A stretch of 64,000 nt of DNA, taken from NCBI GenBank assembly GCA_017355425.1, contig CP070233.1, forward strand, positions 1,777,501-1,841,500, read 5' to 3'. This DNA is from Dolichospermum sp. DET69 (GTDB taxonomy: Bacteria > Cyanobacteriota > Cyanobacteriia > Cyanobacteriales > Nostocaceae). The position numbers were made by a program, and so were the translations under genes. Shown piece by piece: positions 1-64,000 of this stretch. How positions within the stretch are numbered: position 1 is the stretch's first letter; each line of letters begins with the position of its first letter. The notes under the pieces are model-generated. The model was not told where the DNA came from and searched no databases. It saw nothing but the letters and a program-made list of their open reading frames with translations.

Positions 1-681
1 AGAATACCTCCAATGAACAGATACTAAACTAAAAGATAAATTATCAAAAGGTATATGTTTTGAACCTTCAAGAAACAATCTTTGAAAAATCAGAAGAGTT
101 TCTTCGTCAAATTCTAGAGGCATTATTTGAGGATTATGAGTAATATAAAAACCAGATAATTTGAGAATATTAACAGTGGTTTTATTCTTTGTTTCACCCT
201 CAATAAACAGACAGTCATGTTGAACTTTATAAACAAAAATAGGTTCAAAAAACTCTTTTACTTGACTAAATTCATATTCAATTTTTTCTTCTTCAGTTTC
301 ATAAAAAATTTCATTTTCAATGAAACTCACATCAGTAGTTTGTTTAACGGGAATTTTGAGTTCAAATATTAAGGCTGTAAATATTCCTCCATTTAATTCT
401 TCTTCCTGTATTATTTCTCGTTCTGTTAATAACTGAGTTGTCGAACCAATGGTAACAAAGTATTTTTGTTTTTCAAATTCAAAATATGCCGTTCTGAATG
501 TCGGCAAAATTCTTTGTGTATCTTGAATTTTTAATTTCTGCAACCATTCTTTTTCACGTTCATTTGTTTTAATATATCGTATAGCATCAGCAAATATAGG
601 ACGCTCAATATTTTTATCTTCAACAAATTTAGCTAATACTTCAAATATATATTTATTAGCCTCTTTCATACTTCTGGACAT
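1..681 (-). CDS. Hypothetical protein, C-terminal end outside the window; partner of the DGQHR-like gene
   Basis: An open frame runs on the minus strand from an ATG at 681 to the window edge: 227 codons without a stop. The product begins MSRSMKEANKYIFEVLAKF and is soluble, charged and rich in Glu, Lys and Phe. It has no signal peptide or membrane segment, and I do not recognise a family. The start lies only 7 bp after the stop of the DGQHR-like gene on the same strand, so the two are almost certainly co-transcribed. Inference: it is the second gene of a two-gene unit, possibly a defence or DNA-modification-linked pair. No function should be assigned from this fragment. Confidence 0.7.
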   Translation of the reverse strand, partial: MSRSMKEANKYIFEVLAKFVEDKNIERPIFADAIRYIKTNEREKEWLQKLKIQDTQRILPTFRTAYFEFEKQKYFVTIGSTTQLLTEREIIQEEELNGGIFTALIFELKIPVKQTTDVSFIENEIFYETEEEKIEYEFSQVKEFFEPIFVYKVQHDCLFIEGETKNKTTVNILKLSGFYITHNPQIMPLEFDEETLLIFQRLFLEGSKHIPFDNLSFSLVSVHWRYS

Positions 682-688
682 AATAATA

Positions 689-1888
689 TTAGTAACTCCA
701 GCATGGATTCATATTTTCAACTTCAAAATTTTCATCAATTAGCACTTTAAAAGCTCCTCGAAAGAATTCTCTTTCATTAGATTTTGCTATTTTCTTGCTA
801 ACAACTTCATTCAAAGTATCAAAACACAAAAATTCTTCCATTTCGTTATGATTGAAACTTCCTAATTTTTCTAATAGCTTATCAGCATTTGTTTTTATAT
901 CCTGCCATTTTTGATTTTGCTTTTCTGGTGTATATTCATTTCCTGGTCTGCCTAATGTTGCCGAAGCTATAGCAGTTACAAAACCAACGCAGGCTGGTTG
1001 ATTACTAAATAAATCTTTACCTTGTTTAAAATTAAAATATTCTTCTGTATTTTCACTTTGATAGGATGCAATAGCATGGTCGAAAGCATTATCAAATTTA
1101 GATAAATAAGACATGACTTCATAAAAAATATTTGTAAAGTCCGCATTTGAGGTTGATTCTATAAAATCTAGTCTTGTAAATTCGTCCGCTAGTCTTTCTG
1201 GAAGATTAATTTTTTCGGTTCTAGCCCCGAATACCAGAAATAATTCAATTACATTATTGGCGTGAAATTGTCCAGGTTTAGTACGTCTTCCTTCATCATT
1301 AATTGTGATTATTTCTATATCTGGATATTTTTGCTGTATTTCTTTAATTATGACTTGAAATACGGTTTCGATTTGTCTTCTTAAATTCCAAGGAACTTGA
1401 CCTGTATTTAGTACCAACATTCGATAAGTTAAACTATTAATTTGTGAAGCAATCCAAAATTCTATCCGAATTTTACGAGTTGCAATTTCATAATTATCTT
1501 TTAATGCTTTATTAAATGCGTCATTTAAAGCTGTGGTTCTTTGCATACCATCTATAATAGATATATTATCTGATGGTATTTGGTAAACAAACTGCAAAAA
1601 CTCGTCTTTATATTCTATTGTTTCTATTGTTGTTAATTCTTTTGTAGAAACAATAGCCCCAATTACAATTGGAGGTAATACTGCTCCCAATGCTATATCT
1701 TTCTCCATCCTCTTACGAATACGAATTGCGGTTCTTGTTTTTAATGTATCTCTTTGTCCTTCTAAGCCTCCTTTTCTATTATGAAAGGCTTTTTGTACCA
1801 TATTCAGGTAATCTTCTACAGTGAATTGAACAATTACAGAGTAACAATTCACTCTTGTATCTTTAATAATATCTAGATTTTTTGTCAT
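689..1888 (-). CDS. DGQHR/ParB-fold domain protein (DndB-like superfamily)
   Basis: The product is 399 aa. Residues about 110-125 contain SIIDGMQRTTALNDAF, a variant of the DGQHR/DGQQR motif that marks ParB-nuclease-fold proteins such as DndB-like DGQHR proteins and DUF262 proteins. It is followed by VLNTGQVPWNLRRQIE, which resembles the conserved Asn/Gln segment after the motif in DGQHR proteins. No membrane segment is visible. The gene starts at an ATG directly beside a structured RNA element on the opposite strand and is followed after 7 bp by an unknown gene. Known for the family: association with DNA phosphorothioation, restriction and phage-defence loci. Inferred here: an NTP- or DNA-interacting defence-type protein. 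The exact subfamily is uncertain because the motif has Met where His/Gln is usual. Confidence 0.65.
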   Translation of the reverse strand: MTKNLDIIKDTRVNCYSVIVQFTVEDYLNMVQKAFHNRKGGLEGQRDTLKTRTAIRIRKRMEKDIALGAVLPPIVIGAIVSTKELTTIETIEYKDEFLQFVYQIPSDNISIIDGMQRTTALNDAFNKALKDNYEIATRKIRIEFWIASQINSLTYRMLVLNTGQVPWNLRRQIETVFQVIIKEIQQKYPDIEIITINDEGRRTKPGQFHANNVIELFLVFGARTEKINLPERLADEFTRLDFIESTSNADFTNIFYEVMSYLSKFDNAFDHAIASYQSENTEEYFNFKQGKDLFSNQPACVGFVTAIASATLGRPGNEYTPEKQNQKWQDIKTNADKLLEKLGSFNHNEMEEFLCFDTLNEVVSKKIAKSNEREFFRGAFKVLIDENFEVENMNPCWSY

Positions 1889-1889
1889 A

Positions 1890-2343
1890 AGAATACCCGG
1901 TAAGTGGAAAACTCAGCGGCTTGGCTCCCTGAGAGGGAAACGACACGAGCGGTTTTAACCGCTTTGAATCTTTTTTCATTACCGCCTTGGAGTTAAGAAA
2001 TTCGGGGTACTTTTGTGCTGTACTTTCAACGGGACAATTACCGATTCAAAATTCCCAACTCTGTACGCATAATGTGTTGCTCACAAAGAGCCTCCCTTTC
2101 GGGGTGATGTTAGCTGAATGCCTCCGGCACGCTGGCGCGAACGTCAATGTTTTAAGAGCTTTTTAGACTTGCAACACTGTTTCAGTGACTTTAAAACTGT
2201 TTAATTGCAAATGACAGAGCAGGGAACTAGCTACGCATCCCATGGTGTCGTGACTCAAAAAACGTAGTCAGTGAAGACTTAGACTGGTCAGTACAGCTTG
2301 TAATTTCTTACAAGCTCAGTCCCTTTAGGGCTGAGTTACTGAC
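1890..2343 (+). ncRNA. Structured RNA element, copy A (HEARO / IscB omega-RNA-like)
   Basis: This is one of three near-complete copies in the window; the others are 51555-51990 on the minus strand and 54396-54836 on the plus strand. Shared landmarks in order: a GGGAAACTCAG-type 5' segment, a GCGGTTTTAACCGC hairpin, ATTACCGCCTTGGAGTT, TGTACGCATAATGT, a CCTCCCTTTCGGGG hairpin, GACAGAGC, GTGTCGTGACTCAAA, GGTCAGTACAGC, and a 3' hairpin on CAGTCCCTTTAGGGCTG ending in ACTGAC. Peripheral stems differ between copies while the core is kept, as expected for an RNA. Copy A carries a repeat insertion near 2117-2150. No nuclease ORF is attached. Assignment to the HEARO/IscB omega-RNA class is from memory of its features and is tentative. 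Confidence 0.5.
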
Positions 2344-2357
2344 ACCATCTTCTATAA

Positions 2358-2588
2358 TTGAGGGCTATATGGCAATATCGTTTTTGGGAACATTTAATTA
2401 GAGATGAAATTGATTTTCAAAATCACGTTGAATATATTCATTATAATCCAGTAAAACATGGTTTGGTAACAGCACCAAAGGATTGGGAATATTCCAGTTT
2501 TCATCGCGCTGTGCGTCAAGGTATCTATGACATGATGTGGGGTGCGGTTGAGGAAATTATTTTTGATGATGATATTGGCAACGAGTAG
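2358..2588 (+). pseudogene. C-terminal fragment of a REP-associated tyrosine transposase (RAYT, IS200-like Y1 family)
   Basis: The frame encodes IWQYRFWEHLIRDEIDF, then HVEYIHYNPVKHGLV and DWEYSSFHR. This is the highly recognisable C-terminal half of RAYT/TnpA_REP proteins. The N-terminal half with the HUH metal site and most of the Y1 domain is absent; the frame starts about 15 bp after the end of the RNA element. The fragment is therefore not functional as a transposase. It is followed at once by a GTTGGGTT palindromic repeat of the kind that RAYTs are known to be associated with. Either the RNA element inserted into or beside the RAYT gene, or the 5' part was deleted. Confidence 0.8.
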
Positions 2589-2660
2589 GTTGGGTTGAAT
2601 GAAATGAAACCCAACATTATAATACCGATTGGTGGTGTTGGGTTTCGTTCTTCAACCAAA
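2586..2660. repeat. REP-like palindromic repeat, left copy flanking the DUF262 gene
   Basis: The stretch contains TTGGGTTGAATGAAATGAAACCCAA, a palindrome with a GAATGAAAT loop. It continues into AATACCGATTGGTGGTGTTGGGTTTCGTTCTTCAACC. The last roughly 40 bp recur as a direct repeat at 4458-4497, on the other side of the DUF262 gene. Related GTTGGGTT/AACCCAAC pieces occur at 21674-21702 and 23108-23124. Confidence 0.7.
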
Positions 2661-2674
2661 TCTACAACTAGAAA

Positions 2675-4342
2675 TTATGTACAATCATCATCTAAAGTCA
2701 CCAAAGCAGATATTGGTATATCGAACCATAAATCCAACGATGTTAATAGTTCCGTATTTTCATCTTGGATTAATGTGTTTGCAAAAGTAACAAGTAATTT
2801 TGCTCTTTCATTTATGAAAGCATTGAAATTATCCTCAAAGGTATTTGAAGGGCATAAAGCACTGTCTAAAATATATTCTAATGACTTTTCTTTTGGCATC
2901 AACTTGACATATTGTGACGGTTTTTTAGCTGATATTTTTTTATTTTCAGAACTATTCAAAAAACAAAAATTAGCTAGGCAATTAATAAGACTATCCTCGA
3001 ATTTTAGTTTTAGATATGCCTTTGGATAAATATGATGAAATTCTGTTCTGTTATATTTTTGTAAGACTTTATCTAGGTCAATATTTTGTCCTGATAAAAA
3101 AGATTTCGGATTATTATTAGCAAGTAATAAAACAAAGGTTTTAGTGTTAATGTTATCAGAACGAAATCGGTTATTTATAAAGAAATCTTTATCTATCTGA
3201 CACTCAATTTCTCCAAAACTGTTATCTTCGCCATTTTTTAGTTTGATGATTTCTTCAATATCATGTATAATAACCTTTTTAGCTTGAATACTATATCTAT
3301 TAGTAAAACAAGACCTCCAAAACCATTTCTTTATTTGATTATATACTTTACCATCATACGAAATTTCTTTTCCATCATGTTCAGCAAAATAAGCCGACAA
3401 AGGAATTATAAGTCCAGGATATGGAAGGTTTTTTAAAGACGCAATTTTTAACTGTCTTTTCATAAAATCAATTGCACCAAAAATTCCATTTCTAACTGTT
3501 GGAAAAGCTGCTCTTATTTCTTGTCCACTTAACTCTAATAAACTTTCTGGAGTAGTTTCTTTTTTAAGAATAGCTGCTGTACATTTTAATATTAAATCAC
3601 AATCTTCCCCTACTTCAGAAAAACCAAACTCTTCTAATTCTTCTTTCAAAGTTCTGAAATTTTCTAATAAGTCAAAATCTTCATTCCATGTCCAGGCAGA
3701 AAGTAGTTGAAGTGTATCAAGTTTTGTCCCAAAACGATTAACACGCTCAAAAACAATAGCAACAATAGGTCTATCTTCTGTTTTTAATATCTGTGCGAGA
3801 ATGGAGACTTGTTTAAATATGTCACAAAGTTTATCTAATCTTATAATTTGTTCTTGAGTAAATTGTTCTGTAGCACTTCTGTATTTTACAGTGTCAAACA
3901 ATACATTTAGAGGAAAGTGTTTTCCTGCTATCACTTCCTTATCACGTAATGCGTAAAATTGACTTTCTTGAACATCTTCTCTTGCATCTAAATCAAAATA
4001 TATTCCAGTCCAGTCATTTTCTTGTGTTGAATTTAACTTTGTCTGAAATACTGAAAAAATAGATGTAAGTCTTTGCTGACCATCTAAAACATAATCTATA
4101 GGGTAATCTTCCTTCGGGTTTGGAAGATCAAAAGCTCCAAGTTTTCTTTCAGTTGCAAGTTTAGAGTTTGTTCTCCAGAATAATAAAGAACCAAATGGGT
4201 ATTTTTTATAAATACTGTCCATTAAATATGCTACCTGATCCATATCCCATACAAAACCACGCTGGAAAGCTGGGATTCTAATGCTACCATTACTTACTAA
4301 TTCCAAAAGTTCACTGATAAAATAAGGTTCATATTTCATCAT
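2675..4342 (-). CDS. DUF262 / DUF1524 (GmrSD-like) protein, probable type IV restriction or defence enzyme
   Basis: The product is 555 aa. The N-terminal DUF262 domain (about residues 5-230) has IRIPAFQRGFVW, the partner motif IYKKYPFGSLLFW and VLDGQQRLTSIFSVF, the ParB-fold NTP-binding/nuclease signature. The C-terminal part (about 430-510) has TEFHHIYPKAYL followed by LANFCFLNSSENKKISAKKPSQY, the His-rich HNH-like pattern of DUF1524. This order is that of GmrS-GmrD fusions, known to cleave modified phage DNA. Inferred role: defence against modified DNA; substrate unknown. The gene is monocistronic in this window, lies between REP-like direct repeats, and shares its strand and neighbourhood with the DGQHR-like pair. 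Length and both motif sets look complete. Confidence 0.8.
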   Translation of the reverse strand: MMKYEPYFISELLELVSNGSIRIPAFQRGFVWDMDQVAYLMDSIYKKYPFGSLLFWRTNSKLATERKLGAFDLPNPKEDYPIDYVLDGQQRLTSIFSVFQTKLNSTQENDWTGIYFDLDAREDVQESQFYALRDKEVIAGKHFPLNVLFDTVKYRSATEQFTQEQIIRLDKLCDIFKQVSILAQILKTEDRPIVAIVFERVNRFGTKLDTLQLLSAWTWNEDFDLLENFRTLKEELEEFGFSEVGEDCDLILKCTAAILKKETTPESLLELSGQEIRAAFPTVRNGIFGAIDFMKRQLKIASLKNLPYPGLIIPLSAYFAEHDGKEISYDGKVYNQIKKWFWRSCFTNRYSIQAKKVIIHDIEEIIKLKNGEDNSFGEIECQIDKDFFINNRFRSDNINTKTFVLLLANNNPKSFLSGQNIDLDKVLQKYNRTEFHHIYPKAYLKLKFEDSLINCLANFCFLNSSENKKISAKKPSQYVKLMPKEKSLEYILDSALCPSNTFEDNFNAFINERAKLLVTFANTLIQDENTELLTSLDLWFDIPISALVTLDDDCT

Positions 4343-4457
4343 AAGGTTATGTTAGGGGTTAAGACTTATTGTTTACAGATAAAAATGTATCATATATTGA
4401 TTAAAAAATTCCCGTATCTTATATACATAGATCGTTAAACCCAAGATTAACCCCAAA

Positions 4458-4503
4458 ATACCAATAAGCGTTGTTGGGTTTCGTTCTTCAACCCAACCTA
4501 CGA
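4458..4503. repeat. REP-like repeat, right copy flanking the DUF262 gene
   Basis: The sequence contains AATACCAATAAGCG followed by TTGTTGGGTTTCGTTCTTCA and ACCCAACCTACG. It is in the same orientation as, and about 85-90% identical over 40 bp to, the copy at 2621-2660. It lies just upstream of ileS; an apparent upstream extension of the ileS frame reads through it but is not a real coding start. Confidence 0.7.
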
Positions 4504-4551
4504 TTTATAATTGATCGGATAACCTGCAAACCTACATTTAGGCATGAGATT

Positions 4552-7500
4552 GTGACCGAAACTGGAAAATACAAAGATACCGTCAACTTACCCAAGACTA
4601 ACTTCGATATGCGGGCAAACGCAATCAAGCGCGAACCCGAAATCCAAAAATTCTGGGAAGAAAACAACATTTATTCTCAACTGGCTGAAAACAACCCCGG
4701 CGAATTATTTATACTGCACGATGGACCCCCCTATGCTAACGGTCAATTGCATATTGGTCATGCCTTAAATAAGATTCTCAAAGATATTATTAACCGCTAC
4801 CAATTGCTAAAAGGTCGTAAAGTTCATTACGTTCCAGGGTGGGATTGTCACGGATTACCCATTGAGTTGAAAGTTCTGCAAAACATGAAACAAGCAGAAC
4901 GGCAAAATCTCACACCTTTGCAATTGCGTCAAAAAGCGAAAGAGTTCGCGTTGAAAACCGTAGACGAACAACGAGAAAGCTTTAAACGCTATGGGATTTG
5001 GGGTGATTGGGAAAATCCTTATTTAACCTTAAAACCAGAATACGAAGCCGCGCAAATTGGCGTATTTGGGGAAATGTTCCTCAAAGGTTATATTTATCGC
5101 GGTTTGAAGCCTGTGCATTGGAGTCCTAGTTCTAAAACCGCTTTAGCAGAAGCTGAGTTAGAATATCCTGAAGGTCACGTTTCTCGTAGTATTTACGCCA
5201 CTTTTCCGGTTATTAAGCTTGCCGAAGGGTTGAAATCTGTTTTAGAGCCATTTATGCCTGATTTGGGCGTAGCTGTGTGGACTACTACTCCCTGGACTAT
5301 TCCCGGTAATTTGGCTGTGGCTGTGAATGGTGCGTTGGAGTATGCGGTTGTGGAAGTAAGACCCCACCCCCTAACCCCCTCCCCGCAAGCGAGGAGGGGG
5401 GATAAGAAAGAGGAAGTTGCTTCAACCTCAGAAGCAGGAAATGAAGAATTTACCTCCCCCTCTCTGCTCGCGGAGAGGGGGACTGAGGGGGTGAGGTTTC
5501 GATATCTCATCGTTGCGGCTGAGTTGGTGGAAGGTTTAGCTGCTAAGTTGAATATGCAGTTAACGGTAAAGGCTAAATTTTCTGGTCAGGATTTGGAACA
5601 TACTACTTACCGTCATCCTCTTTTTGACCGTGAAAGTCCGGTGGTGATTGGTGGTGATTATATCACTACTGAGTCGGGGACTGGTTTGGTGCATACTGCT
5701 CCTGGTCATGGTCAAGAAGACTATATTGTTGGTCAGCGTTACGGTTTACCGATTCTTGCCCCTGTTGATGATAGTGGGAATTTTACGGATGAGGCTGGTA
5801 AATTTTCTGGCTTGAATGTTTTGGGTGATGGGAATCAAGCGATTATTGATGCTTTGCATGAAGCTGGTTCTCTGTTGAAGGAGGAGGCTTATCCTCACAA
5901 GTATCCTTATGATTGGAGAACGAAGAAACCGACGATTTTCCGCGCTACTGAACAATGGTTTGCTTCTGTGGCTGGTTTTCGGGAGGAGGCTTTAAAGGCT
6001 ATTTCATCTGTGCGTTGGATTCCGGCACAAGGTGAAAACCGCATCACGCCTATGGTAACAGAAAGATCCGATTGGTGTATCTCTCGTCAGCGTTCTTGGG
6101 GTGTGCCTATTCCTGTGTTTTATGATGAAGCCACTGGGGAAGTTTTGCTGAATGCGGACATTATTAACCACGTTCAAGCTATCATTGCCGAAAAGGGTTC
6201 TGATGCTTGGTGGGAGTTGTCGGTTGCGGAGTTGTTACCGGAAGCTTACCGCAATAATGGCAAAACTTACCGCCGCAGTACAGATACAATGGATGTGTGG
6301 TTTGATTCTGGTTCTTCTTGGGCAGCGGTAGCCAAGCAAAGACCGGAGTTATGCTATCCTGCTGATATGTATTTGGAAGGTTCTGATCAACATCGCGGCT
6401 GGTTTCAATCTTCTTTGTTGACAAGTGTGGCGGTTAATGGTATTGCCCCTTATAAAACTGTACTAACTCATGGTTTCGTCTTGGATGAAAATGGCCGCAA
6501 AATGAGTAAGTCGGTGGGAAATGTGGTAGATCCTCAATTGATGATTCAAGGTGGGACTAACCAAAAACAACAACCTGCTTATGGTGCTGATGTTTTGCGG
6601 TTGTGGGTTTCTTCGGTTGATTATTCTGGTGATGTCCGGTTGGGTGGTAACATCATCAAGCAATTAGCTGATGTAAGAAATAAGATTCGCAACACAGCAC
6701 GGTTTTTATTGGGTAGTTTGCATGATTTTGATCCTCAGAAGGATGCTGTAGCTTTTGATGATTTGCCAGATTTGGATAAGTATATGCTGCACCGCATTCG
6801 TGAGGTGTTTAATGAGGTGACGGAAGCTTTTGATAGTTTCCAGTTTTTCCGCTTTTTCCAAACTGTGCAGAATTTCTGTGTGGTGGATTTGTCGAATTTC
6901 TATTTAGACGTAGCCAAAGATAGATTGTATATCAGTTCTGCTGATAGTTTCCGTCGTCGGAGTTGTCAAACTGTTTTGCAAATTGCTTTGGAGAATTTAG
7001 CCAGAGCGATCGCCCCAGTTTTGTGTCATACTGCGGAAGATATCTGGCAATTTATCCCCTACGAAACTGCTCATAAATCAGTTTTTCAAGCTGGTTGGGT
7101 GCAACTTGAGGATAAATGGGAAAATCCCGAATTAGCGGAATTTTGGAAAACACTGCGACGGATTCGCGGTGATGTTAATAAGGTTTTAGAACAAGCGCGG
7201 ACAGAAAAACTGATTGGTTCTTCCTTAGAAGCTATCGCTTTAATTTATCTCAGTGATGAAAAATTACGCGCTGCTATCGAATCGTTAAATGTTAACGGGA
7301 ATGGGATTAATGAATTACGCTATTTATTCCTAACTTCTGAAGTGGAATTATTAGATAATCCGGACGCATTAAAAGGATTAAAAACTTTGCGGGTTCAAGG
7401 TGAAGATAATTGGGATATTGGGGTAATAAATGCAGCCGAGCAAACCCATAACGGTATATCTTACACCAAATGCGATCGCTGTTGGAATTATTCTACCCAT

Positions 7501-7569
7501 GTTGGTGAATCAGCAGAACATCCATTGTTGTGTGAACGTTGTATTCCTGCTTTAGCTGGGGAATTCTAA
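4552..7569 (+). CDS. ileS: Isoleucyl-tRNA synthetase
   Basis: The product charges tRNA-Ile with isoleucine in the cytoplasm. It has the class I HIGH signature (PPYANGQLHIGHALNK, about residue 60), the CP1 editing-domain segment VWTTTPWTIPGN (about 244-255), the KMSKS loop (GRKMSKSVGN) and a C-terminal zinc ribbon (CDRCWNYS...CERC). I chose the GTG at 4552 (MTETGKYKDTVNLPKT), where cyanobacterial IleRS proteins normally begin; the frame is open upstream only through a repeat. The product is 1005 aa, longer than usual. The excess is explained by a 48-aa in-frame insertion at about residues 270-317 that looks like an intergenic repeat. All catalytic motifs are intact, so the enzyme is probably functional. 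Confidence 0.95.
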   Translation: MTETGKYKDTVNLPKTNFDMRANAIKREPEIQKFWEENNIYSQLAENNPGELFILHDGPPYANGQLHIGHALNKILKDIINRYQLLKGRKVHYVPGWDCHGLPIELKVLQNMKQAERQNLTPLQLRQKAKEFALKTVDEQRESFKRYGIWGDWENPYLTLKPEYEAAQIGVFGEMFLKGYIYRGLKPVHWSPSSKTALAEAELEYPEGHVSRSIYATFPVIKLAEGLKSVLEPFMPDLGVAVWTTTPWTIPGNLAVAVNGALEYAVVEVRPHPLTPSPQARRGDKKEEVASTSEAGNEEFTSPSLLAERGTEGVRFRYLIVAAELVEGLAAKLNMQLTVKAKFSGQDLEHTTYRHPLFDRESPVVIGGDYITTESGTGLVHTAPGHGQEDYIVGQRYGLPILAPVDDSGNFTDEAGKFSGLNVLGDGNQAIIDALHEAGSLLKEEAYPHKYPYDWRTKKPTIFRATEQWFASVAGFREEALKAISSVRWIPAQGENRITPMVTERSDWCISRQRSWGVPIPVFYDEATGEVLLNADIINHVQAIIAEKGSDAWWELSVAELLPEAYRNNGKTYRRSTDTMDVWFDSGSSWAAVAKQRPELCYPADMYLEGSDQHRGWFQSSLLTSVAVNGIAPYKTVLTHGFVLDENGRKMSKSVGNVVDPQLMIQGGTNQKQQPAYGADVLRLWVSSVDYSGDVRLGGNIIKQLADVRNKIRNTARFLLGSLHDFDPQKDAVAFDDLPDLDKYMLHRIREVFNEVTEAFDSFQFFRFFQTVQNFCVVDLSNFYLDVAKDRLYISSADSFRRRSCQTVLQIALENLARAIAPVLCHTAEDIWQFIPYETAHKSVFQAGWVQLEDKWENPELAEFWKTLRRIRGDVNKVLEQARTEKLIGSSLEAIALIYLSDEKLRAAIESLNVNGNGINELRYLFLTSEVELLDNPDALKGLKTLRVQGEDNWDIGVINAAEQTHNGISYTKCDRCWNYSTHVGESAEHPLLCERCIPALAGEF
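5359..5502 (+). repeat. In-frame palindromic repeat inserted in the ileS editing domain
   Basis: The 144 bp begin ACCCCACCCCCTAACCCCCT and end GACTGAGGGGGTGAGGTTTC, imperfect inverted ends. Internal hairpins pair CCCGCAAGCGAGGAGGGGG-type and CTCTGCTCGCGGAGAG-type segments. It encodes RPHPLTPSPQARRGDKKE...LLAERGTEGVRF, low-complexity sequence that is absent where family members go directly from EYAVVEV to YLIVAAELVE. The length is a multiple of three with no stop, so the gene stays open. Confidence 0.8.
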
Positions 7570-7594
7570 TGGCAAATCACAGCGGTTTCCTCTG

Positions 7595-7954
7595 TTATGA
7601 GGCATAATCCAATTTTCTGGCTATCTGACTGATCAGCTTTGCCTTTAAAAAAGTGGGCCTCATAACACCGGGAAGTGCTGTATAATTCGTGGAGACGTTA
7701 TATAAAACGTCTCTATTCCACTTTATCTCTAGTTGAACTTGTAGAGGATTAGGCCTTGGTAAGTTAGAAAGACGGAGATGATGTTTTGGTGAGGCGATTT
7801 TTTTAGCCTGGGTTGCTAAAATAGGTTCTGGTACAGCAAGACGATGTTGCGTTAATACTGGCATTTCTTGCCAACAACTCCGGCAAAACCAGTAATTCTC
7901 AGCACCACGGATATGGTGTAAAAGGGAGTCGGAACAGCAAGGACAAAGAGGCAT
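7595..7954 (-). CDS. Small zinc-ribbon protein conserved in cyanobacteria
   Basis: The product is 119 aa. The N-terminus has two Cys pairs, CPCC and CRSC (MPLCPCCSDSLL...WFCRSCWQEMP), spaced as in a zinc ribbon. The rest is basic and without recognisable domain. It is convergent with ileS with only 25 bp between stop codons. The function is unknown; the ribbon suggests nucleic-acid or protein binding. I recall similar short zinc-ribbon proteins in other filamentous cyanobacteria, but cannot name a family. Confidence 0.7.
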   Translation of the reverse strand: MPLCPCCSDSLLHHIRGAENYWFCRSCWQEMPVLTQHRLAVPEPILATQAKKIASPKHHLRLSNLPRPNPLQVQLEIKWNRDVLYNVSTNYTALPGVMRPTFLKAKLISQIARKLDYAS

Positions 7955-8325
7955 AATAGTTTCAATCCTGTTACTAAAAGTGGTTGGCTCATTACCATAG
8001 TTATGTAATGAATTGAGGGTAATTGAAATCTGTTATGTATATTTTTTAAGTTTAACTCCCAAATATAAAGAAGTTGTGAAGACACTTACAGGAAAATATA
8101 TTACGTAATATTTCGCTATCTTACCTCTACATTTTTTTTGCACAATTTTCAACAATTCAAAATTCAAAAATTCAAGACGGTATCAGAGTTAAAAAAATAT
8201 TGTTCCTGATTTCTCGATATATATCTTCACAAAGTCTGCTTTTTTCCAAAAAATAGGTTAAAAAAGAGAAATCCAGAAAAAGGTTCTGAATTAAATAACA
8301 GTAGATATTTAAGGAATTTCAGAAT
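7955..8325. other. Intergenic region between the zinc-ribbon gene and ppsA
   Basis: This AT-rich stretch holds the divergent upstream regions of both genes. Before ppsA it has AAGGAA about 11 bp upstream of the ATG, a good ribosome binding site. I see no RNA gene or repeat, only a short duplicated AATTCAAAATTCAAAAATTCAAG tract near 8153-8176. No reliable promoter can be called. Confidence 0.5.
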
Positions 8326-11300
8326 ATGCTAGAAATTAAACACAACCAAGAAAATAGCCAAACTACCGAAGAAGCTTTAGTATTACCCTTTAACTCCGTT
8401 GGAATTGCAGATATTCCCTTAGTAGGTGGTAAAAACGCCTCTTTAGGGGAAATGATTCAAGAACTTAGTTCCCAAGGGGTGAAAGTTCCCACGGGATTTG
8501 CGACTACTGCTTATGCTTATAGATACTTTATTACTGCGGCTGGTTTAGAAGCAAAACTGAGAAAGATTTTTGCAGAGTTAGATGTTGAAGATTTGGATAA
8601 TCTGCGGGAATGTGGCAAAAAAGCCAGATCATTGATGTTAGAAACTCCATTTCCGCTAGAATTACAACAAGCGATCGCTAAATCATATCAAAGTTTATGT
8701 CAAGAATACGGTATTAATACTGATGTAGCTGTTCGTTCCAGTGCCACAGCCGAAGATTTACCAGATGCTAGTTTTGCGGGACAACAAGAAACCTACCTGA
8801 ATGTCCATGGCCTCAAAAGTGTATTAGAATCTTGCCATAAATGCTTTGCTTCTATCTTCACAGACAGGGCTATTTCCTACCGACAAATGAGAGGTTTTGA
8901 TCATTTTGAAGTCGCATTATCAGTCGGTGTCCAAAAAATGGTACGGTCTGATTTAGCATCTTCTGGAGTCATGTTTTCCATTGACACAGAAACAGGCTTT
9001 AAAAATGCAGCTTTAATTACCGCTGCTTATGGTTTAGGAGAAAACATTGTTCAAGGTGCAGTTAACCCAGATGAATATTTAGTATTTAAACCCACCTTAA
9101 AACAAGGATATAAACCCATTCTCCAAAAACGTTTGGGAACAAAAGAAATTAAAATGGTTTATGATTTAGGTGGATCAAAATTAACCAAAAATATCTCTGT
9201 TCCTCAACTTGAACGCCATCAATTTGCCCTGAATGATCAAGAAATATTACAACTAGCCCAATGGACTTGTATCATTGAAGATCATTATTCCCAAGTCCGG
9301 GGAATGGATACACCAATGGATATTGAATGGGCAAAAGATGGGATAACTGGTGAATTATTTATTGTCCAAGCTAGACCAGAAACTGTTCAATCTCAAAAAT
9401 CAAAAACTGTTCTTAGAACTTATCAACTCAAAGAAAAAAGTAAAGTTTTATTAACAGGTCGTAGCGTTGGCGAAATGATAGGTCAAGGTAAAGCTAGAGT
9501 TATTCTAGATGTACCAGAAATTAATCTTTTTCAAGCCGGGGAAGTGCTAGTTACTAACCGCACAGACCCCGACTGGGAACCGATTATGAAAAAAGCTAGT
9601 GCGATTGTCACTAACTCTGGGGGACGGACTTGTTTTGATGGAGAGACAAAAATTCTCACCAATCAAGGTTTTATGACCATTCAGCAGATTTATGAACAAG
9701 GATATCAAGGATTATCAACTTTAGCCCTGAACACCAAAACCCATCAAATGGAATGGAAACCCATTACAGATGCCATGAAACGGACATCTAAAACAATTGG
9801 TGTGAGTGTATCTCAAACTGGGAAAGTCACAGATAATATTCTGCGATTAACTCCTGATCATAAAATGGTTAACCTTCGGAATGGTGAATATACCAAAACT
9901 GAGATTCAAGAAATGTTAGATACTCAGGAAATGGTGCTTGTATCTCAGAATATTCCCACATTAGGTGACAACAAAAATCAAGAAGCTGATTTAGCTTATC
10001 TAATTGGGGGAATCATCACAGACGGTTCAATTTACACTAGTCGAACTCGTGGGGAAGTCCAGTTTATCCAAAAATGTTTACCAGAAAAACAAGCATTCAT
10101 AACTACTATGAATGACAAAATGAATGCTGTTTATGGTAAATCTTTTACTGCTTGTGAGAAACCAGTATCTTCAGGTTATATCCGAGGAAAACAGGTAAAA
10201 GGACAAGCTACAGCTTATCGTGTTTATTCTAAAGCCATAGCTTACGACTTAAAAGAAAAAGAACAACAGATTACCCAAATTCTCCTGGAAAACACTTCAG
10301 AAGTTTCCTATCACTTTTTAGGGGGTGTAATTGATGGTGATGGTTGCTATGCTAGTAATCGCATTAATATCTATATCTCTGAAGAGAACTTACTACAAGC
10401 TGTGATTATTGCTTGTTTAAAAATCAATACAGTTCCTCAAGTTACCAGAAATCGTCATATCTACAATGTTCAAATTGTCGAAAAATTAGAGCAAATTTTA
10501 CAATATACCCAACGAGTTAAGGGAGAAGTTACTCCAAGAACTATTCAAACTCGGTTTTTCGCTGCTAATCAACTATTTAGTGACAATGTAATCGGTCAAA
10601 TTAAACTTAGAAAAGATAAAAACTTACTTATTTCCGATAAACAACTGCTGGAAACAGATCAATTTGAGGAACTTCTAAAAGGTGATCTGCGGATGCAACG
10701 AGTTTTTAAAGTTGCAGATGCAGTAGAATCTGAAGTTTATAACATTACTGTTGCAGATCATCATAATTATCTAGTGTTTACGAGTAAATATACTCCTGTA
10801 GTTGTTTGTAACTGTCACGCGGCAATTATCGCTAGAGAAATGGGGATTCCGGCAATAGTTGGTTGTGGAAATGCAACTACAGTTTTAGAAACTGGACAAG
10901 AAATTACAGTTAGTTGTGCGGAAGGAGAAACAGGTCAAGTTTACTCAGGTTTACTAAACTTTGAAATTCAAGAATTACCATTAGATAACTTGCCTCGTAC
11001 CCGCACTAAAATCATGATGAATGTGGGTAATCCTGAAGAAGCTTTAGGTTTAACAGCTATTCCTAATGATGGTGTTGGTTTAGCAAGAATGGAATTTATC
11101 ATTGCTAATCATATTAAGGCACATCCTTTAGCATTATTACATTTTGACATCTTAGAAGACGAACTCGCTAAATATAAAATTAGCGAATTAACTGCCCAAT
11201 ATGAAGATAAAGCCGAATTCTTCATCTCTAAATTAGCCCAAGGTATTGGCACAATTGCCGCAGCTTTTTATCCTAAACCTGTAATTGTCCGCTTGTCGGA

Positions 11301-11943
11301 TTTCAAAAGTAATGAATATGCAAACCTCTTAGGAGGTAGACAATTTGAACCCAAAGAAGAGAATCCCATGATAGGTTGGCGTGGTGCTTCTCGTTATTAT
11401 GATCCTCGTTATCGGGAAGGTTTTGCGTTAGAATGTCAGGCAATGAAACGGGTACGGGAGGAAATGGGTTTAACTAATATGATTCTCATGGTTCCCTTCT
11501 GTCGTACTCCCGAAGAAGGCAAACGGGTATTAGCAGAAATGGCAAAAAATGGCTTAGTTAAGGGTGAAAATGGCTTAGAAGTTTATGTAATGTGTGAGTT
11601 ACCCAGTAACGTCTTACTAGCTGATGAATTTAGCCAAATCTTTGATGGTTTTTCCATTGGTTCTAATGATTTAACCCAATTAACGTTAGGATTAGATCGA
11701 GATTCTGAATTAGTTGCCCATTTATTTGATGAACGCAATGAAGCTGTAAAACGAACAATTGCCAAAGCCATAACTACTGTCAAACAACATGGTCGTAAAA
11801 TTGGTATTTGTGGACAAGCACCCAGCGATTATCCAGAATTTGCCCGTTTCCTCGTTGAACAAGGCATAGATTCTATTAGTCTCAACCCTGACTCTGTCAT
11901 CAAGACAATGTTAGAAATTGCCAAAGCAGAAACAGGGGAATAA
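8326..11943 (+). CDS. ppsA: Phosphoenolpyruvate synthase (pyruvate, water dikinase) interrupted by an intein
   Basis: The enzyme makes PEP from pyruvate and ATP, releasing AMP and phosphate. The precursor is 1205 aa. Order: N-terminal ATP-grasp domain (VGGKNASLGEMIQELSS, AVRSSATAEDLPDASFAGQQ), then the phosphohistidine swivel domain, where SGGRT is followed by a 394-aa intein (residues 436-829) before CHAAIIAREMGIPAIVG, then the PEP-binding barrel (GWRGASRYYDPRYREGF, CELPSNVLLADEFS, GSNDLTQLTLGLDRDS, GICGQAPSDYPEF). Without the intein the enzyme is 811 aa, normal for the family. Splicing is needed because the intein separates the catalytic His from its domain. A pyruvate-kinase-like gene follows on the same strand after about 290 bp. 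Confidence 0.95.
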   Translation: MLEIKHNQENSQTTEEALVLPFNSVGIADIPLVGGKNASLGEMIQELSSQGVKVPTGFATTAYAYRYFITAAGLEAKLRKIFAELDVEDLDNLRECGKKARSLMLETPFPLELQQAIAKSYQSLCQEYGINTDVAVRSSATAEDLPDASFAGQQETYLNVHGLKSVLESCHKCFASIFTDRAISYRQMRGFDHFEVALSVGVQKMVRSDLASSGVMFSIDTETGFKNAALITAAYGLGENIVQGAVNPDEYLVFKPTLKQGYKPILQKRLGTKEIKMVYDLGGSKLTKNISVPQLERHQFALNDQEILQLAQWTCIIEDHYSQVRGMDTPMDIEWAKDGITGELFIVQARPETVQSQKSKTVLRTYQLKEKSKVLLTGRSVGEMIGQGKARVILDVPEINLFQAGEVLVTNRTDPDWEPIMKKASAIVTNSGGRTCFDGETKILTNQGFMTIQQIYEQGYQGLSTLALNTKTHQMEWKPITDAMKRTSKTIGVSVSQTGKVTDNILRLTPDHKMVNLRNGEYTKTEIQEMLDTQEMVLVSQNIPTLGDNKNQEADLAYLIGGIITDGSIYTSRTRGEVQFIQKCLPEKQAFITTMNDKMNAVYGKSFTACEKPVSSGYIRGKQVKGQATAYRVYSKAIAYDLKEKEQQITQILLENTSEVSYHFLGGVIDGDGCYASNRINIYISEENLLQAVIIACLKINTVPQVTRNRHIYNVQIVEKLEQILQYTQRVKGEVTPRTIQTRFFAANQLFSDNVIGQIKLRKDKNLLISDKQLLETDQFEELLKGDLRMQRVFKVADAVESEVYNITVADHHNYLVFTSKYTPVVVCNCHAAIIAREMGIPAIVGCGNATTVLETGQEITVSCAEGETGQVYSGLLNFEIQELPLDNLPRTRTKIMMNVGNPEEALGLTAIPNDGVGLARMEFIIANHIKAHPLALLHFDILEDELAKYKISELTAQYEDKAEFFISKLAQGIGTIAAAFYPKPVIVRLSDFKSNEYANLLGGRQFEPKEENPMIGWRGASRYYDPRYREGFALECQAMKRVREEMGLTNMILMVPFCRTPEEGKRVLAEMAKNGLVKGENGLEVYVMCELPSNVLLADEFSQIFDGFSIGSNDLTQLTLGLDRDSELVAHLFDERNEAVKRTIAKAITTVKQHGRKIGICGQAPSDYPEFARFLVEQGIDSISLNPDSVIKTMLEIAKAETGE
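9631..10812 (+). mobile_element. Intein with LAGLIDADG homing endonuclease in PEP synthase
   Basis: The intein runs from Cys436 (block A: CFDGETKILTNQGFMTIQQI) to Asn829, and the +1 extein residue is Cys830 of the CHAA active-site motif. Block B is RLTPDHKMV (TxxH pattern). Two dodecapeptide-like motifs are present, LAYLIGGIITDG (about 556-567) and FLGGVIDGDG (664-673), so the homing endonuclease looks complete. Block F is VYNITVADHHNYLV. The C-terminal junction reads TPVVVCN/C: the penultimate residue is Cys instead of the usual His. The insertion point in the catalytic motif is typical of inteins, which occupy highly conserved sites. Confidence 0.93.
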
Positions 11944-12001
11944 GTAATAGGTAAATCGAAAATCTGCGCCTTCTGTGTTTGAAGTGGGTTGAAAATAATT
12001 T

Positions 12002-12189
12002 AACGAACCACAGAGGCACAGAGGACACAGAGGAAAGAGGTTAGGAGAGAATTTTTCAATCTTTTTACTTTCTTTGAAAGGGTTAGTTAACAGTAGGTAA
12101 AAAGTGAATTTAAATGTCCGTTATAGTCCAATACAATTCAGTCAAGAATTTTTCTTCTCTCTGTGACCTCTGTGCCTCTGTGGTTCGTT
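12002..12189. repeat. Inverted-repeat element with CACAGAGG-type ends
   Basis: The element starts AACGAACCACAGAGGCACAG and ends with the inverse CCTCTGTGCCTCTGTGGTTCGTT. It is 188 bp, MITE-like and without ORF. The same AACGAACCACAGAGGCACAGAG core recurs inside a different element at 15763-15792. A related ACGAACCACGAAGGNNCGAAGGACACGAAGG version occurs at 31200-31255, 36172-36225 and 51997-52040. Confidence 0.7.
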
Positions 12190-12229
12190 AAAAAAAGATT
12201 TTTAAATTAGTGGAGTTGAATTTATAAAT

Positions 12230-13738
12230 ATGCAGTCTACTAATCTAGAGTTAGACCTATCTGATCCTTGTATTTTACTTACCACATTACAAGAACTTCG
12301 TCAATCTGTTGATAAGGAAGGAAGGGAAATATTTGAACGATGGAAAAAACAAATTCACCGACAATCTTTTATTAATAGCAGTCTCAATCTTGCCTATTAT
12401 CTCGCACTGAGAAGACATGATTTAAGAGAACTCCAAGCTGCTTTAATGCCTTGGGGTTTATCGTCGTTAGGGAGAATAGAGGCTAAAGTTTTACCTACTT
12501 TAGATGCAGTGATTGCGACTTTAACAGCAGTTTGTCGCCCAGAACAATATTCTACCATTGTCCATCCACCAATAGAAGCATTTTTTGCAGGCGATCGCAT
12601 CCTGAAACAAAATACCGAAGATTTATTTGGCAACACTCTTGACCAACGGCGAGTGAGAATTATGGTAACATTACCAAATGAAGCCGCTACTAATTACGAA
12701 TTTCTACGAGACATAATTCAGCAAGGGACAAATTGTGTCAGAATTAATTGCGCCCATGATACCTCTGTTGAATGGTTAGCAATGATTAATCATGTTAAAC
12801 AAGCAGAATTAGAATTAGGAGTTTCCTGCAAAATTCTCATGGATTTAAGTGGTCCGAAAACCCGCATTAAATTTGTCCTTACTCCCAGTTCCAAACAACG
12901 AATATTTAAAGGTGAATCTCTCCTACTCACCCATGATTTACCCACGAATATTGATTCTGAATATTTCCAAGCCAGTTGCACAATTCCAGAAGTATTAACA
13001 GAACTCAAAATTGGCACAATAGTTTGGATTGATGATGGTAAAATTGGCGCTTGTGTTGAGTCAATTACATCGGAGGGAGTGTGGTTAAAAATCACCCATG
13101 CCCGGATTAAAGGTGAAAAACTCTTACCAGAAAAAGGCATCAATTTTCCTGACACTGCTTTACATCTGAGTTCCCTAACTACAAAAGATCAACAAGATTT
13201 AGACTTTATTATCAATCATGCAGAAAAAGTTGATATTATTGGTTATTCTTATGTACAAACTGCCCAAGATATTCAGCTTTTACAGCAAGAATTAACCACA
13301 AAATTACCAGAAAATTCTCCCCCACTTGCCATAGTTGCGAAAATAGAAACACCCCTAGCTGTTAGCAATCTGCCAGAATTAATTATTCAAGCCGCAGGTA
13401 AACAACCCTTTGGGATTATGATTGCCAGAGGAGACTTGGCACTGGAAATTGGTTATCAACGTCTGGCAGAAATTCAAGAGGAAATATTATGGTTATGTGA
13501 AGCTGCCCATATACCTGTAATTTGGGCAACTCAAGTATTAGAAAATCTAGTTAAACATGGAATGCCGTCACGGGCAGAAATCACCGATGCGGCTATGTCA
13601 GAACGAGCAGAATGTGTCATGCTCAACAAGGGTGATTATGTTATCGAAGCTATCGGTATTTTAGATGATGTCCTCACCAGAATGCAAGCCCATCAAGTCA
13701 AAAAAACTCCTCAGCTACGGGCTTTACATTCTTGGTAA
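12230..13738 (+). CDS. Pyruvate kinase-like protein with N-terminal extension and no C-terminal domain
   Basis: The product is 502 aa. After about 140 residues not found in ordinary pyruvate kinases comes a PK barrel: RRVRIMVTLPNEA, CVRINCAHD, CKILMDLSGPKTRI, DIIGYSYVQ, AIVAKIETPLAVSNLPE (the K-I-E active-site segment), GIMIARGDLALEIG and PVIWATQVLENLVKHGMPSRAEITDAAMS. It stops at about LDDVLTRMQAHQ, so the C-terminal allosteric domain of canonical PK is missing. Known for the family: PEP + ADP to pyruvate + ATP. Inference: a divergent PK or regulatory/paralogous enzyme acting opposite the upstream PEP synthase. The gene is on the same strand as ppsA but separated by a repeat element, so co-transcription is uncertain. 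Confidence 0.8.
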   Translation: MQSTNLELDLSDPCILLTTLQELRQSVDKEGREIFERWKKQIHRQSFINSSLNLAYYLALRRHDLRELQAALMPWGLSSLGRIEAKVLPTLDAVIATLTAVCRPEQYSTIVHPPIEAFFAGDRILKQNTEDLFGNTLDQRRVRIMVTLPNEAATNYEFLRDIIQQGTNCVRINCAHDTSVEWLAMINHVKQAELELGVSCKILMDLSGPKTRIKFVLTPSSKQRIFKGESLLLTHDLPTNIDSEYFQASCTIPEVLTELKIGTIVWIDDGKIGACVESITSEGVWLKITHARIKGEKLLPEKGINFPDTALHLSSLTTKDQQDLDFIINHAEKVDIIGYSYVQTAQDIQLLQQELTTKLPENSPPLAIVAKIETPLAVSNLPELIIQAAGKQPFGIMIARGDLALEIGYQRLAEIQEEILWLCEAAHIPVIWATQVLENLVKHGMPSRAEITDAAMSERAECVMLNKGDYVIEAIGILDDVLTRMQAHQVKKTPQLRALHSW

Positions 13739-13855
13739 CTGTTTTTTACGAATTTCTCGATAATTGCGAGGAAGGGTGTACAATAAAAAATGCTGTCTTT
13801 CATTAGATTAGGGAATTCATGGGATCATCCTAAAACGTAGTAATACGGATTAGAT

Positions 13856-14012
13856 GTGAACCAGACCACCCTGAGCGACTTGCCCACAAGCTATGTCGAA
13901 GGGTAGTCAAAGGGTAAACGTTATTTAAGTCATGACACCTTGGGATTCGCTAGTTCCATGCTCTGTCGGTACTGATTAAACATTCCGAAAGGAACGTGTC
14001 TTTACCTTAACA
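13856..14012 (-). ncRNA. Degenerate fragment of the structured RNA family
   Basis: On the minus strand it contains GGTGTCATGACTTAAATAACG, the counterpart of GTGTCGTGACTCAAATAACG in the complete copies. It is preceded by an AGAGCATGGAACTAGCGAATCCC segment and followed by a long ACCCT...AGGGT stem and GGTCTGGT. The 5' part (GCGGTTTT hairpin, CGCATAATG) and the final CAGTCCC hairpin are missing. It is probably dead. Confidence 0.55.
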
Positions 14013-14078
14013 AACTTAGATAACTAGGTTGAAGCAAACTTTACTTAGAAATAAGGATTGGTCAAACCGACCACAAAC

Positions 14079-14111
14079 GTCAATAGTAGGAAATATTTTC
14101 CTGCTATTGAC
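14079..14111. promoter_or_regulatory. 33-bp palindrome 34 bp upstream of rpsN
   Basis: GTCAATAGTAGGAAA and TTTCCTGCTATTGAC form a nearly perfect 15-bp stem with a TAT loop. There is no T-run after it, so it is not a classical terminator for this strand. It lies in the untranslated leader of rpsN and could be an attenuator, a protein-binding site or simply a repeat unit. Confidence 0.45.
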
Positions 14112-14145
14112 TACGAAACACTACATTATTCTGGGATTAGGACGT

Positions 14146-14448
14146 ATGGCGAAGAAGAGTATGATTGAGCGCGAGAAGAAACGCGCCAGAATGGTAGCTA
14201 AGTATGCTGACAAGCGCGAAGCACTACTAGAAGAGTTCAAAGCAGCAGAAACTCCGTTGCTGAAGCTAGAAGTTCACCGTAAAATTCAACAATTACCCCG
14301 CAACAGTGCGCCTACTCGTAAGCACAACCGTTGCTGGTTAACTGGTCGTCCTAGAGGCTTTTACCGTGATTTCGGACTATCTCGCAACGTACTCCGGGAA
14401 TGGGCCCATGAGGGTCTTTTACCTGGTGTTGTTAAGTCTAGCTGGTAG
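14146..14448 (+). CDS. rpsN: 30S ribosomal protein S14
   Basis: The product is 100 aa, [17 protein letters not shown] ... [40 protein letters not shown], the typical C-terminal S14 signature for binding 16S rRNA in the head of the small subunit. The ATG at 14146 is preceded by TTAGGA at a good spacing; the frame is open further upstream only through non-coding repeat sequence. It lacks the CXXC zinc motif, so it is the long, zinc-independent bacterial type. The gene stands alone, outside the main ribosomal operon, as usual in cyanobacteria. Confidence 0.96.
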
Positions 14449-14545
14449 TTAGTTGTCAATGGTCAGTTGTCAGTTGTCAGTTGTTTTTATTTGCTACTGA
14501 CTAATAACTAATGACTAATGACCACTGGGCGCAGGCCCTGCGCCC

Positions 14546-14875
14546 CTACTGACCACAACAATGATCAATTCCCAGGCTATCTAAGAGTAGATCGCTAACG
14601 GCGTTGGCGATCGCAAACTCTCCAAAAAAGCTTTTAGAAAAATCAAATGATTGCATCTCTGTGATAATGGCAATTACCAAAGAACCTAAATCATTTTCTC
14701 CCTCCATGCGTTGTCTGACAAAAATCTGTGATGCCCGCTTGGCAATATTTTGATTAACTGCTTCGGGAATAAACTCTCCATCAAGCCACTTTAACAAGTT
14801 TTGTTGTAACCATTCTCCTTCTTGCAGGGGATTTTCGGAAGGAGGTAGGGTAATGGGTGGAATTGTTTGAGTCAT
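14546..14875 (-). CDS. Conserved cyanobacterial hypothetical protein
   Basis: The product is 109 aa, acidic and soluble, beginning MTQTIPPITLPPSENPLQEG, with EGEWLQQNLLKWLDGEFIPEA and QIFVRQRMEGENDLGSLVIAI. No signal peptide, membrane segment or catalytic motif is visible. Codon use and composition match the neighbours, and the compact helical pattern suggests a real gene. It is convergent with rpsN across a short block of TCAGTTG heptamers. I know similar short proteins next to housekeeping genes in Nostocales, but no function. It has no obvious operon partner. Confidence 0.65.
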   Translation of the reverse strand: MTQTIPPITLPPSENPLQEGEWLQQNLLKWLDGEFIPEAVNQNIAKRASQIFVRQRMEGENDLGSLVIAIITEMQSFDFSKSFFGEFAIANAVSDLLLDSLGIDHCCGQ

Positions 14876-15092
14876 GTTTGTATATTTTAAATAGGGTTTG
14901 CTGTTCGCGTAGCGTGCCGTTAGGCATATAAGTCTTTCCGTGAGGGATAGGAGTCACCGAGTCAGGAGAAAGAAAGAAGAAGGAAGAAGAAGGAAGAAGA
15001 AGGAAGAGAAGGGTTCACTTATGAGTTCTTAAATTTACCCGGTTATTTTTAGTAAAAATGCAAGGGTTTTCAACATCTATTATCAATAATCT

Positions 15093-15668
15093 ATGGAATA
15101 TGATGTCGCGGCTATTATTCGGGGTTATACCCAAGGTTATTTTCTCATGGCTGATGACAGTAATAACCTGGGATGGTATGGAAGTAACGAACGGACTCTA
15201 ATCCCCTTGGATGAACGTTTTCGCTATCCTCAGTCATTACAGCGCGTTCTCAACCAGGAACGGTTCACAGTAGCCGTTAATCGGGACTTTTTGGGTGTGG
15301 TTGCTGGCTGTGCTAACCGCGAAACAACTTGGATTTCTCCAGAATTAGAAAAGATTTATTGGTTACTTTACCAAAATGGTTACGCTTATAGTTTTGAAAC
15401 TTGGCAAGATGACAAACTCGCAGGGGGAATTTTAGGAATTGTCATTGGTGGTGCTTTTATTGGTGAGTCTATGTTTTTTAATATTTCTGAAGGTTCTAAA
15501 GTAGCAATGGTGAAATTAGTGGAAAGATTGCGGCAACGGAAATTTCTACTATTTGACGCGCAAATGATGAATCCTCATTTAGCCAGATTTGGGGCGTATC
15601 ACGTTGATGGGGAAGAATATGAAGTTTTATTAAAAAAAGCATTATTAACTCCTTGTCCGTTGATTTAA
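15093..15668 (+). CDS. aat: Leucyl/phenylalanyl-tRNA--protein transferase
   Basis: The enzyme transfers Leu or Phe from tRNA to N-terminal Arg/Lys of proteins, marking them for Clp degradation (N-end rule). The product is 191 aa, the usual short cyanobacterial length. Motifs include [67 protein letters not shown] (the conserved GG..xGxxFxGESMF block) and [15 protein letters not shown]. The start ATG at 15093 follows an AT-rich leader with poly-AAGAAGG repeats further up. The gene is monocistronic. Confidence 0.93.
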
Positions 15669-15708
15669 GTAGGTAGGCACAATTAAATATAGTATGGGCG
15701 CTCATGTT

Positions 15709-15861
15709 GCCCACCCCACAATAAATATAAGGGACTTCCAAGAAATAAATTATCCCAATAAACGAACCACAGAGGCACAGAGAACACAGAGAGAGAATTT
15801 TTGCGTCAGTTTTGGGACATTTTTTTATTTGGAAGTCCCTAATATTCTTGTGGGGTGGGCT
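15709..15861. repeat. MITE-like element, family C, copy 1
   Basis: Long imperfect inverted ends: GCCCACCCCACAATAAATAT then AAGGGACTTCCAAGAAATAAATTATCCC on the left, and the inverse GGGACATTTTTTTATTTGGAAGTCCCTAATATTCTTGTGGGGTGGGC on the right. The centre carries AACGAACCACAGAGGCACAGAGAACACAGAG, the same core as the element at 12002-12189. A related copy with shorter ends lies at 29874-29999. Confidence 0.75.
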
Positions 15862-15937
15862 TCTAGCCCGCCCTAATCAACAATATTATTTTGATATTTA
15901 TTTCAGCCCATCTACTTAATTGATAATTGTCAATTGA

Positions 15938-16837
15938 TCATTTAACAACTCTACGCACAGCGAATAAACTACCCATTAATCCCACTGTTGAACCGAAACC
16001 TAAGAGAATTAGGGGTAGAAATAAGGTTTGGGAAGTGGTGAGTTGTAAACCATGACGGAGAAATTGAATAAAATCGGGTTGATTAACCAGTAAGCGGTTG
16101 AGAAATTGTTGAGTCAGAGAAATGAAACTCCAAGCGATCGCACCTCCGACTAAACCAAAGGAAATTCCTTGTAATATAAATGGTAGATAAATCCAGGTGG
16201 CAGTTGCTCCTACTAATTGCATAATTTCAATTTCTTGCCGACGGGACATCACAATTAAGCGGATAGTAGTAGTAGTGACAGCGATCGCCGTTAAAGTTAA
16301 AATAATTGTAATTGTTAAAGTAATCCAGTTTAAACCTCGATGCAACTGTGCCACCCGTTTTACAGCCTCATCAACATATTGCACCACCTCCACTCCCGGT
16401 AATTTTGCCAACTGTGTCGCTAGATTTTGGACAACTTGGGGACTGAGGGCTTTTACCTTCACTTCATCAACCAGAGGATTACCTCCTAACTGTTGGGTAG
16501 CACCATCAATATCAGTTAAACCAAATTCTTTAACTAACTTTGTCCAAGCTTTTTCCTTAGTAATTACCTCCACCGTAGCAACGTTGGGCATTTTTGTCAT
16601 GACTGGTTCGAGATCAAAAGCTTGAATACCTGGTTCTAAATAAACTGACAATTCCAACTGACTACCAAATTGATTCAACAGAGTTTCTACTTGCCAAGAT
16701 ACTTGCAGACTTAACCCAAATAGAAACAGTAGCACTGTCACCGTACTAATAGCAGCCCAATTCATCCATCCTCCTCGTTTTAACCCCAAGAAGGTTTCTT
16801 TTAAGAGGTAATCTAGTTTCGTGAAATATTTAAACAT
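15938..16837 (-). CDS. ftsX: Cell division ABC transporter permease FtsX
   Basis: The product is 299 aa when started at the ATG at 16837 (MFKYFTKLDYLLKETFLGLKRGGWMNWAAI). FtsX works with FtsE to activate peptidoglycan hydrolysis at the septum. It shows one N-terminal membrane segment (AAISTVTVLLFLFGLSL), a periplasmic loop with QLELSVYLEPG...VEVITKEKAW, and three C-terminal segments (WITLTITIILTLTAIAVTTTTI, TWIYLPFILQGISFGLVGGAIA, LFLPLILLGFGSTVGLMGSLFA), the classic FtsX topology. The frame is open a further 53 codons upstream, but this is translation of a heptamer array (VVSGQWSV repeats) and is rejected as coding. Confidence 0.92.
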   Translation of the reverse strand: MFKYFTKLDYLLKETFLGLKRGGWMNWAAISTVTVLLFLFGLSLQVSWQVETLLNQFGSQLELSVYLEPGIQAFDLEPVMTKMPNVATVEVITKEKAWTKLVKEFGLTDIDGATQQLGGNPLVDEVKVKALSPQVVQNLATQLAKLPGVEVVQYVDEAVKRVAQLHRGLNWITLTITIILTLTAIAVTTTTIRLIVMSRRQEIEIMQLVGATATWIYLPFILQGISFGLVGGAIAWSFISLTQQFLNRLLVNQPDFIQFLRHGLQLTTSQTLFLPLILLGFGSTVGLMGSLFAVRRVVK

Positions 16838-16844
16838 TGAAAAT

Positions 16845-16987
16845 AATAGGTAATAGGTAATAGGTAATAGGTAATAGGTAAAAATTCTTGTCCCACAACT
16901 GACCACTGACCACTGACCACTGACCACTAACAACTGACCACTAACAACTGACCACTGACCACTGACCACTGACCACTGACCACTGAC
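16845..16987. repeat. Heptanucleotide tandem arrays (STRR type)
   Basis: Arrays of TAATAGG followed by CACTGAC/CAACTGAC heptamers lie between ftsX and def. Such short tandemly repeated heptamers are characteristic of heterocystous cyanobacteria. Similar arrays are at 14449-14512, 47170-47455 and 48961-49145. Confidence 0.85.
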
Positions 16988-17045
16988 AACGAACAATTAA
17001 CGATAGAATTAAATTAGATTATTCATCATTAAGCCATCAAAAACC

Positions 17046-17609
17046 ATGCCCTCTGATATTGCTGTCGAGAAGAAAAAGTTAAAAAATCCACCTTTGCAAA
17101 TGCACTACTTGGGCGATCGCGTTTTGCGTCAAGCTGCAAAGCGTGTGACTAAAATAGATGACGAACTCCGCCAAATAGTGCGCGAAATGCTACAAACTAT
17201 GTATAGCTCAGATGGCATTGGTTTGGCTGCACCTCAAGTTGGTATTAATAAACAACTTATTGTTATTGATTGCAAACCAGATGAGCCAGATCATCCGCCA
17301 TTAGTTTTGATTAACCCCACCATTAAACAAGTTAGCACTAAGCTCTGTGTGGCTCAGGAAGGCTGTTTGAGTATTCCCAACGTATTTCTAGATGTCAAAC
17401 GACCAGAAGTGGTAACAATCGCCTACAAAGATGAGTATGGTCGTCCCCAAACATTAAAAGCCGATGATATCCTAGCTCGCTGTATTCTCCACGAACTAGA
17501 TCACCTTAATGGTGTGGTATTTGTAGATCGTGTGGAAAATTCCTTGAATTTAGCTCAGGAGCTATCTAAAAATGGCTTTTCATATCAAGCAGTAAAACCA
17601 GTAGCGTAG
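17046..17609 (+). CDS. def: Peptide deformylase
   Basis: The enzyme removes the formyl group from nascent N-terminal Met. The product is 187 aa with all three motifs: GIGLAAPQVG (motif 1), EGCLSIP (motif 2, metal-binding Cys) and HELDHLNG (motif 3, HExxH). Length and order are normal. Divergent from ftsX across the heptamer array. A small membrane protein gene follows 12 bp downstream on the same strand and may be co-transcribed. Confidence 0.96.
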   Translation: MPSDIAVEKKKLKNPPLQMHYLGDRVLRQAAKRVTKIDDELRQIVREMLQTMYSSDGIGLAAPQVGINKQLIVIDCKPDEPDHPPLVLINPTIKQVSTKLCVAQEGCLSIPNVFLDVKRPEVVTIAYKDEYGRPQTLKADDILARCILHELDHLNGVVFVDRVENSLNLAQELSKNGFSYQAVKPVA

Positions 17610-17621
17610 GGTGGTCTAGTA

Positions 17622-17825
17622 GTGTATTTAACTCCAAAAACCGGTTTGTTTTTAGGTGGTGCTTGTGTAGCAGCGATTGCGGCTGTTGGTTCGATTTTTG
17701 AACTCAGTTATGGACAACCAGATTTTGGTGTCCCTACCACTGCCATTATCCTAGTTTTAAGCATTCCTCTCACCGGATTCTTTTTTATTGCCGCAGTTAA
17801 GGATGCACGGGCTAATATGAAATAA
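17622..17825 (+). CDS. Small two-helix membrane protein conserved in cyanobacteria
   Basis: The product is 67 aa, starting at GTG (MYLTPKTGLFLGGACVAAI). Two hydrophobic segments, LFLGGACVAAIAAVGSIFEL and TAIILVLSIPLTGFFFIAAV, are joined by SYGQPDFGVPT. It ends with a charged KDARANMK tail. It lies 12 bp after def on the same strand, suggesting an operon. I recognise the pattern as a conserved cyanobacterial small membrane protein of unknown function. Confidence 0.7.
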   Translation: MYLTPKTGLFLGGACVAAIAAVGSIFELSYGQPDFGVPTTAIILVLSIPLTGFFFIAAVKDARANMK

Positions 17826-17931
17826 GCATCAGGTATATGAATAAAGGTAAGAGGATGAACGAGGAATAAACACTCACCCTTTTACCTTTTATTTTTTACT
17901 AAGTAATTGATAATGAGTGATGGTACTAGTA

Positions 17932-18084
17932 ATGAGTAATAGCTATCAAGAATGGGAACGAGAAACACGCAAAAAAGTAGCTGTAGGACTTGCCCAAATT
18001 GAAAAAAGTGAGGTGGTTGATAGTGCTGTTGTTATGGCTAGATTACAGGAAAAAATTAGAGTAGCGCGTGAAAATCAAAGATAA
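17932..18084 (+). CDS. Small antitoxin-like hypothetical protein
   Basis: The frame encodes 50 aa: MSNSYQEWERETRKKVAVGL, then AQIEKSEVVDSAVVMARLQE and KIRVARENQR. It is a single amphipathic helical protein, similar in flavour to short ParD/RHH-associated antitoxin tails, but no toxin gene follows. The next gene begins directly after its stop (possible TTG at 18085, better ATG at 18103), so the two are probably translationally linked. The frame is clean with cyanobacterial codon use. Function unknown. Confidence 0.5.
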   Translation: MSNSYQEWERETRKKVAVGLAQIEKSEVVDSAVVMARLQEKIRVARENQR

Positions 18085-18102
18085 TTGAATATTCATGAAA
18101 TT

Positions 18103-18909
18103 ATGCCAGCAACTTCTACCCAAATACTCCGACTTTCCCAAGGACATCTAAACTTACTCACAACTTGTCCTCGTAAATTCCAGCATAGCTATTTAGAACA
18201 ACTAAATACTCCCCTAGATCCCAAACACGAAGAATATCAGATTTTAGGTAGTCGGTTTCACTTGCTCATGCAGCAGAGAGAAATGGGTTTACCTATTGAT
18301 AATTTACTCCAAGCAGATCCTAAATTGCAAAATTGGATGACTGATTTTAGTAAAATTGCCCCCGAAATATTTACACCTAATATTGATAATCAAACTTTTC
18401 GAGAAAGTGAACATTATCGAACCTTGCAAATTGGAGATTATTTACTCACAGTCATCTATGATTTATTAATAGCTGATCAAAATCAAGCTCAAATTCTCGA
18501 CTGGAAAACCTATCCCCAACCGCCAAAACGAGAAACATTAGCTCAAAATTGGCAAACAAGACTTTATCTGTATGTCATGGCAGAAACTAGCAAATATTTA
18601 TTAGAAAATATTTCCATGACTTACTGGTTTGTACAATCAAAAGAGCAAACTAAAAATATTAAATTTATCTATAATGAACAACAACATCAAAAAACAGCAG
18701 AGGAATTAAATCAACTATTAAATAATCTGACAAAATGGGTAAAAGATTATCAATATAATATATCATTACCGCAAATTACCAAATCCCAGAAAATCTGTGA
18801 ATCTTGTCAATATGCTGTTCGCTGTCAACGGCAAAAAATCAAGGAAGTAACAGCAGATATTAACCAGAGTTTTCCTAGGTTAGAAAATATTGCAGAAGTA
18901 TCACTTTGA
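18103..18909 (+). CDS. PD-(D/E)XK nuclease superfamily protein (RecB/Cas4-like)
   Basis: The product is 268 aa from the ATG at 18103; an upstream TTG at 18085 is possible. Features: RLSQGHLNLLTTCPRKFQHSYLE at the N-terminus (typical of the RecB/AddB C-terminal nuclease family), GSRFHLLMQQREMGL, AQILDWKTYPQPP (motif III with catalytic Asp and Lys), and a C-terminal Cys pair CESCQYAVRCQ, with another Cys in TTCPRKF, which could form a 4Fe-4S or zinc site as in Cas4/AddB. Inferred role: DNA repair or processing nuclease. No cas genes lie nearby. recJ follows about 450 bp downstream, a loose repair context. Confidence 0.8.
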   Translation: MPATSTQILRLSQGHLNLLTTCPRKFQHSYLEQLNTPLDPKHEEYQILGSRFHLLMQQREMGLPIDNLLQADPKLQNWMTDFSKIAPEIFTPNIDNQTFRESEHYRTLQIGDYLLTVIYDLLIADQNQAQILDWKTYPQPPKRETLAQNWQTRLYLYVMAETSKYLLENISMTYWFVQSKEQTKNIKFIYNEQQHQKTAEELNQLLNNLTKWVKDYQYNISLPQITKSQKICESCQYAVRCQRQKIKEVTADINQSFPRLENIAEVSL

Positions 18910-18939
18910 ACTTTAAAAATATGAAAAACTTTGATGACA

Positions 18940-19297
18940 ATGATATTATTTATCAGTGATTTATATCCTTATCTATATCGCACTTGGGACGAATGGGAAG
19001 TAATTGGACTTTATGTTAGTAGATACAGACCCTACAAACACACGAGCAGTGAAATTTTTTAATCGCAAAGGTTTTGGAAATATGCGTCAACATATCTTCT
19101 TATCAATGAATTTAAGTAAACATCCACATTATGGTAGACTCATAGATTATGAGCATCAAAAAGCTGAAAGGGCAGGTTATAAACGCACGCGTCCTACCAT
19201 GCGTACCCGAAAAACAGAAGCAATTCCTAATGATGTAGTTATCAATCCTCTAATCAATGAATCAGGAACAGATTTAATCATTAATGATGATGAATAA
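18940..19297 (+). pseudogene. GNAT acetyltransferase gene with internal deletion/frameshift
   Basis: The first piece, from an ATG at 18940, reads MILFISDLYPYLYRTWDEWEV. A second frame (from about 19004) reads FMLVDTDPTNTRAVKFFNRKGF, then GNMRQHIFLSMNLSKHPHYG and YKRTRPTMRTRK. The second piece is the C-terminal, acetyl-CoA-side part of a GNAT N-acetyltransferase seen in cyanobacteria. The central acetyl-CoA-binding motif (R/QxxGxG/A) is missing and the two pieces are in different frames, so the middle of the gene has been lost. A short C-terminal product could still be translated but would not be catalytic. Confidence 0.6.
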
Positions 19298-19365
19298 ATT
19301 ATTTGTCTCACCCCAAGGCGCAAAAGCGCAAAGAAAGAAGAAAAGAAAGGGGAATGTGGTTTAAA

Positions 19366-21684
19366 ATGGAATGGATTTTAACAACAACAGAAAAACCTCC
19401 AGATTGGTTTATTGAATTAGTCAAAAAGTACGCACCAACAACAGGTGGTAATTTTGCGGCTCAATTATTTTGGCAACGGGGAATACAAAATGAGGAAAAA
19501 TTAGCAGCTTTTATTAATTATCAAGTTTATCAACCTGCTGATGCTTTTGAATTTGGACAGGAAATGAATTTGGCTGTACAACGATTAATAACTGCGGGTA
19601 AAACGGGAGAAAAAATCACTATTTGGGGAGATTTTGATGCAGATGGCATTACTTCAACTGCGGTATTATGGGATGGTTTGGGAGAATTTTTTCAGCAACA
19701 TCGCCAATTAAGTTATTATATTCCGAATCGCTTAACAGAATCTCATGGTTTAAATAAATCAGGAATTGATAATTTAGCGGCACAAGGTTGTAAATTAATT
19801 GTTACTTGTGACACTGGGAGTACAAATATTACAGAAATCATTTATGCCCAAAATTTAGGCATAGATGTGATTGTTACTGACCATCATACATTACCATCAG
19901 AACGCCCTCCAGTAGTCGCAATTATTAATCCCCGTTATTTAGCAAAAGAACATCCTTTATATCATCTTTCTGGTGTTGCAGTTGCTTATAAATTTGTGGA
20001 AGCATTATATCTAAGTTTGCCAGATATTCCCGAACATCCTTTAACTGATTTATTAGATTTAGTGGCTGTGGGATTAATTGCTGATTTAGTGCAATTAAGT
20101 GGTGATTGTCGCTATTTGGCACAATTGGGAATTCAACAATTACACACAGATTTTAAAAAACTACCAACAGCCAGAAGAAGGCCAGGAATAGGTAAGTTAT
20201 TAGAATTATGCCAGAGAAGTGGCGATCGCCCCACAGATATTTCCTTTGGTTTGGGACCGCGTATCAACGCCGTTAGTCGGATTCATGGTGACGCTAGTTT
20301 TTGCGTAGAATTATTAACGAGTAGAGATATACAACGTTGTCAACAACTTGCAGAAGAAACAGAATTAGCTAATTCCCGTCGCAAGTCTTTACAAAAAGAT
20401 GTCCAAGCCCAAGTTACCAAAAAACTCAATCAATTAGATTTATCAACTACTAGCGTTATCGTCTTAGCAGACCCTCAATGGGCAGTTGGTGTTTTGGGTC
20501 TGGTTGCTGGACAAATTGCCCAAGAAACAGGACGACCGACAATTTTATTAAGTACAGAAGGAATGGAAAATGGGACAGCTTCTAGCCCATCTCTAGCGCG
20601 AGGTTCAGCCCGTTCTATAAATTCTGTTGATTTATATCAATTAGTCACAGAACAAGCCCATTTATTACATCGTTTTGGTGGACATCCTTTTGCAGCGGGT
20701 TTGAGTTTGTTAGTAGAAAATATCCCCCTATTTACAGCCGCAATTAATCAAAAATTACGTCAATCTTTAGGAGGAATAAATCTGACTCCCACGGTACAAG
20801 CTGATTTGGTGGTAACGGTTGTAGATTTGGGTAAAGACTTATTTTTAGAATTAAAACTTTTAGAACCCTGTGGTATGGGAAATCCTATTCCCAAATTATT
20901 AATTAAAAATTGTTGGTTTGAAAATGCTTGGCATCGTAATGAACAGGATTTAAAGGGCCAGAAAATCCAATATATTAAAACTGATTTTAATATTCTAGAT
21001 GATTCTACTAATAATCCTTTTCCAGGGATTTGGTGGGGACATTACAAAGAAGAATTACCTATTGGTAGATGTGATTGTATTGCCGAAATTGATTTCAACA
21101 GCTTTAAAAAACGCTATGAAATTAGATTGGTTGCCGTGCGTTCTAATACTGAAGCGGAACTAGAAACGCACAGTTCTGCGATGATTTTAGATTGGAGAAA
21201 TCAGCAAGACTTAGAAGAAATAACATCTGAAAAATCATTATTAATCATGAAAAATTGTCCGACTAGTTGGGATAATTTACGTTTATGGTGGAAACAATCG
21301 CTAAATCAACAAAAACAATTAGTAGTTGCTTGGAGAAAACCCCAAAATCTTACTACTAGCGATATTTGGCTAACTTTAGTAGGACTTGCTAAATACCTCA
21401 GTCGGACAAATCAACCTGTTACCCGTGTGCAACTTTTAGAGAAATTGGGTATTAGTGAAAAATGCCTATATTTAGGATTTCAAGCATTAAAATATTTAGG
21501 GTTTATTGTCCAACGTCAAGATAATTATTTCCAAATTATCTGGGATTCTACATATCATCAAAAACCTGTTGATTACGTTATTAGCCAATTTTTAGCCGCA
21601 GTTAGAGAAGAACAATTTCAACGAGATTATTTTTTCCATGTTCCTTTATCTATTATTGTTGCTAGTATTTGTAGGTTGGGTTGA
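19366..21684 (+). CDS. recJ: Single-stranded-DNA-specific exonuclease RecJ
   Basis: RecJ is a 5'-3' ssDNA exonuclease for recombination and mismatch repair. Started at the ATG at 19366 the product is 772 aa: MEWILTTTEKPPDWFIELV. DHH-family motifs are present: WGDFDADGITSTAVLW (motif I), CDTGSTN, VTDHHTLP (motif III), and the DHHA1 signature FGGHPFAAGLSL. The C-terminal extension is typical of cyanobacterial RecJ. The upstream open frame is lysine/arginine-rich translation of a GGCGCAAAAGCGCAAAG repeat and is rejected. The last codons (VASICRLG) are encoded by a GTAGGTTGGGTTGA repeat that supplies the stop, so the natural C-terminus has been altered. Confidence 0.92.
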   Translation: MEWILTTTEKPPDWFIELVKKYAPTTGGNFAAQLFWQRGIQNEEKLAAFINYQVYQPADAFEFGQEMNLAVQRLITAGKTGEKITIWGDFDADGITSTAVLWDGLGEFFQQHRQLSYYIPNRLTESHGLNKSGIDNLAAQGCKLIVTCDTGSTNITEIIYAQNLGIDVIVTDHHTLPSERPPVVAIINPRYLAKEHPLYHLSGVAVAYKFVEALYLSLPDIPEHPLTDLLDLVAVGLIADLVQLSGDCRYLAQLGIQQLHTDFKKLPTARRRPGIGKLLELCQRSGDRPTDISFGLGPRINAVSRIHGDASFCVELLTSRDIQRCQQLAEETELANSRRKSLQKDVQAQVTKKLNQLDLSTTSVIVLADPQWAVGVLGLVAGQIAQETGRPTILLSTEGMENGTASSPSLARGSARSINSVDLYQLVTEQAHLLHRFGGHPFAAGLSLLVENIPLFTAAINQKLRQSLGGINLTPTVQADLVVTVVDLGKDLFLELKLLEPCGMGNPIPKLLIKNCWFENAWHRNEQDLKGQKIQYIKTDFNILDDSTNNPFPGIWWGHYKEELPIGRCDCIAEIDFNSFKKRYEIRLVAVRSNTEAELETHSSAMILDWRNQQDLEEITSEKSLLIMKNCPTSWDNLRLWWKQSLNQQKQLVVAWRKPQNLTTSDIWLTLVGLAKYLSRTNQPVTRVQLLEKLGISEKCLYLGFQALKYLGFIVQRQDNYFQIIWDSTYHQKPVDYVISQFLAAVREEQFQRDYFFHVPLSIIVASICRLG

Positions 21685-22096
21685 CAGCAGGAAACCCAAC
21701 ATTGAAAACCGCTGGTTATATTGGGTTTTCTAAAGCCGGAGAGGATGTTTCAAAAGTCTCTCATAGTGGATTAAAAATTCTTAGATGTACCTCAACCAAT
21801 CTTCATGAAAAGAAAGATTCTATGCGCTTTATTACCGCACGAGTCGCTTATATCTCAGGTCTAAAGACACTGAGCTTCACGCTTGCCGGATGCTCTTATA
21901 AGTGCTGCTATAAGCAGTTCAATATCGCTCAAGCGTCCCAGCAGAAAAATAGATAAAATAGATGTACGCCAAGTTCCCATACCCTAGGCAATTGTTAGAT
22001 GAGGAGATTTGGCGACAGTTGTTCCCATGTTGGCTTTTCGGTTGGTGACACATAATTTAGTTAGTATGGCTCGTTATGCAGATGAGGTAACAAAAA
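21685..22096. other. Intergenic region between recJ and a Uma2 gene
   Basis: It begins with the GTTGGGTT...AACCCAAC repeat at the recJ stop. It then contains GAGAGGATGTTTCAAAAGTC (21748-21767), one end of the family-A MITE, without a matching right end. A palindromic CTTATAAGTGCTGCTATAAG sequence lies near 21894-21914. The 91-codon frame here has no protein-like features and is rejected. No RNA gene recognised. Confidence 0.5.
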
Positions 22097-22675
22097 ATGA
22101 TTGCTGTAAAAGATAAGTTTCCTAAGTTAACACCCGAAGAATATTTTATCTGGGAAGAAAAACAACTGCTTCGCCATGAGTATCTTAATGGTGAAGTTTA
22201 CGCCATGAGTGGGGGGACTCAAAATCATGGACGAATTGCTAGTAATATTATTTTCATTTTTAAAGGTCATTTACGGGGCGGTGGTTGTCAGGTTGGTAAT
22301 TCCGATTGTCGTGTAAATATTTTTGAAACGAAAAATTATATTTATCCTGATGTGAGCGTTACTTGCGATGATTGCGATCTAACTGCCATCCAAGCCATTC
22401 AATATCCCTGTCTAATTGTTGAGGTCTTATCTCCAAGTACAGCCAGTTATGACCGAGGGGATAAATTTAGATTGTATCGTCGCAATCCTAATTTGCAAGA
22501 TTATGTTTTGGTTGATGCTGAGAAAATAGCGATTGATTTATACCGCAAGAATGATCGTGGTAATTGGGAGATTTTTAATTATCAGTCGGGGGATAATATC
22601 GAGCTACAAAGTATTGATTTAAGTTTTCCCATTGAGTCTGTGTATGAGGATATTGTTTTTGAGGAATCAGTATAA
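22097..22675 (+). CDS. Uma2 family (DUF820) putative restriction endonuclease-like protein
   Basis: The product is 192 aa. The PD-(D/E)XK-like core is visible: LTPEEYFIWEEKQLLRHEYLNGEVYAMSGG, then YPDVSVTCDD and CLIVEVLSPSTASYDRGDKF (Asp, then Glu-Val-Leu-Ser), then LQDYVLVDAEKI. Uma2 proteins are hugely expanded in cyanobacteria; nuclease activity is predicted from fold only. This one is the short type, without the coiled-coil tail of the four Uma2 proteins at 57-62 kb. The start is a normal ATG. It is flanked by repeats on both sides, consistent with a mobile or accessory gene. Confidence 0.88.
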   Translation: MIAVKDKFPKLTPEEYFIWEEKQLLRHEYLNGEVYAMSGGTQNHGRIASNIIFIFKGHLRGGGCQVGNSDCRVNIFETKNYIYPDVSVTCDDCDLTAIQAIQYPCLIVEVLSPSTASYDRGDKFRLYRRNPNLQDYVLVDAEKIAIDLYRKNDRGNWEIFNYQSGDNIELQSIDLSFPIESVYEDIVFEESV

Positions 22676-23130
22676 ATCACTAGTACCGCAAGGCGAAAGT
22701 CAAAAGTCAAAAGTCAAAAGTCAAAAATAATATGGCGTAAGCTTTTTGGCGATTGAGAATGGTTGTTTTATTTACGCCGTGCTGTACTAGTATTTTTAAT
22801 CAGTATAATAGTAATTATTGTCCTGGTTAGCGATAGCGAAACGCTCCCTAGGAGTTGCCATAGGAATCCCATCTTTCCCCTATCATACCCAAAATCAGCA
22901 ACGCCGAATTTTTAAAGTTCCCCAGAATTGGGGGATTTAGGGGGCGAAATAGTCCGAAATGAAGACAGGTAGGACTTGTGTGTAAACCGTAGCCTTCATA
23001 AGGGGGGAATAAATTCATCAAAGTCCCCCTTTTAAGGGAGATTTAGGGGGACCTACAGGTATATCACACAAAAAAAGTTTATGGCTACGCCACCCAAGCT
23101 ATCAAACAACCTTTGAACCCAACCTACGTT
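22676..23130. other. Intergenic repeat cluster
   Basis: It contains an AAAAGTC heptamer array (22695-22726) and a TAGCGATAGCGAAACGCTCCC repeat. Two palindromes on CCCCC follow: TTCCCCAGAATTGGGGGATTTAGGGGGC near 22918-22947, and AGTCCCCCTTTTAAGGGAGATTTAGGGGGACC near 23021-23053. An AACCCAACCTACG REP end lies just before the stop of the next gene. No gene seen. Confidence 0.6.
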
Positions 23131-25629
23131 TTAACTCTCCTGTTGTTCTTGGAAAAACTTCTTATCAATAGTTTTAGTCTGTTCTTTATTGGCAGAATTA
23201 GCTGTTATTTGATAATCAACTAAGTTATTTACAAAGGGAACAGTTAACTTAAATGTACCATCAGGATTGACCTTGACTTTTTGACCATCAATGGTGACAT
23301 TTGCACCTTCTTCAGTTGCACCATGAAGAACTAATTCTGCATCAACGACAAACCAGAAATCTGTACTGGGACGACTGAAAATGCGAACTGTCCCAGAACG
23401 CGCTAAACACAACCACTGATTATCATTATTCACATAACCAATTTCTGTCATGTAATCACGTTCCCCTCTGGGAATAGGTACATAACGATCATAGATTGCG
23501 GTTTCACATTCGTATTGTTGTACAAACTGAGGACGCTGATAGCTCAGATCAAGGTTGGTAACATCATAAACCCGGATGGCTAAAATGGTGAATCCTTGAT
23601 TCTGTAATGTTTGTTGATGATTGTCGGCAATATACCAAGATAGGTAAGCCCATTTGGGAGTGCGGGGTGTGAAGGTAATTTTGGTATTTCCAGTCACATT
23701 AACGGGATTAATATTAATATTAGTCCAAGCTTCTATCTCTGCATCTAACTCGATTGCTATGGCTTCATTTGTAACTGGGGAATACAATGGAGTAGGATAT
23801 ATCCCTTCTTCTATTTCCAGTGTTTTGAGAGCAATTTGACTAGTAATGGCGTTTAAAGCCTCTCCTAACTCGGATGGCAAGTCAGATGCTAAATTTTGAT
23901 TTTGTAGTGGTTGGTTGACTGGTTCAGGAGTTGTATTTAAGAGTTGTGATAGGCTACCATCTGGCTGAACTGGTGTGGAGGTGACACCAAGTAATTCTGA
24001 TGGGGATGTAATTTTTTTATTAGATTGAGTTACAGGTGTTTCTGGTTCTTCTAATGGGGAATTACTAAATTCATCTATGGGGATATCTGCATCAATTTGG
24101 TTGTGGTTAATATTCGGGATTTGTGGAAAGTAACTATTAACGACAATTACGGGGTCTTCTGTATCCCAGGCTACTTCATTATAGTTTATATTAAGATCAA
24201 TTTCAGGAATTTCCTTTGTTTGATCATTAGGGTAAGTTGTCTGCGGTATATCTATGACGGCTATATTGCTGATTGCTGTTATTTCCAGAGAGTCATCTTC
24301 TTTATAGTAATTTGTCTCATTGAGTGCATTCCCATTCCCATTACTGTTGCCGTTGTTATTGATAATTGATGCAAATGCTTCTGAATCTGACAAAGTAAAC
24401 ATTGTCTCTGGAACAGAATCACTTTCTTGATTTGAGGATGGCTGCGCTGATTCAAGCGATCTCTTTTTTCTTCTCAACCACAACGGTAAAAAACTACTTA
24501 ATCCTGCAATTAGTAGTAATAAAGGTAGTAGTAAGAAAAACCTCATGTTTTTGGTAATCATTGAGGGATTATCAAAGGGATTTATTAACTGTTTTTCCTC
24601 TCCAGTTTCTATAGGTTGGGGTGTAACTAATGTTTCAGGAATGGTTAATAAAGATGGACTTTGAGAAACTGTAGGAGTGACTGTAGGAGTCGTAGTCATG
24701 GGCAAGGAAATAGTTTGCAATGATCTGGCTGCAATAGCAAGTGCTTCTGCTTCTTTGGCATCTTTTATAGACTCTTTTCCTGGTTTGGCTAAAATAAAGC
24801 CGAGAAAATCTCTAACTTTAGGACTGGGATTTTCTTTGTAAACGTAAACAAAAGACTGGGAAAAGGGATATTGAGAATTATTTGGTAAGTAATCTTGTAC
24901 TTTCAATACCCGCACATCTGGTAATTTAGAAATTTGATTTGCTAACACATAGCTGATGCCATCATTACTTAATTCTTTGATAATGTTAAATGTGTTATCT
25001 TCCACCATTTGCACAGCATTAGCACCTGTTAGTAATGGACCAGACTTAAATACTGGATATTCACTAAAGGAAGTGCGAGTATCACTATTGAAGGGACGAT
25101 CTATAAATCTAATTTTACCTTTAGCTTTTCCCAATTCTGACCAATCTGTAATTTCTCCTCGGAAAACCTTGGCAAATTGCTCCGCAGTCAAGCCGTCATT
25201 GAAGGGATTATTCATACTAACAATGATGGCAATTTTCTCTCGACGCACTAGCACTTGTTTCAAACCTTGTGCTTTTTCCGCTGAAGTTAGTTTGCGGCCA
25301 AGAGATGCTACATCAACTTTACCATCTAAAACCGCTTTTACGGCATCTTCATTGCCATTGATAGCAATTTCTACCTTAGTTCCCGCAAACTGGGTTTCAA
25401 AGTTTTCTTTGAGGCTTTGGTTGACAATTACGGAGTTAGGAGAACCATCAACTTTAACTACAGTCCCATTTTCTACTTTTTCCGGTAGGGGAAAATCTGG
25501 AGTCTTACTCTTGGATTCTGCCTGGATGGGTAAAGAAACCAATAAATTTGCTACCATTGGACTGGTAGTTATGGCCATTAATAGGGCTAGTTTGATAATT
25601 ACACTATCTTTTTGTTGTTGTTGCCACAT
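23131..25629 (-). CDS. PstS-like phosphate-binding domain fused through a membrane segment to a DUF4912 domain
   Basis: The product is 832 aa. The N-terminus (KLALLMAITTSPMVANLLVSLPIQA) is a signal peptide or anchor. Residues about 50-300 form a periplasmic phosphate/anion-binding fold: VDGSPNSVIVNQSLKENFE, GKVDVASLGRKLTS, VFRGEITDWSELG and RPFNSDTRTSFSEY (PstS-like Ser/Thr/Arg ligands). A low-complexity Thr/Pro linker and one TM helix (FFLLLPLLLLIAGLSSFLPLWLRRKKRS) follow, then about 200 acidic, Asn-rich residues. The C-terminal part (about 655-815) matches DUF4912: PKWAYLSWYIADNH, YDVTNLDL, YECETAIYDRYVPIPRGERDY. Inference: a transmembrane sensor or anchor linking periplasmic ligand binding to a cytoplasmic sugar/RNA-fold domain. 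It is monocistronic. Confidence 0.8.
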   Translation of the reverse strand: MWQQQQKDSVIIKLALLMAITTSPMVANLLVSLPIQAESKSKTPDFPLPEKVENGTVVKVDGSPNSVIVNQSLKENFETQFAGTKVEIAINGNEDAVKAVLDGKVDVASLGRKLTSAEKAQGLKQVLVRREKIAIIVSMNNPFNDGLTAEQFAKVFRGEITDWSELGKAKGKIRFIDRPFNSDTRTSFSEYPVFKSGPLLTGANAVQMVEDNTFNIIKELSNDGISYVLANQISKLPDVRVLKVQDYLPNNSQYPFSQSFVYVYKENPSPKVRDFLGFILAKPGKESIKDAKEAEALAIAARSLQTISLPMTTTPTVTPTVSQSPSLLTIPETLVTPQPIETGEEKQLINPFDNPSMITKNMRFFLLLPLLLLIAGLSSFLPLWLRRKKRSLESAQPSSNQESDSVPETMFTLSDSEAFASIINNNGNSNGNGNALNETNYYKEDDSLEITAISNIAVIDIPQTTYPNDQTKEIPEIDLNINYNEVAWDTEDPVIVVNSYFPQIPNINHNQIDADIPIDEFSNSPLEEPETPVTQSNKKITSPSELLGVTSTPVQPDGSLSQLLNTTPEPVNQPLQNQNLASDLPSELGEALNAITSQIALKTLEIEEGIYPTPLYSPVTNEAIAIELDAEIEAWTNININPVNVTGNTKITFTPRTPKWAYLSWYIADNHQQTLQNQGFTILAIRVYDVTNLDLSYQRPQFVQQYECETAIYDRYVPIPRGERDYMTEIGYVNNDNQWLCLARSGTVRIFSRPSTDFWFVVDAELVLHGATEEGANVTIDGQKVKVNPDGTFKLTVPFVNNLVDYQITANSANKEQTKTIDKKFFQEQQES

Positions 25630-26351
25630 ATATCCCTGATTTAGCTAATATAAATGAACCACTTGCCAATAATCAAAATATTGTTTTGATTGAGAAGATG
25701 GGTTAATTATACAGCGTGAGTTATTTTTATCTGTAATAACACAAGTGATTAAATTAAAAAAGCAGTCGGGAGGAGGAGGGAGGATTTACCAATGCTCATT
25801 AGGATCAAATTTAGGTGAAAGCTTTATAAAATATGGGTTTCACTCTTTCCCGTTTTTCTCGTTTCTCGTTCCTATTCTCGTTTTTCTCGTTCCTATCCTC
25901 GTTTTTCTCGTTCCTATCCTCGTTCCCATACTCTGTATGGGAATGAATTCTGGAAGGCTCTGCCTTTTTTTTGACAGCAGAGGCAGAGCCTCTGTGATAG
26001 CTTCCCAGTCAGAGACTGGGAACGAGAAACGTAGTGTCAATTGAGTTGGGGTTTAAATCCCGGATTCCAAATGTCTTGAATTTTGAATCGTTATTGATGT
26101 CTTTACAAAACTACATCTAAACAATATGAATACTCAATGTTCAAAATATTGACAAAATTAAAATTTTATAGTTAGAGTTTTCTGTATACAATCTAATCAA
26201 ACGATGGAAAGTTAAAAGATATCTATCTTATAGATTATGGATGTATAATAATAATTTACTTAGTGTTTTTATAAAAATAAATTTCCTGATTCGCTCAAAT
26301 CCTTGCTATCCATATCTATCAATTTCATTAACTACTAATCAATAGAGCTTT
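25630..26351. other. Intergenic region with a nested palindromic repeat block
   Basis: It contains the divergent promoters of the DUF4912 fusion gene and the histidine kinase. The middle (25846-26036) is a repeat block described separately. The last 300 bp before the kinase are AT-rich, without visible gene or repeat. Confidence 0.5.
25846..26036. repeat. CTCGTTCC tandem/palindrome repeat block
   Basis: Tandem TTTCTCGTTCCTATCCTCG units are followed by CGTTCCCATACTCTGTATGGGAATG. Then come GGCTCTGCCTTTTTTTTGACAGCAGAGGCAGAGCC and TTCCCAGTCAGAGACTGGGAACGAGAAACG. Three separate hairpins with NNNCTCTGNNN-type loops make this a composite REP cluster, a kind common in cyanobacterial intergenic DNA. 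The open frames on both strands through it are not genes. Confidence 0.75.
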
Positions 26352-29300
26352 ATGGGTACGAAATTAGTTACAGCAGTATCTACTTATCAGAGGAAGCAAT
26401 TGAACCCATTAACTAACGAATTTAACCAAAAATTAATTAATTTACCTAAATTACATCAAATTATTAATTATTCTCCCTTAACTATTAGTCCTAATAGTTA
26501 TGTGGCTGATGCTATTAACTTGATGAATCAACAATTAAATCATCCTGTTGCAGTTAATAATTTCGTTCGACAAGCCAACGACTATGTTTTAGTAGTAGAG
26601 GGAAAGCAATTACAAGGAATTTTTACAATTCAGGATGTATTGAGAGTAATTGCCCTAAATACTAATCTATCAGCCGTGAAAATGGCTGAAGTGATGAATC
26701 AGCCTCTAATTACGCTCAAGAAATCAGATTCTGCACATATTTTGACAGTATTGTCCCTTTTTCAACAGCATTGTATTCAGCATTTACCAATAGTAGATGA
26801 TAAAAATAACTTCATCGGTATTGTCAATAAAACAACCTTATGGCAAAGCTTAAATATCGAAAAAATGGTGGGTATAGTTGGAGCATTGCAGGAAAATCTT
26901 GAAGATTTGCACACAGAACACATACCAATTAATGAACAACTAGAAGTAACCCGTTGGCAAACTCATAATTATTTACAACTATGGGCAGAAAAACAAGTTG
27001 CTGATAATGTAGAAATAAACCAGCAACTTCATGAAAGTTTAGAAGAACTGCACATTGCGGAAGAAGAACTGCGTCAACAAAATGAACAACTGATCTATTC
27101 CCGTCAAATTACTGAAGCAGAGAGACAGCGGTATCAAACGTTATTTGAATTTGCCCCTAATGGTTATTTAGTCACTGATAGTTTAGGGATAATTCAACAG
27201 GCTAATTATAGAGCAGCATCCTTGCTGTCTGTCCGTCAAGATTATCTTATTGGCAAACCATTAGTGGTTTTTATAGCGGAAAAATACCGTTCTAGTTTTA
27301 TACCTGGGTTAAAAAAATTGCAGGATTCACAGGAGTGGGAAGTGGATTTTCAGCCTCGTAAAGGTGCAGTCTTTCCTGCAAGTGTGAGAGTAAATTCTCT
27401 GTCCGATAGTGAAGGCAAAAAGACTGGTTTTCTGTGGTCAATATCTGATATTAGCGATAGCAAAAAATTACAAGCAACATTACAGAAAGATAGCAATATT
27501 TTGGAATTTCTTGTAAAAGAACGCACAAGAGAATTAGTAACTACTAATCAGCAATTGCAACAGGAAATCATTGAACGGGAACTTATTCAAGAGTCCTTGA
27601 AAGAAAGTGAAACCCGACTCACTTTAGCACTAGAAGCAGGTAAGATTGGGATCTGGGATTGGCATATCCAAACTAATCAAACTCTCTGGTCTTCTGCTAT
27701 GGATTTAATGTATGGTTTACCCCTGAATACCTTGTGTCCTGATACTGAAGACTTTCTTAATTTAATTTATCCTGAAGACCGTCAGTATTATCAAAACTGT
27801 TTAATTCAATCTCTTAAGGAAAGAGTTAATTTTATCTGTGAGTATCGGATAATAAGCCATAATAGTAGCATACATTGGTTGAGTTCCAAAGGGAAAGTTT
27901 ATTGTAATGAACATGATCAGCCAATCCGGTTAATTGGCACAACTATAGACATCTCTCTAAACAAGCAAACTGAACAGCAAATATCTGAACAAGCTGCACT
28001 TTTAGAAATTGCCACTGATGGGATTTTTGTCCGCGATTTTCAGGCACAAATCCTTTTTTGGAATCAGGGTGCAGAAAAGATATATGGTTGGCAACGTCAG
28101 GAAGTAGAAGGGAAGAATCCCAAGGATATTTTTTATGATTCAACTTCCCATGAACAAGAGATAATTCCTCTGAGAACTGTAGTGAAATCGGGAAGTTGGC
28201 AGGGTGAGTTACACAAACGCACACAATCAAACCAACTCATTACTGTTCAAAGTCGCTGGACATTGATGTTAGATACTGATGGACAACCTAAATCTATTCT
28301 CACAGTAGACACTGATATTACAGAAAAGAAACAACTAGAAGAGCAATTTTTCCGCGCTCAAAAAATGGAAAGTATTGGTACGTTAGCTGGTGGTATTGCT
28401 CACAATATCAATAATAACTTAACACCGATTTTAGGATATGCTCAATTACTTAAAAATAAATTTCCGTTAGATAAAGATAGTTGTCTGCAAATGCTGACCA
28501 TCATTGAAGACAATGCAAAGAAAGGGGCATCTTTAGTTAAACAACTGTTATCCTTTGCTAATAAGGGAGTGGAAATCAAATATACGATTATACAAATTAA
28601 TGATTTGATTAGGAATACCATACAGATTACTAAAGAAACATTTTCATTGCCCGAACCTATCGAATTTTTTACTGATCTTCCACCAAACTTATGGGCAATA
28701 AGTGGAGATAGAAATCAACTGGAACAAGTATTAATAAACTTAGTAGTTAATGCTAGTCATTCTATGCCTGATGGTGGATATCTCTCTATTTCTGCGGAAA
28801 ATTTGTATATTAATCAAGAGATGATCCAGATCAATCATGATGCTACCGTTGGCAATTATATTGTGATTACAGTTGAAGACACAGGGACGGGAATGTCACC
28901 GGAAATAGTAGAGAGAATATTTGATCCATTTTTTACTACTAAGGATATTGGTAAAGGTACAGGATTAGGACTATCCACAGTATTAGGAACTATTAAAAGT
29001 CACAAGGGGTTTATTGACGTTAATAGTGAAGTTGGGAAGGGCAGTAAATTTAAAATATTTTTACCATCCGTAAACCAAGAAATTATCCCTGTAGAACCCG
29101 ATTGTGGGAAATTGTGTCCAGGACAGGGAGAGCTAATTTTAGTAGTAGATGATGAACCCCAAGTTTTAGAAGTTACGAAAACCATTTTAGAAAACTACAA
29201 TTATCAAACTATTACCGCTAAAAATGGCATGGAAGCGATCGCTATTTATGCAAGGCATCAAAACCAGATTAGAGCAGTATTGATGGATATGATGATGCCA

Positions 29301-29489
29301 GAAATGGATGGAAATTCCGCCATCTGCAACTTAAAGAAAATCAACCCTGAAGTGCCAATAATTGCTTGTAGTGGACGTAGTATGCAAAATATGCTGAAAC
29401 TAAATCATGAAAATAAAGTTCTAGCGATTTTATCAAAACCTTACACTAATCAAGAATTACTGTTAACATTAAATTTGGTACTAAAGTGA
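26352..29489 (+). CDS. Hybrid sensor histidine kinase: CBS pair, PAS domains, HisKA, HATPase, receiver
   Basis: The product is 1045 aa and soluble (no membrane segment). Order: two CBS modules (about 40-185; [49 protein letters not shown]), a coiled coil (about 205-265), PAS ([21 protein letters not shown]), coiled coil, PAS ([20 protein letters not shown]), PAS ([21 protein letters not shown]), HisKA with the phospho-acceptor His684 in [21 protein letters not shown], HATPase ([29 protein letters not shown]) and a C-terminal receiver with Asp979 in [15 protein letters not shown] modules suggest adenylate sensing. No cognate regulator gene lies adjacent, so output may go through the HPt/REC genes at 44-46 kb or elsewhere. 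Confidence 0.92.
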
Positions 29490-29496
29490 TCAGGTA

Positions 29497-29539
29497 GTCA
29501 GTAACCCAGCCCTAAAGGGACTGAGCTTGCAAGAGAAAT
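29497..29539 (-). ncRNA. 3'-end fragment of the structured RNA family
   Basis: On the minus strand this is ATTTCTCTTGCAAGCTCAGT followed by CCCTTTAGGGCTGGGTTACTGAC, identical to the terminal 43 nt of copies B and C. The rest of the element is absent. The fragment lies just after the kinase stop codon, where its CAGTCCC/GGGCTG hairpin could act in 3'-end formation. Confidence 0.65.
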
Positions 29540-29660
29540 GACAACTGACAACTGACAACTGACTAATAACTAATATTTTGAACAGATTTTTTAGGCTTAC
29601 AGCACTTATGCTCATAGAATTGACCGATTCATGAGACTTTTACACTTTGCTGGCAAATCT

Positions 29661-29864
29661 ATGACACCTCAAGAATTTTTAGAAAAGTTGGCAACAGCTA
29701 CAACAGATCCCGAAAAACTGGTAGTTTTTGCAGAATACTTGGATACAACTGCCTTGGATCATGCCACAACCCCAAGATGGAGAAGTCTTTCTTATAGTAA
29801 CGAAATTGAGATGGCGCTTAAAAATGTGGCTTTTCATTTAGAAGCACTTGCCGAAGCCGAATAA
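29661..29864 (+). CDS. Small conserved hypothetical protein
   Basis: The product is 67 aa from the ATG at 29661 (MTPQEFLEKLATATTDPEKL); an in-frame ATG at 29631 would add 10 residues. It is acidic and helical, with ATTPRWRSLSYSNEIEMAL and KNVAFHLEALAEAE. No membrane segment or known motif. The composition is that of a normal cyanobacterial protein and the frame ends cleanly before a MITE. Function unknown. Confidence 0.6.
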   Translation: MTPQEFLEKLATATTDPEKLVVFAEYLDTTALDHATTPRWRSLSYSNEIEMALKNVAFHLEALAEAE

Positions 29865-29873
29865 TAATATGTA

Positions 29874-29999
29874 AGAGAACTCCAAAAAATAAATTATCCA
29901 AGATTGTGGGATGGGCATCTGGTCCCTCCTAGTATTATTAGCAGGCAAGATGCCTGCACCACAAGAAATTCTGGGATATTTTTTTATTTGCAAGTCTCT
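29874..29999. repeat. MITE-like element, family C, copy 2
   Basis: Inverted ends: AGAGAACTCCAAAAAATAAATTATCC on the left and the inverse GGGATATTTTTTTATTTGCAAGTCTCT on the right, matching the inner ends of the element at 15709-15861. The core differs: GGCATCTGGTCCCTCC...AGCAGGCAAGATGCCTGC, itself a hairpin. Confidence 0.7.
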
Positions 30000-30005
30000 A
30001 AGATG

Positions 30006-30083
30006 TAGGGTATGTTAGCGTTAGCGTAACGCACCAAATTATTGACAATGGTGCGTTACGAACTTCGTTCTAACACACCCTAC
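30006..30083. repeat. GTAGGGTRTGTTAG palindromic repeat overlapping the pfkA 3' end
   Basis: The ends are GTAGGGTATGTTAGCGTTAG and the inverse CTAACACACCCTAC, and the arms include TAACGCACCA and TGGTGCGTTA. The right arm supplies the last codons and the stop of pfkA (30070-30083). Confidence 0.75.
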
Positions 30084-31152
30084 AATACTTATCTTCTTCA
30101 CCAATATATATTCCTAATGACCGAGCCGTTTGGACTAAATCACCGCTAGGATCAACAAGTGAAGGATTCTTATCCATAACATCTTGAATGGGGAAAGTGG
30201 CAACTCGTCCATTTTGCCAAGCTAACATTTGATCATATTTATTTTGGGCAATTAAATCAACTGCTACTTTACCAAACATGGTAGCCGTGAGACGGTCTAA
30301 AGCTGAGGGGATACCACCGCGCTGAATATGTCCTAATACAGAAACTCTGGTATCAATTAGCTGATGACTACAATTAGCAATTTGTTCGGCAATATATTGA
30401 CCTTGACCACATTTAGCGGTTGTGCAATTAGAATCATCGGCATTTTCTGAACAAGCAGATATCCCTTCAGCAACAACTATAATGGCGAATTTTTTTTGCC
30501 AGCGATCGCGTAGTTCGGTAAGATGTTCACATATTCCTTTAATAGTATAAGGAATTTCAGGAATTAGAATCACATCAGCACCCCCAGCAATCCCAGAGTG
30601 TAAAGCCAAATGTCCCGCTGTGCGTCCCATGACTTCGATAATCATTACTCGGTCATGACTAGCAGCAGTAAATATGAGCCGATTAATAGCATCAACAATT
30701 GTATTAATTGCGGTATCAAAGCCGATTGAGCGTTCTGTAAAAGCGACATCATGATCAATAGTTTTGGGAATAGCAACTAAATTCCAATTACCTAAAACTG
30801 CTAATTGATGAATAATATTTAAACTACCATCTCCACCGATAGCAATTAAAGCATCTAAACCGATAGCTTCATAACCAGCTAATATTTCATCAGTATGGTC
30901 TAAGGTATTCCCTTTATTAATAGTACCTAAAATCGTTCCCCCCATATTTAGCAGAGGGTCAATCCCGCGCAAATCCCAACCGTGTACACTTAAAGGTACA
31001 GTTTTCCGCTCTAGTAAACCTTGGGTAGAGTAAGGAATACCCACTACCTCCCAATCATAAGTCCGTGTTGCATGACTCACAGCAGCGCGAATCACACAAT
31101 TTAGACCAGGACAGTCTCCACCACTTGTCAGAATACCGATACGTTTTTTCAT
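30070..31152 (-). CDS. pfkA: 6-phosphofructokinase
   Basis: The enzyme phosphorylates fructose-6-phosphate to fructose-1,6-bisphosphate. The product is 360 aa with TSGGDCPGLNCVIRA (ATP-binding loop), AIGGDGSLNIIHQLA, PKTIDHDVAFTERSIGFDTAIN (catalytic PKTIDxD; Lys after Pro suggests the ATP- or PPi-type group typical of cyanobacteria), VMIIEVMGRTAGHLAL and LGHIQRGGIPSALDR. The last residues (YCRVC) come from an overlapping palindromic repeat, so the natural C-terminus has been replaced. The next two genes upstream on this strand, a DHOD-like gene and nifJ, place it in a carbon-metabolism block. Confidence 0.95.
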   Translation of the reverse strand: MKKRIGILTSGGDCPGLNCVIRAAVSHATRTYDWEVVGIPYSTQGLLERKTVPLSVHGWDLRGIDPLLNMGGTILGTINKGNTLDHTDEILAGYEAIGLDALIAIGGDGSLNIIHQLAVLGNWNLVAIPKTIDHDVAFTERSIGFDTAINTIVDAINRLIFTAASHDRVMIIEVMGRTAGHLALHSGIAGGADVILIPEIPYTIKGICEHLTELRDRWQKKFAIIVVAEGISACSENADDSNCTTAKCGQGQYIAEQIANCSHQLIDTRVSVLGHIQRGGIPSALDRLTATMFGKVAVDLIAQNKYDQMLAWQNGRVATFPIQDVMDKNPSLVDPSGDLVQTARSLGIYIGEEDKYCRVC

Positions 31153-31159
31153 AAGTTAT

Positions 31160-31265
31160 TAGTAGGGGCGTATTGCAATACGCCCGTACAGGAATTATTG
31201 AACCACGAAGGAGCGAAGGACACGAAGGAAGAAGGAAGAAGGAAGAAGGAAGATTTTTTTCAGTC
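31160..31265. repeat. Small repeats between pfkA and the DHOD-like gene
   Basis: GTAGGGGCGTATTGCAATACGCCCGTAC is a near-perfect palindrome (31163-31190). It is followed by AACCACGAAGGAGCGAAGGACACGAAGG and GAAGAAG tandem units, the second version of the repeat core also found in the element at 36125-36260. Confidence 0.7.
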
Positions 31266-31288
31266 CCTATTTATTTTTGAATTATTAA

Positions 31289-32308
31289 TTAAGATGCTGT
31301 ATAAACTTTACCCAAATCTGGATTATAGGTTTGTAATGCCTTCATATATTGAGCGCGTTCAAAAGCACTAGGGTTTGGACATTTTAACTGGCTCATGCTA
31401 CCTTGCATTTGCTTGACAGATTCATATTCATGGGTTTTCATCCATTCCTGCAAGTCTTTTTCTAAGGACTTAATATGACCAATTCCCTCTCGTAATAATA
31501 CAGAACAAAGCATAGTGACATTTGCTCCCACCATCAGCATTTTAATTACATCATGGGCATTGTAAATACCGCTAGTTGCGGCTAAACTACCTTGAATATG
31601 ACCATAGAGAATGGCTATCCAACGCAAGGGTAAACGCATAGCTTGAGCGGTACTTAAAAGTACATGAGGTTCTACTTCTAAATTTTCTAAATTAATATCT
31701 GGTTGATAAAACCGATTAAATAATACTAAACCATCAGCCCCAGCATGATCTAAACGTTTAGCCATATTTGCCGTATTAGTCAAATAGGGACTGAGTTTTA
31801 CGGCTACAGGAATAGTGACGGCGGCTTTAACAGATGTAAGAATATCAATATAATTCTGCTCGATATCCTGACTACTTAAATCTGGATCTGTGGAAACATA
31901 GTAAATATTTAATTCCAGCGCTGATGCTCCAGCTTCTTGAATTAGTTTACCATATTTAGTCCAACCACCGACTGAAGAACCATTCAGACTGGCAATAATG
32001 GGAATATCAACTTTTTCCTGGGCTTTGCGAATATGGTCTAAATATTCTTCTGGTCCTACCCGGAAATTAGTAATATCTGGAAAATAGGTTAACGCTTCCG
32101 CAAAACTTTCTGTACCATAGCTTAAATGATGATGAAGTTCGTATTTTTCTAAAGTTAATTGTTCTTCAAATAGCGAGTGCATAACAACAGCACTAGCACC
32201 CGCGTCTTCCATTAATTTAATATTATCAATGTCTTCCGAAAGTGGAGAAGCTGAAGGAACTAAAGGAGATTTTAATTCTAAGCCTAGATACGTTGTAGTT
32301 AAATTCAT
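31289..32308 (-). CDS. Dihydroorotate dehydrogenase-like protein
   Basis: The product is 339 aa. It is a TIM-barrel flavoprotein of the PyrD type: MNLTTTYLGLELKSPLVPSA, ASAVVMHSLFEEQL, IIASLNGSSVGGWTKYG, ALELNIYYVSTDPD, IPVAVKLSPYLTNTANMAKRL and GADGLVLFNRFYQPD. It lies between nifJ and pfkA on the same strand, only 65 bp after nifJ. In many bacteria this DHOD-like group (not the biosynthetic pyrD) sits beside nifJ. The biochemical reaction is not established; an FMN oxidoreductase role linked to pyruvate:ferredoxin oxidoreductase is an inference from context. Confidence 0.88.
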   Translation of the reverse strand: MNLTTTYLGLELKSPLVPSASPLSEDIDNIKLMEDAGASAVVMHSLFEEQLTLEKYELHHHLSYGTESFAEALTYFPDITNFRVGPEEYLDHIRKAQEKVDIPIIASLNGSSVGGWTKYGKLIQEAGASALELNIYYVSTDPDLSSQDIEQNYIDILTSVKAAVTIPVAVKLSPYLTNTANMAKRLDHAGADGLVLFNRFYQPDINLENLEVEPHVLLSTAQAMRLPLRWIAILYGHIQGSLAATSGIYNAHDVIKMLMVGANVTMLCSVLLREGIGHIKSLEKDLQEWMKTHEYESVKQMQGSMSQLKCPNPSAFERAQYMKALQTYNPDLGKVYTAS

Positions 32309-32373
32309 AAATTTAGTTATTAGTCATTAGTCATTAGTTATTAGTTATTAGGTGTAAATTTGGCACAGGCCAT

Positions 32374-35300
32374 TTATGTTTCTTGTAATTTTCTGTCCGC
32401 TAAATATTGATACATTTGCCAACGCGTATTAACATCTGCTTGGGCTTCTTTTAGGAGTTCTTTTGCTGTTTCTGGGTTAATTTTGGTTAACATTTTGAAA
32501 CGGTTTTCCATGTACATGGAATTTTCTATGGGTATGCGAGGGGTACGAGAATCTAGTTGTAGGGGGTTTTTTCCCTGTTTGATACGGTCGGGGTGATAAC
32601 GATATAATAGCCAGCGTCCAGAGTCTACAGCGGCTTTTTGGTTTTGCATGGCTGTACTCATATTGATACCGTGAGCAATACAATGACTGTAGGCAATAAT
32701 TAATGATGGACCATCGTAAGCTTCGGCTTCTAAAAAAGTTTTTAGGGTTTGTTCATCTCTTGCACCCATTGCTACACTAGCAACATAAACGTTACCGTAA
32801 GTCATAGCGATTAAACCTAAATCTTTCTTAGTTGTAGGTTTACCACCTGCGGCAAATTTTGCCACTGCACCTTTAGGGGTAGATTTGGACATTTGACCAC
32901 CAGTATTAGAATAAACCTCTGTATCTAGTACCAGAATATTAACGTTGCGACCACTAGCGATTACATGATCTAATCCACCATAACCAATATCATAAGCCCA
33001 ACCGTCACCACCAATTATCCACACACTTTTTTTCACTAAATAATCAGCCAGAGATTGAAGATTTTTGAACGCAGATAGACGCTGATTAACGCTGATATTA
33101 TCCTCTTCTATCTGCGTTAATCTGTGTTCATCTGCGGTAATAATTTCCTCTAATTTTTGTTTGAGAATTACAACTCGTTCTCTTTGTTCATAAATATCAG
33201 ATTCGTCTTTTTGTTCAGCGTTAAAAATTGCCGTAACTAAATTATCTCCTATTTGGGGTGCAAGTTGTTGGAGGAAATAAGCGGCAAATTCTGCTTGTTT
33301 ATCTATGGAAACGCGGAAACCTAACCCAAATTCGGCGTTATCTTCAAATAAACTATTAGACCATGCTGGACCTCTACCTGCGGCGTTTTTTGTCCAAGGT
33401 GTGGTGGGTAAGTTACCACCGTAGATAGATGAACAGCCGGTGGCGTTGGCGACTATCATGCGATCGCCAAATAATTGTGTTACTAACTTAATATAGGGTG
33501 TTTCTCCACATCCCGCACAAGCACCAGAAAACTCAAATAATGGTTCTTGCATTTGTTGTTGATTAATATGATTCAATTGCAAATTCCGTCTATCTGGATT
33601 TGGTAAATTTAAGAAAAAATCCCAATTTTCTCGTTCTTGTTCCCGCAATGGTTTTTGTAGTTCCATATTAATGGCTTTTTTGCGCGGTTCGGCTTTATTT
33701 TTTGCGGGACAAACATCAACGCAAATACCACAACCTGTACAATCTTCTGCTGCTACTTGAATGGTAAATTTCAAATCATGCCAATCATGTTCTCTAGGAT
33801 TTGCACTTTTGAAAGTTGCTGGGGCATTTTCTAATTGTTCTGGTGCATATACTTTACTACGAATCACACTATGAGGACACACCATGACGCATTTACCACA
33901 TTGAATACAAACGTCGGGGTCCCAAACAGGTATTTCTTCAGCAATATTGCGTTTTTCCCATTTAGATGTACCTGTAGGATATGTACCATCTACAGGTAAT
34001 GCACTCACAGGTAAATCATCCCCTTCCCGCGCGATCATTTTCCCTAAAACATCGCGCACAAATGCGGGTGCATAATCAGGAATAGGTGATAGTTGAGTAT
34101 TATTCTGTTCTCTTTTCTCTGTTACCCGTTCTCTAATTTCATACAAATTATCCAAAGTTTTATCAACTGCTTGAATATTCATTTGTACGATTTCTTCGCC
34201 TTTTTTGCCGTAGGTTTTGCGAATAGATTTTTTAATTTCGTCTATGGCTTCTTCTCTTGGTAAAACACCGGAAACAGCAAAGAAACAAACCTGCATGACT
34301 GTGTTAATTTGTCCACCCATACCCGCTTCACGGGCGACTTTGTAGGCATTGATAACATAGAATTTGAGATTTTTGTTAATTATCTCTGTTTGCATTGCTA
34401 GAGGTAATTTATCCCAAATTTCATCTTTATGATAATGTGAATTTAGTAAAAAAGTGCCACCAGAAATAATATCTTTTAATATCGGGAATTTTTCTACAAA
34501 GTCCCATTGATGACAAGCGATAAAGTTAGCTTTAGTGATTAAATAGGTCGAACGGATTGGTTGAGAACCAAAGCGCAAATGAGAAATTGTTACAGAACCA
34601 GATTTTTTAGAATCATACACAAAATAACCTTGGGCATAATTATCTGTTTCTTCCCCAATAATTTTAATAGAATTTTTATTTGCTCCCACTGTACCATCTG
34701 CACCTAAACCATAGAAAATTGCCCGCACTGTATGATCTGCTTCAATATTAAATTCGGGATTATATTCTAAACTGCTGTGAGTGACATCATCGTTAATGCC
34801 GATGGTAAAATGATTTTTTGGTATTGACAAATCTAAATTATTAAATACTGCTTTTACCATTGCTGGGGTAAATTCTTTAGATGATAAACCGTATCTTCCC
34901 CCTACAACTTTAATATTGTAAAGTTGGTTTTCTGCCAAAGCTGTAACCACATCCATATATAATGGTTCACCAATTGCTCCTGGTTCTTTTGTTCTATCTA
35001 AAACGGCAATTTTGCGGGTAGTTTGGGGCAGAGAATCAATAAATCTTTGAGTAGCAAAGGGACGATATAATCTAACTTTAACAACTCCGACTTTTTCCCC
35101 TTGTTGATTGAGATAATTTACGGTTTCATGGACTGTTTCACAACCAGAACCCATGAGAATAATAATTTTTTCTGCTTCTGGATCTCCATAATAATCAAAT
35201 ATGTGATATTCTCTTCCTGTCATTCTGGCAAATTCATCCATTACCTGTTGAGTAATATCTGGACAGTCTAAATAAAAAGAATTGACTGTTTCCCTAGCTT

Positions 35301-35982
35301 GAAAATAAACATCAGGGTTTTGTGCCGTACCTCGTAATACCGGATGATCAGGTGTTAAAGCCCGTGAACGATGGGCAATTACTAACTCTATGGGAATAAA
35401 TTTTTGTAAGTCTTCAGTTGTTAATATTGCGATTTTATCTATCTGATGGGAGGTGCGAAAACCATCAAAAAAGTGTAGATAAGGTATGCGAGATGCTAAA
35501 GTTGCTTTTGTGGAAATCAGCGCAAAATCATGGGCTTCTTGCACAGAAGCAGCGCACAACATCGCAAAGCCTGTACTTCTTGCGGCCATGACATCACTAT
35601 GATCTCCGAAAATAGAGAGGGCTTGGGCAGCAAGCGATCGCGCCGCAATATGAAATACTGTAGGTGTAAGTTCACCCGCAATTTTGTACATATTTGGCAA
35701 CATCAACATCAATCCCTGAGATGCTGTAAATGTGGTTGTCAATGAACCCGTTTGCAAAGCCCCATGTACAGCACCCGCAACCCCCCCTTCACTCTGCAAC
35801 TGCACCACTGAAGGCACAGTTCCCCAGATGTTCGGTTTTCCCTCACTCATCCAAGTATCAGACCATTCCGCCATCGGTGAAGATGGTGTAATCGGGTAAA
35901 TAGCAATCACCTCGTTTAGTTGGTAGACAACTTTCGCAACCGCTTCATTACCATCTATTGTTGCAAAGGTTATTGTGTTCAT
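32374..35982 (-). CDS. nifJ: Pyruvate:ferredoxin (flavodoxin) oxidoreductase
   Basis: The enzyme oxidises pyruvate with CoA to acetyl-CoA and CO2, reducing ferredoxin or flavodoxin. The product is 1202 aa, full length. Order: domain I (TIDGNEAVAKVVYQLNEVIA, YPITPSSPMAEWSD), domain II/III, the CoA-binding part, two 4Fe-4S motifs (CIQCGKCVMVCP at about 690 and CTGCGICVDVCPAKN at about 745), then the TPP-binding part with the Cys motif GACAGCGETPYIKL and GGDGWAYDIGYGGLDHV. In Nostocales it supports nitrogenase electron supply or fermentation. It begins a probable minus-strand operon with the DHOD-like gene and perhaps pfkA. Confidence 0.97.
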   Translation of the reverse strand: MNTITFATIDGNEAVAKVVYQLNEVIAIYPITPSSPMAEWSDTWMSEGKPNIWGTVPSVVQLQSEGGVAGAVHGALQTGSLTTTFTASQGLMLMLPNMYKIAGELTPTVFHIAARSLAAQALSIFGDHSDVMAARSTGFAMLCAASVQEAHDFALISTKATLASRIPYLHFFDGFRTSHQIDKIAILTTEDLQKFIPIELVIAHRSRALTPDHPVLRGTAQNPDVYFQARETVNSFYLDCPDITQQVMDEFARMTGREYHIFDYYGDPEAEKIIILMGSGCETVHETVNYLNQQGEKVGVVKVRLYRPFATQRFIDSLPQTTRKIAVLDRTKEPGAIGEPLYMDVVTALAENQLYNIKVVGGRYGLSSKEFTPAMVKAVFNNLDLSIPKNHFTIGINDDVTHSSLEYNPEFNIEADHTVRAIFYGLGADGTVGANKNSIKIIGEETDNYAQGYFVYDSKKSGSVTISHLRFGSQPIRSTYLITKANFIACHQWDFVEKFPILKDIISGGTFLLNSHYHKDEIWDKLPLAMQTEIINKNLKFYVINAYKVAREAGMGGQINTVMQVCFFAVSGVLPREEAIDEIKKSIRKTYGKKGEEIVQMNIQAVDKTLDNLYEIRERVTEKREQNNTQLSPIPDYAPAFVRDVLGKMIAREGDDLPVSALPVDGTYPTGTSKWEKRNIAEEIPVWDPDVCIQCGKCVMVCPHSVIRSKVYAPEQLENAPATFKSANPREHDWHDLKFTIQVAAEDCTGCGICVDVCPAKNKAEPRKKAINMELQKPLREQERENWDFFLNLPNPDRRNLQLNHINQQQMQEPLFEFSGACAGCGETPYIKLVTQLFGDRMIVANATGCSSIYGGNLPTTPWTKNAAGRGPAWSNSLFEDNAEFGLGFRVSIDKQAEFAAYFLQQLAPQIGDNLVTAIFNAEQKDESDIYEQRERVVILKQKLEEIITADEHRLTQIEEDNISVNQRLSAFKNLQSLADYLVKKSVWIIGGDGWAYDIGYGGLDHVIASGRNVNILVLDTEVYSNTGGQMSKSTPKGAVAKFAAGGKPTTKKDLGLIAMTYGNVYVASVAMGARDEQTLKTFLEAEAYDGPSLIIAYSHCIAHGINMSTAMQNQKAAVDSGRWLLYRYHPDRIKQGKNPLQLDSRTPRIPIENSMYMENRFKMLTKINPETAKELLKEAQADVNTRWQMYQYLADRKLQET

Positions 35983-36124
35983 CTTATTTTACCTTTGAGA
36001 ACTACTCAATTTTGGATAATTGGTATTTTTCTAGTCCAGTCCGGCGTAAGTTAATGAACCATTCCGAATCTGTGAAAAGCTGATGCTGTATTGATTCTAA
36101 ATTCTAAATTCCGAGAAAGCGGTA

Positions 36125-36260
36125 CTAGTAGTCTGTCAAGAACTAATTGACGGGTTCATTCGTTGCCATTTTGATTCTTCCTTCTTCCTTCTTCCTTCGT
36201 GTCCTTCGTTCCTTCGTGGTTCGTTTCTTATCCGTCAAAATTTATTTGACAGACTACTAG
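36125..36260. repeat. MITE-like element, family D
   Basis: The terminal inverted repeats are about 29 bp: CTAGTAGTCTGTCAAGAACT and on to AATTGACGG, against the inverse CCGTCAAAATTTATTTGACAGACTACTAG. The core contains the TTCCTTCTTCCTTCGTGTCCTTCG and TTCGTGGTTCGT repeat also found at 31200-31255 and 51997-52040 in the other orientation. There is no ORF. Confidence 0.8.
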
Positions 36261-36365
36261 ATTCTATCTTGAACTGAAAACGAAAGTTTGAGGATGTTGT
36301 AAGGAAAAACCAACAGAAATTTTTAAACCATAATTCAATAATTATAGAATAATTCAGATCAAATC

Positions 36366-36390
36366 CCCCATACTAAATTTAGTATGAGGG
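36366..36390 (-). terminator. Hairpin downstream of the hetP-like gene
   Basis: CCCCATACTAAATTTAGTATGAGGG is a nearly perfect stem of about 11 bp located 56 bp after the hetP-like stop. The U-run is weak, so the terminator call is tentative. Confidence 0.4.
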
Positions 36391-36446
36391 CTAGATCAGA
36401 AAAAATCCTCAATTATTCTGGTTTTAGGGAATAATTTTTTCCTGAA

Positions 36447-36758
36447 TTACCCTACCTTTTGGTTTAGTAATTGAGATGAATCTCTGTAATTAGGACGATT
36501 GACAGAGGTAGGAATATCTGATTTTAGTTTTTGTTGATTAGATGTTATAGGTGTGGCAACTTGGCGGTTTTCTTTAATTAATCGGCTGTAAGTCCGTTGG
36601 GGAATATAGTGAATTGGATTGTAATCAATACAACGCAAAATCAGTACACAAGCCCAAGAATACCGTCCATCAGCAATAGCTTCAATGATAGGATTGAACT
36701 GTTCGGGAGTGATAGCACTATGAAAATCGTTCTGAGAAGAAGAAGCTTGATAGTTCAT
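36447..36758 (-). CDS. HetP-family protein (heterocyst commitment protein-like)
   Basis: The product is 103 aa. The core FNPIIEAIADGRYSWACVLILRCIDYNPIHYIPQRTYSRLIKEN matches the conserved HetP block as I recall it (F..V.EAI..GKYSWACVL.LRF.GYNP.HYIPYRTY.RL.KEN). The C-terminal tail after residue 65 is short and Asn/Ser/Lys-rich, shorter than in HetP itself. HetP and its paralogs control the timing of commitment to heterocyst formation in Nostocales. Whether this is HetP or a paralog cannot be told here; the substitutions (Asp for Ala/Gly, Gln for Tyr) favour a paralog. The gene stands alone, with a long non-coding upstream region. Confidence 0.8.
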   Translation of the reverse strand: MNYQASSSQNDFHSAITPEQFNPIIEAIADGRYSWACVLILRCIDYNPIHYIPQRTYSRLIKENRQVATPITSNQQKLKSDIPTSVNRPNYRDSSQLLNQKVG

Positions 36759-37470
36759 GACTAACCCTGATCTAATCTTAGAGAATTGAAAGTTAATAAG
36801 TTGTAATAATCCAGAATGGAGAATCTTATTAGTCCAGATTAATTAGACTTTAATAGTCAAATTCAGGAATTTTAATCCTGATTTGACAAGCCTTTTAACT
36901 CCTAATTTCTCATCTCCTAAATCCTGAATTATAGAAAGAAATCAATGGGACATCCAAATTAACAGCGTTATCTGCATAAGATATGCAAAGGATTTAATTC
37001 TCTTGGTAAATAACTTCGACATCTATCGAGTATAGCGATAACTTTTCGATTAAATATCAATATTATTTGTGGTTATGAGAGAATTTTATTAATTTTCTGT
37101 GAGGCTTATTGAGCAGTTGTATCCATGCAATTAGAAGTATATCTGTTAAGCAATCAGTAGCCTTGTGATTTTTTTTATAGCATTGGCAATTGGTCATCTA
37201 AATAGATTAGGTTCGGGGATTTTTGATTGTATAAATTGGAAAATTACTAAACACATTACCCTGGTGTCAGTAAAAAAATACAAGCAAATTCCTAGCATTT
37301 TATGCCTAAGTTGATTGTTTGGTAAAAAATAGGAAATATAGATATTCGTATTATGACACTATGCAAATGGTCATATAACCTTGAAATATTTCCTGTTTAC
37401 AGTTTTGTAAATACTCCTTGTGACACTATTATATGCAGAATACTATGTTTCTCCTAACTAGTAAGCCAAA

Positions 37471-37716
37471 TTGGCAAATTGTTTCTCTAAATACTATAAA
37501 AAATGTTAGTTCTAAATTGCGTATTAAATGCCTATTTAAATACTGTCACAAGGGGTATTTACAAATCTGTCAATGACATAAAAACATAAATAATTGGCAA
37601 ATTGTTTCTCTAAATACTATAAAAAATGTTAGTTCTAAATTGCGTATTAAATGCCTATTTAAATACTGTCACAAGGGGTATTTACAAATCTGTCAATGAC
37701 ATAAAAACATAAATTT
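37471..37716. repeat. 123-bp tandem direct repeat, two copies
   Basis: Each unit starts TTGGCAAATTGTTTCTCTAA and includes AAATGTTAGTTCTAAATTGC and CTGTCACAAGGGGTATTTAC. Copy 1 starts at 37471 and copy 2 at 37594, with apparently identical sequence, suggesting a recent duplication. The CACAAGGGGTATTTAC part is also present in inverted orientation at 37409-37427 (GTAAATACTCCTTGTGACA), so pairing or protein-binding sites may be involved. Confidence 0.9.
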
Positions 37717-37862
37717 ATTTTCATTTATTTTTAATTTTCTAGGTAAATTAGTTACAACTCATCACGAAAAACTCAACTAACTAAAGTGGTTAAGGGTATG
37801 AGTATTAAGGTTTTGACGAACTGAGCAATATTTATATATGTAATATTTGATTCTTACTCTCA

Positions 37863-38034
37863 GAGGATGTTTTAAAAGTCTCTCATGGTGTATCAAATAT
37901 TTTCAGATCCCCCTAAATCCCCCTTAAAAAGGGGGACTTTGACTCTAGTTCCCCCCTTTTTAAGGGGGGTTAGGGGGGTTAGGGGGGATCAGTAAGTACC
38001 TAAAATCACCACTCAAAACTTTTCAAACAACCTC
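37863..38034. mobile_element. MITE, family A, copy 1, with 3-bp target duplication
   Basis: The ends are GAGGATGTTTTAAAAGTCTC and the inverse AAAACTTTTCAAACAACCTC. It is flanked by TCA on both sides (37860-37862 and 38035-38037), a TNA-type target duplication as made by the IS1031 group of IS5-like transposases. The interior is a CCCCCTTAAAAAGGGGG palindrome cluster. There is no ORF, so it depends on a transposase elsewhere. Confidence 0.8.
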
Positions 38035-38261
38035 TCATGGACTATTGAAAAAGTGGCACAACTAGTATTTACAAAAGAGTAATCAATAGCAATGCCCACC
38101 GGATAAAGTTTTTAGTGAACAATTCCCATACTTCTCTATCTATAAGAGGATACAAGGGTTCATCCTTTAGCTAGAAGTAAATGATAGAGTTACTTATTTA
38201 CTATTAAGTTTGGAACGAGATATCAATAATTCTGACTTTAGCTAGAGTTTGGTAGTATATA

Positions 38262-40673
38262 ATGTATAAATTAGTGCAAACTATTTTTAACAGTGATGAA
38301 AAAAATGCTTTAGGTGAGTTTATTTTAGGATTAGGTAATGATCATAAACGTTACTTTTTAAGAAACGAGATTTTACAAGCCTTTGCAGATTATTGTCACC
38401 AATTCCAAAAACCTGCTTATTTTTATCACTCTTCCTCTTTAGGGACATTCATTCAGTACACCCATGAAATAATTCTGTATGATGAAAATGCTTGCTTTGT
38501 GGTGAGACCAAAAATTGCCAGTCAAGAAGCATGGTTATTAACTGCCGACTTGACTAAGTTTGAGTTAATGACACCGAAAGCATTATTAGAGGTGAGAGAT
38601 AGCTTGGTAAACCGTTATCAACCGCACATTTTAGAAATTGATCTCCATCCCTTTTACCCAGCAGCACCGAGAATTAGTGATTCTAGAAATATTGGCCAAG
38701 GTTTAACAGTTCTCAATCATTATTTTTGTAATCAATCATTAACAGATCCTAAATATTGGATTGACGCATTATTTCAATCATTACAAAGATTAGAACATAA
38801 TGGCATTAAGCTACTAATTAGTAATCATATTCATTCAGGATTACAACTAACTAAACAAATCAAAATTGCTTTAGAATTTGTTAATCATTTATCCCCTGAT
38901 ACACCTTATGAAAAATTTGGTTTTCATCTTCAAGAACTCGGTTTAGAACCAGGTTGGGGTAATAATGCAGTCAGAGTTAGAGAAACTTTAGAACTTCTGG
39001 AAAGACTCATGGATAATCCAGAACCTGCAATTTTGGAAACCTTTGTTTCTCGCATTTGTGCAATTTTTCGGGTCGTGCTGATTTCCATACATGGTTGGGT
39101 GGCACAAGAAGATGTTTTAGGAAGAGATGAAACACTCGGACAAGTTATTTATGTTTTAGAACAAGCACGTAGTTTAGAAAATAAAATGCGTGCAGAAATC
39201 AAACTTGCAGGTTTAGATATATTGGGAATCAAACCCCATATCATTATTTTAACTCGACTGATTCCCAATTGTGAAGGTACATTTTGTAACTTACCATTAG
39301 AAAAAGTTGATGGTACAGAAAATGCTTGGATTTTGCGCGTTCCTTTTGCAGAATCTCAACCGGAAATTACTGATAATTGGATTTCTAAATTTGATATTTG
39401 GCCTTACTTAGAAAAATTTGCTCTTGATGCTGAAAAAGAACTTTTAAACCAATTTCAAGGAAAACCAAATCTACTTATTGGTAACTACAGTGACGGGAAT
39501 TTAGTCGCTTTTATCCTCTCCCGGAGAATGAAAGTTACCCAATGTAATATTGCTCATTCCCTAGAAAAACCTAAATTTCTATTTAGTAACTTATATTGGC
39601 AAGATCTAGAAGCACAATATCATTTTTCTGCCCAATTTACGGCTGATTTAATCAGTATGAATGCGGCAGACTTTATCATCACATCATCCTATCAAGAAAT
39701 CGTGGGAACACCAGACAATATAGGACAATATGAATCTTATAAATGTTTTACCATGCCCCAGTTATATCATGTAATTGATGGCATTGATTTATTTAGTCCT
39801 AAATTCAATATGGTTCCCCCAGGAGTTAGTGAAAATATATTTTTTCCCTACAACCAAACCACAAATAGAGAATCCCAGCATCGTCAACATATCCAAAACT
39901 TAATTTTCCACGAAGAACATCCACAAATACTGGGAAAATTAGATTATCCGCATAAAAAACCGATTTTCTCTGTGAGTCCAATTACCTCAATTAAAAATCT
40001 CACAGGTTTAGTTGAGTGTTTTGGAAAAAGCCAAGAATTACAAGATCATTGTAACCTAGTTTTATTAACTAGTAGACTTCAACCAGAGGCAGGGACAAAC
40101 TTAGAAGAAACCAGAGAAATAGAAAAAATTCATGCTATTATTCATGAATATAATCTCCAAAACAAAATGCGCTGGTTGGGGATACGTCTGCCTATCCGCG
40201 ATATCGCTGAAACCTATCGTGTAATTGCCGATTTCCAAGGAATTTATATTCATTTTGCCCTTTATGAATCCTTTAGTAGAAGTGTTTTAGAAGCAATGAT
40301 TTCGGGATTACCAACTTTCACAACTCAATTTGGTGGTTCATTAGAAATTATTGAAAATCACGATAAGGGATTTGATCTTAACCCTACAGACTTAGCAGGA
40401 ACAGCCAAGACAATTCTTAACTTCTTAGGAAAATGTGATAATTCTCCGGAATATTGGCTAGAAAATTCTCAATGGATGATTGAACGTATTCGCCATAAGT
40501 ATAACTGGAATTCCCACACAAATCAACTCCTGTTATTAGCCAAAATGTTTAGTTTTTGGAACTTCGTCTATCCTGAAGATAACGAAGCCAGAGATCGTTA
40601 CATGGAAGTTTTATTTCATCAACTTTATAAACCTATTGCTGACAAGATTTTGTCAGAACATATTCATCGGTAA
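38262..40673 (+). CDS. susA: Sucrose synthase
   Basis: The enzyme reversibly converts sucrose + NDP to NDP-glucose + fructose. The product is 803 aa, normal length. The N-terminal half is the sucrose-synthase-specific region; the C-terminal half is a GT-B glycosyltransferase with GNYSDGNLVAFILSRRMKVTQCNIAHSLEK (split here by its Gly-rich loop), VPPGVSENIFFPY, PIFSVSPITSIKNLTGLVE and the ExFxxxxxEAM nucleotide-sugar motif in YESFSRSVLEAMISGLPTF. In Nostocales SusA mainly cleaves sucrose for glycogen synthesis and heterocyst/vegetative carbon flow. It is followed after 43 bp by the GH65/PGM gene on the same strand, probably one operon. Confidence 0.95.
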   Translation: MYKLVQTIFNSDEKNALGEFILGLGNDHKRYFLRNEILQAFADYCHQFQKPAYFYHSSSLGTFIQYTHEIILYDENACFVVRPKIASQEAWLLTADLTKFELMTPKALLEVRDSLVNRYQPHILEIDLHPFYPAAPRISDSRNIGQGLTVLNHYFCNQSLTDPKYWIDALFQSLQRLEHNGIKLLISNHIHSGLQLTKQIKIALEFVNHLSPDTPYEKFGFHLQELGLEPGWGNNAVRVRETLELLERLMDNPEPAILETFVSRICAIFRVVLISIHGWVAQEDVLGRDETLGQVIYVLEQARSLENKMRAEIKLAGLDILGIKPHIIILTRLIPNCEGTFCNLPLEKVDGTENAWILRVPFAESQPEITDNWISKFDIWPYLEKFALDAEKELLNQFQGKPNLLIGNYSDGNLVAFILSRRMKVTQCNIAHSLEKPKFLFSNLYWQDLEAQYHFSAQFTADLISMNAADFIITSSYQEIVGTPDNIGQYESYKCFTMPQLYHVIDGIDLFSPKFNMVPPGVSENIFFPYNQTTNRESQHRQHIQNLIFHEEHPQILGKLDYPHKKPIFSVSPITSIKNLTGLVECFGKSQELQDHCNLVLLTSRLQPEAGTNLEETREIEKIHAIIHEYNLQNKMRWLGIRLPIRDIAETYRVIADFQGIYIHFALYESFSRSVLEAMISGLPTFTTQFGGSLEIIENHDKGFDLNPTDLAGTAKTILNFLGKCDNSPEYWLENSQWMIERIRHKYNWNSHTNQLLLLAKMFSFWNFVYPEDNEARDRYMEVLFHQLYKPIADKILSEHIHR

Positions 40674-40716
40674 ATTAAATGTTTAAGATAAAAACAAAAA
40701 TAACCAATCCACAATC

Positions 40717-43590
40717 ATGGATAAAAAAGACTGTTTTCGCAACTTTAGCTATACAGACTGGATATTAACTGAAACCCAATTTAATCCAGAATATTTGCAT
40801 AGCCGAGAAACTATTTTTACCATTGGTAATGGCTATTTAGGGACAAGAGGAACTTTTGAAGAAGGTTATCCTCGGGCATTATCAGCTACATTTATTCACG
40901 GTGTTTATGATGATGTTCCTGTCGTTTATACCGAACTTGTTAACTGTCCAGATTGGCTACCATTAGTAGTGATAATTGAGGGAGAACGCTTTCGCCTTGA
41001 TCAAGGTAAAATATTAAAATATAACCGTCAACTAGACTTATATCATGGCATTCTCAGCCGTTATTTACGTTGGTGTAGTCCCAATGGTAAAGTTATAGAT
41101 ATCCATTTTGAACGCTTTGCTAGTTTAGCCGATCAACATCTAGTAGGGCAACGTTGCCAATTAACACCAGTAAATTTTGATGGTTTAATTGAAATTCAAG
41201 CCAGTATTAACAGCTACTCAGAAAATCAAGGTTTTAACCATTGGGAAGGATTAGATCAAGGTAAAATTACACAAGGATTCTGGTTACATAGTCGCACTCG
41301 CAACAGCCGCATAGAGGTGGGTATGGCGGCTAAAATAACCATCTTGGGAACTGACGCGGACTTACAAATCAATACTACACCTGGTTATCCTAGTTTGAAT
41401 GCCACCGTTATCGGTCAAATTCAACAGACGATCACCATTGTAAAAATTGTGAGTATTTTTACATCTAATGAAATTGAAAACCCAGTTGTAGCCGCTCAAG
41501 AAAAACTCGTAAATATCCCCGATTATCTCACATTAATTAATGCTAATAATCAGGCTTGGGAAGAAGTTTGGCAACAAAGCGATATTATCATTGAAGGAGA
41601 TATCACAGCGGCTTTTGCAGTCCGTTACAATCTGTTTCAGTTACTAATTGCTGCACCTAGAAATAATGATCAAGTCAGTATCCCTGCGAAAACCCTATCT
41701 GGCTTTGGTTATCACGGACATATTTTTTGGGATACGGAAATTTTTATTCTGCCATTTTTTACATTTACTCAACCAAATTTAGCCCGTAACTTGCTCAGTT
41801 ACCGTTATCACACTTTACCAGGAGCGCGACGCAAAGCCGCACATTATGGGTATCAGGGGGCAATGTTTGCTTGGGAGAGTGCGGTAACTGGAGATGAAGT
41901 GACACCGCGCTGGTCACTACGCGGTGATTTTTATGCCGAAGATATCCGCATTTGGTGTCGTGATCGAGAAATTCATATTAGTGCAGATATTGCCTACGCT
42001 ATATGGTATTATTGGCAAGTTACAGGGGATAATGAATGGATGGGAGATTATGGTGCGGAAATTATTTTAGATACCGCAATTTTCTGGAGTAGTCGAGTTG
42101 AATTTAATCCCCAATTAGAATGTTATGAAATTCGGGGAATCATTGGAGCGGATGAATATCACGAATTAGTCCATAACAATTGCTTTACTAACCGGATGGT
42201 ACAATGGCATTTAGAAAAAGCTTTAATAGTCTATGATTGGCTACATTCCACTTTCCCAGAAGTAGCCATAAAACTGGAACAGAAAATCCAAATTACCTCC
42301 GAAGTCCTCTCTCATTGGCGAGAAATTATCGCTAAAATGCTGATTCTTCACAACCCAGAAACTCGACTAATTGAGCAATGTGAGGGATTTTTCCAACTAG
42401 ATGATCTTGATTTATCTAAATACGAACCGCGAGAAAAATCAATTCAAATTATTTTGGGGATGGAAAAAACCAACACAGCACAAGTAATTAAACAACCAGA
42501 TGTATTAATGCTTCTGTATTTGATGCGGGAATCTGCCGATTTTCCCTATAATCAGCAAACATTACAGGTAAATTGGGACTATTATGCACCCCGGACAGAT
42601 ATTAGTTATGGTTCTTCCTTGGGTCCAGCTATTCACGCCATTTTAGCCGCAGATTTGGGCAAATCAGAGGAGGCTTACGAATGCTTTATGCAAGCAGCAA
42701 TGGTAGATTTGGAAGATAAACGCGGAAATACCCAAGATGGTATACATGGTGCTAGTGCTGGGGGCATTTGGCAAGCTGTAATATTCGGTTTCGGTGGCAT
42801 CCAATTTCGGGAAAACGCCCTTGTCGCTAATCCCCACTTACCCCCAACTTGGTCAAGGCTGAAATTTAAATTACAATGGCACGGTAAATGGCATGAATTC
42901 GATTTGCGTCAGGAGTTGAAAAAGGCTAGAAAAACCAATATCCGAGGCGTGATTTTTGATTTAGATGGCGTGTTGACTGATACCGCAGAATATCATTATC
43001 AAGCTTGGCAAAAGTTAGCAAATGAGGAAGGTTTACCCTTTAACCGAGAAACTAATGAAGCCTTGCGGGGTGTATCTCGTCACGCTTCCCTGATGTTGAT
43101 TCTGGGGAATAGAGAATATTCAGAAACGCAAATTCAGGAAATGATGTCCCGGAAAAATGATTATTATGTAGAACTGATTCACAATATTACACCCACAGAT
43201 TTATTACCAGGGGCAGAGGCTTTGTTGGATGAATTGCGTCAATCTGGGATTAAAATAGCCATTGGTTCTGCTAGTAAAAATGCCCGCATGGTGATTGAAA
43301 AATTGGGGATTGGGAGTAAGATAGATGCGATCGCTGATGGTGATACTGTACAACAAGCGAAACCAGCACCGGATTTATTTCTTAATGCTGCAAATCAGCT
43401 AGAAATTCCCGCAGATGAATGTGTCGTATTTGAAGATGCAGCCGTAGGGATTACAGCCGCTAAAGCAGCAAATATGTGGGCGATAGGCTTGGGACCAGAA
43501 GACAGAGTGGGGGCTGCTGATGTGGTTTTGCCGAATTTAGCAGGTGTAAAATGGGAGGAATTGTCAGTAATAATTCTGAATAATAAGTAA
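40717..43590 (+). CDS. GH65 disaccharide phosphorylase fused to beta-phosphoglucomutase
   Basis: The product is 957 aa. Residues about 1-735 are a glycoside hydrolase family 65 phosphorylase (maltose/trehalose/kojibiose type): TIGNGYLGTRGTFEEG, FHGHIFWDTEIF-like GYHGHIFWDTEIFILPFF, and IIGADEYHELVHNNCFTN with the catalytic Glu in the DEYHE block (family consensus GPDEYH). Residues about 743-957 are a HAD beta-phosphoglucomutase: GVIFDLDGVLTDTAEYHYQAW (nucleophile Asp), AIGSASKNARMVIEKLG, CVVFEDAAVGITAAKAA. The fusion would convert a disaccharide + phosphate to glucose + beta-glucose-1-P, then to glucose-6-P, in one polypeptide. The disaccharide cannot be read from sequence. It pairs with susA 43 bp upstream. 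Confidence 0.92.
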   Translation: MDKKDCFRNFSYTDWILTETQFNPEYLHSRETIFTIGNGYLGTRGTFEEGYPRALSATFIHGVYDDVPVVYTELVNCPDWLPLVVIIEGERFRLDQGKILKYNRQLDLYHGILSRYLRWCSPNGKVIDIHFERFASLADQHLVGQRCQLTPVNFDGLIEIQASINSYSENQGFNHWEGLDQGKITQGFWLHSRTRNSRIEVGMAAKITILGTDADLQINTTPGYPSLNATVIGQIQQTITIVKIVSIFTSNEIENPVVAAQEKLVNIPDYLTLINANNQAWEEVWQQSDIIIEGDITAAFAVRYNLFQLLIAAPRNNDQVSIPAKTLSGFGYHGHIFWDTEIFILPFFTFTQPNLARNLLSYRYHTLPGARRKAAHYGYQGAMFAWESAVTGDEVTPRWSLRGDFYAEDIRIWCRDREIHISADIAYAIWYYWQVTGDNEWMGDYGAEIILDTAIFWSSRVEFNPQLECYEIRGIIGADEYHELVHNNCFTNRMVQWHLEKALIVYDWLHSTFPEVAIKLEQKIQITSEVLSHWREIIAKMLILHNPETRLIEQCEGFFQLDDLDLSKYEPREKSIQIILGMEKTNTAQVIKQPDVLMLLYLMRESADFPYNQQTLQVNWDYYAPRTDISYGSSLGPAIHAILAADLGKSEEAYECFMQAAMVDLEDKRGNTQDGIHGASAGGIWQAVIFGFGGIQFRENALVANPHLPPTWSRLKFKLQWHGKWHEFDLRQELKKARKTNIRGVIFDLDGVLTDTAEYHYQAWQKLANEEGLPFNRETNEALRGVSRHASLMLILGNREYSETQIQEMMSRKNDYYVELIHNITPTDLLPGAEALLDELRQSGIKIAIGSASKNARMVIEKLGIGSKIDAIADGDTVQQAKPAPDLFLNAANQLEIPADECVVFEDAAVGITAAKAANMWAIGLGPEDRVGAADVVLPNLAGVKWEELSVIILNNK

Positions 43591-44093
43591 TAAATACCGC
43601 CAAAATAGTCGGTTTTAACCGACTTGAGCTATTAGACGGGGAATTTATTCCTTGGCTCAAGTCTACCACTATAGATGGATGGTTAACTTTCATACCCGCC
43701 CGGAACTGAAGTTCCGGTCTCATAGCTAAAGTGCGTTAAAACGCACTGTAATGAAATCGAAATCAAAAATTATCCTATTTCTCGAATAAATACCGCCAAA
43801 ATAGTCGGTTTCAACCGACTTGAGCTATTAGACAGGGAATTTATTCCCTGGCTTGAAGGTACTTGACACTGTTGAGCAGTGCTAAACCTCTACAAATTCT
43901 TATTCAAACAGGGTTAATACGTGTATAATGATAAAAGATTTTTTTTCTAAACAAAACCGTAATTTTTACCCAATAAATATTTTTGTGACATATATTTAGA
44001 ATCACATAAGTGACATAAGCTAAAATGAAACTTAAATAATTCATAAGTATAAGCTGTTACACAGCTAAATCTAATATTTTCTAGCTTTTTAAA
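43591..44093. other. Intergenic palindrome cluster after the GH65/PGM gene
   Basis: It holds two direct copies of AAATACCGCCAAAATAGTCGG, followed by TTTTAACCGACTTGAGCTAT and a GGGAATTTATTCC hairpin (from 43592 and 43788, 196 bp apart). Between them lie CCGGAACTGAAGTTCCGG and GTGCGTTAAAACGCAC palindromes. The remaining 200 bp to the phosphoribosyltransferase stop are AT-rich, without visible gene. Related pieces occur inside the family-B MITEs at 53808 and 58313. Confidence 0.65.
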
Positions 44094-44753
44094 TTAATTT
44101 ACCAAAAGTGCGCGAACCTCATTATCTGTAGTCTGACTAAAATCCTCATACCAAAAACCAATTGCAGACATGACTTCTGGACACCGCAAACAAACTACAT
44201 CATCAACTTCCAAGCGCAATTCTTCACAAGTAGTTAGTGGTGCAACTGGAACAGCAACTACAATTTTCTCCGGCTGCTGTTGGTGGATAACAGTCAAAGC
44301 AGCCCGCATACTTGCACCAGTAGCAATACCGTCATCTATTAAAATAACTATTTTATTTTTAACATTAATTGCTGGTTTATCACCTCGATAAATCTGATGC
44401 CGTCGTCTTAATTCTCGCAATTCTTGGTTAACAACTGCGGTAATTTTTTCTTGATCTATTCCCAAAGAATCAATGACATCTTGGTTAAAAATGGTAATAT
44501 TTTCCCCAGCGAACTGACCAGTCAGCCCTTGCGCTATCGCTCCCATAGCCAGTTCTTTGTGTCCAGGTACACCCAGCTTTCTGACTATACACACATCTAG
44601 TGCAACATTCAAAAATTTAGCCACTTCAAAGGCTACAGGTACACCACCACGAGGCAAAGCCAGTACCAAGACATTTCCCAGGTTACTATATGCTTGTAAA
44701 TGTTGAGCTAACATTTGCCCAGCTTGAATGCGGTTAGAGAATTTTTTGCTCAT
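44094..44753 (-). CDS. Phosphoribosyltransferase
   Basis: The product is 219 aa. It has the type I PRTase PRPP-binding motif VILIDDGIATGASMRAAL, preceded by LVLALPRGGVPVAFEVAKFL and VRKLGVPGHKELAMGAIA. These blocks are typical of the phosphoribosyltransferases often annotated next to erythromycin esterase/dienelactone hydrolase genes. The substrate base is unknown. The start ATG overlaps the stop of the upstream HPt gene by 4 bp (ATGA), so translation is coupled. Confidence 0.88.
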   Translation of the reverse strand: MSKKFSNRIQAGQMLAQHLQAYSNLGNVLVLALPRGGVPVAFEVAKFLNVALDVCIVRKLGVPGHKELAMGAIAQGLTGQFAGENITIFNQDVIDSLGIDQEKITAVVNQELRELRRRHQIYRGDKPAINVKNKIVILIDDGIATGASMRAALTVIHQQQPEKIVVAVPVAPLTTCEELRLEVDDVVCLRCPEVMSAIGFWYEDFSQTTDNEVRALLVN

Positions 44754-45100
44754 GACACTGCTACTATTTTCTTTAAAGCAATTTCAACTTGTTTATACTC
44801 ATTAACCAATTGTGACACCAATTCTAAAACCCCTTCTAAATTGCCACTCTTCCCCTTTAATTCTAACTCTAAGCAAAGCTGATGGAGATTCATTGCTCCC
44901 AAAGAAGCACTGCTAGACTTTAAGTTATGGGCTGCCTTGTTGAGGGTATTAGCGTCTTCATTAGTGATAGATGTTTGAATAGCAGCGACAATTTTAGGAG
45001 ATTCAAGCAGATAACAGTTAATTATTTCCGCTAAAACTTCCTGACCACCCTCCAGCATATCCAATAAGGATTCTAAAACCTGAGTATCTATTGATGACAT
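44750..45100 (-). CDS. Histidine phosphotransfer (HPt) domain protein
   Basis: The product is 116 aa, a single HPt four-helix domain: MLEGGQEVLAEIINCYLLES, then the phospho-acceptor motif LNKAAHNLKSSSASLGAMNL (consensus HxLKGxSxxxGA), then LCLELELKGKSG. It relays phosphate between a hybrid kinase and a response regulator. It lies 74 bp downstream of a REC-GAF-GGDEF gene and overlaps the PRTase gene by 4 bp, so these three are probably one transcript. Confidence 0.9.
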   Translation of the reverse strand: MSSIDTQVLESLLDMLEGGQEVLAEIINCYLLESPKIVAAIQTSITNEDANTLNKAAHNLKSSSASLGAMNLHQLCLELELKGKSGNLEGVLELVSQLVNEYKQVEIALKKIVAVS

Positions 45101-45174
45101 TTGTAAAATTTTAAAACTAGTAACTTCAGTATTTTGCCATATTTTGATTTGAGAGCGCTGTAATTTTCGGTAAA

Positions 45175-46635
45175 TTACTGATGAGTAACATAACGATCTC
45201 GTCCTGTTAGTTTAGCTCGATAAAGGGCTTCATCAGCTTTAGCAATTAGCCATGTTAAAGAACTGCTGCTTTGAGGAATAATAGTCGCAATACCCAAACT
45301 CAGGGTCAGGTATGAACTAATTTTAGAACTTTCGTGAATCAGATTCTTAGTGCGGATAGATGAGAGAATTGTTTCTGCAACATAAACTGCACCAGCAGTA
45401 TCTGTATTTGGTAAAACTAAAGCAAATTCTTCACCACCATAACGGGCTGCTAAATCTCCAGGACGTTGGGCCGCTTGTTGGAGAATTTTAGCAACCTCCT
45501 TCAAACAGTCATCTCCCGATTGATGTCCATAAGTATCATTATAATTTTTGAAAAAATCCATATCACAAAGAATTAAAGATAAGGGTGCTTGTTCTCTTTG
45601 TAAACGCTGCCATTCTCGCTCTAAAACTTCGTCAAAGGAGCGACGGTTAGGAATTTGAGTTAGACTATCTATACTTGCCAGTTGTTGTAATTTCTGGTTA
45701 GCTGCTTCTAATTGTTGATATAGTTCTGCTTGCTTAATAGCCATGACTAATGGATTTGTTAGTTGTGTCAATAAATTAATATCCGACTTAGCCCATTTGC
45801 GTGGGTTAGAACATTCATAAACTACTAATAATCCCCAAATACTGTTTTCCTGTTCAATAGGTACAACTAAATTTGCTTTAGCTTGTAATTCAGTCAGTAA
45901 ATCCATGTAACATGAAGAAATCCCAGCAGAATCAATATCTTCGATTATATAAACATTCTTTTGCCGATATTTGTCACCACATTGTTCAAATTTATCAAAA
46001 AAGTAAGTATCTTTAAATATTCTCCCTAACATAGAATCCCATTCAGGGGATACAGACTCAACTATTATATATCCACTGCCATCTGGTTGAAACCGATAGA
46101 CAATAACACGATCAGTTTTTAATAATTTACGGACTTCTATAACGGTTGTACTCAGAATCATTTCTAAGTTTAAAGATGTGCGAATTTTATGGGTAATTTT
46201 AGCGATTAACTGCTCTTGTTTAATTTTATCCTGTAATTCTTTCATAGTCCAGTGCATTTGTAGCAAGCGCCGCACTCGTTGTTTTAAAACTCCCCAATGA
46301 ATAGGTTTAGTAATATAGTCAACAGCACCAACAGCAAATGCTTCATCTACGGAATCTTGATCATCTAGTCCTGTAATCATCAAGATAGAGATGTTAGGAT
46401 CAAGTGCGTGTAACTGAGCGCAGCAAGTAAAACCATCCATTACTGGCATCATGGCATCCAGCAGCACAATATCTGGGCGTGGATTCAGGCAAATATCGAC
46501 AGCAATTTTACCATTACTTGCTACGATCACTTCATATCCCTCTTTTTCCATAGCATAGCGTAGTTGCATCTGTATAACTAAGTCATCATCTACAACTAAT
46601 ACTAATGTATGATTTGTGTGAATAGAGGGAGTCAC
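45175..46635 (-). CDS. Response regulator with GAF and GGDEF (diguanylate cyclase) domains
   Basis: The product is 486 aa. It has an N-terminal receiver (LVLVVDDDLVIQMQLRYAME, phospho-acceptor Asp in DIVLLDAMMPVMDGF, TGLDDQDSVDEAFAVGAVDYITKPI), a short coil, a phytochrome-like GAF domain (about 150-315; VIVYRFQPDGSGYIIVESVSPEW, NLVVPIEQENSIWGLLVVYECS) and a GGDEF domain (DSLTQIPNRRSFDEVLEREW, RYGGEEFALVLPNTD). The active-site sequence GGEEF is compatible with c-di-GMP synthesis. The GAF lacks the usual bilin-binding Cys-His pair as far as I can see. It is co-oriented with the downstream HPt gene. Confidence 0.92.
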   Translation of the reverse strand: MTPSIHTNHTLVLVVDDDLVIQMQLRYAMEKEGYEVIVASNGKIAVDICLNPRPDIVLLDAMMPVMDGFTCCAQLHALDPNISILMITGLDDQDSVDEAFAVGAVDYITKPIHWGVLKQRVRRLLQMHWTMKELQDKIKQEQLIAKITHKIRTSLNLEMILSTTVIEVRKLLKTDRVIVYRFQPDGSGYIIVESVSPEWDSMLGRIFKDTYFFDKFEQCGDKYRQKNVYIIEDIDSAGISSCYMDLLTELQAKANLVVPIEQENSIWGLLVVYECSNPRKWAKSDINLLTQLTNPLVMAIKQAELYQQLEAANQKLQQLASIDSLTQIPNRRSFDEVLEREWQRLQREQAPLSLILCDMDFFKNYNDTYGHQSGDDCLKEVAKILQQAAQRPGDLAARYGGEEFALVLPNTDTAGAVYVAETILSSIRTKNLIHESSKISSYLTLSLGIATIIPQSSSSLTWLIAKADEALYRAKLTGRDRYVTHQ

Positions 46636-46722
46636 TACTTATTATTTACTTACTGAACTTGAACTGAGATTACACACGATCTAGACACTCATTATACTTG
46701 TGACGGTTGATTTTGAACTAAC

Positions 46723-47166
46723 TTAATTATTTTTTACATTCAATGCATATTCTTTAAACCGTTCCAAATCCGCTTGAATTGTAGACTCTACTACCTTTCC
46801 TAAAAATAAATTATCCATGAGTTTACCAATCAAGCCAGGAATAGCATAGGAAACTGTCATTTTCACAATACTATTATTCGGGCGATCATAAAAACGAATG
46901 GCACCTTGATTTGGTAACCCATCAACCGATTCCCATTGAATAATTTGATTGGGAATTATTTTAGTAATTCGGGATTTCCACGTAAAGTCCAAGCCTCCTG
47001 TACTCAGTTTCCACAGGGAAATTTCCGGGTTATCTTCAGAAATTTTGACTGAATCAATCCATTTCATCCATTTAGGCATTTGCTCTAAATCAGACCACAA
47101 TCCCCATACTAATTCTATAGGAACTTCCACTTCTACCTGTACGCTATGTTCTAACCAGTCAGTCAT
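46723..47166 (-). CDS. SRPBCC / START-like (cyclase/dehydrase) protein
   Basis: The product is 147 aa. It has the pattern of the polyketide cyclase/COQ10 SRPBCC fold: HSVQVEVEVPIELVWGLWSDLEQMPKWMKWIDSVK, WKSRITKIIPNQIIQWESVDGLPNQGAIRFYD and VKMTVSYAIPGLIGKLMDNLF. Such proteins bind a hydrophobic ligand in a deep cavity. In cyanobacteria this gene is often beside zeta-carotene desaturase, as here (zds follows 280 bp downstream on the same strand), so a role around carotenoid or quinone metabolism is plausible but unproven. Confidence 0.88.
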   Translation of the reverse strand: MTDWLEHSVQVEVEVPIELVWGLWSDLEQMPKWMKWIDSVKISEDNPEISLWKLSTGGLDFTWKSRITKIIPNQIIQWESVDGLPNQGAIRFYDRPNNSIVKMTVSYAIPGLIGKLMDNLFLGKVVESTIQADLERFKEYALNVKNN

Positions 47167-47169
47167 AGG

Positions 47170-47455
47170 ATTTTAGTTATTAGTTATTAGTTATTAGTCA
47201 TTAGTCATTAGTCATTAGTCATTAGTCATTAGTCGTTAGTCATTAGTCGTTAGTCGTTTTTTACCCATTACCTATTACCTATTCCCTGTCAACTGTCAAC
47301 TGTCAACTGTCAACTGTCAACTGTCAACTGTCAACTGTCAACTGTCAACTGTCATCTGTCATCTGTCATCTGTCAACTGTCATCTGTCATCTGTCAACTG
47401 TCAACTGTCAACTGTCAACTGTCAACTGTCAACTGTCAACTGTCATCTGTCAACT
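47170..47455. repeat. Heptanucleotide tandem arrays (STRR type)
   Basis: The arrays are TAGTTAT/CATTAGT units (47176-47253), then over twenty AACTGTC and CATCTGT units (47290-47455). The array separates the SRPBCC gene from zds and reaches into the last codons of zds (GDS*). Confidence 0.9.
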
Positions 47456-48907
47456 GTCACCTAATTTCTCTAGAATTACTTTAGCTGCACGTTTTCCAGA
47501 TTCCGTTGCTCCTTCCATGCTGTCAATATAATCTTGTTGAGTGTAACTTCCAGCTAGGAAAAAGTTAGGGATAGGTGTTTTTTGATTGGGACGGTACGCA
47601 TCCATTCCTGGTGCTTCTCTGTATAAAGACTGAGCCAATTTGACGACACTGTACCAAGTCATGTTTAAATCTCTTGAGGAAGGAAATAGTTCATATACTT
47701 GCTTAAGCACGTGATGGGCGATCGCTTCATTATTTTGTTTAATAAAAGGATCTCCCGGTGTCAATACCAGTTGCAATAATGAACCCTCCCCAGGGCGATA
47801 ATAATCTGCGGGGCTAGTTAAAGCCAAATCAGCAAAACAGGAAAAATCAGCATCAGCGGTATATAACAAATTATCTATCCCGGCCGCCTGTAGGGGTGGG
47901 GTTTCCCCGCCCTTACCTCGTTTGGCCTCATCTTGTAATTCTGTCACCCAACCATCAAAACGTAGCTGCACTGTAGCGACTGGGACAGCATCCAATTTAT
48001 AAATGTTATCAAATTCTGGCCATTTCCGCCAAGCTTGGGGTAACACTCGTTGAATTCCGGGAACATCACAAGCACAAAGATAAGCGTCAGCAGTGATAAT
48101 TTCTTCTGTATCACCTTGGGCAACTAATATACCAGTAACGTGAGTTTCTGCTTCAGATTCAGTAAACTGAATTTCTCGGACTTGACGACGGGTATATATT
48201 TTTACACCTCTTTCTTCTAGATATTTAACAATAGGTTTGTGTAAATATTCATGGGGTGAACCTTCCAACATTCGCAGAATTGAAGCTTCTGTTCTGACTG
48301 CAAAAAACTGGAAAATTGTCAACATACACCGGGCAGAAATATTGTCGCAATCTATAAATCCCAATGCGTAAGCAATCGGATTCCATAGCCGCTTAATGCT
48401 ACCTTTACTGCCTCCGTGACTGTAGAACCAGTCAGAAAAACTGATTTTATCTAATTTGCGAATAGTTTTCATTGCTCCGTCAAAGTCTACTAAACCCTGA
48501 ACTATCGGGCTAGTACCCAGAGCGATCGCATTTTGGAATTTATCCCGTAATGAAAGTTGGGAAGTAGTGAAAAACGCCTTTAATCCATTAAAAGGCGCAC
48601 CAGTAAAAAAGCGAAAATCTAACGCCCCAGTTTGTCCACCTTTATTAATAAAAGTATGGCTATGTTCCTTCAGGCGTAAATTATCCCCAGCCCCCACCTT
48701 CTGCATTAATGCAAATAGATTATAATAGCAGCCGAAAAAGACGTGCAGCCCCATTTCAATATGGTTGCCGTCACTATCTACCCAACTGCTGACTTTACCA
48801 CCCACAAACGGACGAGACTCGAAAATTTCTACCTCACAGCCCGCATCTACTAAATCTACAGCAGTTGCTAACCCAGCTAACCCCGCACCCACAATTGCAA
48901 CGCGCAT
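47450..48907 (-). CDS. zds: 9,9'-di-cis-zeta-carotene desaturase
   Basis: The enzyme desaturates zeta-carotene to lycopene (plant/cyanobacterial CrtQ type). The product is 485 aa. It has an N-terminal FAD-binding Rossmann fold ([37 protein letters not shown]), the family blocks [44 protein letters not shown] and [23 protein letters not shown], and the C-terminal FAD segment [26 protein letters not shown]. Odd feature: just before AAGIDNLL the protein reads [13 protein letters not shown], encoded by a GGCGGGGAAACCCC palindromic repeat that looks like an in-frame insertion. Membrane-associated; upstream SRPBCC gene on the same strand. Confidence 0.95.
47889..47914. repeat. GGGGTGGGGTTTCCCCGCCC repeat within zds
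   Basis: CTGTAGGGGTGGGGTTTCCC continues with CGCCCTTACC. This is a widespread cyanobacterial intergenic palindrome type. It is in frame and encodes [10 protein letters not shown] in zds. Confidence 0.65.
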
Positions 48908-48960
48908 TCCCTCGTTCCTTGTTCAGTTTCTTTACAAATTGTAACTGAATTGGTGCAGAA

Positions 48961-49150
48961 AGTTGACGGTTGACGGTTGACGGTTGTTAGTTGTCAGTTG
49001 TCAGTTGTCAGTTGTTAGTTGTCAGTTGTCAGTTGTCAGTTGCAAAAGAATATTTCTCTCCCCTGCTCCCTGCCCCCTGCCCCCTGCCCCCTGCCCCCTG
49101 CCCCCTTGCCCCCTGCCCCCTGCTCCCTGCCCCCTGCTTCCCTGCTTCCC
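48961..49150. repeat. Heptanucleotide arrays (GTTGACG, GTTGTCA, CTGCCCC)
   Basis: Three successive arrays of different 7-bp units: GTTGACG x3, AGTTGTC x about 8, and CTGCCCC x about 11. Two open frames (VVSCQLS..., LPPAPCP...) through them are repeat translations, not genes. The array ends 10 bp after the stop of a small RHH gene on the minus strand. Confidence 0.85.
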
Positions 49151-49159
49151 TGCCCTCTA

Positions 49160-49324
49160 TCACCCTCCGGCCACTTCTTCCCCCTGGGGTAAACTTCTGA
49201 TTAGCTCTCGAATTACATCTGTTGCTGGTCTACCTGTCTGTTGACAATATTTTTCTAGTTTCTCTGCTTCTTGTGTGGCTAGATTAACTGTGATACGTTT
49301 AACGGCCCATTTTTTATTTGTCAT
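49160..49324 (-). CDS. Small ribbon-helix-helix (CopG-like) protein
   Basis: The product is 54 aa: MTNKKWAVKRITVNLATQEA, then EKLEKYCQQTGRPATDVIRE and LIRSLPQGEEVAGG. The beta-strand (WAVKRITVNL), helix (EAEKLEKYCQQTG) and helix (PATDVIRELIRSL) order is that of CopG/Arc/MetJ DNA-binding proteins. It could be an antitoxin or a small regulator; no toxin gene is adjacent, and zds follows about 250 bp further on the same strand. The frame is clean and the start ATG lies in AT-rich sequence. Confidence 0.75.
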   Translation of the reverse strand: MTNKKWAVKRITVNLATQEAEKLEKYCQQTGRPATDVIRELIRSLPQGEEVAGG

Positions 49325-49672
49325 TATCATGCACTTTGCTGTATATTAACCTGAGTTAGGGAGTTTGGTGACTCAAAACAAAAATGAGACTTTGAAAGTT
49401 AGTTGGAATTAACAAGGTAACAAAAACACTAATCTTATTTAAAATCTTCAGTTTGTCAACTACTTACCCAAATAAATTTTGCGATAACCTGGCTTGAATA
49501 CTAGGAATTCCTTGTGATTGGAACCTGAGTGTGATTGATTTGACCATCAATGTGTCAATAGGGGACGGGGAATAGGGAAGAAAATAAGATCAGAACACTT
49601 TTACAAAAATCAAATTGGATTTTTATAGATATCCTCTAATTTAATTTATAAATCTTAGGTATATCTATTTCT
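49325..49672. other. Intergenic region between the RHH gene and the 539-aa gene
   Basis: AT-rich; it contains the RHH gene promoter region and the 3' flank of the 539-aa gene. A GGGGACGGGGAATAGGGAAG stretch at 49561-49580 resembles common cyanobacterial spacer repeats. No gene or RNA recognised. Confidence 0.45.
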
Positions 49673-51292
49673 TTAGTCAACTGTTTCCAAGTTTAATTCT
49701 TCCGAGGAAAGTACATGAGCTTCTAATAGAGCCATCATATCTCGTAATTGGGGATTACCACGAGAAGCCCCGGTCAATCCTTTGGCAATAATTAAACCGC
49801 AATAGCCTTTAGTATTTTGACAACGCTGATGCCATTTTTTTTTGGCTTCTATATGAACTGGGTCATTATCTAAAAATTGCCCAAACAAAAATAATTCATG
49901 ATTATGTGTTTGTAATAAACCTAAGTCATAGAGATCATCATCTACCGGATCAGTTACGGTGTGAAAACAGATGGCGTTTAATCCTCCAGCTTCTTCAATA
50001 TTCTCAATAATCCCCTTAGCTTTAGGACGAGAGGTTTGAATGACAATCACAGGTAAACCATCCCCCGCTGGTTTAAATTCCCCCGCTGCTTGGTAGTTAG
50101 GCCCTTGACGCAGGTAATTCAATGTTTCCCACGGCAACACACCTAAACTCATGAAAGCATCTTCTGGAATTAAATCGTCTCTTAAGGCTTCAAATATAGA
50201 ATCATCTTCATCATCTTCATCATCATCTTCCAAATCAAAACCAGCCATTTCTTCTAATTCTGCTGTCAACTCTGGCATGGTAGAAACAGTGACAGTTAAG
50301 GATTTGCGATTTTTGTCGGCTTCTGGTAAGGAAATTCGATAACGTTGACTGAGGGTGAGAAAATCTTCTTCGGATAATTGACGATGGTGGTCACGAAGAA
50401 ACCGCAATAAACTTTCTACAGCGACAAAAGTTAGTAGTGCTTCTTCTTCATACAAAACCGAACGCAACCCTTCTAGGGGGTGAATATTACCGAAGGTAGG
50501 TTGAATTTCTGAAAGTGGCATTTCTGCCAAATTACCCAGATCGTCATCATCTTCGTCATCGTTAACCGCATCAAAGGTGAGAAATAAACAATCCTGTTTG
50601 AGAAAGGCTTCTTCTAAATCCTGATTTATTTCATCTTCATCAGCGAGAACAGCAGCCCGAAAACGTTTCAGGGAATCTTCAGAACGATAAAACAAAATTC
50701 CATACTCAATTCCTAGCATTCCCATGACTGAGGCATAGAGTTTCTCTACATCCCATTGATTGATCTCTATTGATAAAATTTGCTGTTCTTCCAAATATTT
50801 CCAAGGAGTAGATTGCCAGACTTCAAAGGCTTTATCATAGAGAAGTTTGGCGTATTTGGGTGGCAAATCGGGAATTTGGCTATCAATGACTTCTGTAAAA
50901 GAGCGAAAAAGTTCATCAATTATGGGTAATTCCGGTACGTAGTCAATAGCAATATCTAAATCTTGCAATACTCCGCGCAAGTAAAATTGTATTTCCCGAT
51001 CACGGACGACAATTCTTTGTGGTCTACCGGGTTTAGCCGGACTTTGGGGATGTTCTATTGCCTGCATCAGGGTACGGACAATGGCTTCAGGCCCTAGGCT
51101 GGAATCTACCATATCCATGCCTCTAACAATCCCTTCCGAGGCATCTACCCAAAGAATACAATCTCCTTTGGCCTCTGGGTCTGCAAATGGGTTGCGTGGT
51201 GCTGACAATGGACGGCGATCGCCCTCCCATACAGAAGGAATCTGGGTTAATTTCTGCAATCGGCGACTGGTAGAGCGATTAAAACTTGTCAT
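49673..51292 (-). CDS. Large conserved cyanobacterial protein of unknown function (possibly DUF6930 type)
   Basis: The product is 539 aa, soluble and strongly acidic, with an Asp/Glu-rich stretch (DLEDDDEDDEDDS at about residue 380) and another (NDDEDDDDLG at about 245). The N-terminus contains KGDCILWVDASEGIVRGMDMVDSSLGPEAIVRTLMQAIEHPQ and GRPQRIVVRDREIQFYLRGVL, which look like a compact alpha/beta domain. The C-terminal 130 residues (VIVIQTSRPKAKGIIENIEEAGGLNAICF ... HIEAKKKWHQRCQNTKGYCGLIIAKG) look like a second one. I recognise it as widely conserved in cyanobacteria; the function is unknown. It stands alone. Confidence 0.8.
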   Translation of the reverse strand: MTSFNRSTSRRLQKLTQIPSVWEGDRRPLSAPRNPFADPEAKGDCILWVDASEGIVRGMDMVDSSLGPEAIVRTLMQAIEHPQSPAKPGRPQRIVVRDREIQFYLRGVLQDLDIAIDYVPELPIIDELFRSFTEVIDSQIPDLPPKYAKLLYDKAFEVWQSTPWKYLEEQQILSIEINQWDVEKLYASVMGMLGIEYGILFYRSEDSLKRFRAAVLADEDEINQDLEEAFLKQDCLFLTFDAVNDDEDDDDLGNLAEMPLSEIQPTFGNIHPLEGLRSVLYEEEALLTFVAVESLLRFLRDHHRQLSEEDFLTLSQRYRISLPEADKNRKSLTVTVSTMPELTAELEEMAGFDLEDDDEDDEDDSIFEALRDDLIPEDAFMSLGVLPWETLNYLRQGPNYQAAGEFKPAGDGLPVIVIQTSRPKAKGIIENIEEAGGLNAICFHTVTDPVDDDLYDLGLLQTHNHELFLFGQFLDNDPVHIEAKKKWHQRCQNTKGYCGLIIAKGLTGASRGNPQLRDMMALLEAHVLSSEELNLETVD

Positions 51293-52145
51293 AGAGTAAA
51301 TGAATCAAAACAAAGCGATTGAGAATGAGACTTTTGGGAATGGTTAATCTTTAAACATACCTAATCCCTTGATTCTAGAATAAAAATCTTGGCTTGCTGA
51401 TCAAGTGGCAAGTGATGGACTCAACAGGGATAATTAAACATTATTTTCCTATGTTCCCACATTCCCACCTTCTTATTCTTTTTTCCTGTCCTAATGTCGC
51501 TAAAATAAATATAAAAACATTCATACTCCCTTCCCACTAGAAGAATATAGACTAAGTCAGTAACCCAGCCCTAAAGGGACTGAGCTTGCAAGAGAAATCA
51601 AACAAGCCATACTGACCAGACCACTCGGTAAAACGAGTAGCCGTTATTTGAGTCACGACACCTTGGAATGCGTAGCTAGTTCCCCGCTCTGTCGCTTGTG
51701 ATTAAACAGTTCCAAGGTCACTGGAACAGTGTCGCAAGCTCAAACAAGCTCTTATAACAGGTCTAAGCTAACATCACCCCGCAAGGGAGGCACATCTCGT
51801 GCAAAACATTATGCGTACAGGGTTGTGAAATTTGAAATAGTAACTGTCCTATTGAAAGTGCATTACAAAAGCACACCGAATTAAACAACTCCAAGGCGGT
51901 AATCGGATCAGAATATTGACAGCGATTAAAATCGCTCGTGCCGCTTCCCTCTGGCCCCTAAAGGGACTGAGTTTCCCGCATCCCGTATATTCCTATGAAC
52001 CACGAAGGTGCGAAGGACGCGAAGGAAGAAGGAAGAGAAGGAAGGAAGAAGATATGTAATCTTATACTGGGAAGGGAGTACCAGTCCAGAGGTACGAGAA
52101 TGACCTACGGGGTATTGATAAAACTAGTTTAGGAGTTAAGAATTT
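51293..52145. other. Intergenic region between the 539-aa gene and the Fe-S carrier gene
   Basis: About half is occupied by structured RNA copy B (51555-51990, minus strand). It is followed by AACCACGAAGGTGCGAAGGACGCGAAGG and GAAGAAG units (51997-52052). The last 90 bp before the Fe-S carrier gene contain its promoter region, with AGGAG at 52131-52135 as ribosome binding site. No other gene seen. Confidence 0.6.
51555..51990 (-). ncRNA. Structured RNA element, copy B (HEARO / IscB omega-RNA-like)
   Basis: It reads on the minus strand: GCGGGAAACTCAGTCCCTTT, GCGATTTTAATCGC hairpin, GATTACCGCCTTGGAGTTG, TGTACGCATAATGT, CCTCCCTTGCGGGG hairpin, GCGACACTGTTCCAGTGACC, GACAGAGCGGGGAACTAGCT, GTGTCGTGACTCAAATAACG, ACTCG-loop-CGAGT stem (51623-51638), GGTCTGGTCAG, and the 3' hairpin with ACTGAC. 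Compared with copy C, the ACTCG/CGAGT stem replaces ACCCTGAG/CTCAGGGT and GCGATTTTAATCGC replaces GCGGTTTTAACCGC: compensatory changes that support RNA secondary structure. No nuclease gene adjoins. Confidence 0.55.
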
Positions 52146-52502
52146 ATGACACAAGCAACTCAAACTCAACAACGCGGAATTCTATTATCCGTATCTGCAT
52201 TGCGGCAGGTTAAGTCTCTTCAAGATAAGCAAGGGCAAGATTTATGCTTACGGGTGGGAGTCAGACAAGGTGGTTGTTCGGGAATGTCTTACATGATGGA
52301 TTTTGAGGATGTCAGCAAGATTACCCCTGATGATGAGGTTTTTGATTATGATGGCTTCAAAATTATCAGCGATCGCAAAAGTCTACTTTACCTTTACGGC
52401 TTAATGCTTGATTATAGTGATGCCATGATTGGTGGTGGTTTCCAATTTACTAACCCCAACGCTGCCCAAACCTGCGGTTGCGGTAAATCTTTCGGGGTTT
52501 GA
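52146..52502 (+). CDS. A-type iron-sulfur cluster carrier (IscA/SufA/HesB family)
   Basis: The product is 118 aa. The three conserved cysteines are present: [17 protein letters not shown] (first Cys) and [10 protein letters not shown] near the C-terminus (CxC). Such proteins accept and deliver 4Fe-4S clusters to targets such as photosystem I and nitrogenase partners. The start ATG follows AGGAGT at good spacing. It is monocistronic. The full name (SufA versus IscA) cannot be decided from sequence alone, as no other suf/isc gene is in the window. Confidence 0.93.
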
Positions 52503-53026
52503 CACTCCTTGTCCTAAAGGCGCGTTAGCGTTAGCGTCTCGAAGAGAGGATTCTTGGTTCAACGAGACCACTTAAACTAGATACCTTGCAGTTTCTAGCT
52601 CAGAGGTGGGACTCTCCCCAAGCGACTTTGGGTATGCCCTACTAAGAGTTGGATTTCTCCAAGTTCTTTTTTGGATTTGAAACATATCGTTTCAAAAAAC
52701 TGTTTATCTAACTCCTCTAAATCTTTTACCTACTGCGAGGTGGAGTCTAGAAAAATACAGTAGAACCGCATAGATTTAATTTTCAAGGTATGGCTAACGC
52801 CACGCTACCGCTATCAGCGTTGTCCCTTTCGGCAACTGGGTTTTTTAAGTGGTTGATTACCCTTCCCACTTACTAAATTCTACCATAAAAGCAAAAGCCG
52901 TGCTTCTAGCACGGCGCTTTAGACCCAGGTTTTTGGTAATATGATCCAATTGTCAGTTATTGGTTGCTAATTACAACTGAATAATTGACAATTGATAATT
53001 GACCACTGACCACTGACTCATAACAA
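52503..53026. other. Intergenic region with repeats and a hairpin; no gene recognised
   Basis: It contains GCGTTAGCGTTAGCG and GGCTAACGCCACGCTACCGC short repeats. The middle part has possible stems (AACTCCTCTAAA; GGGACTCTCCCCAAGCGACTTTGGG) and could be a non-coding RNA, but I cannot match it to a known family. A strong hairpin lies at 52894-52920. Before the TPR gene is a CACTGAC heptamer pair. 6S RNA, tmRNA and tRNA were considered and not supported. Confidence 0.4.
52894..52920. terminator. Strong hairpin AAAGCCGTGC-TTCTA-GCACGGCGCTTT
   Basis: A 7-bp GC-rich stem GCCGTGC/GCACGGC extended by AAAG/CTTT arms is the kind of hairpin often found as a terminator or dispersed repeat in cyanobacteria. 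Its strand is uncertain, as it could serve transcripts from either side. Confidence 0.45.
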
Positions 53027-53449
53027 ATGACTAATACTGTTGATTCCCTGTTTGATACAGGTCTAGAACGCTATAAAGCTGGAGAATCTGTACAATCTCT
53101 GATTCCTGTATTTAAAGAGGTATGCGATCGCTCTCCTAAAGCCAGTTCGGCCTGGGTTTGTCTAGCTTGGCTATATCTTCTTGATAACCAAGGGAAATTA
53201 GCTTTTAGTGCCGCTAATAAAGCCGTGAAACTCAATCCCCAAGACCCACAAGGCAGAATTAATCTAGCTTTAGCTATGTTAGAAACCGGTCAAAAAGGTT
53301 TGCGAGAACACATTGACATTGCAAAACAATTGATATTTGTCAATGAAGAATGGCAAGAAGAAGTTAAAAATAGCATTGAAGATGGTTTTACCAGAAAACC
53401 CGATTGGAAAAACTTAGCCAAAGTCAAAAAATGGTTATTTGAAGAATAA
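53027..53449 (+). CDS. Tetratricopeptide repeat protein
   Basis: The product is 140 aa. It contains TPR-like helices: LFDTGLERYKAGESVQSLIPVFKEVCDRSPKASSAWVCLAWLYLLDNQGKLAFSAANKAVKLNPQDPQGRINLALAMLETGQKG, i.e. about two and a half repeats with the W..LA..Y / A...A..LNP pattern. No signal peptide. This small TPR protein is widespread in cyanobacteria; it likely acts as a protein-binding adaptor of unknown partner. The following 83-aa membrane protein gene is 66 bp downstream on the same strand. Confidence 0.85.
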   Translation: MTNTVDSLFDTGLERYKAGESVQSLIPVFKEVCDRSPKASSAWVCLAWLYLLDNQGKLAFSAANKAVKLNPQDPQGRINLALAMLETGQKGLREHIDIAKQLIFVNEEWQEEVKNSIEDGFTRKPDWKNLAKVKKWLFEE

Positions 53450-53515
53450 GGTAATAGGTAATAGGCAAGATTTATTACTAATGACCAATGACTAATGACT
53501 AATAACTAATAACTA

Positions 53516-53767
53516 ATGAAAGACAAATTATTAAACTGGCTCAACTTCGTATTAGTCGCTGATGTTTTTCTAGTAATTTTAGGTTTTGGGTGGCTTGTTG
53601 TAGCTGTGATTGGTGATGCTTCGGGAATCAATTTAGGTTTAGATTTGTGGCACAAACTCTGGATACCAGTATTTAATCCTGCTATTGGTATATTGATGGG
53701 TGGTGCGTTATTCAGCGGTATTATTAGCTGGGTATCTAAGAAGCTGACCAAAAATGAGTTGTCGTAA
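53516..53767 (+). CDS. Small two-helix membrane protein
   Basis: The product is 83 aa. Two hydrophobic helices, FVLVADVFLVILGFGWLVVAVIG and WIPVFNPAIGILMGGALFSGIISWV, are separated by a short loop (DASGINLGLDLWHKL), with a basic KKLTKNELS tail. No motif of known function. Conserved-looking, good codon use, clear ATG. It may be co-transcribed with the upstream TPR gene although a heptamer-like ATGACTAATAACTA tract lies between. The opposite-strand frame in this region is a shadow. Confidence 0.75.
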   Translation: MKDKLLNWLNFVLVADVFLVILGFGWLVVAVIGDASGINLGLDLWHKLWIPVFNPAIGILMGGALFSGIISWVSKKLTKNELS

Positions 53768-53807
53768 ATTTTACTCATTTTTAAATCACTGAATTAATCG
53801 GCTGAAA

Positions 53808-54075
53808 GTAGGGGCAAAGCAAGAGCTTCATAAGTGTCAACTTAACGTAAAACCTACATCCCGTCGGGGAATGATAGGGTAGTGTGGCGTAAGCCATATT
53901 CCCAGTCTAATAGGCAAAGTCATCTAAAGATGACTAAATACTCGAAAATCTTTAGTCTACTTCAGTAGACTTGAGCTATTAGACAGGGAATTGATTCCCT
54001 GTCGGGTGTAGAAGCTAACAGATAAGCCATTTTTAACTTAAGTTGACACCAATGAAGCTCTTGCTAAACCCCTAC
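53808..54075. mobile_element. MITE-like element, family B, copy 1 (intact)
   Basis: The terminal inverted repeats are about 38 bp: GTAGGGGCAAAGCAAGAGCT and on to TCATAAGTGTCAACTTAA, against TTAAGTTGACACCAATGAAG and on to CTCTTGCTAAACCCCTAC inverted. The interior holds hairpins (CATCTAAAGATG, AGTCTACTTCAGTAGACT, GGGAATTGATTCCC). 268 bp, no ORF. The second copy at 58313-58803 has the same architecture but is interrupted by a family-A MITE. Confidence 0.85.
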
Positions 54076-54113
54076 AAGTAATCCACAAAAAATGGAAAGC
54101 CCTGAGATAACAA

Positions 54114-54395
54114 TTAATTTGATTGATAATCTTGACAACCAATTGCTGCTTCTGTATTCGCAACATAAGGATTTACCGTACATTTAAGACGGTGATTATT
54201 AGTAAAAAATTGGCAATTATGACAGGGAATTTTGTGCATTTTTTGAGCAGTTTTAACAGTGTCCTTGGTCGCTGTCCATAAATTCAAAAACACAATCATA
54301 ATTGTAGTCCAAGCAATAACAAAGCAAATTGGAATTAATAATGGTTGTATACTCTGAATTAGAAAAGATATAAAATTTAACATGGTATTACTCAT
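54114..54395 (-). CDS. Small membrane protein with C-terminal cysteine motif
   Basis: The product is 93 aa. An N-terminal amphipathic/hydrophobic part (FISFLIQSIQPLLIPICFVI, AWTTIMIVFLNLW) gives one or two membrane segments. A Cys-rich tail PCHNCQFFTNNHRLKCTVNP...AIGCQDYQ has four Cys and could bind metal. I recognise this as a conserved cyanobacterial small protein of unknown function. Its start ATG lies immediately next to structured RNA copy C on the opposite strand, so its promoter must lie inside or beyond that element. Confidence 0.75.
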   Translation of the reverse strand: MSNTMLNFISFLIQSIQPLLIPICFVIAWTTIMIVFLNLWTATKDTVKTAQKMHKIPCHNCQFFTNNHRLKCTVNPYVANTEAAIGCQDYQSN

Positions 54396-54836
54396 AAGAC
54401 CTCGCGGTATGCGGGAAACTCAGTCCCTTTAGGGCTGAGAGGGAAGCGACACGGGCGGTTTTAACCGCATTGAATCTTTTTTCATTACCGCCTTGGAGTT
54501 GGGAAATTCGGGGTACTGTTGTGATGTACTTTCAACGGGACAATTACCGATTCAAATTTCTCAACTCTGTACGCATAATGTGTTGCACGCGATGTGCCTC
54601 CCTTTCGGGGTGATGTTAGCTTCGACCTGTTATAAGAGCTTGTTAGGCTTGCAACACTGTTCCAGTGACCTTACAACTGTTTAATCACAAGCGACAGAGC
54701 AGGGAACTAGCTACGCATTCCGGGGTGTCGTGACTCAAATAACGGCTACCCTGAGACTATGCTCAGGGTGGTCTGGTCAGTACAGCTTGTTTGATTTCTC
54801 TTGCAAGCTCAGTCCCTTTAGGGCTGGGTTACTGAC
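54396..54836 (+). ncRNA. Structured RNA element, copy C (HEARO / IscB omega-RNA-like), best-preserved
   Basis: Landmarks in order: GCGGTATGCGGGAAACTCAG, hairpin GCGGTTTTAACCGC, ATTACCGCCTTGGAGTTGGG, GGGACAATTACCG, TGTACGCATAATGTGTTGCA, hairpin CCTCCCTTTCGGGGTG, GACAGAGCAGGGAACTAGCT, GTGTCGTGACTCAAATAACG (54725-54744), stem ACCCTGAG-ACTATG-CTCAGGGT (54748-54769), GGTCTGGTCAGTACAGCTTG, and the final CAGTCCCTTTAGGGCTG hairpin and ACTGAC (ends 54836). The 3' boundary ACTGAC is shared by all copies. The 63-codon frame inside is not a gene. The upstream flank CATAAGA is shared with copy A; copy B has CATAGGA. Confidence 0.55.
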
Positions 54837-54908
54837 ACAAGTAAGGAGTTAGAAATTAATATAACTTCTAACTCCTTATTGATCGCTTCTGGCTAAAGAT
54901 ATATTAAA

Positions 54909-55943
54909 TTAAACTCCAGCATGACCTAAAGCAATACCTGTTACCAACATTCCCAAAACCAAAAACGGTTGGGCGCTGGCTTGATATTTGACATCATTAG
55001 CTATGGGGTCACGGAGAAAATACATATCTTGGAAAGTGATTTGGGGAATGATTAATAATACGAGAATTGCTGCATATAAATTCTCATTAATACTCACCAA
55101 ATAAGCTGCGACCAAACCTTGAAATAAGTCAATCATGACCACACAAATCAAAGCCGCATTTTGCACACCAAACATAACTGGTAATGATTGTAATCCTAAT
55201 TGGCGATCGCCTTCCACACTCTTAAAATCATTGACAATGGCAATCCCTAAACCTGCCAAACTGTAAAATAAGGTCAGAACTACAATTTTCCAACTTAGTT
55301 CCCCAAATAAAGCATGGCCAGCCCACCAAGGTAAAGCAATGTAACTTGCACCCAAAGCATAATTTCCTAACCAACCATTTTGTTTTAATTTCAATGGTGG
55401 TGCAGAATAAATATAAGCAATGAAAGTCCCAAAAACCGACAACATAAAAACAGTAGGAAATGGATGACCTGCCCATACATCTAAAGTGTATGACACACCA
55501 TATCCTAATAATAGCAAAACAATGATTTGACTAATTACTTGCTTTTGGGAAATTCTCCCAGAAGGAATAGGACGATAAGGTTCATTAATAGCGTCAATGT
55601 CCCGGTCATAATAATCATTGATGGTTTGGGTATAACCTGTCAACAAAGGACCAGAAAGAAACATACAAAGGGCGGACTTCAAGACATTTTCTAGAGTCCA
55701 TGTGTAGTTACCAGCAGAAGCCGCACCGCAGACTACACCCCAAATTAGGGGAATCCAGGTAATCGGTTTCATCAATTGCAAGCGAATTTTCCAAATGGAA
55801 GTTTCCCCAGCACTTGCACCTTTCATTCCCAGCAATTGCCGAGTTTTTGCGTTGCGGTCTTCTGTGATTGTAACTTCTTGACTTGTAGATTCTATAGCCT
55901 CATTTGGCTGAGAATCTGGATTAATGGGAGTTGATTCAGACAT
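54909..55943 (-). CDS. chlG: Chlorophyll synthase (ChlG)
   Basis: The enzyme attaches the geranylgeranyl or phytyl tail to chlorophyllide a in the thylakoid membrane. The product is 344 aa, a UbiA-superfamily prenyltransferase with about eight to nine membrane helices. The first Asp-rich motif is DYYDRDIDAINEP followed by YRPIPSGRIS; the second region is NDFKSVEGDRQLGLQSLPV. The soluble N-terminal 55 residues (SESTPINPDSQPNEAIESTSQ...) are usual for ChlG. Downstream of the ArsA-like gene on the same strand (89 bp), together with petP a photosynthesis-linked cluster. Confidence 0.96.
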   Translation of the reverse strand: MSESTPINPDSQPNEAIESTSQEVTITEDRNAKTRQLLGMKGASAGETSIWKIRLQLMKPITWIPLIWGVVCGAASAGNYTWTLENVLKSALCMFLSGPLLTGYTQTINDYYDRDIDAINEPYRPIPSGRISQKQVISQIIVLLLLGYGVSYTLDVWAGHPFPTVFMLSVFGTFIAYIYSAPPLKLKQNGWLGNYALGASYIALPWWAGHALFGELSWKIVVLTLFYSLAGLGIAIVNDFKSVEGDRQLGLQSLPVMFGVQNAALICVVMIDLFQGLVAAYLVSINENLYAAILVLLIIPQITFQDMYFLRDPIANDVKYQASAQPFLVLGMLVTGIALGHAGV

Positions 55944-56032
55944 AAGGTGTAATGGTAATTGGTAATAGGTAATGGGTAATTGGTGATTGGTAATAATTTA
56001 TGTCCCAGTCCCCAATTCCCAGTTTCCATAAC

Positions 56033-57133
56033 CTAAAAAGAAATTATCAAATAACTATTTTGAAACTTTGCGCCAGTTACAGGTTTACCACTTAAAGCAG
56101 GCGGCAGGAAGATATTCCGCCTGTGATCTCCGGCTTCTATTGTGACTTCTGGCCCGTACTGGGTGAGTTTGACTTGCTTTTTGTCAAAACCAGGCAAAAA
56201 TAGGCGTACTTGGCGATTATGTACGTCAATTTCAATGGGTTGATTAGCTTGTAATGCTTGTTCAAGAAAGTTGGGTAAAGCATCTATCAGAGGTTGCCAT
56301 TCACCATGGGAGACATCAGGAACTATGCTCACAGGTAGAGGTGCAAATTCCTCAGATAAATTAGTATTTTCTCCACCAGTAACTAAGATTGCCCCACCCA
56401 CAGTTAAACCAATTTGTTGGGCGCTTCCCCAAAGATAGCGGGAATTTGCCACATCAATGGGTTCTGATGTTGTCACTAAAAAAGCGGCAACACGTTGGGG
56501 ATTAGCTAAAGCAGCTTTACCTTCTTCGAGAAAATTATTAACTTGGTTAGTGGGTTGGGAGAAATTATCAGAACTCCAATTAACATTAAAAAGACTGCTA
56601 ATTAAAGGTTGAATAAGGGGAGATTCTGTAATTGTTTTCCCTAAATCAGAGTTAACAAATAATTGCCGGAATCGTCGCATATACCAACTGAGAGATTCTG
56701 GCATTCCCAACATCCGCAAGGTGGAAGCGTCCCCCATACCATCGTAGATAATCGCGTCATATTTGCCGCTGGCATCATATTCACGAATAGCATTGAGAGC
56801 AAGGGCGTTGTCCATGCCTGGTAATGCTACCAGTTCTTGCCCGTAAACCTCTTTAAAAATTGGTGTGCGGAGGTATTGAGACTCCAATTTTTTCACTTCG
56901 TCCCAGTTACGTTCTAGCAGTACAGATGCTTGAAACTGTACTGCTTGCAGATTGGGAGAGATTTCCTGGGGGTCAGCAGTCAGAGCCGTATTGAGTAGAA
57001 TTGACAATGTTGGATCTGCTAGTCCGGCTAGAAGCACCCGTTTGCCTTGTGTTGCCAAGCTAATGGCTGCCGCGATCGCTATCTTACTGCGAGCGATGCC
57101 GTTTTTGCCTAAAAATGTCAGTATCAAGGCCAT
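56033..57133 (-). CDS. ArsA/Get3-like ATPase with degenerate P-loop
   Basis: The product is 366 aa. The N-terminus reads MALILTFLGKNGIARSKIAIAAAI, which corresponds to the deviant Walker A GKGGVGKT of ArsA/Get3 but with Asn and Ala-Arg-Ser replacing the canonical Gly-Gly/Lys-Thr, so ATP binding may be changed. Next: ALAAGLADPTLSILLN (shown as VLLAGLADPTLS), YDAIIYDGMGDASTLRMLGMPESLSWYMRRF (switch-like block) and the C-terminal HSP20-like domain NRQVRLFLPGFDKKQVKLTQYGPEVTIEAGDHRRNIFLPPAL. This architecture (ArsA-like plus C-terminal alpha-crystallin-like domain) is found in cyanobacteria and plastids next to chlG. Function unknown; a membrane-protein-targeting or pigment role is an inference. 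Confidence 0.85.
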   Translation of the reverse strand: MALILTFLGKNGIARSKIAIAAAISLATQGKRVLLAGLADPTLSILLNTALTADPQEISPNLQAVQFQASVLLERNWDEVKKLESQYLRTPIFKEVYGQELVALPGMDNALALNAIREYDASGKYDAIIYDGMGDASTLRMLGMPESLSWYMRRFRQLFVNSDLGKTITESPLIQPLISSLFNVNWSSDNFSQPTNQVNNFLEEGKAALANPQRVAAFLVTTSEPIDVANSRYLWGSAQQIGLTVGGAILVTGGENTNLSEEFAPLPVSIVPDVSHGEWQPLIDALPNFLEQALQANQPIEIDVHNRQVRLFLPGFDKKQVKLTQYGPEVTIEAGDHRRNIFLPPALSGKPVTGAKFQNSYLIISF

Positions 57134-57219
57134 TACTCAATTTCCAATTATCGCCGATCTTTTCAATAACAACTTAACACTGAACCAATCCTCTTCGCCT
57201 CTGCTCTAAGTTGTCTTGA

Positions 57220-57411
57220 CTATGCTGGTTTGATTTCATCTTCAAAAAACCAGGTGGAGGAGTTGTCATCAAATTTGACCACCACACCAATTCCCGCCCC
57301 GTCAGTGACTTTGTAGCCAGAGATAGTGCCAATTTTTCCGAGTTTTTGAGCGATAGTAGAGGATACGCGATCGCGCAAACGAATCACCTTAACTTTCTGT
57401 CCGATTTCCAT
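57220..57411 (-). CDS. petP: Cytochrome b6f complex subunit PetP (DUF2862)
   Basis: The product is 63 aa: MEIGQKVKVIRLRDRVSSTI, then GKIGTISGYKVTDGAGIGVV and VKFDDNSSTWFFEDEIKPA. This SH3-like small protein matches the PetP family, a peripheral cytosolic-side subunit of the cyanobacterial b6f complex that affects linear electron flow. It is upstream of the ArsA-like gene and chlG on the same strand (86 bp), and divergent from the Uma2 gene at 57520. Confidence 0.9.
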   Translation of the reverse strand: MEIGQKVKVIRLRDRVSSTIAQKLGKIGTISGYKVTDGAGIGVVVKFDDNSSTWFFEDEIKPA

Positions 57412-57519
57412 GATCTAGTTACAATCCAATAATCCAAATCTCAGTGTAGCGGAATCTGGTACTCTGTTTTCATCAGTCATGGCTTAAAATTAAATCAGTA
57501 AGCAATTAGGTATAGTCTT

Positions 57520-58296
57520 ATGTTTGTGACAGCCCAACAGCTAGAACAACAAATGCCCGATGCGACTCGTTTGTTAAGTGATGAGCCGGAAATGGAAAGT
57601 TCTTTACATTATATGCAGTTACTAATACTAGTAACTAGCTTAGAATGGTTATGGCGTGATCAAAATGATTTTTTTATTGGTGCAAATCTGACTATTTATT
57701 TTAGTCGTCAGCAGTTAAAAAATCGAGAATTTCGTGGGCCAGATTTATTCTTAGTTAAGGATACAGAAAAACGTCCCCGCACGTCTTGGGTTGTCTGGGA
57801 AGAAGATGGACGTTATCCAGATTTAATTATTGAATTACTGTCCAATAGTACAGCAAAAGTTGACCAAAACCTGAAAAAAAGTTTGTATGAAAATCGCTTT
57901 CATACTCCTGAATATTTTTGGTTTAGTCCCGAAAGTTTAGAATTTGCTGGTTTTAAATTGGTAGGAAATCAATATCAGGAAATTGTAGCCAATCAAGAGG
58001 GATATCTTTGGAGTGAAGTCCTAGATTTATATTTAGGTGTGGTAAATAGTAAACTTCGCTATTTTACATCTGAAGGTGAATTAGTACCAACACCAGAAGA
58101 AGCGGCTATAAAGATCCAAAAAGAAGCTATGGAAGCACAACTACAGTTAATAGCAGCCCAAAATCAAGCTATTGAAGTAGAACAACAGTTAACAGTAGAA
58201 AGAGAAAAATCGCAACTTTTGGCAGCACATTTACGATTCCTCCGGAGCGCTGCGCTATCGCTCGGCGTAGATCCTGATATACTCAACACGGTTTAA
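57520..58296 (+). CDS. Uma2 family protein with coiled-coil tail (paralog 1)
   Basis: The product is 258 aa. It has a Uma2/DUF820 nuclease-fold core: EPEMESSLHYMQLLILVTSLEWLWRD, FFIGANLTIYF, FRGPDLFLVKDTEK, VVWEEDGRYPDLIIELLSNSTAKVD (catalytic-type D-x-Ile-Ile-Glu) and YFWFSPESLEFAGFKL. It ends in a coiled coil (about 190-240) and a short SLGVDPDIL tail. It is a close paralog of the gene at 61359 (about 60% identical by eye). The RSAALS segment before SLGVDPD is encoded by a CGGAGCGCTGCGCTATCGCT repeat that looks inserted. The start is a normal ATG and it stands alone. Confidence 0.85.
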   Translation: MFVTAQQLEQQMPDATRLLSDEPEMESSLHYMQLLILVTSLEWLWRDQNDFFIGANLTIYFSRQQLKNREFRGPDLFLVKDTEKRPRTSWVVWEEDGRYPDLIIELLSNSTAKVDQNLKKSLYENRFHTPEYFWFSPESLEFAGFKLVGNQYQEIVANQEGYLWSEVLDLYLGVVNSKLRYFTSEGELVPTPEEAAIKIQKEAMEAQLQLIAAQNQAIEVEQQLTVEREKSQLLAAHLRFLRSAALSLGVDPDILNTV

Positions 58297-58312
58297 TTAT
58301 TTGATTCTATAG

Positions 58313-58803
58313 GTAGGGGTAAAGCATGAGATCATAGGTGTCAACTTAAGAGGATGTTTGAAAAGTTTTAGGCGAATATAAAGATGCCTCCGGCTCCCGT
58401 TAGGGATACGCTACTACACAAGCGAAGTCCACCTATTCCTTCGGAACGCTAACGCGAACGTGGACTAATGAAAAATCAAGGTTTCTGAACCCACGAAGGT
58501 GGGTTTTGTCTGTGTAGCCGCGACTTCCAGTCGCCAGGCGGGTAACAAATTAGACTTTTCAAACACCCTCTAACGTAAAACCTATGGACCCCATGGGAAT
58601 GATAGCGTAGCGTGGCGTAAGCCATATTCCCAGTCTAATAACAAAAGTTGTCTTTTGATGACTAAATATCCCAAAAATCTTTAGTCTACTTCAGTAGACT
58701 TTGGTTATTAGCCCGGAAATTCATTTCTGGGCGGGTGTAGAAGCTAACAAATAAGGGATTTATGGCTTAAGTTGACACCAATGAGCATGAGCTAAACCCC
58801 TAC
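58313..58803. mobile_element. MITE-like element, family B, copy 2, interrupted by a family-A MITE
   Basis: The ends are GTAGGGGTAAAGCATGAGAT...GGTGTCAACTTAA and TTAAGTTGACACCAATGAGC...CTAAACCCCTAC. The sequence is co-linear with copy 1 (53808-54075) once 58350-58573 (the insertion plus one TAA) is removed: copy 1 reads CAACTTAACGTAAAACCTA where this copy has CAACTTAA [insertion] TAACGTAAAACCTA. Confidence 0.85.
58350..58570. mobile_element. MITE, family A, copy 2, nested in family B
   Basis: The ends are GAGGATGTTTGAAAAGTTTT and the inverse GACTTTTCAAACACCCTC. It is flanked by TAA on both sides (58347-58349 and 58571-58573): a 3-bp TNA duplication, as for copy 1. The interior carries ATGCCTCCGGCTCCC, GGAACGCTAACGCGAACG and ACCCACGAAGGTGGGTTTTG palindromes. 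221 bp, no ORF. Confidence 0.85.
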
Positions 58804-58876
58804 ACATCTAGGTTTTTCGTGATTCTCTAAAAGTCCATGTTTTAACCGTGTTTAGTATAGTTTAAGGTAAGCAAAT

Positions 58877-59635
58877 ATGTATCAACATAATCCACCTTTG
58901 TCGCCAAAAGAAACCATGCCGACGATGTATGATTTACCCAGTGAGTTAATAGGAGAATCAGGTTTGCCGGATGAATTTCATTGTATACAAGCGGATTTGC
59001 TCAGTGAAACTTGTCAACCTGTCAATTATTCATCTGAGGAAATGTTACTGGACAGCGACTTAAATCTTTATTATGACCCCCGACATCCTGGTTGGTACAA
59101 GCGTCCTGATTGGTATATGGTGTTAGGAGTTCCTAATGCTAACCACCAAGAAGATTTACGTTTAAGTTATGTTGTGTGGCAAGAAGGAATTAATCCTTTT
59201 TTAGTAGTTGAATTACTGTCACCAGGAACAGAACAAGAAGACTTAGGACAAACTCTGCGGGAAGTCAATAAACTACCAACCAAGTGGGAAGTATATGAAC
59301 ACATTTTGCGTGTTCCTTACTATATTATCTATGACCGTTATCAAAATAATTTCCGTGTCTTTAAAATTAATGGCACTCGTTATGAAGCTATCTCTTTGCC
59401 AGATAACCGTTTCTGGTTAGAAGAAATAGAAATGGGTTTAGGTTTGTGGCAGGGAAGTTATCAAAATACAGAGGGTTTATGGTTACGTTGGTATAATGCT
59501 GATGGTTGGTTGCCAACATTAGCAGAAAAGGCAGAAAGTGAACGTCAACGGGCAGATAATGAACATCAACGGGCAGATAAATTAGCGGAATATTTGCGTT
59601 CTCTTGGTGTAGATCCTGATACTGTAATCAATTAG
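58877..59635 (+). CDS. Uma2 family protein (paralog 2, divergent)
   Basis: The product is 252 aa. Uma2 core: PVNYSSEEMLLDSDLNLYYDPRHPGWYKRPDWYMVLGVPNANHQEDLRLSYVVWQEGINPFLVVELLSPGTEQEDLG (Glu in the VVELLSPGT block) and VYEHILRVPYYIIYDRY. Its C-terminal ESERQRADNEHQRADKLAEYLRSLGVDPDTVIN is the same helical tail as the other Uma2 genes nearby. The sequence of the core belongs to a different Uma2 subgroup from paralogs 1 and 4. It is followed after 9 bp by paralog 3, so the two are co-transcribed. Confidence 0.85.
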   Translation: MYQHNPPLSPKETMPTMYDLPSELIGESGLPDEFHCIQADLLSETCQPVNYSSEEMLLDSDLNLYYDPRHPGWYKRPDWYMVLGVPNANHQEDLRLSYVVWQEGINPFLVVELLSPGTEQEDLGQTLREVNKLPTKWEVYEHILRVPYYIIYDRYQNNFRVFKINGTRYEAISLPDNRFWLEEIEMGLGLWQGSYQNTEGLWLRWYNADGWLPTLAEKAESERQRADNEHQRADKLAEYLRSLGVDPDTVIN

Positions 59636-59644
59636 GAAAAAGCT

Positions 59645-60358
59645 ATGACTACAACCATAAACTTAACCGATACCAGTATCAAATATCCTAGTGCAGATGG
59701 AGAGACTATGGCAGAAACCTACATACATCTTTATGCCATTTTAACTACTTTAGAAGTTCTTAAACAATACCTTACAGGTACACAAGCAACGGTATTAGCA
59801 AACCAATTTCTTTATTATGCCCAAGGTTTTCCGAAATTAAGAGTCGCACCAGATGTAATGGTGATTTTTGATGTGTCTCCTGGTGGTAGAGATAATTATA
59901 AAGTGTGGGAAGAAGGACAAGTTCCCCAAGTTATTTTTGAAGTGACAAGTCCAGCTACTAAAAATCAAGATCAGAAAGAGAAAAAGCTTTTATATGAACA
60001 ATTAGGAATTTTAGAATATTGGTTATTTGATCCCAAAGGAGAATGGATCAAGAATAAGTTATTGGGGTATAGATTAGAAGCGGAAATTTATCAACCAATT
60101 ACCGATAGTTTCTCTCAACCTTTAGGATTGCGTTTAGAAGTGGAAGGGGAACTTTTGAGATTTTACCGATTAGATACAGGTAATAAATTACTCATACCTA
60201 CAGAACTAGCCGAAAAGGCTGAAAATGAAGGACAAAGGGCTGAACAAGAGTATCAACGGGCTGAAGCTGAACGAGTAAGGGCTGATGAAGCAGAAATGAA
60301 AGCAGCTATACTAACTCAAAGGTTAAGGGCGTTAGGTATTGAGCCTGATAATTTGTAA
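59645..60358 (+). CDS. Uma2 family protein (paralog 3)
   Basis: The product is 237 aa. Uma2 core: YIHLYAILTTLEVLKQYLTG, FPKLRVAPDVMVIFDVSPGGRDNYKVWEEGQVPQVIFEVTSPATKNQDQKEK (catalytic-type D-x-x-V-I-F-E-V-x-S) and YEQLGILEYWLFDPKG. It ends in a heptad coil with LAEKAENEGQRAEQEYQRAE and the LRALGIEPDNL tail. It starts 9 bp after paralog 2. The next gene, a polysaccharide exporter permease, begins 112 bp downstream on the same strand. Confidence 0.87.
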   Translation: MTTTINLTDTSIKYPSADGETMAETYIHLYAILTTLEVLKQYLTGTQATVLANQFLYYAQGFPKLRVAPDVMVIFDVSPGGRDNYKVWEEGQVPQVIFEVTSPATKNQDQKEKKLLYEQLGILEYWLFDPKGEWIKNKLLGYRLEAEIYQPITDSFSQPLGLRLEVEGELLRFYRLDTGNKLLIPTELAEKAENEGQRAEQEYQRAEAERVRADEAEMKAAILTQRLRALGIEPDNL

Positions 60359-60470
60359 ATAAATCTTTTAGTAGAAATTTCCCTAATCTGAAAATTAATC
60401 GCAGACAATAGGACTCAAATAGTATAGAATGCCGAAATGACTTTTTTCTGGTGTGTAATGGTGCTTAAGA

Positions 60471-61277
60471 ATGACGCTTTCCCTCAAAGATAATTTAAAT
60501 TGGTTACAAGTGCAGCGTTATTGCGAACTCTTGCACGTCTTGGTAGGAAGGACTCTAAAAGTCCGCTACCGGGGTTCTTTTTTGGGGGTTTATTGGTCAC
60601 TATTGAACCCTGTAATTATGACAGGGCTGTATACTGCTATTTTTGGTGCTACCTTTGCATCTTACTATGGCAATTCCATCATTAACTATATGCTGGCAGC
60701 ACTGACGGGATTACTAGTAATCAATTTTTTCTCAGCTTGCACATCCCAAGCTTTAACCAGCGTAGTTGGTAATGGGGCATTATTAAATAAAATTCAGTTG
60801 CCGGTCAGTGTTTTCCCGGTATCAATGATTGCGGCGAATGTCTTTCAGTTTTCAGTAGGATCATTGCCGTTATTAGCGATTATGACTTTGATTAATTCCA
60901 AAAGTCTAGTCAATGTCCTAGCTTTGGTATTTCCATTTCTCGCACTGATTTTAGTTTCTACAGGAGTTGGATTTCTAGTCAGTGCTTTGTACGTATTTTT
61001 TCGGGATTTTCCTTACTTCTATGAGTTAGTGGTATTTGTAATTTGGTTAAGTAGTCCTATATTTTATCCAGCAGCTATTGTTCCCAAGCAGGTAAAACAG
61101 TTTTTAGGTTTAAATCCCTTATCCCCAATTATTGAAAGTCTGCGTCAGATTACATTATCAGGTTCTCCACCGGATTTAGGTTTAATTTGGGGGGCTTTAC
61201 TGAGTGGTATCATTATTTTAGCCTTGGGATGGACTTGTTTTCATCTGTGGCGGCATCAATTTATGGATTTGCTCTAA
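60471..61277 (+). CDS. ABC transporter permease for O-antigen/polysaccharide export (Wzm-like)
   Basis: The product is 268 aa and has about six membrane segments (VYWSLLNPVIMTGLYTAIFG, IINYMLAALTGLLVINFFSA, VFPVSMIAANVFQFSVGSLPLLAIMTLI, VLALVFPFLALILVSTGVGFLVSALYVFFRDFPYFYELVVFVIWLSSPIFY, LGLIWGALLSGIIILALGW). It matches the ABC-2 Wzm/RfbD/TagG group. The conserved RVRYRGSFLG-type start (TLKVRYRGSFLGVYWSLLNP) and FFRDF..., SSPIFYPA motifs are clear. It exports undecaprenyl-linked polysaccharides together with the ATPase at 62177. A Uma2 gene lies between them. Confidence 0.92.
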   Translation: MTLSLKDNLNWLQVQRYCELLHVLVGRTLKVRYRGSFLGVYWSLLNPVIMTGLYTAIFGATFASYYGNSIINYMLAALTGLLVINFFSACTSQALTSVVGNGALLNKIQLPVSVFPVSMIAANVFQFSVGSLPLLAIMTLINSKSLVNVLALVFPFLALILVSTGVGFLVSALYVFFRDFPYFYELVVFVIWLSSPIFYPAAIVPKQVKQFLGLNPLSPIIESLRQITLSGSPPDLGLIWGALLSGIIILALGWTCFHLWRHQFMDLL

Positions 61278-61358
61278 AGCTATCATTTGATAATTGCACA
61301 GAGTAGATTCTGATAGTTTATAATTAACAAAAGATAGTAAATTATCCCAATAAAATCT

Positions 61359-62084
61359 ATGGCTTTAACCGCACAAGAAATAGAAGCATTAATGCCAGAT
61401 TGCACGGAATTACTCAGCGACGAACCAGAGATGGAAAGTTCCTTACATTATACACAACTATTAATTTTAGTAACTTGTTTGGAATGGTTATGGCGTGATC
61501 GAGAAGATTTCTTTATTGGTGCAAATCTTAGCGTTTACTATAGCCGACAACAGTTAAAAAATCGAGACTTTAGAGGACCAGACTTTTTTCTAGTCAAAGA
61601 CACGGAAAAACATCCCCGTCTGTCTTGGGTAATATGGGAAGAGGATGGTAAATATCCCAATGTGATCATTGAATTACTTTCTGATTCTACAGCGAAAGTA
61701 GATAAGGGATTGAAAAAACAGTTGTATCAAAATCAATTCCGCACTCCTGAGTATTTTTGGTTTTCCCCAAATACCCTAGAATTGGTGGGATGGCGATTAA
61801 CAGACAGTGAATATAAAACTATTCCAGCATCGGAAAATGGCTGGTATTGGAGTCAGGAGTTAGGGTTATATCTAGGAGTGTTTGAAAATAGGTTAAGATA
61901 TTTTAGCGTTGAGGGTAGATTAATACCTACACCAGAAGAAGCTAATTTGGAAGAGATTAGAAAAGCTGAATCAGAAAGCCAAAGGGCTGAATACGAACGT
62001 CAGCGTGCTGATGAAGCAGAAACTAAAGCAGCTATTTTAGCTCAGAAATTGAGAGAATTAGGTGTTGAACCTGATACTTTGTAA
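61359..62084 (+). CDS. Uma2 family protein (paralog 4), inserted between exporter genes
   Basis: The product is 241 aa. It is close to paralog 1: SDEPEMESSLHYTQLLILVTCLEWLWRD, FFIGANLSVYYSRQQLKNRDFRGPDFFLVKDTEK, VIWEEDGKYPNVIIELLSDSTAKVD, TPEYFWFSPNTLELVGW, then a heptad coil (AESESQRAEYERQRADEAETKAA) and the LRELGVEPDTL tail. It sits between the permease and the ATPase genes of an exporter. The 80 bp that follow it are a second copy of the permease 3' end, so the gene was inserted into a pre-existing permease-ATPase operon or replaced part of it. Confidence 0.88.
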   Translation: MALTAQEIEALMPDCTELLSDEPEMESSLHYTQLLILVTCLEWLWRDREDFFIGANLSVYYSRQQLKNRDFRGPDFFLVKDTEKHPRLSWVIWEEDGKYPNVIIELLSDSTAKVDKGLKKQLYQNQFRTPEYFWFSPNTLELVGWRLTDSEYKTIPASENGWYWSQELGLYLGVFENRLRYFSVEGRLIPTPEEANLEEIRKAESESQRAEYERQRADEAETKAAILAQKLRELGVEPDTL

Positions 62085-62091
62085 ATTGAAG

Positions 62092-62175
62092 TGCTTTACT
62101 TAGTGGCATCATTATTTTAGCCTGGGGATGAACTTGTTTTCATATATGGCGGCATCATTTTATGGATTTGCTTTA
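62092..62175 (+). pseudogene. Remnant of a Wzm-like permease 3' end
   Basis: The segment TGCTTTACTTAGTGGCATCA ... TTATGGATTTGCTTTAA repeats the last 85 bp of the permease gene at 61192-61276 with about 85-90% identity. One base is missing (GCCTGGGGATG against GCCTTGGGATGG) and a TGA appears. It ends TTTGCTTTAAATGGAAG, where TAA would stop the permease and ATG starts the ATPase, showing the original overlap of the two exporter genes. Confidence 0.8.
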
Positions 62176-62176
62176 A

Positions 62177-62908
62177 ATGGAAGTAATACGTTTGGATAGT
62201 GTTTCGCTGTGGAGAAGGACTCAAGAGGAATTTTCCTATGATTTAAAAAAAACGCTTCTATCTGTGGTAGAGGGTAAATATCGTCAACCTGCCAAAAAAT
62301 TAGTTTTAGATAATATTGACTTGGTGGTTGAAAAAGGCGAAAAAATAGGTATAATTGGGGCGAACGGTTCTGGTAAATCCACTCTGTTAAAGATAATTTC
62401 TGGGATTCTTCAGCCGACAACAGGTACTGTCAGGGTTCGGGGTCAAGTTGCCCCTTTAATTGAACTAGGAGCAGGTTTTGATCCAGAAATTTCTGTGATG
62501 GACAATATTCTCCTTTATGGTGTATTGTTAGGTTTTTCTAGGGCTGAAATGAAAGCGAAAGCGCATTCCATTTTGGAGTTTGCAGAGTTGGAAGATTATG
62601 CTTTAGTTCCAGTTAAAGGTTTATCTTCGGGTATGGTGGCTCGTTTGGGGTTCGCTATTGCGACTGATGTACAGCCGGATATTTTGATTTTAGATGAGGT
62701 CTTGTCTGTGGGAGATGAGAGTTTTAAGAATAAGTGTAAGCAAAGAATGGATCAGTTTTGGGATGATAATTCTACTGTTCTGGTTGTGTCCCATGATTTA
62801 GAGTTTGTGAAGCAGTCTTGTCAACGGGGAATATTTTTAAAGAAAGGTAGAATTATATTTATTGAAGATGCAGATGAAACTGTAAAATACTATGTTAAAC
62901 AGATTTAG
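62177..62908 (+). CDS. ABC transporter ATP-binding protein for polysaccharide export (Wzt-like)
   Basis: The product is 243 aa: Walker A IGIIGANGSGKSTLLKIISG, signature VKGLSSGMVARLGFA, Walker B DILILDEVLSVGDESFKNKC and switch His VVSHDLEFVKQ. The N-terminal region VIRLDSVSLWRRTQEEFSYD and the GxGSGKST/ PLIELGAGFDPEISVMDNI blocks are those of the Wzt/RfbE exporters. It has no C-terminal carbohydrate-binding domain (which Wzt of modified chains has). It pairs with the permease at 60471; the ATG immediately follows the remnant permease stop (TAAATG). A methyltransferase gene follows 36 bp downstream. Confidence 0.93.
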   Translation: MEVIRLDSVSLWRRTQEEFSYDLKKTLLSVVEGKYRQPAKKLVLDNIDLVVEKGEKIGIIGANGSGKSTLLKIISGILQPTTGTVRVRGQVAPLIELGAGFDPEISVMDNILLYGVLLGFSRAEMKAKAHSILEFAELEDYALVPVKGLSSGMVARLGFAIATDVQPDILILDEVLSVGDESFKNKCKQRMDQFWDDNSTVLVVSHDLEFVKQSCQRGIFLKKGRIIFIEDADETVKYYVKQI

Positions 62909-62943
62909 TTAGGTATTTTAATTTATTTTGAATATTTTGAACA

Positions 62944-64000
62944 ATGATTGAAAAAAATAATTCTGAAATTAATGTCGATGAGTTAATGGAGAAGATCCGT
63001 CAAGAGATACTTAATCGTCAAGGTCACTCTCAGCCAGTGGGGACAAATAATGCAGATACAGCAAATTTCACGTCAAACATTAGCTTAAGCATTGGACATA
63101 TTGAATCTTTACTTAAAAATGCAGAGTCTAGAGCTTATATTCGGACTAAATGGCCTGAAAAACTTAATCGCTTTCCGTTTAATTTCATATCAAAATTACA
63201 AAAATTTATCCTCAAAGCCATCAACTTTCTCTTTAAAGACCAACGAGAAGTTAATTTTAATTTAATTCTTTCTTTAAAAGAATCCCTAACGATTAATCAC
63301 CAACTGATAGCAGAAATCAAAACTTTAAAGACACAAATAGATGATTGCTTAATTACTGTGGATGCTCGCTTTCAAGCAGCAAATGAGCATTTGAATATTG
63401 TAGATAATAGCATTCAAGAACTTGATAAGCAAATAGTTGCTGTAGATACTCAATTTCAAGGGATGAATGAGCGTCATTTTAGAAATGATAGTTACCTCAA
63501 AAATGATTTAATGCAGCAGAAGCGATTGATATCCTTATTTCTAGAAGAAGCGCGGCAGCGATTACCAGAACCTTTTAATCAAGAACAACTACAAACCTTT
63601 GCCAGTGAAGAAGAACACCTACTAAATTCATTCTACGTTGCTTTTGAAGATCATTTCCGAGGTACTCGTGAGGATATTTCAGATAGATTAAAAGTATATT
63701 TGCCCTTGATTGAAAAAGCAAATGTTGGTACACCAGACGCGCCTATTTTAGATGTAGGCTGTGGACGGGGTGAGTGGTTAGAATTGCTAAAGGAATCTGG
63801 ATATATATCTAGGGGTTTAGACATCAACAGAGTTATGGTAGAGCAATGCCAGGCTAGAGGTTTGGAGGCAATAGAAGCAGATGTCATTAACTATTTGCAA
63901 TCTTTACCAGAAAATAGTTTGGGCGCTATAACCGGATTTCATATTATTGAGCATCTGCCATTTAAAACATTAATGAGGTTATTTTCGGAAACAGTCAGGG
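62944..64000 (+). CDS. Coiled-coil SAM-dependent methyltransferase, 3' end outside the window
   Basis: An open frame from the ATG at 62944 runs to the window edge (352 codons). Residues about 1-90 are hydrophilic (DELMEKIRQEILNRQGH). Residues about 105-200 are helical with heptad-like Leu/Ile (LILSLKESLTINHQLIAEIKTLKTQID, VDARFQAANEHLNIVD). From about 230 comes a class I methyltransferase: YVAFEDHFRGTREDISDRLKVYLP, APILDVGCGRGEWLELLKESG (SAM motif I), GLDINRVMVEQCQARGL and AITGFHIIEHLPFKTL. In O-antigen loci such proteins modify or cap the chain. It is 36 bp after the exporter ATPase on the same strand. Confidence 0.85.
   Translation, partial: MIEKNNSEINVDELMEKIRQEILNRQGHSQPVGTNNADTANFTSNISLSIGHIESLLKNAESRAYIRTKWPEKLNRFPFNFISKLQKFILKAINFLFKDQREVNFNLILSLKESLTINHQLIAEIKTLKTQIDDCLITVDARFQAANEHLNIVDNSIQELDKQIVAVDTQFQGMNERHFRNDSYLKNDLMQQKRLISLFLEEARQRLPEPFNQEQLQTFASEEEHLLNSFYVAFEDHFRGTREDISDRLKVYLPLIEKANVGTPDAPILDVGCGRGEWLELLKESGYISRGLDINRVMVEQCQARGLEAIEADVINYLQSLPENSLGAITGFHIIEHLPFKTLMRLFSETVR

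Follow-up and report, generated by a model that had tools for sequence, protein, structure and literature searches.

RNA-only HEARO elements inserted before ATGA, often at start codons, in Dolichospermum sp. DET69

The genome of Dolichospermum sp. DET69 contains a family of HEARO elements that have kept a folded omega-RNA and the two ends of an IscB transposon, carry no iscB gene and are inserted precisely before ATGA. In the main family, this ATGA coincides with a start codon more often than in the genomic background. That the copies belong to the HEARO class and descend from an IscB element is secure. With a probability of roughly 0.6, the copies are read here as non-autonomous, RNA-only derivatives of IscB OMEGA elements inserted at ATGA, for which the leader sequence would supply the guide and whose omega-RNA would act in trans. 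Within this reading, transcription, loading onto IscB, cutting and mobilisation in trans are predicted steps.

HEARO elements in the window and in the genome

The window, i.e. the whole stretch of 64 000 nt that was analysed, corresponds to positions 1777501-1841500 of contig 1 in the 6.04-Mb genome. Three long related copies (A, B and C, Table 1) were recovered by Rfam and by repeat searches at essentially the coordinates given in the initial annotation. As proposed there, the copies were searched with Rfam RF02033 (HEARO). All three matched the full 211-position model in sequence and structure, with 141.5 bits for copy A (2104-2343, minus strand), 140.7 bits for copy B (51556-51777, plus strand) and 134.6 bits for copy C (54610-54836, minus strand). 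These scores exceed the gathering score of 83 bits, and the E-values of the HEARO matches in the window (<1e-27) exclude chance. The repeat searches showed that A, B and C resemble each other beyond the HEARO part. The HEARO/omega-RNA class, which had been suggested in the initial annotation, was retained because of the Rfam match and of the ends shared with an intact iscB element (see below). The strands of the Rfam matches ruled out those first assigned to A, B and C: the RNA lies on the opposite strand in all three, and the constant ACTGAC that had been taken for a 3' boundary corresponds to GTCAGT, with which the RNA begins at its 5' end. For the three copies, the 16 nt of 5' flank next to the element were taken as the putative guide. 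The piece at 29497-29539, described earlier as a fragment, was confirmed as one: it matches the initial 43 nt of copy B without a difference.

The stretch 13856-14012 had been listed as a remnant of the same family. This was rejected: the stretch belongs to an element of a second HEARO family, which is complete with both ends and whose HEARO match (13856-14044, plus strand, 76.7 bits) falls below the gathering score of 83. For the adjoining rpsN gene, NCBIfam profile NF006477 was aligned from position 1 to 101 with residues 1-100 of the product, and the closest named matches among the best 80 listed came from Dolichospermum (100% identity), Aphanizomenon and Anabaena. The rpsN site was empty in all 15 of the 15 genus relatives that were compared, which matched across the junction. 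In the 13 relatives aligned in detail, the boundary is ambiguous by 2 bases, with the start codon preserved under each placement.

Table 1. Coordinates of HEARO elements, predicted guide segments and adjoining genes in the window
Feature	Positions	Strand	Remarks
399-aa ORF, host gene	689..1888	-	ATGA start adjoins copy A (ATG at 1888, the base next to the right end); putative start, placed from the sequence
Copy A, RNA-only HEARO element, 455 nt	1889..2343	-	Left end GTCAGT at 2343, right end TTCTT at 1889
Copy A, predicted 16-nt guide segment	2344..2359	-	5' flank; predicted role, after PMC9755519
Second HEARO family element, RNA-only, about 325 nt	13821..14145	+	Adjoins rpsN; boundary ambiguous by 2 nt
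rpsN (30S ribosomal protein S14)	14146..14448	+	Start codon adjoins the second-family element
43-nt fragment, left end of the element	29497..29539	+	100% match to 51556-51598, also to copy C
Copy B, predicted 16-nt guide segment	51540..51555	+	5' flank; predicted role
Copy B, RNA-only HEARO element, 439 nt	51556..51994	+	Precedes the ATGA in a dispersed repeat; not at a gene start
93-codon ORF	54114..54395	-	Opened by the ATGA beside copy C; ORF length measurement
Copy C, RNA-only HEARO element, 441 nt	54396..54836	-	Same site also filled in sister genome G002 (L259)
Copy C, predicted 16-nt guide segment	54837..54852	-	5' flank; predicted role

Across the genome, 70 HEARO loci were found at an E-value of 1e-3 or better, 53 of them above the cut-off, and the same search returned no HEARO in 14 control genomes. 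The loci were sorted into a main family (48 loci), a second (14) and a third (6), plus a pair with a broken iscB. The main family was assembled from clusters of 34 and 14 loci, the latter in reverse orientation, and 12 of these 14 aligned with the rest after turning. RNA-only copies with both ends and no iscB downstream account for 52 of the 70 loci. They make up 42 of the 48 loci of the main family, the exceptions being L003 (intact iscB), L022 (decayed iscB), L030 (iscB with an internal deletion), L028 and L066 (right end absent) and L084 (degenerate). These six loci were left out of the site counts. The second family comprises three loci with an intact iscB, one without a right end and ten RNA-only copies. 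IsrB-like (RuvC-only) frames were listed near five of the six loci of the third family.

No HNH endonuclease ORF was found downstream of HEARO at A, B or C. The family had been described as being without a nuclease, which holds for these copies and fails for the genome: the search for iscB, also suggested earlier, gave frames without stops at four loci only, one in the matching main family and three in the second family. The main-family gene (L003) encodes a 445-residue frame that matched the NCBIfam IscB profile over its whole length (E-value 1.3e-135) and contains the Pfam RRXRR and HNH domains, and its RuvC and HNH motifs look intact by eye. It also matched 14 PDB sequences, the best seven of which are named IscB. 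The left end of the L003 element (GTCAGTAAC) is common to the RNA-only main copies, and its right-end block before ATGA is theirs as well. In the RNA-only main copies, a hairpin-rich module, present in long and short versions, stands in place of iscB. Judged by their sequence, these copies appear to have arisen from an IscB OMEGA transposon by internal deletion and to be non-autonomous, and the derivation proposed at the outset is thus supported. No transposase gene was found inside the RNA-only elements; 16 Y1 transposase matches were found in the genome. That the copies may be guide RNAs acting in trans with an IscB encoded elsewhere is possible, because an intact iscB is present in the same genome.

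The fold was analysed on an alignment of 37 of the 48 main-family loci, for which RNAalifold predicted 51 pairs. At 12 of the 51, at least one sequence had both sides changed with pairing kept; the stems quoted in the initial annotation are real and vary in this way. When the iscB-bearing L003 and L022 and the truncated L028 were removed, the 34 complete RNA-only copies that were left still had nine such pairs among the 51, with 98% of cells paired. Because the sequences are related, the changes behind these counts are not independent events. Compensatory changes lie well inside the RNA and far from the ends (columns 218-265), also in the RNA-only copies alone.

Insertion before ATGA and empty sites

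All but one of the complete RNA-only main copies adjoin ATGA (41 of 42), the exception adjoining ATAA. Neither this insertion site nor its overlap with start codons had been noted in the initial annotation. When the 42 sites of this genome were pooled with 43 sites of relatives, ATGA was found throughout the 85, bar GTGA once and ATAA once. No strong further motif was found at the pooled sites, the best other position being -1 with 0.39 bits. Empty sites were searched with nine joined flank pairs against the genus, 15 relatives and the own genome, and 30 loci were stored. The junction was crossed by 28 alignments, at seven of the nine sites queried. ATGA was in place in 25 of these 28, at five sites (hemA in L052, and L007, L008, L020 and L024). 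The empty site of L024 in the sister genome G002 is 100% identical over 240 nt, and this insertion is therefore recent. The sites of copy C and of L008 are filled in G002 too; these two insertions are therefore not unique to this genome. At copy C (relatives L199 and L209) and at L029 (one relative), the empty site has no ATGA and the start lies a few codons further 3'. No clean empty site was found for copy A, the left flank of which is repeated. At several loci, the flanks differ by at least one base from the empty sites of relatives.

The site of copy B is empty, with ATGA, in G002, and 15 empty paralogous target sites with at most three mismatches over 26 nt were found for it. The flank of copy B differs at the fourth base before ATGA from all 15 paralogous sites and from that of G002. 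This change could mean escape from self-targeting, but one to two changes per 16 nt are expected at such divergence.

Insertion in the main family is thus precise, beside a constant motif resembling a target-adjacent motif (TAM), and occurs without target duplication. By analogy with known systems, the ATGA after the element fits a TAM and the flank before ATGA fits a guide. If the guide is the flank before ATGA, then at a start-codon site the leader of the gene would be the guide.

HEARO was found at an E-value of 1e-3 in 34 of 41 genomes, the own genome included, and an IscB match above the curated cut-off in 24 of the 41. The HEARO counts per genome were taken with stricter filters and are lower bounds. 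Some genomes had HEARO copies of the RNA-only type and no IscB above the cut-off, among them G009, with at least six matches and, as best protein match, an HNH-only stretch (8.6e-18), and G016, with at least three matches and a best protein match of 5.4e-16. A resident IscB is therefore not needed for persistence of the copies.

Coincidence with start codons

For each of the 42 sites, the element was deleted in a script, gene prediction took the longest ORFs that did not overlap and reached 80 aa, and the ORF opening at ATGA was measured, a length of at least 60 codons counting as a pass. The 36 eligible sites either fall outside every predicted ORF or share the frame of one and lie no more than 90 nt from its predicted start. 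The other six main sites, which fall within a predicted ORF without being in frame close to the start, were dropped. ATGA opened a frame of at least 60 codons in 22 of the 42 main-family copies; by this criterion, the remaining 20 do not lie at a start codon. The rate was 22/36 for eligible sites against 184/987 for background ATGA in 464 kb of the own genome (Fisher p = 5e-8), and 19/33 against 127/930 when only sites outside predicted ORFs were considered (p = 1e-8). A more generous background count gave 20.7%.

In relatives, 60 loci from 14 genomes were fetched. They were hand-picked, mostly away from iscB, among the listed matches, which include 43 of the 70 loci of the own genome. L131, in which the RNA was not found as oriented, and 14 loci in which the end pattern located no right end were dropped. 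Of the 45 copies scored, 22 passed the same ORF test (p = 4e-6 against the background of the own genome). For L144 and L182, the right end was placed at a GTGA that comes too early; inspection by eye leaves both under 60 codons.

Ten downstream proteins were checked with NCBIfam. Profile and frame begin together for hemA, sqdB, ndhD and gnd and, in the second family, for rpsN, which confirms these starts as genuine. The P-II gene (L055) begins 17 codons into its frame, and the rubredoxin and best IscA-like profiles begin at residue 12. One of the remaining two proteins gave weak matches only and the other gave none. There was no start-codon excess in the second family, with 1/10 against about 27% expected from ATGGC background counts.

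The iscB-bearing loci scored were 20 hand-picked ones, minus L231 (broken iscB, unscored), plus L124 and L125. A frame of at least 60 codons was opened in 11 of these 21, or in 10 of 20 when L230 and L245, which have the same flank, were counted once. A start-codon excess special to RNA-only copies was accordingly rejected. The excess is a property of insertion, and is not proof of selection on RNA-only copies.

Right ends were inspected for a ribosome-binding stretch. Among 43 main copies, four ends of which were miscalled, 14 end in TACCGCGAGGTCTT, which places GAGGT 3 nt from ATG. The right ends beginning with TACCGGGTATT showed no ribosome-binding match of 4 nt, and the idea that every right end carries a ribosome-binding site is unsupported. 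A GAGG or GGAGG stretch was seen by eye in 20 of 21 iscB-bearing right ends, whereas 15% of random 15-nt windows have any 4-nt match. Related ends are not independent, and the count is partly circular, as most of the end motifs set by eye contain that stretch.

What is put forward as new is limited to the counted start-codon coincidence, the mapped empty sites and the common ends in this genome. Among the titles listed by literature searches, none dealt with start-codon placement of IscB elements, and a 'start codon' passage in PMC13180657 concerns gene calling.

Proposed working and rival explanations

Standalone omega-RNAs occur in Ktedonobacter racemifer, and HEARO copies without an ORF in Arthrospira. 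In the 2009 HEARO paper, the integration site is said to be ATGA or GTGA, and standalone omega-RNAs were reportedly described in the 2021 OMEGA paper. Like the copies of Ktedonobacter and Arthrospira, those of the present genome are RNA-only, in a many-copy genome with few iscB genes; in the present genome, the ends were matched to those of an intact element, empty sites were mapped and start-codon placement was counted. They agree with the IscB OMEGA transposon in their ends and in ATGA insertion, but the nuclease is not encoded in the RNA-only copies. MITEs and other non-autonomous IS200/IS605 derivatives likewise keep both ends, lose the internal gene and are multicopy; unlike MITEs, the present elements still carry an entire guide RNA, for which the flank would serve as guide.

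As members of the HEARO/IscB omega-RNA class, the copies match the full model and have a flank where the class has its 5' guide, according to PMC9755519. They depart from RF02033 in that 52 of the 70 loci have no iscB downstream, whereas the family name expects an HNH ORF. In the same paper, HEARO nucleases were reprogrammed via the 5' spacer of the RNA and tolerated few mismatches up to position 13. One IsrB is described in PMC9581776 as having an NTGA TAM, with TTGA preferred at 60 °C and ATGA also cut; an NTG TAM is given there for IsrB from Crocosphaera and Dolichospermum, among others. The NTGA-type TAM and the large omega-RNA of that system resemble the present case. It differs in its nuclease, which in the main family here is an IscB with RRXRR and HNH domains, the IsrB-like frames lying near a separate family. 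The HEARO RNA of Limnospira maxima is described as binding IsrB (PMC12286853), and HEARO of Limnospira indica is listed among non-coding RNAs and set aside as a mobility remnant (PMC8400943).

On the preferred reading, the RNA-only copies have lost iscB and retain both transposon ends and the full omega-RNA. They insert precisely before ATGA, read as the TAM, and the sequence just upstream of the insertion would become the 5'-terminal guide of the omega-RNA. For roughly half of the main copies, this ATGA is the apparent start codon of a gene or lies a few codons from it. At such sites the guide would be the leader of the gene, and the host promoter would drive the omega-RNA within the 5' UTR. 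It would most likely load in trans onto the IscB of the intact copy of the same family. IscB would then be directed to cut any allele or excision scar that keeps the guide and ATGA, and the filled copy would be spared, its guide being followed by GTCA. In a many-copy chromosome, such cutting may help the element to spread to a site or to be kept there.

A more specific version, start-codon homing, is put forward tentatively and at less than even odds. Here the start codon itself, A/GTGA, would be the TAM and the host leader the guide, and in many right ends GAGG or GGAGG could replace the ribosome-binding site. Entry between the leader and the start of essential genes would thereby be near-silent, guide RNA would come from host promoters, the element would be maintained because IscB cuts unfilled alleles in trans, and one nuclease could suffice for dozens of copies.

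The strongest rival, which is nevertheless unlikely, holds that the copies are ordinary MITE-like elements moved by a Y1 transposase, in which the omega-RNA is kept only for its overlap with the left end and has no guide function. The start-codon excess would then reflect target choice or tolerance, which accords with its presence in iscB-bearing copies too. In many right ends, GAGG or GGAGG stands a few bases ahead of the start codon, so that translation could survive the insertion. The 16 Y1 matches, the two ends common to the iscB copy and the genomes with HEARO and no IscB above the cut-off also suit this explanation. Compensatory changes deep in the RNA, far from the ends, which persist when RNA-only copies are taken alone, count against it, as does the presence of an intact iscB of the same family.

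It is very improbable that the RNA-only copies are 5' UTR control elements acting on translation or mRNA stability, possibly via binding of IscB or IsrB. About half of the main copies do lie at start codons in sense, the targets in the own genome and in relatives including hemA, sqdB, ndhD and gnd, with rpsN for the second family. A same-strand gene lies downstream at 30 of 33 intergenic sites against 596 of 930 in the background (p = 0.001); at non-start sites, however, the orientation bias is not significant (11/14 against 480/803, p = 0.18). The filled sites of copy C and L008 in the sister genome G002 would fit such a role, but every junction-crossing alignment in other relatives shows an empty site, so there has been no long-kept regulation.

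Least probable of all are decaying relics without function, as the initial annotation had allowed: among the 48 main loci, three are degenerate or have lost an end (L028, L066 and L084), two iscB copies are decayed (L022 and L030) and a 43-nt fragment lies in the window, but decay is unsupported for most copies, since 42 of the 48 are complete and RNA-only, compensatory changes keep the pairing, and one insertion is recent, with a 100% identical empty site in the sister genome.

If the RNA-only copies do guide IscB in trans, they would be a natural case of one RNA-guided nuclease serving many separately encoded guides. They would be an intermediate stage between self-contained transposons and a division of labour of the CRISPR type, and would explain how such elements live beside essential genes. 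With few nucleases, many guides and mapped empty sites in one genome, the idea is directly testable.

Target sites of copy B and of elements at sqdB

Copy B lies in a dispersed repeat that is found at 15 further places in the genome. At the fourth base before ATGA (the motif 3′ of the element's right end, read as the TAM), the copy B flank differed from all 15 empty sites in the genome, matched with at most three mismatches. The empty site of the sister genome (G002) also departed from the copy B flank at this base. In the relatives G004 and G026, HEARO loci (L139 and L155, respectively) were located at the start codon of sqdB. Since both the elements and the flanks differ, these two insertions were apparently independent of each other. 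L152, a locus of the sister genome, has its flank in common with L139; the contig that carries L152 stops short of the gene.

Other features and inserts

The 76-aa frame is apparently cut off next to copy A; its C-terminal motif, HVEYIHYNPVKHGLV, is RAYT-like. The region of this frame matched many relatives (query 1–102). One set among the ~70–210-nt repeats is flanked by inverted arms.

Features located in the window
Feature	Positions	Strand	Detail
76-aa frame	2358–2588	+	C-terminal motif HVEYIHYNPVKHGLV
Copy B site in a repeat	51540–51580		dispersed
Repeats, ~70–210 nt	43589–43853, 53843–54055, 58571–58784		repeat search
Long heptamer tandem repeats, CTGTCAA/CTGACCA type	47172–47460, 16885–17003, 48954–49050		repeat search

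Inserts starting with GTGCGATTCGTTG interrupted L022, L085, L087, L088, L089 and L090; they break up third-family (IsrB-like) loci and one decayed iscB. The inserts gave no Rfam call at the gathering cut-off; judged by eye, they resemble group II introns.

Right ends of iscB elements in relatives

TGGAGG was found 5 or 6 bases 5′ of the ATGA start codon in the right ends of iscB elements from relatives (L230, L232, L234, L235 and L245), in two of them as TGGAGGAGG. This stretch is a near-perfect predicted ribosome-binding site.
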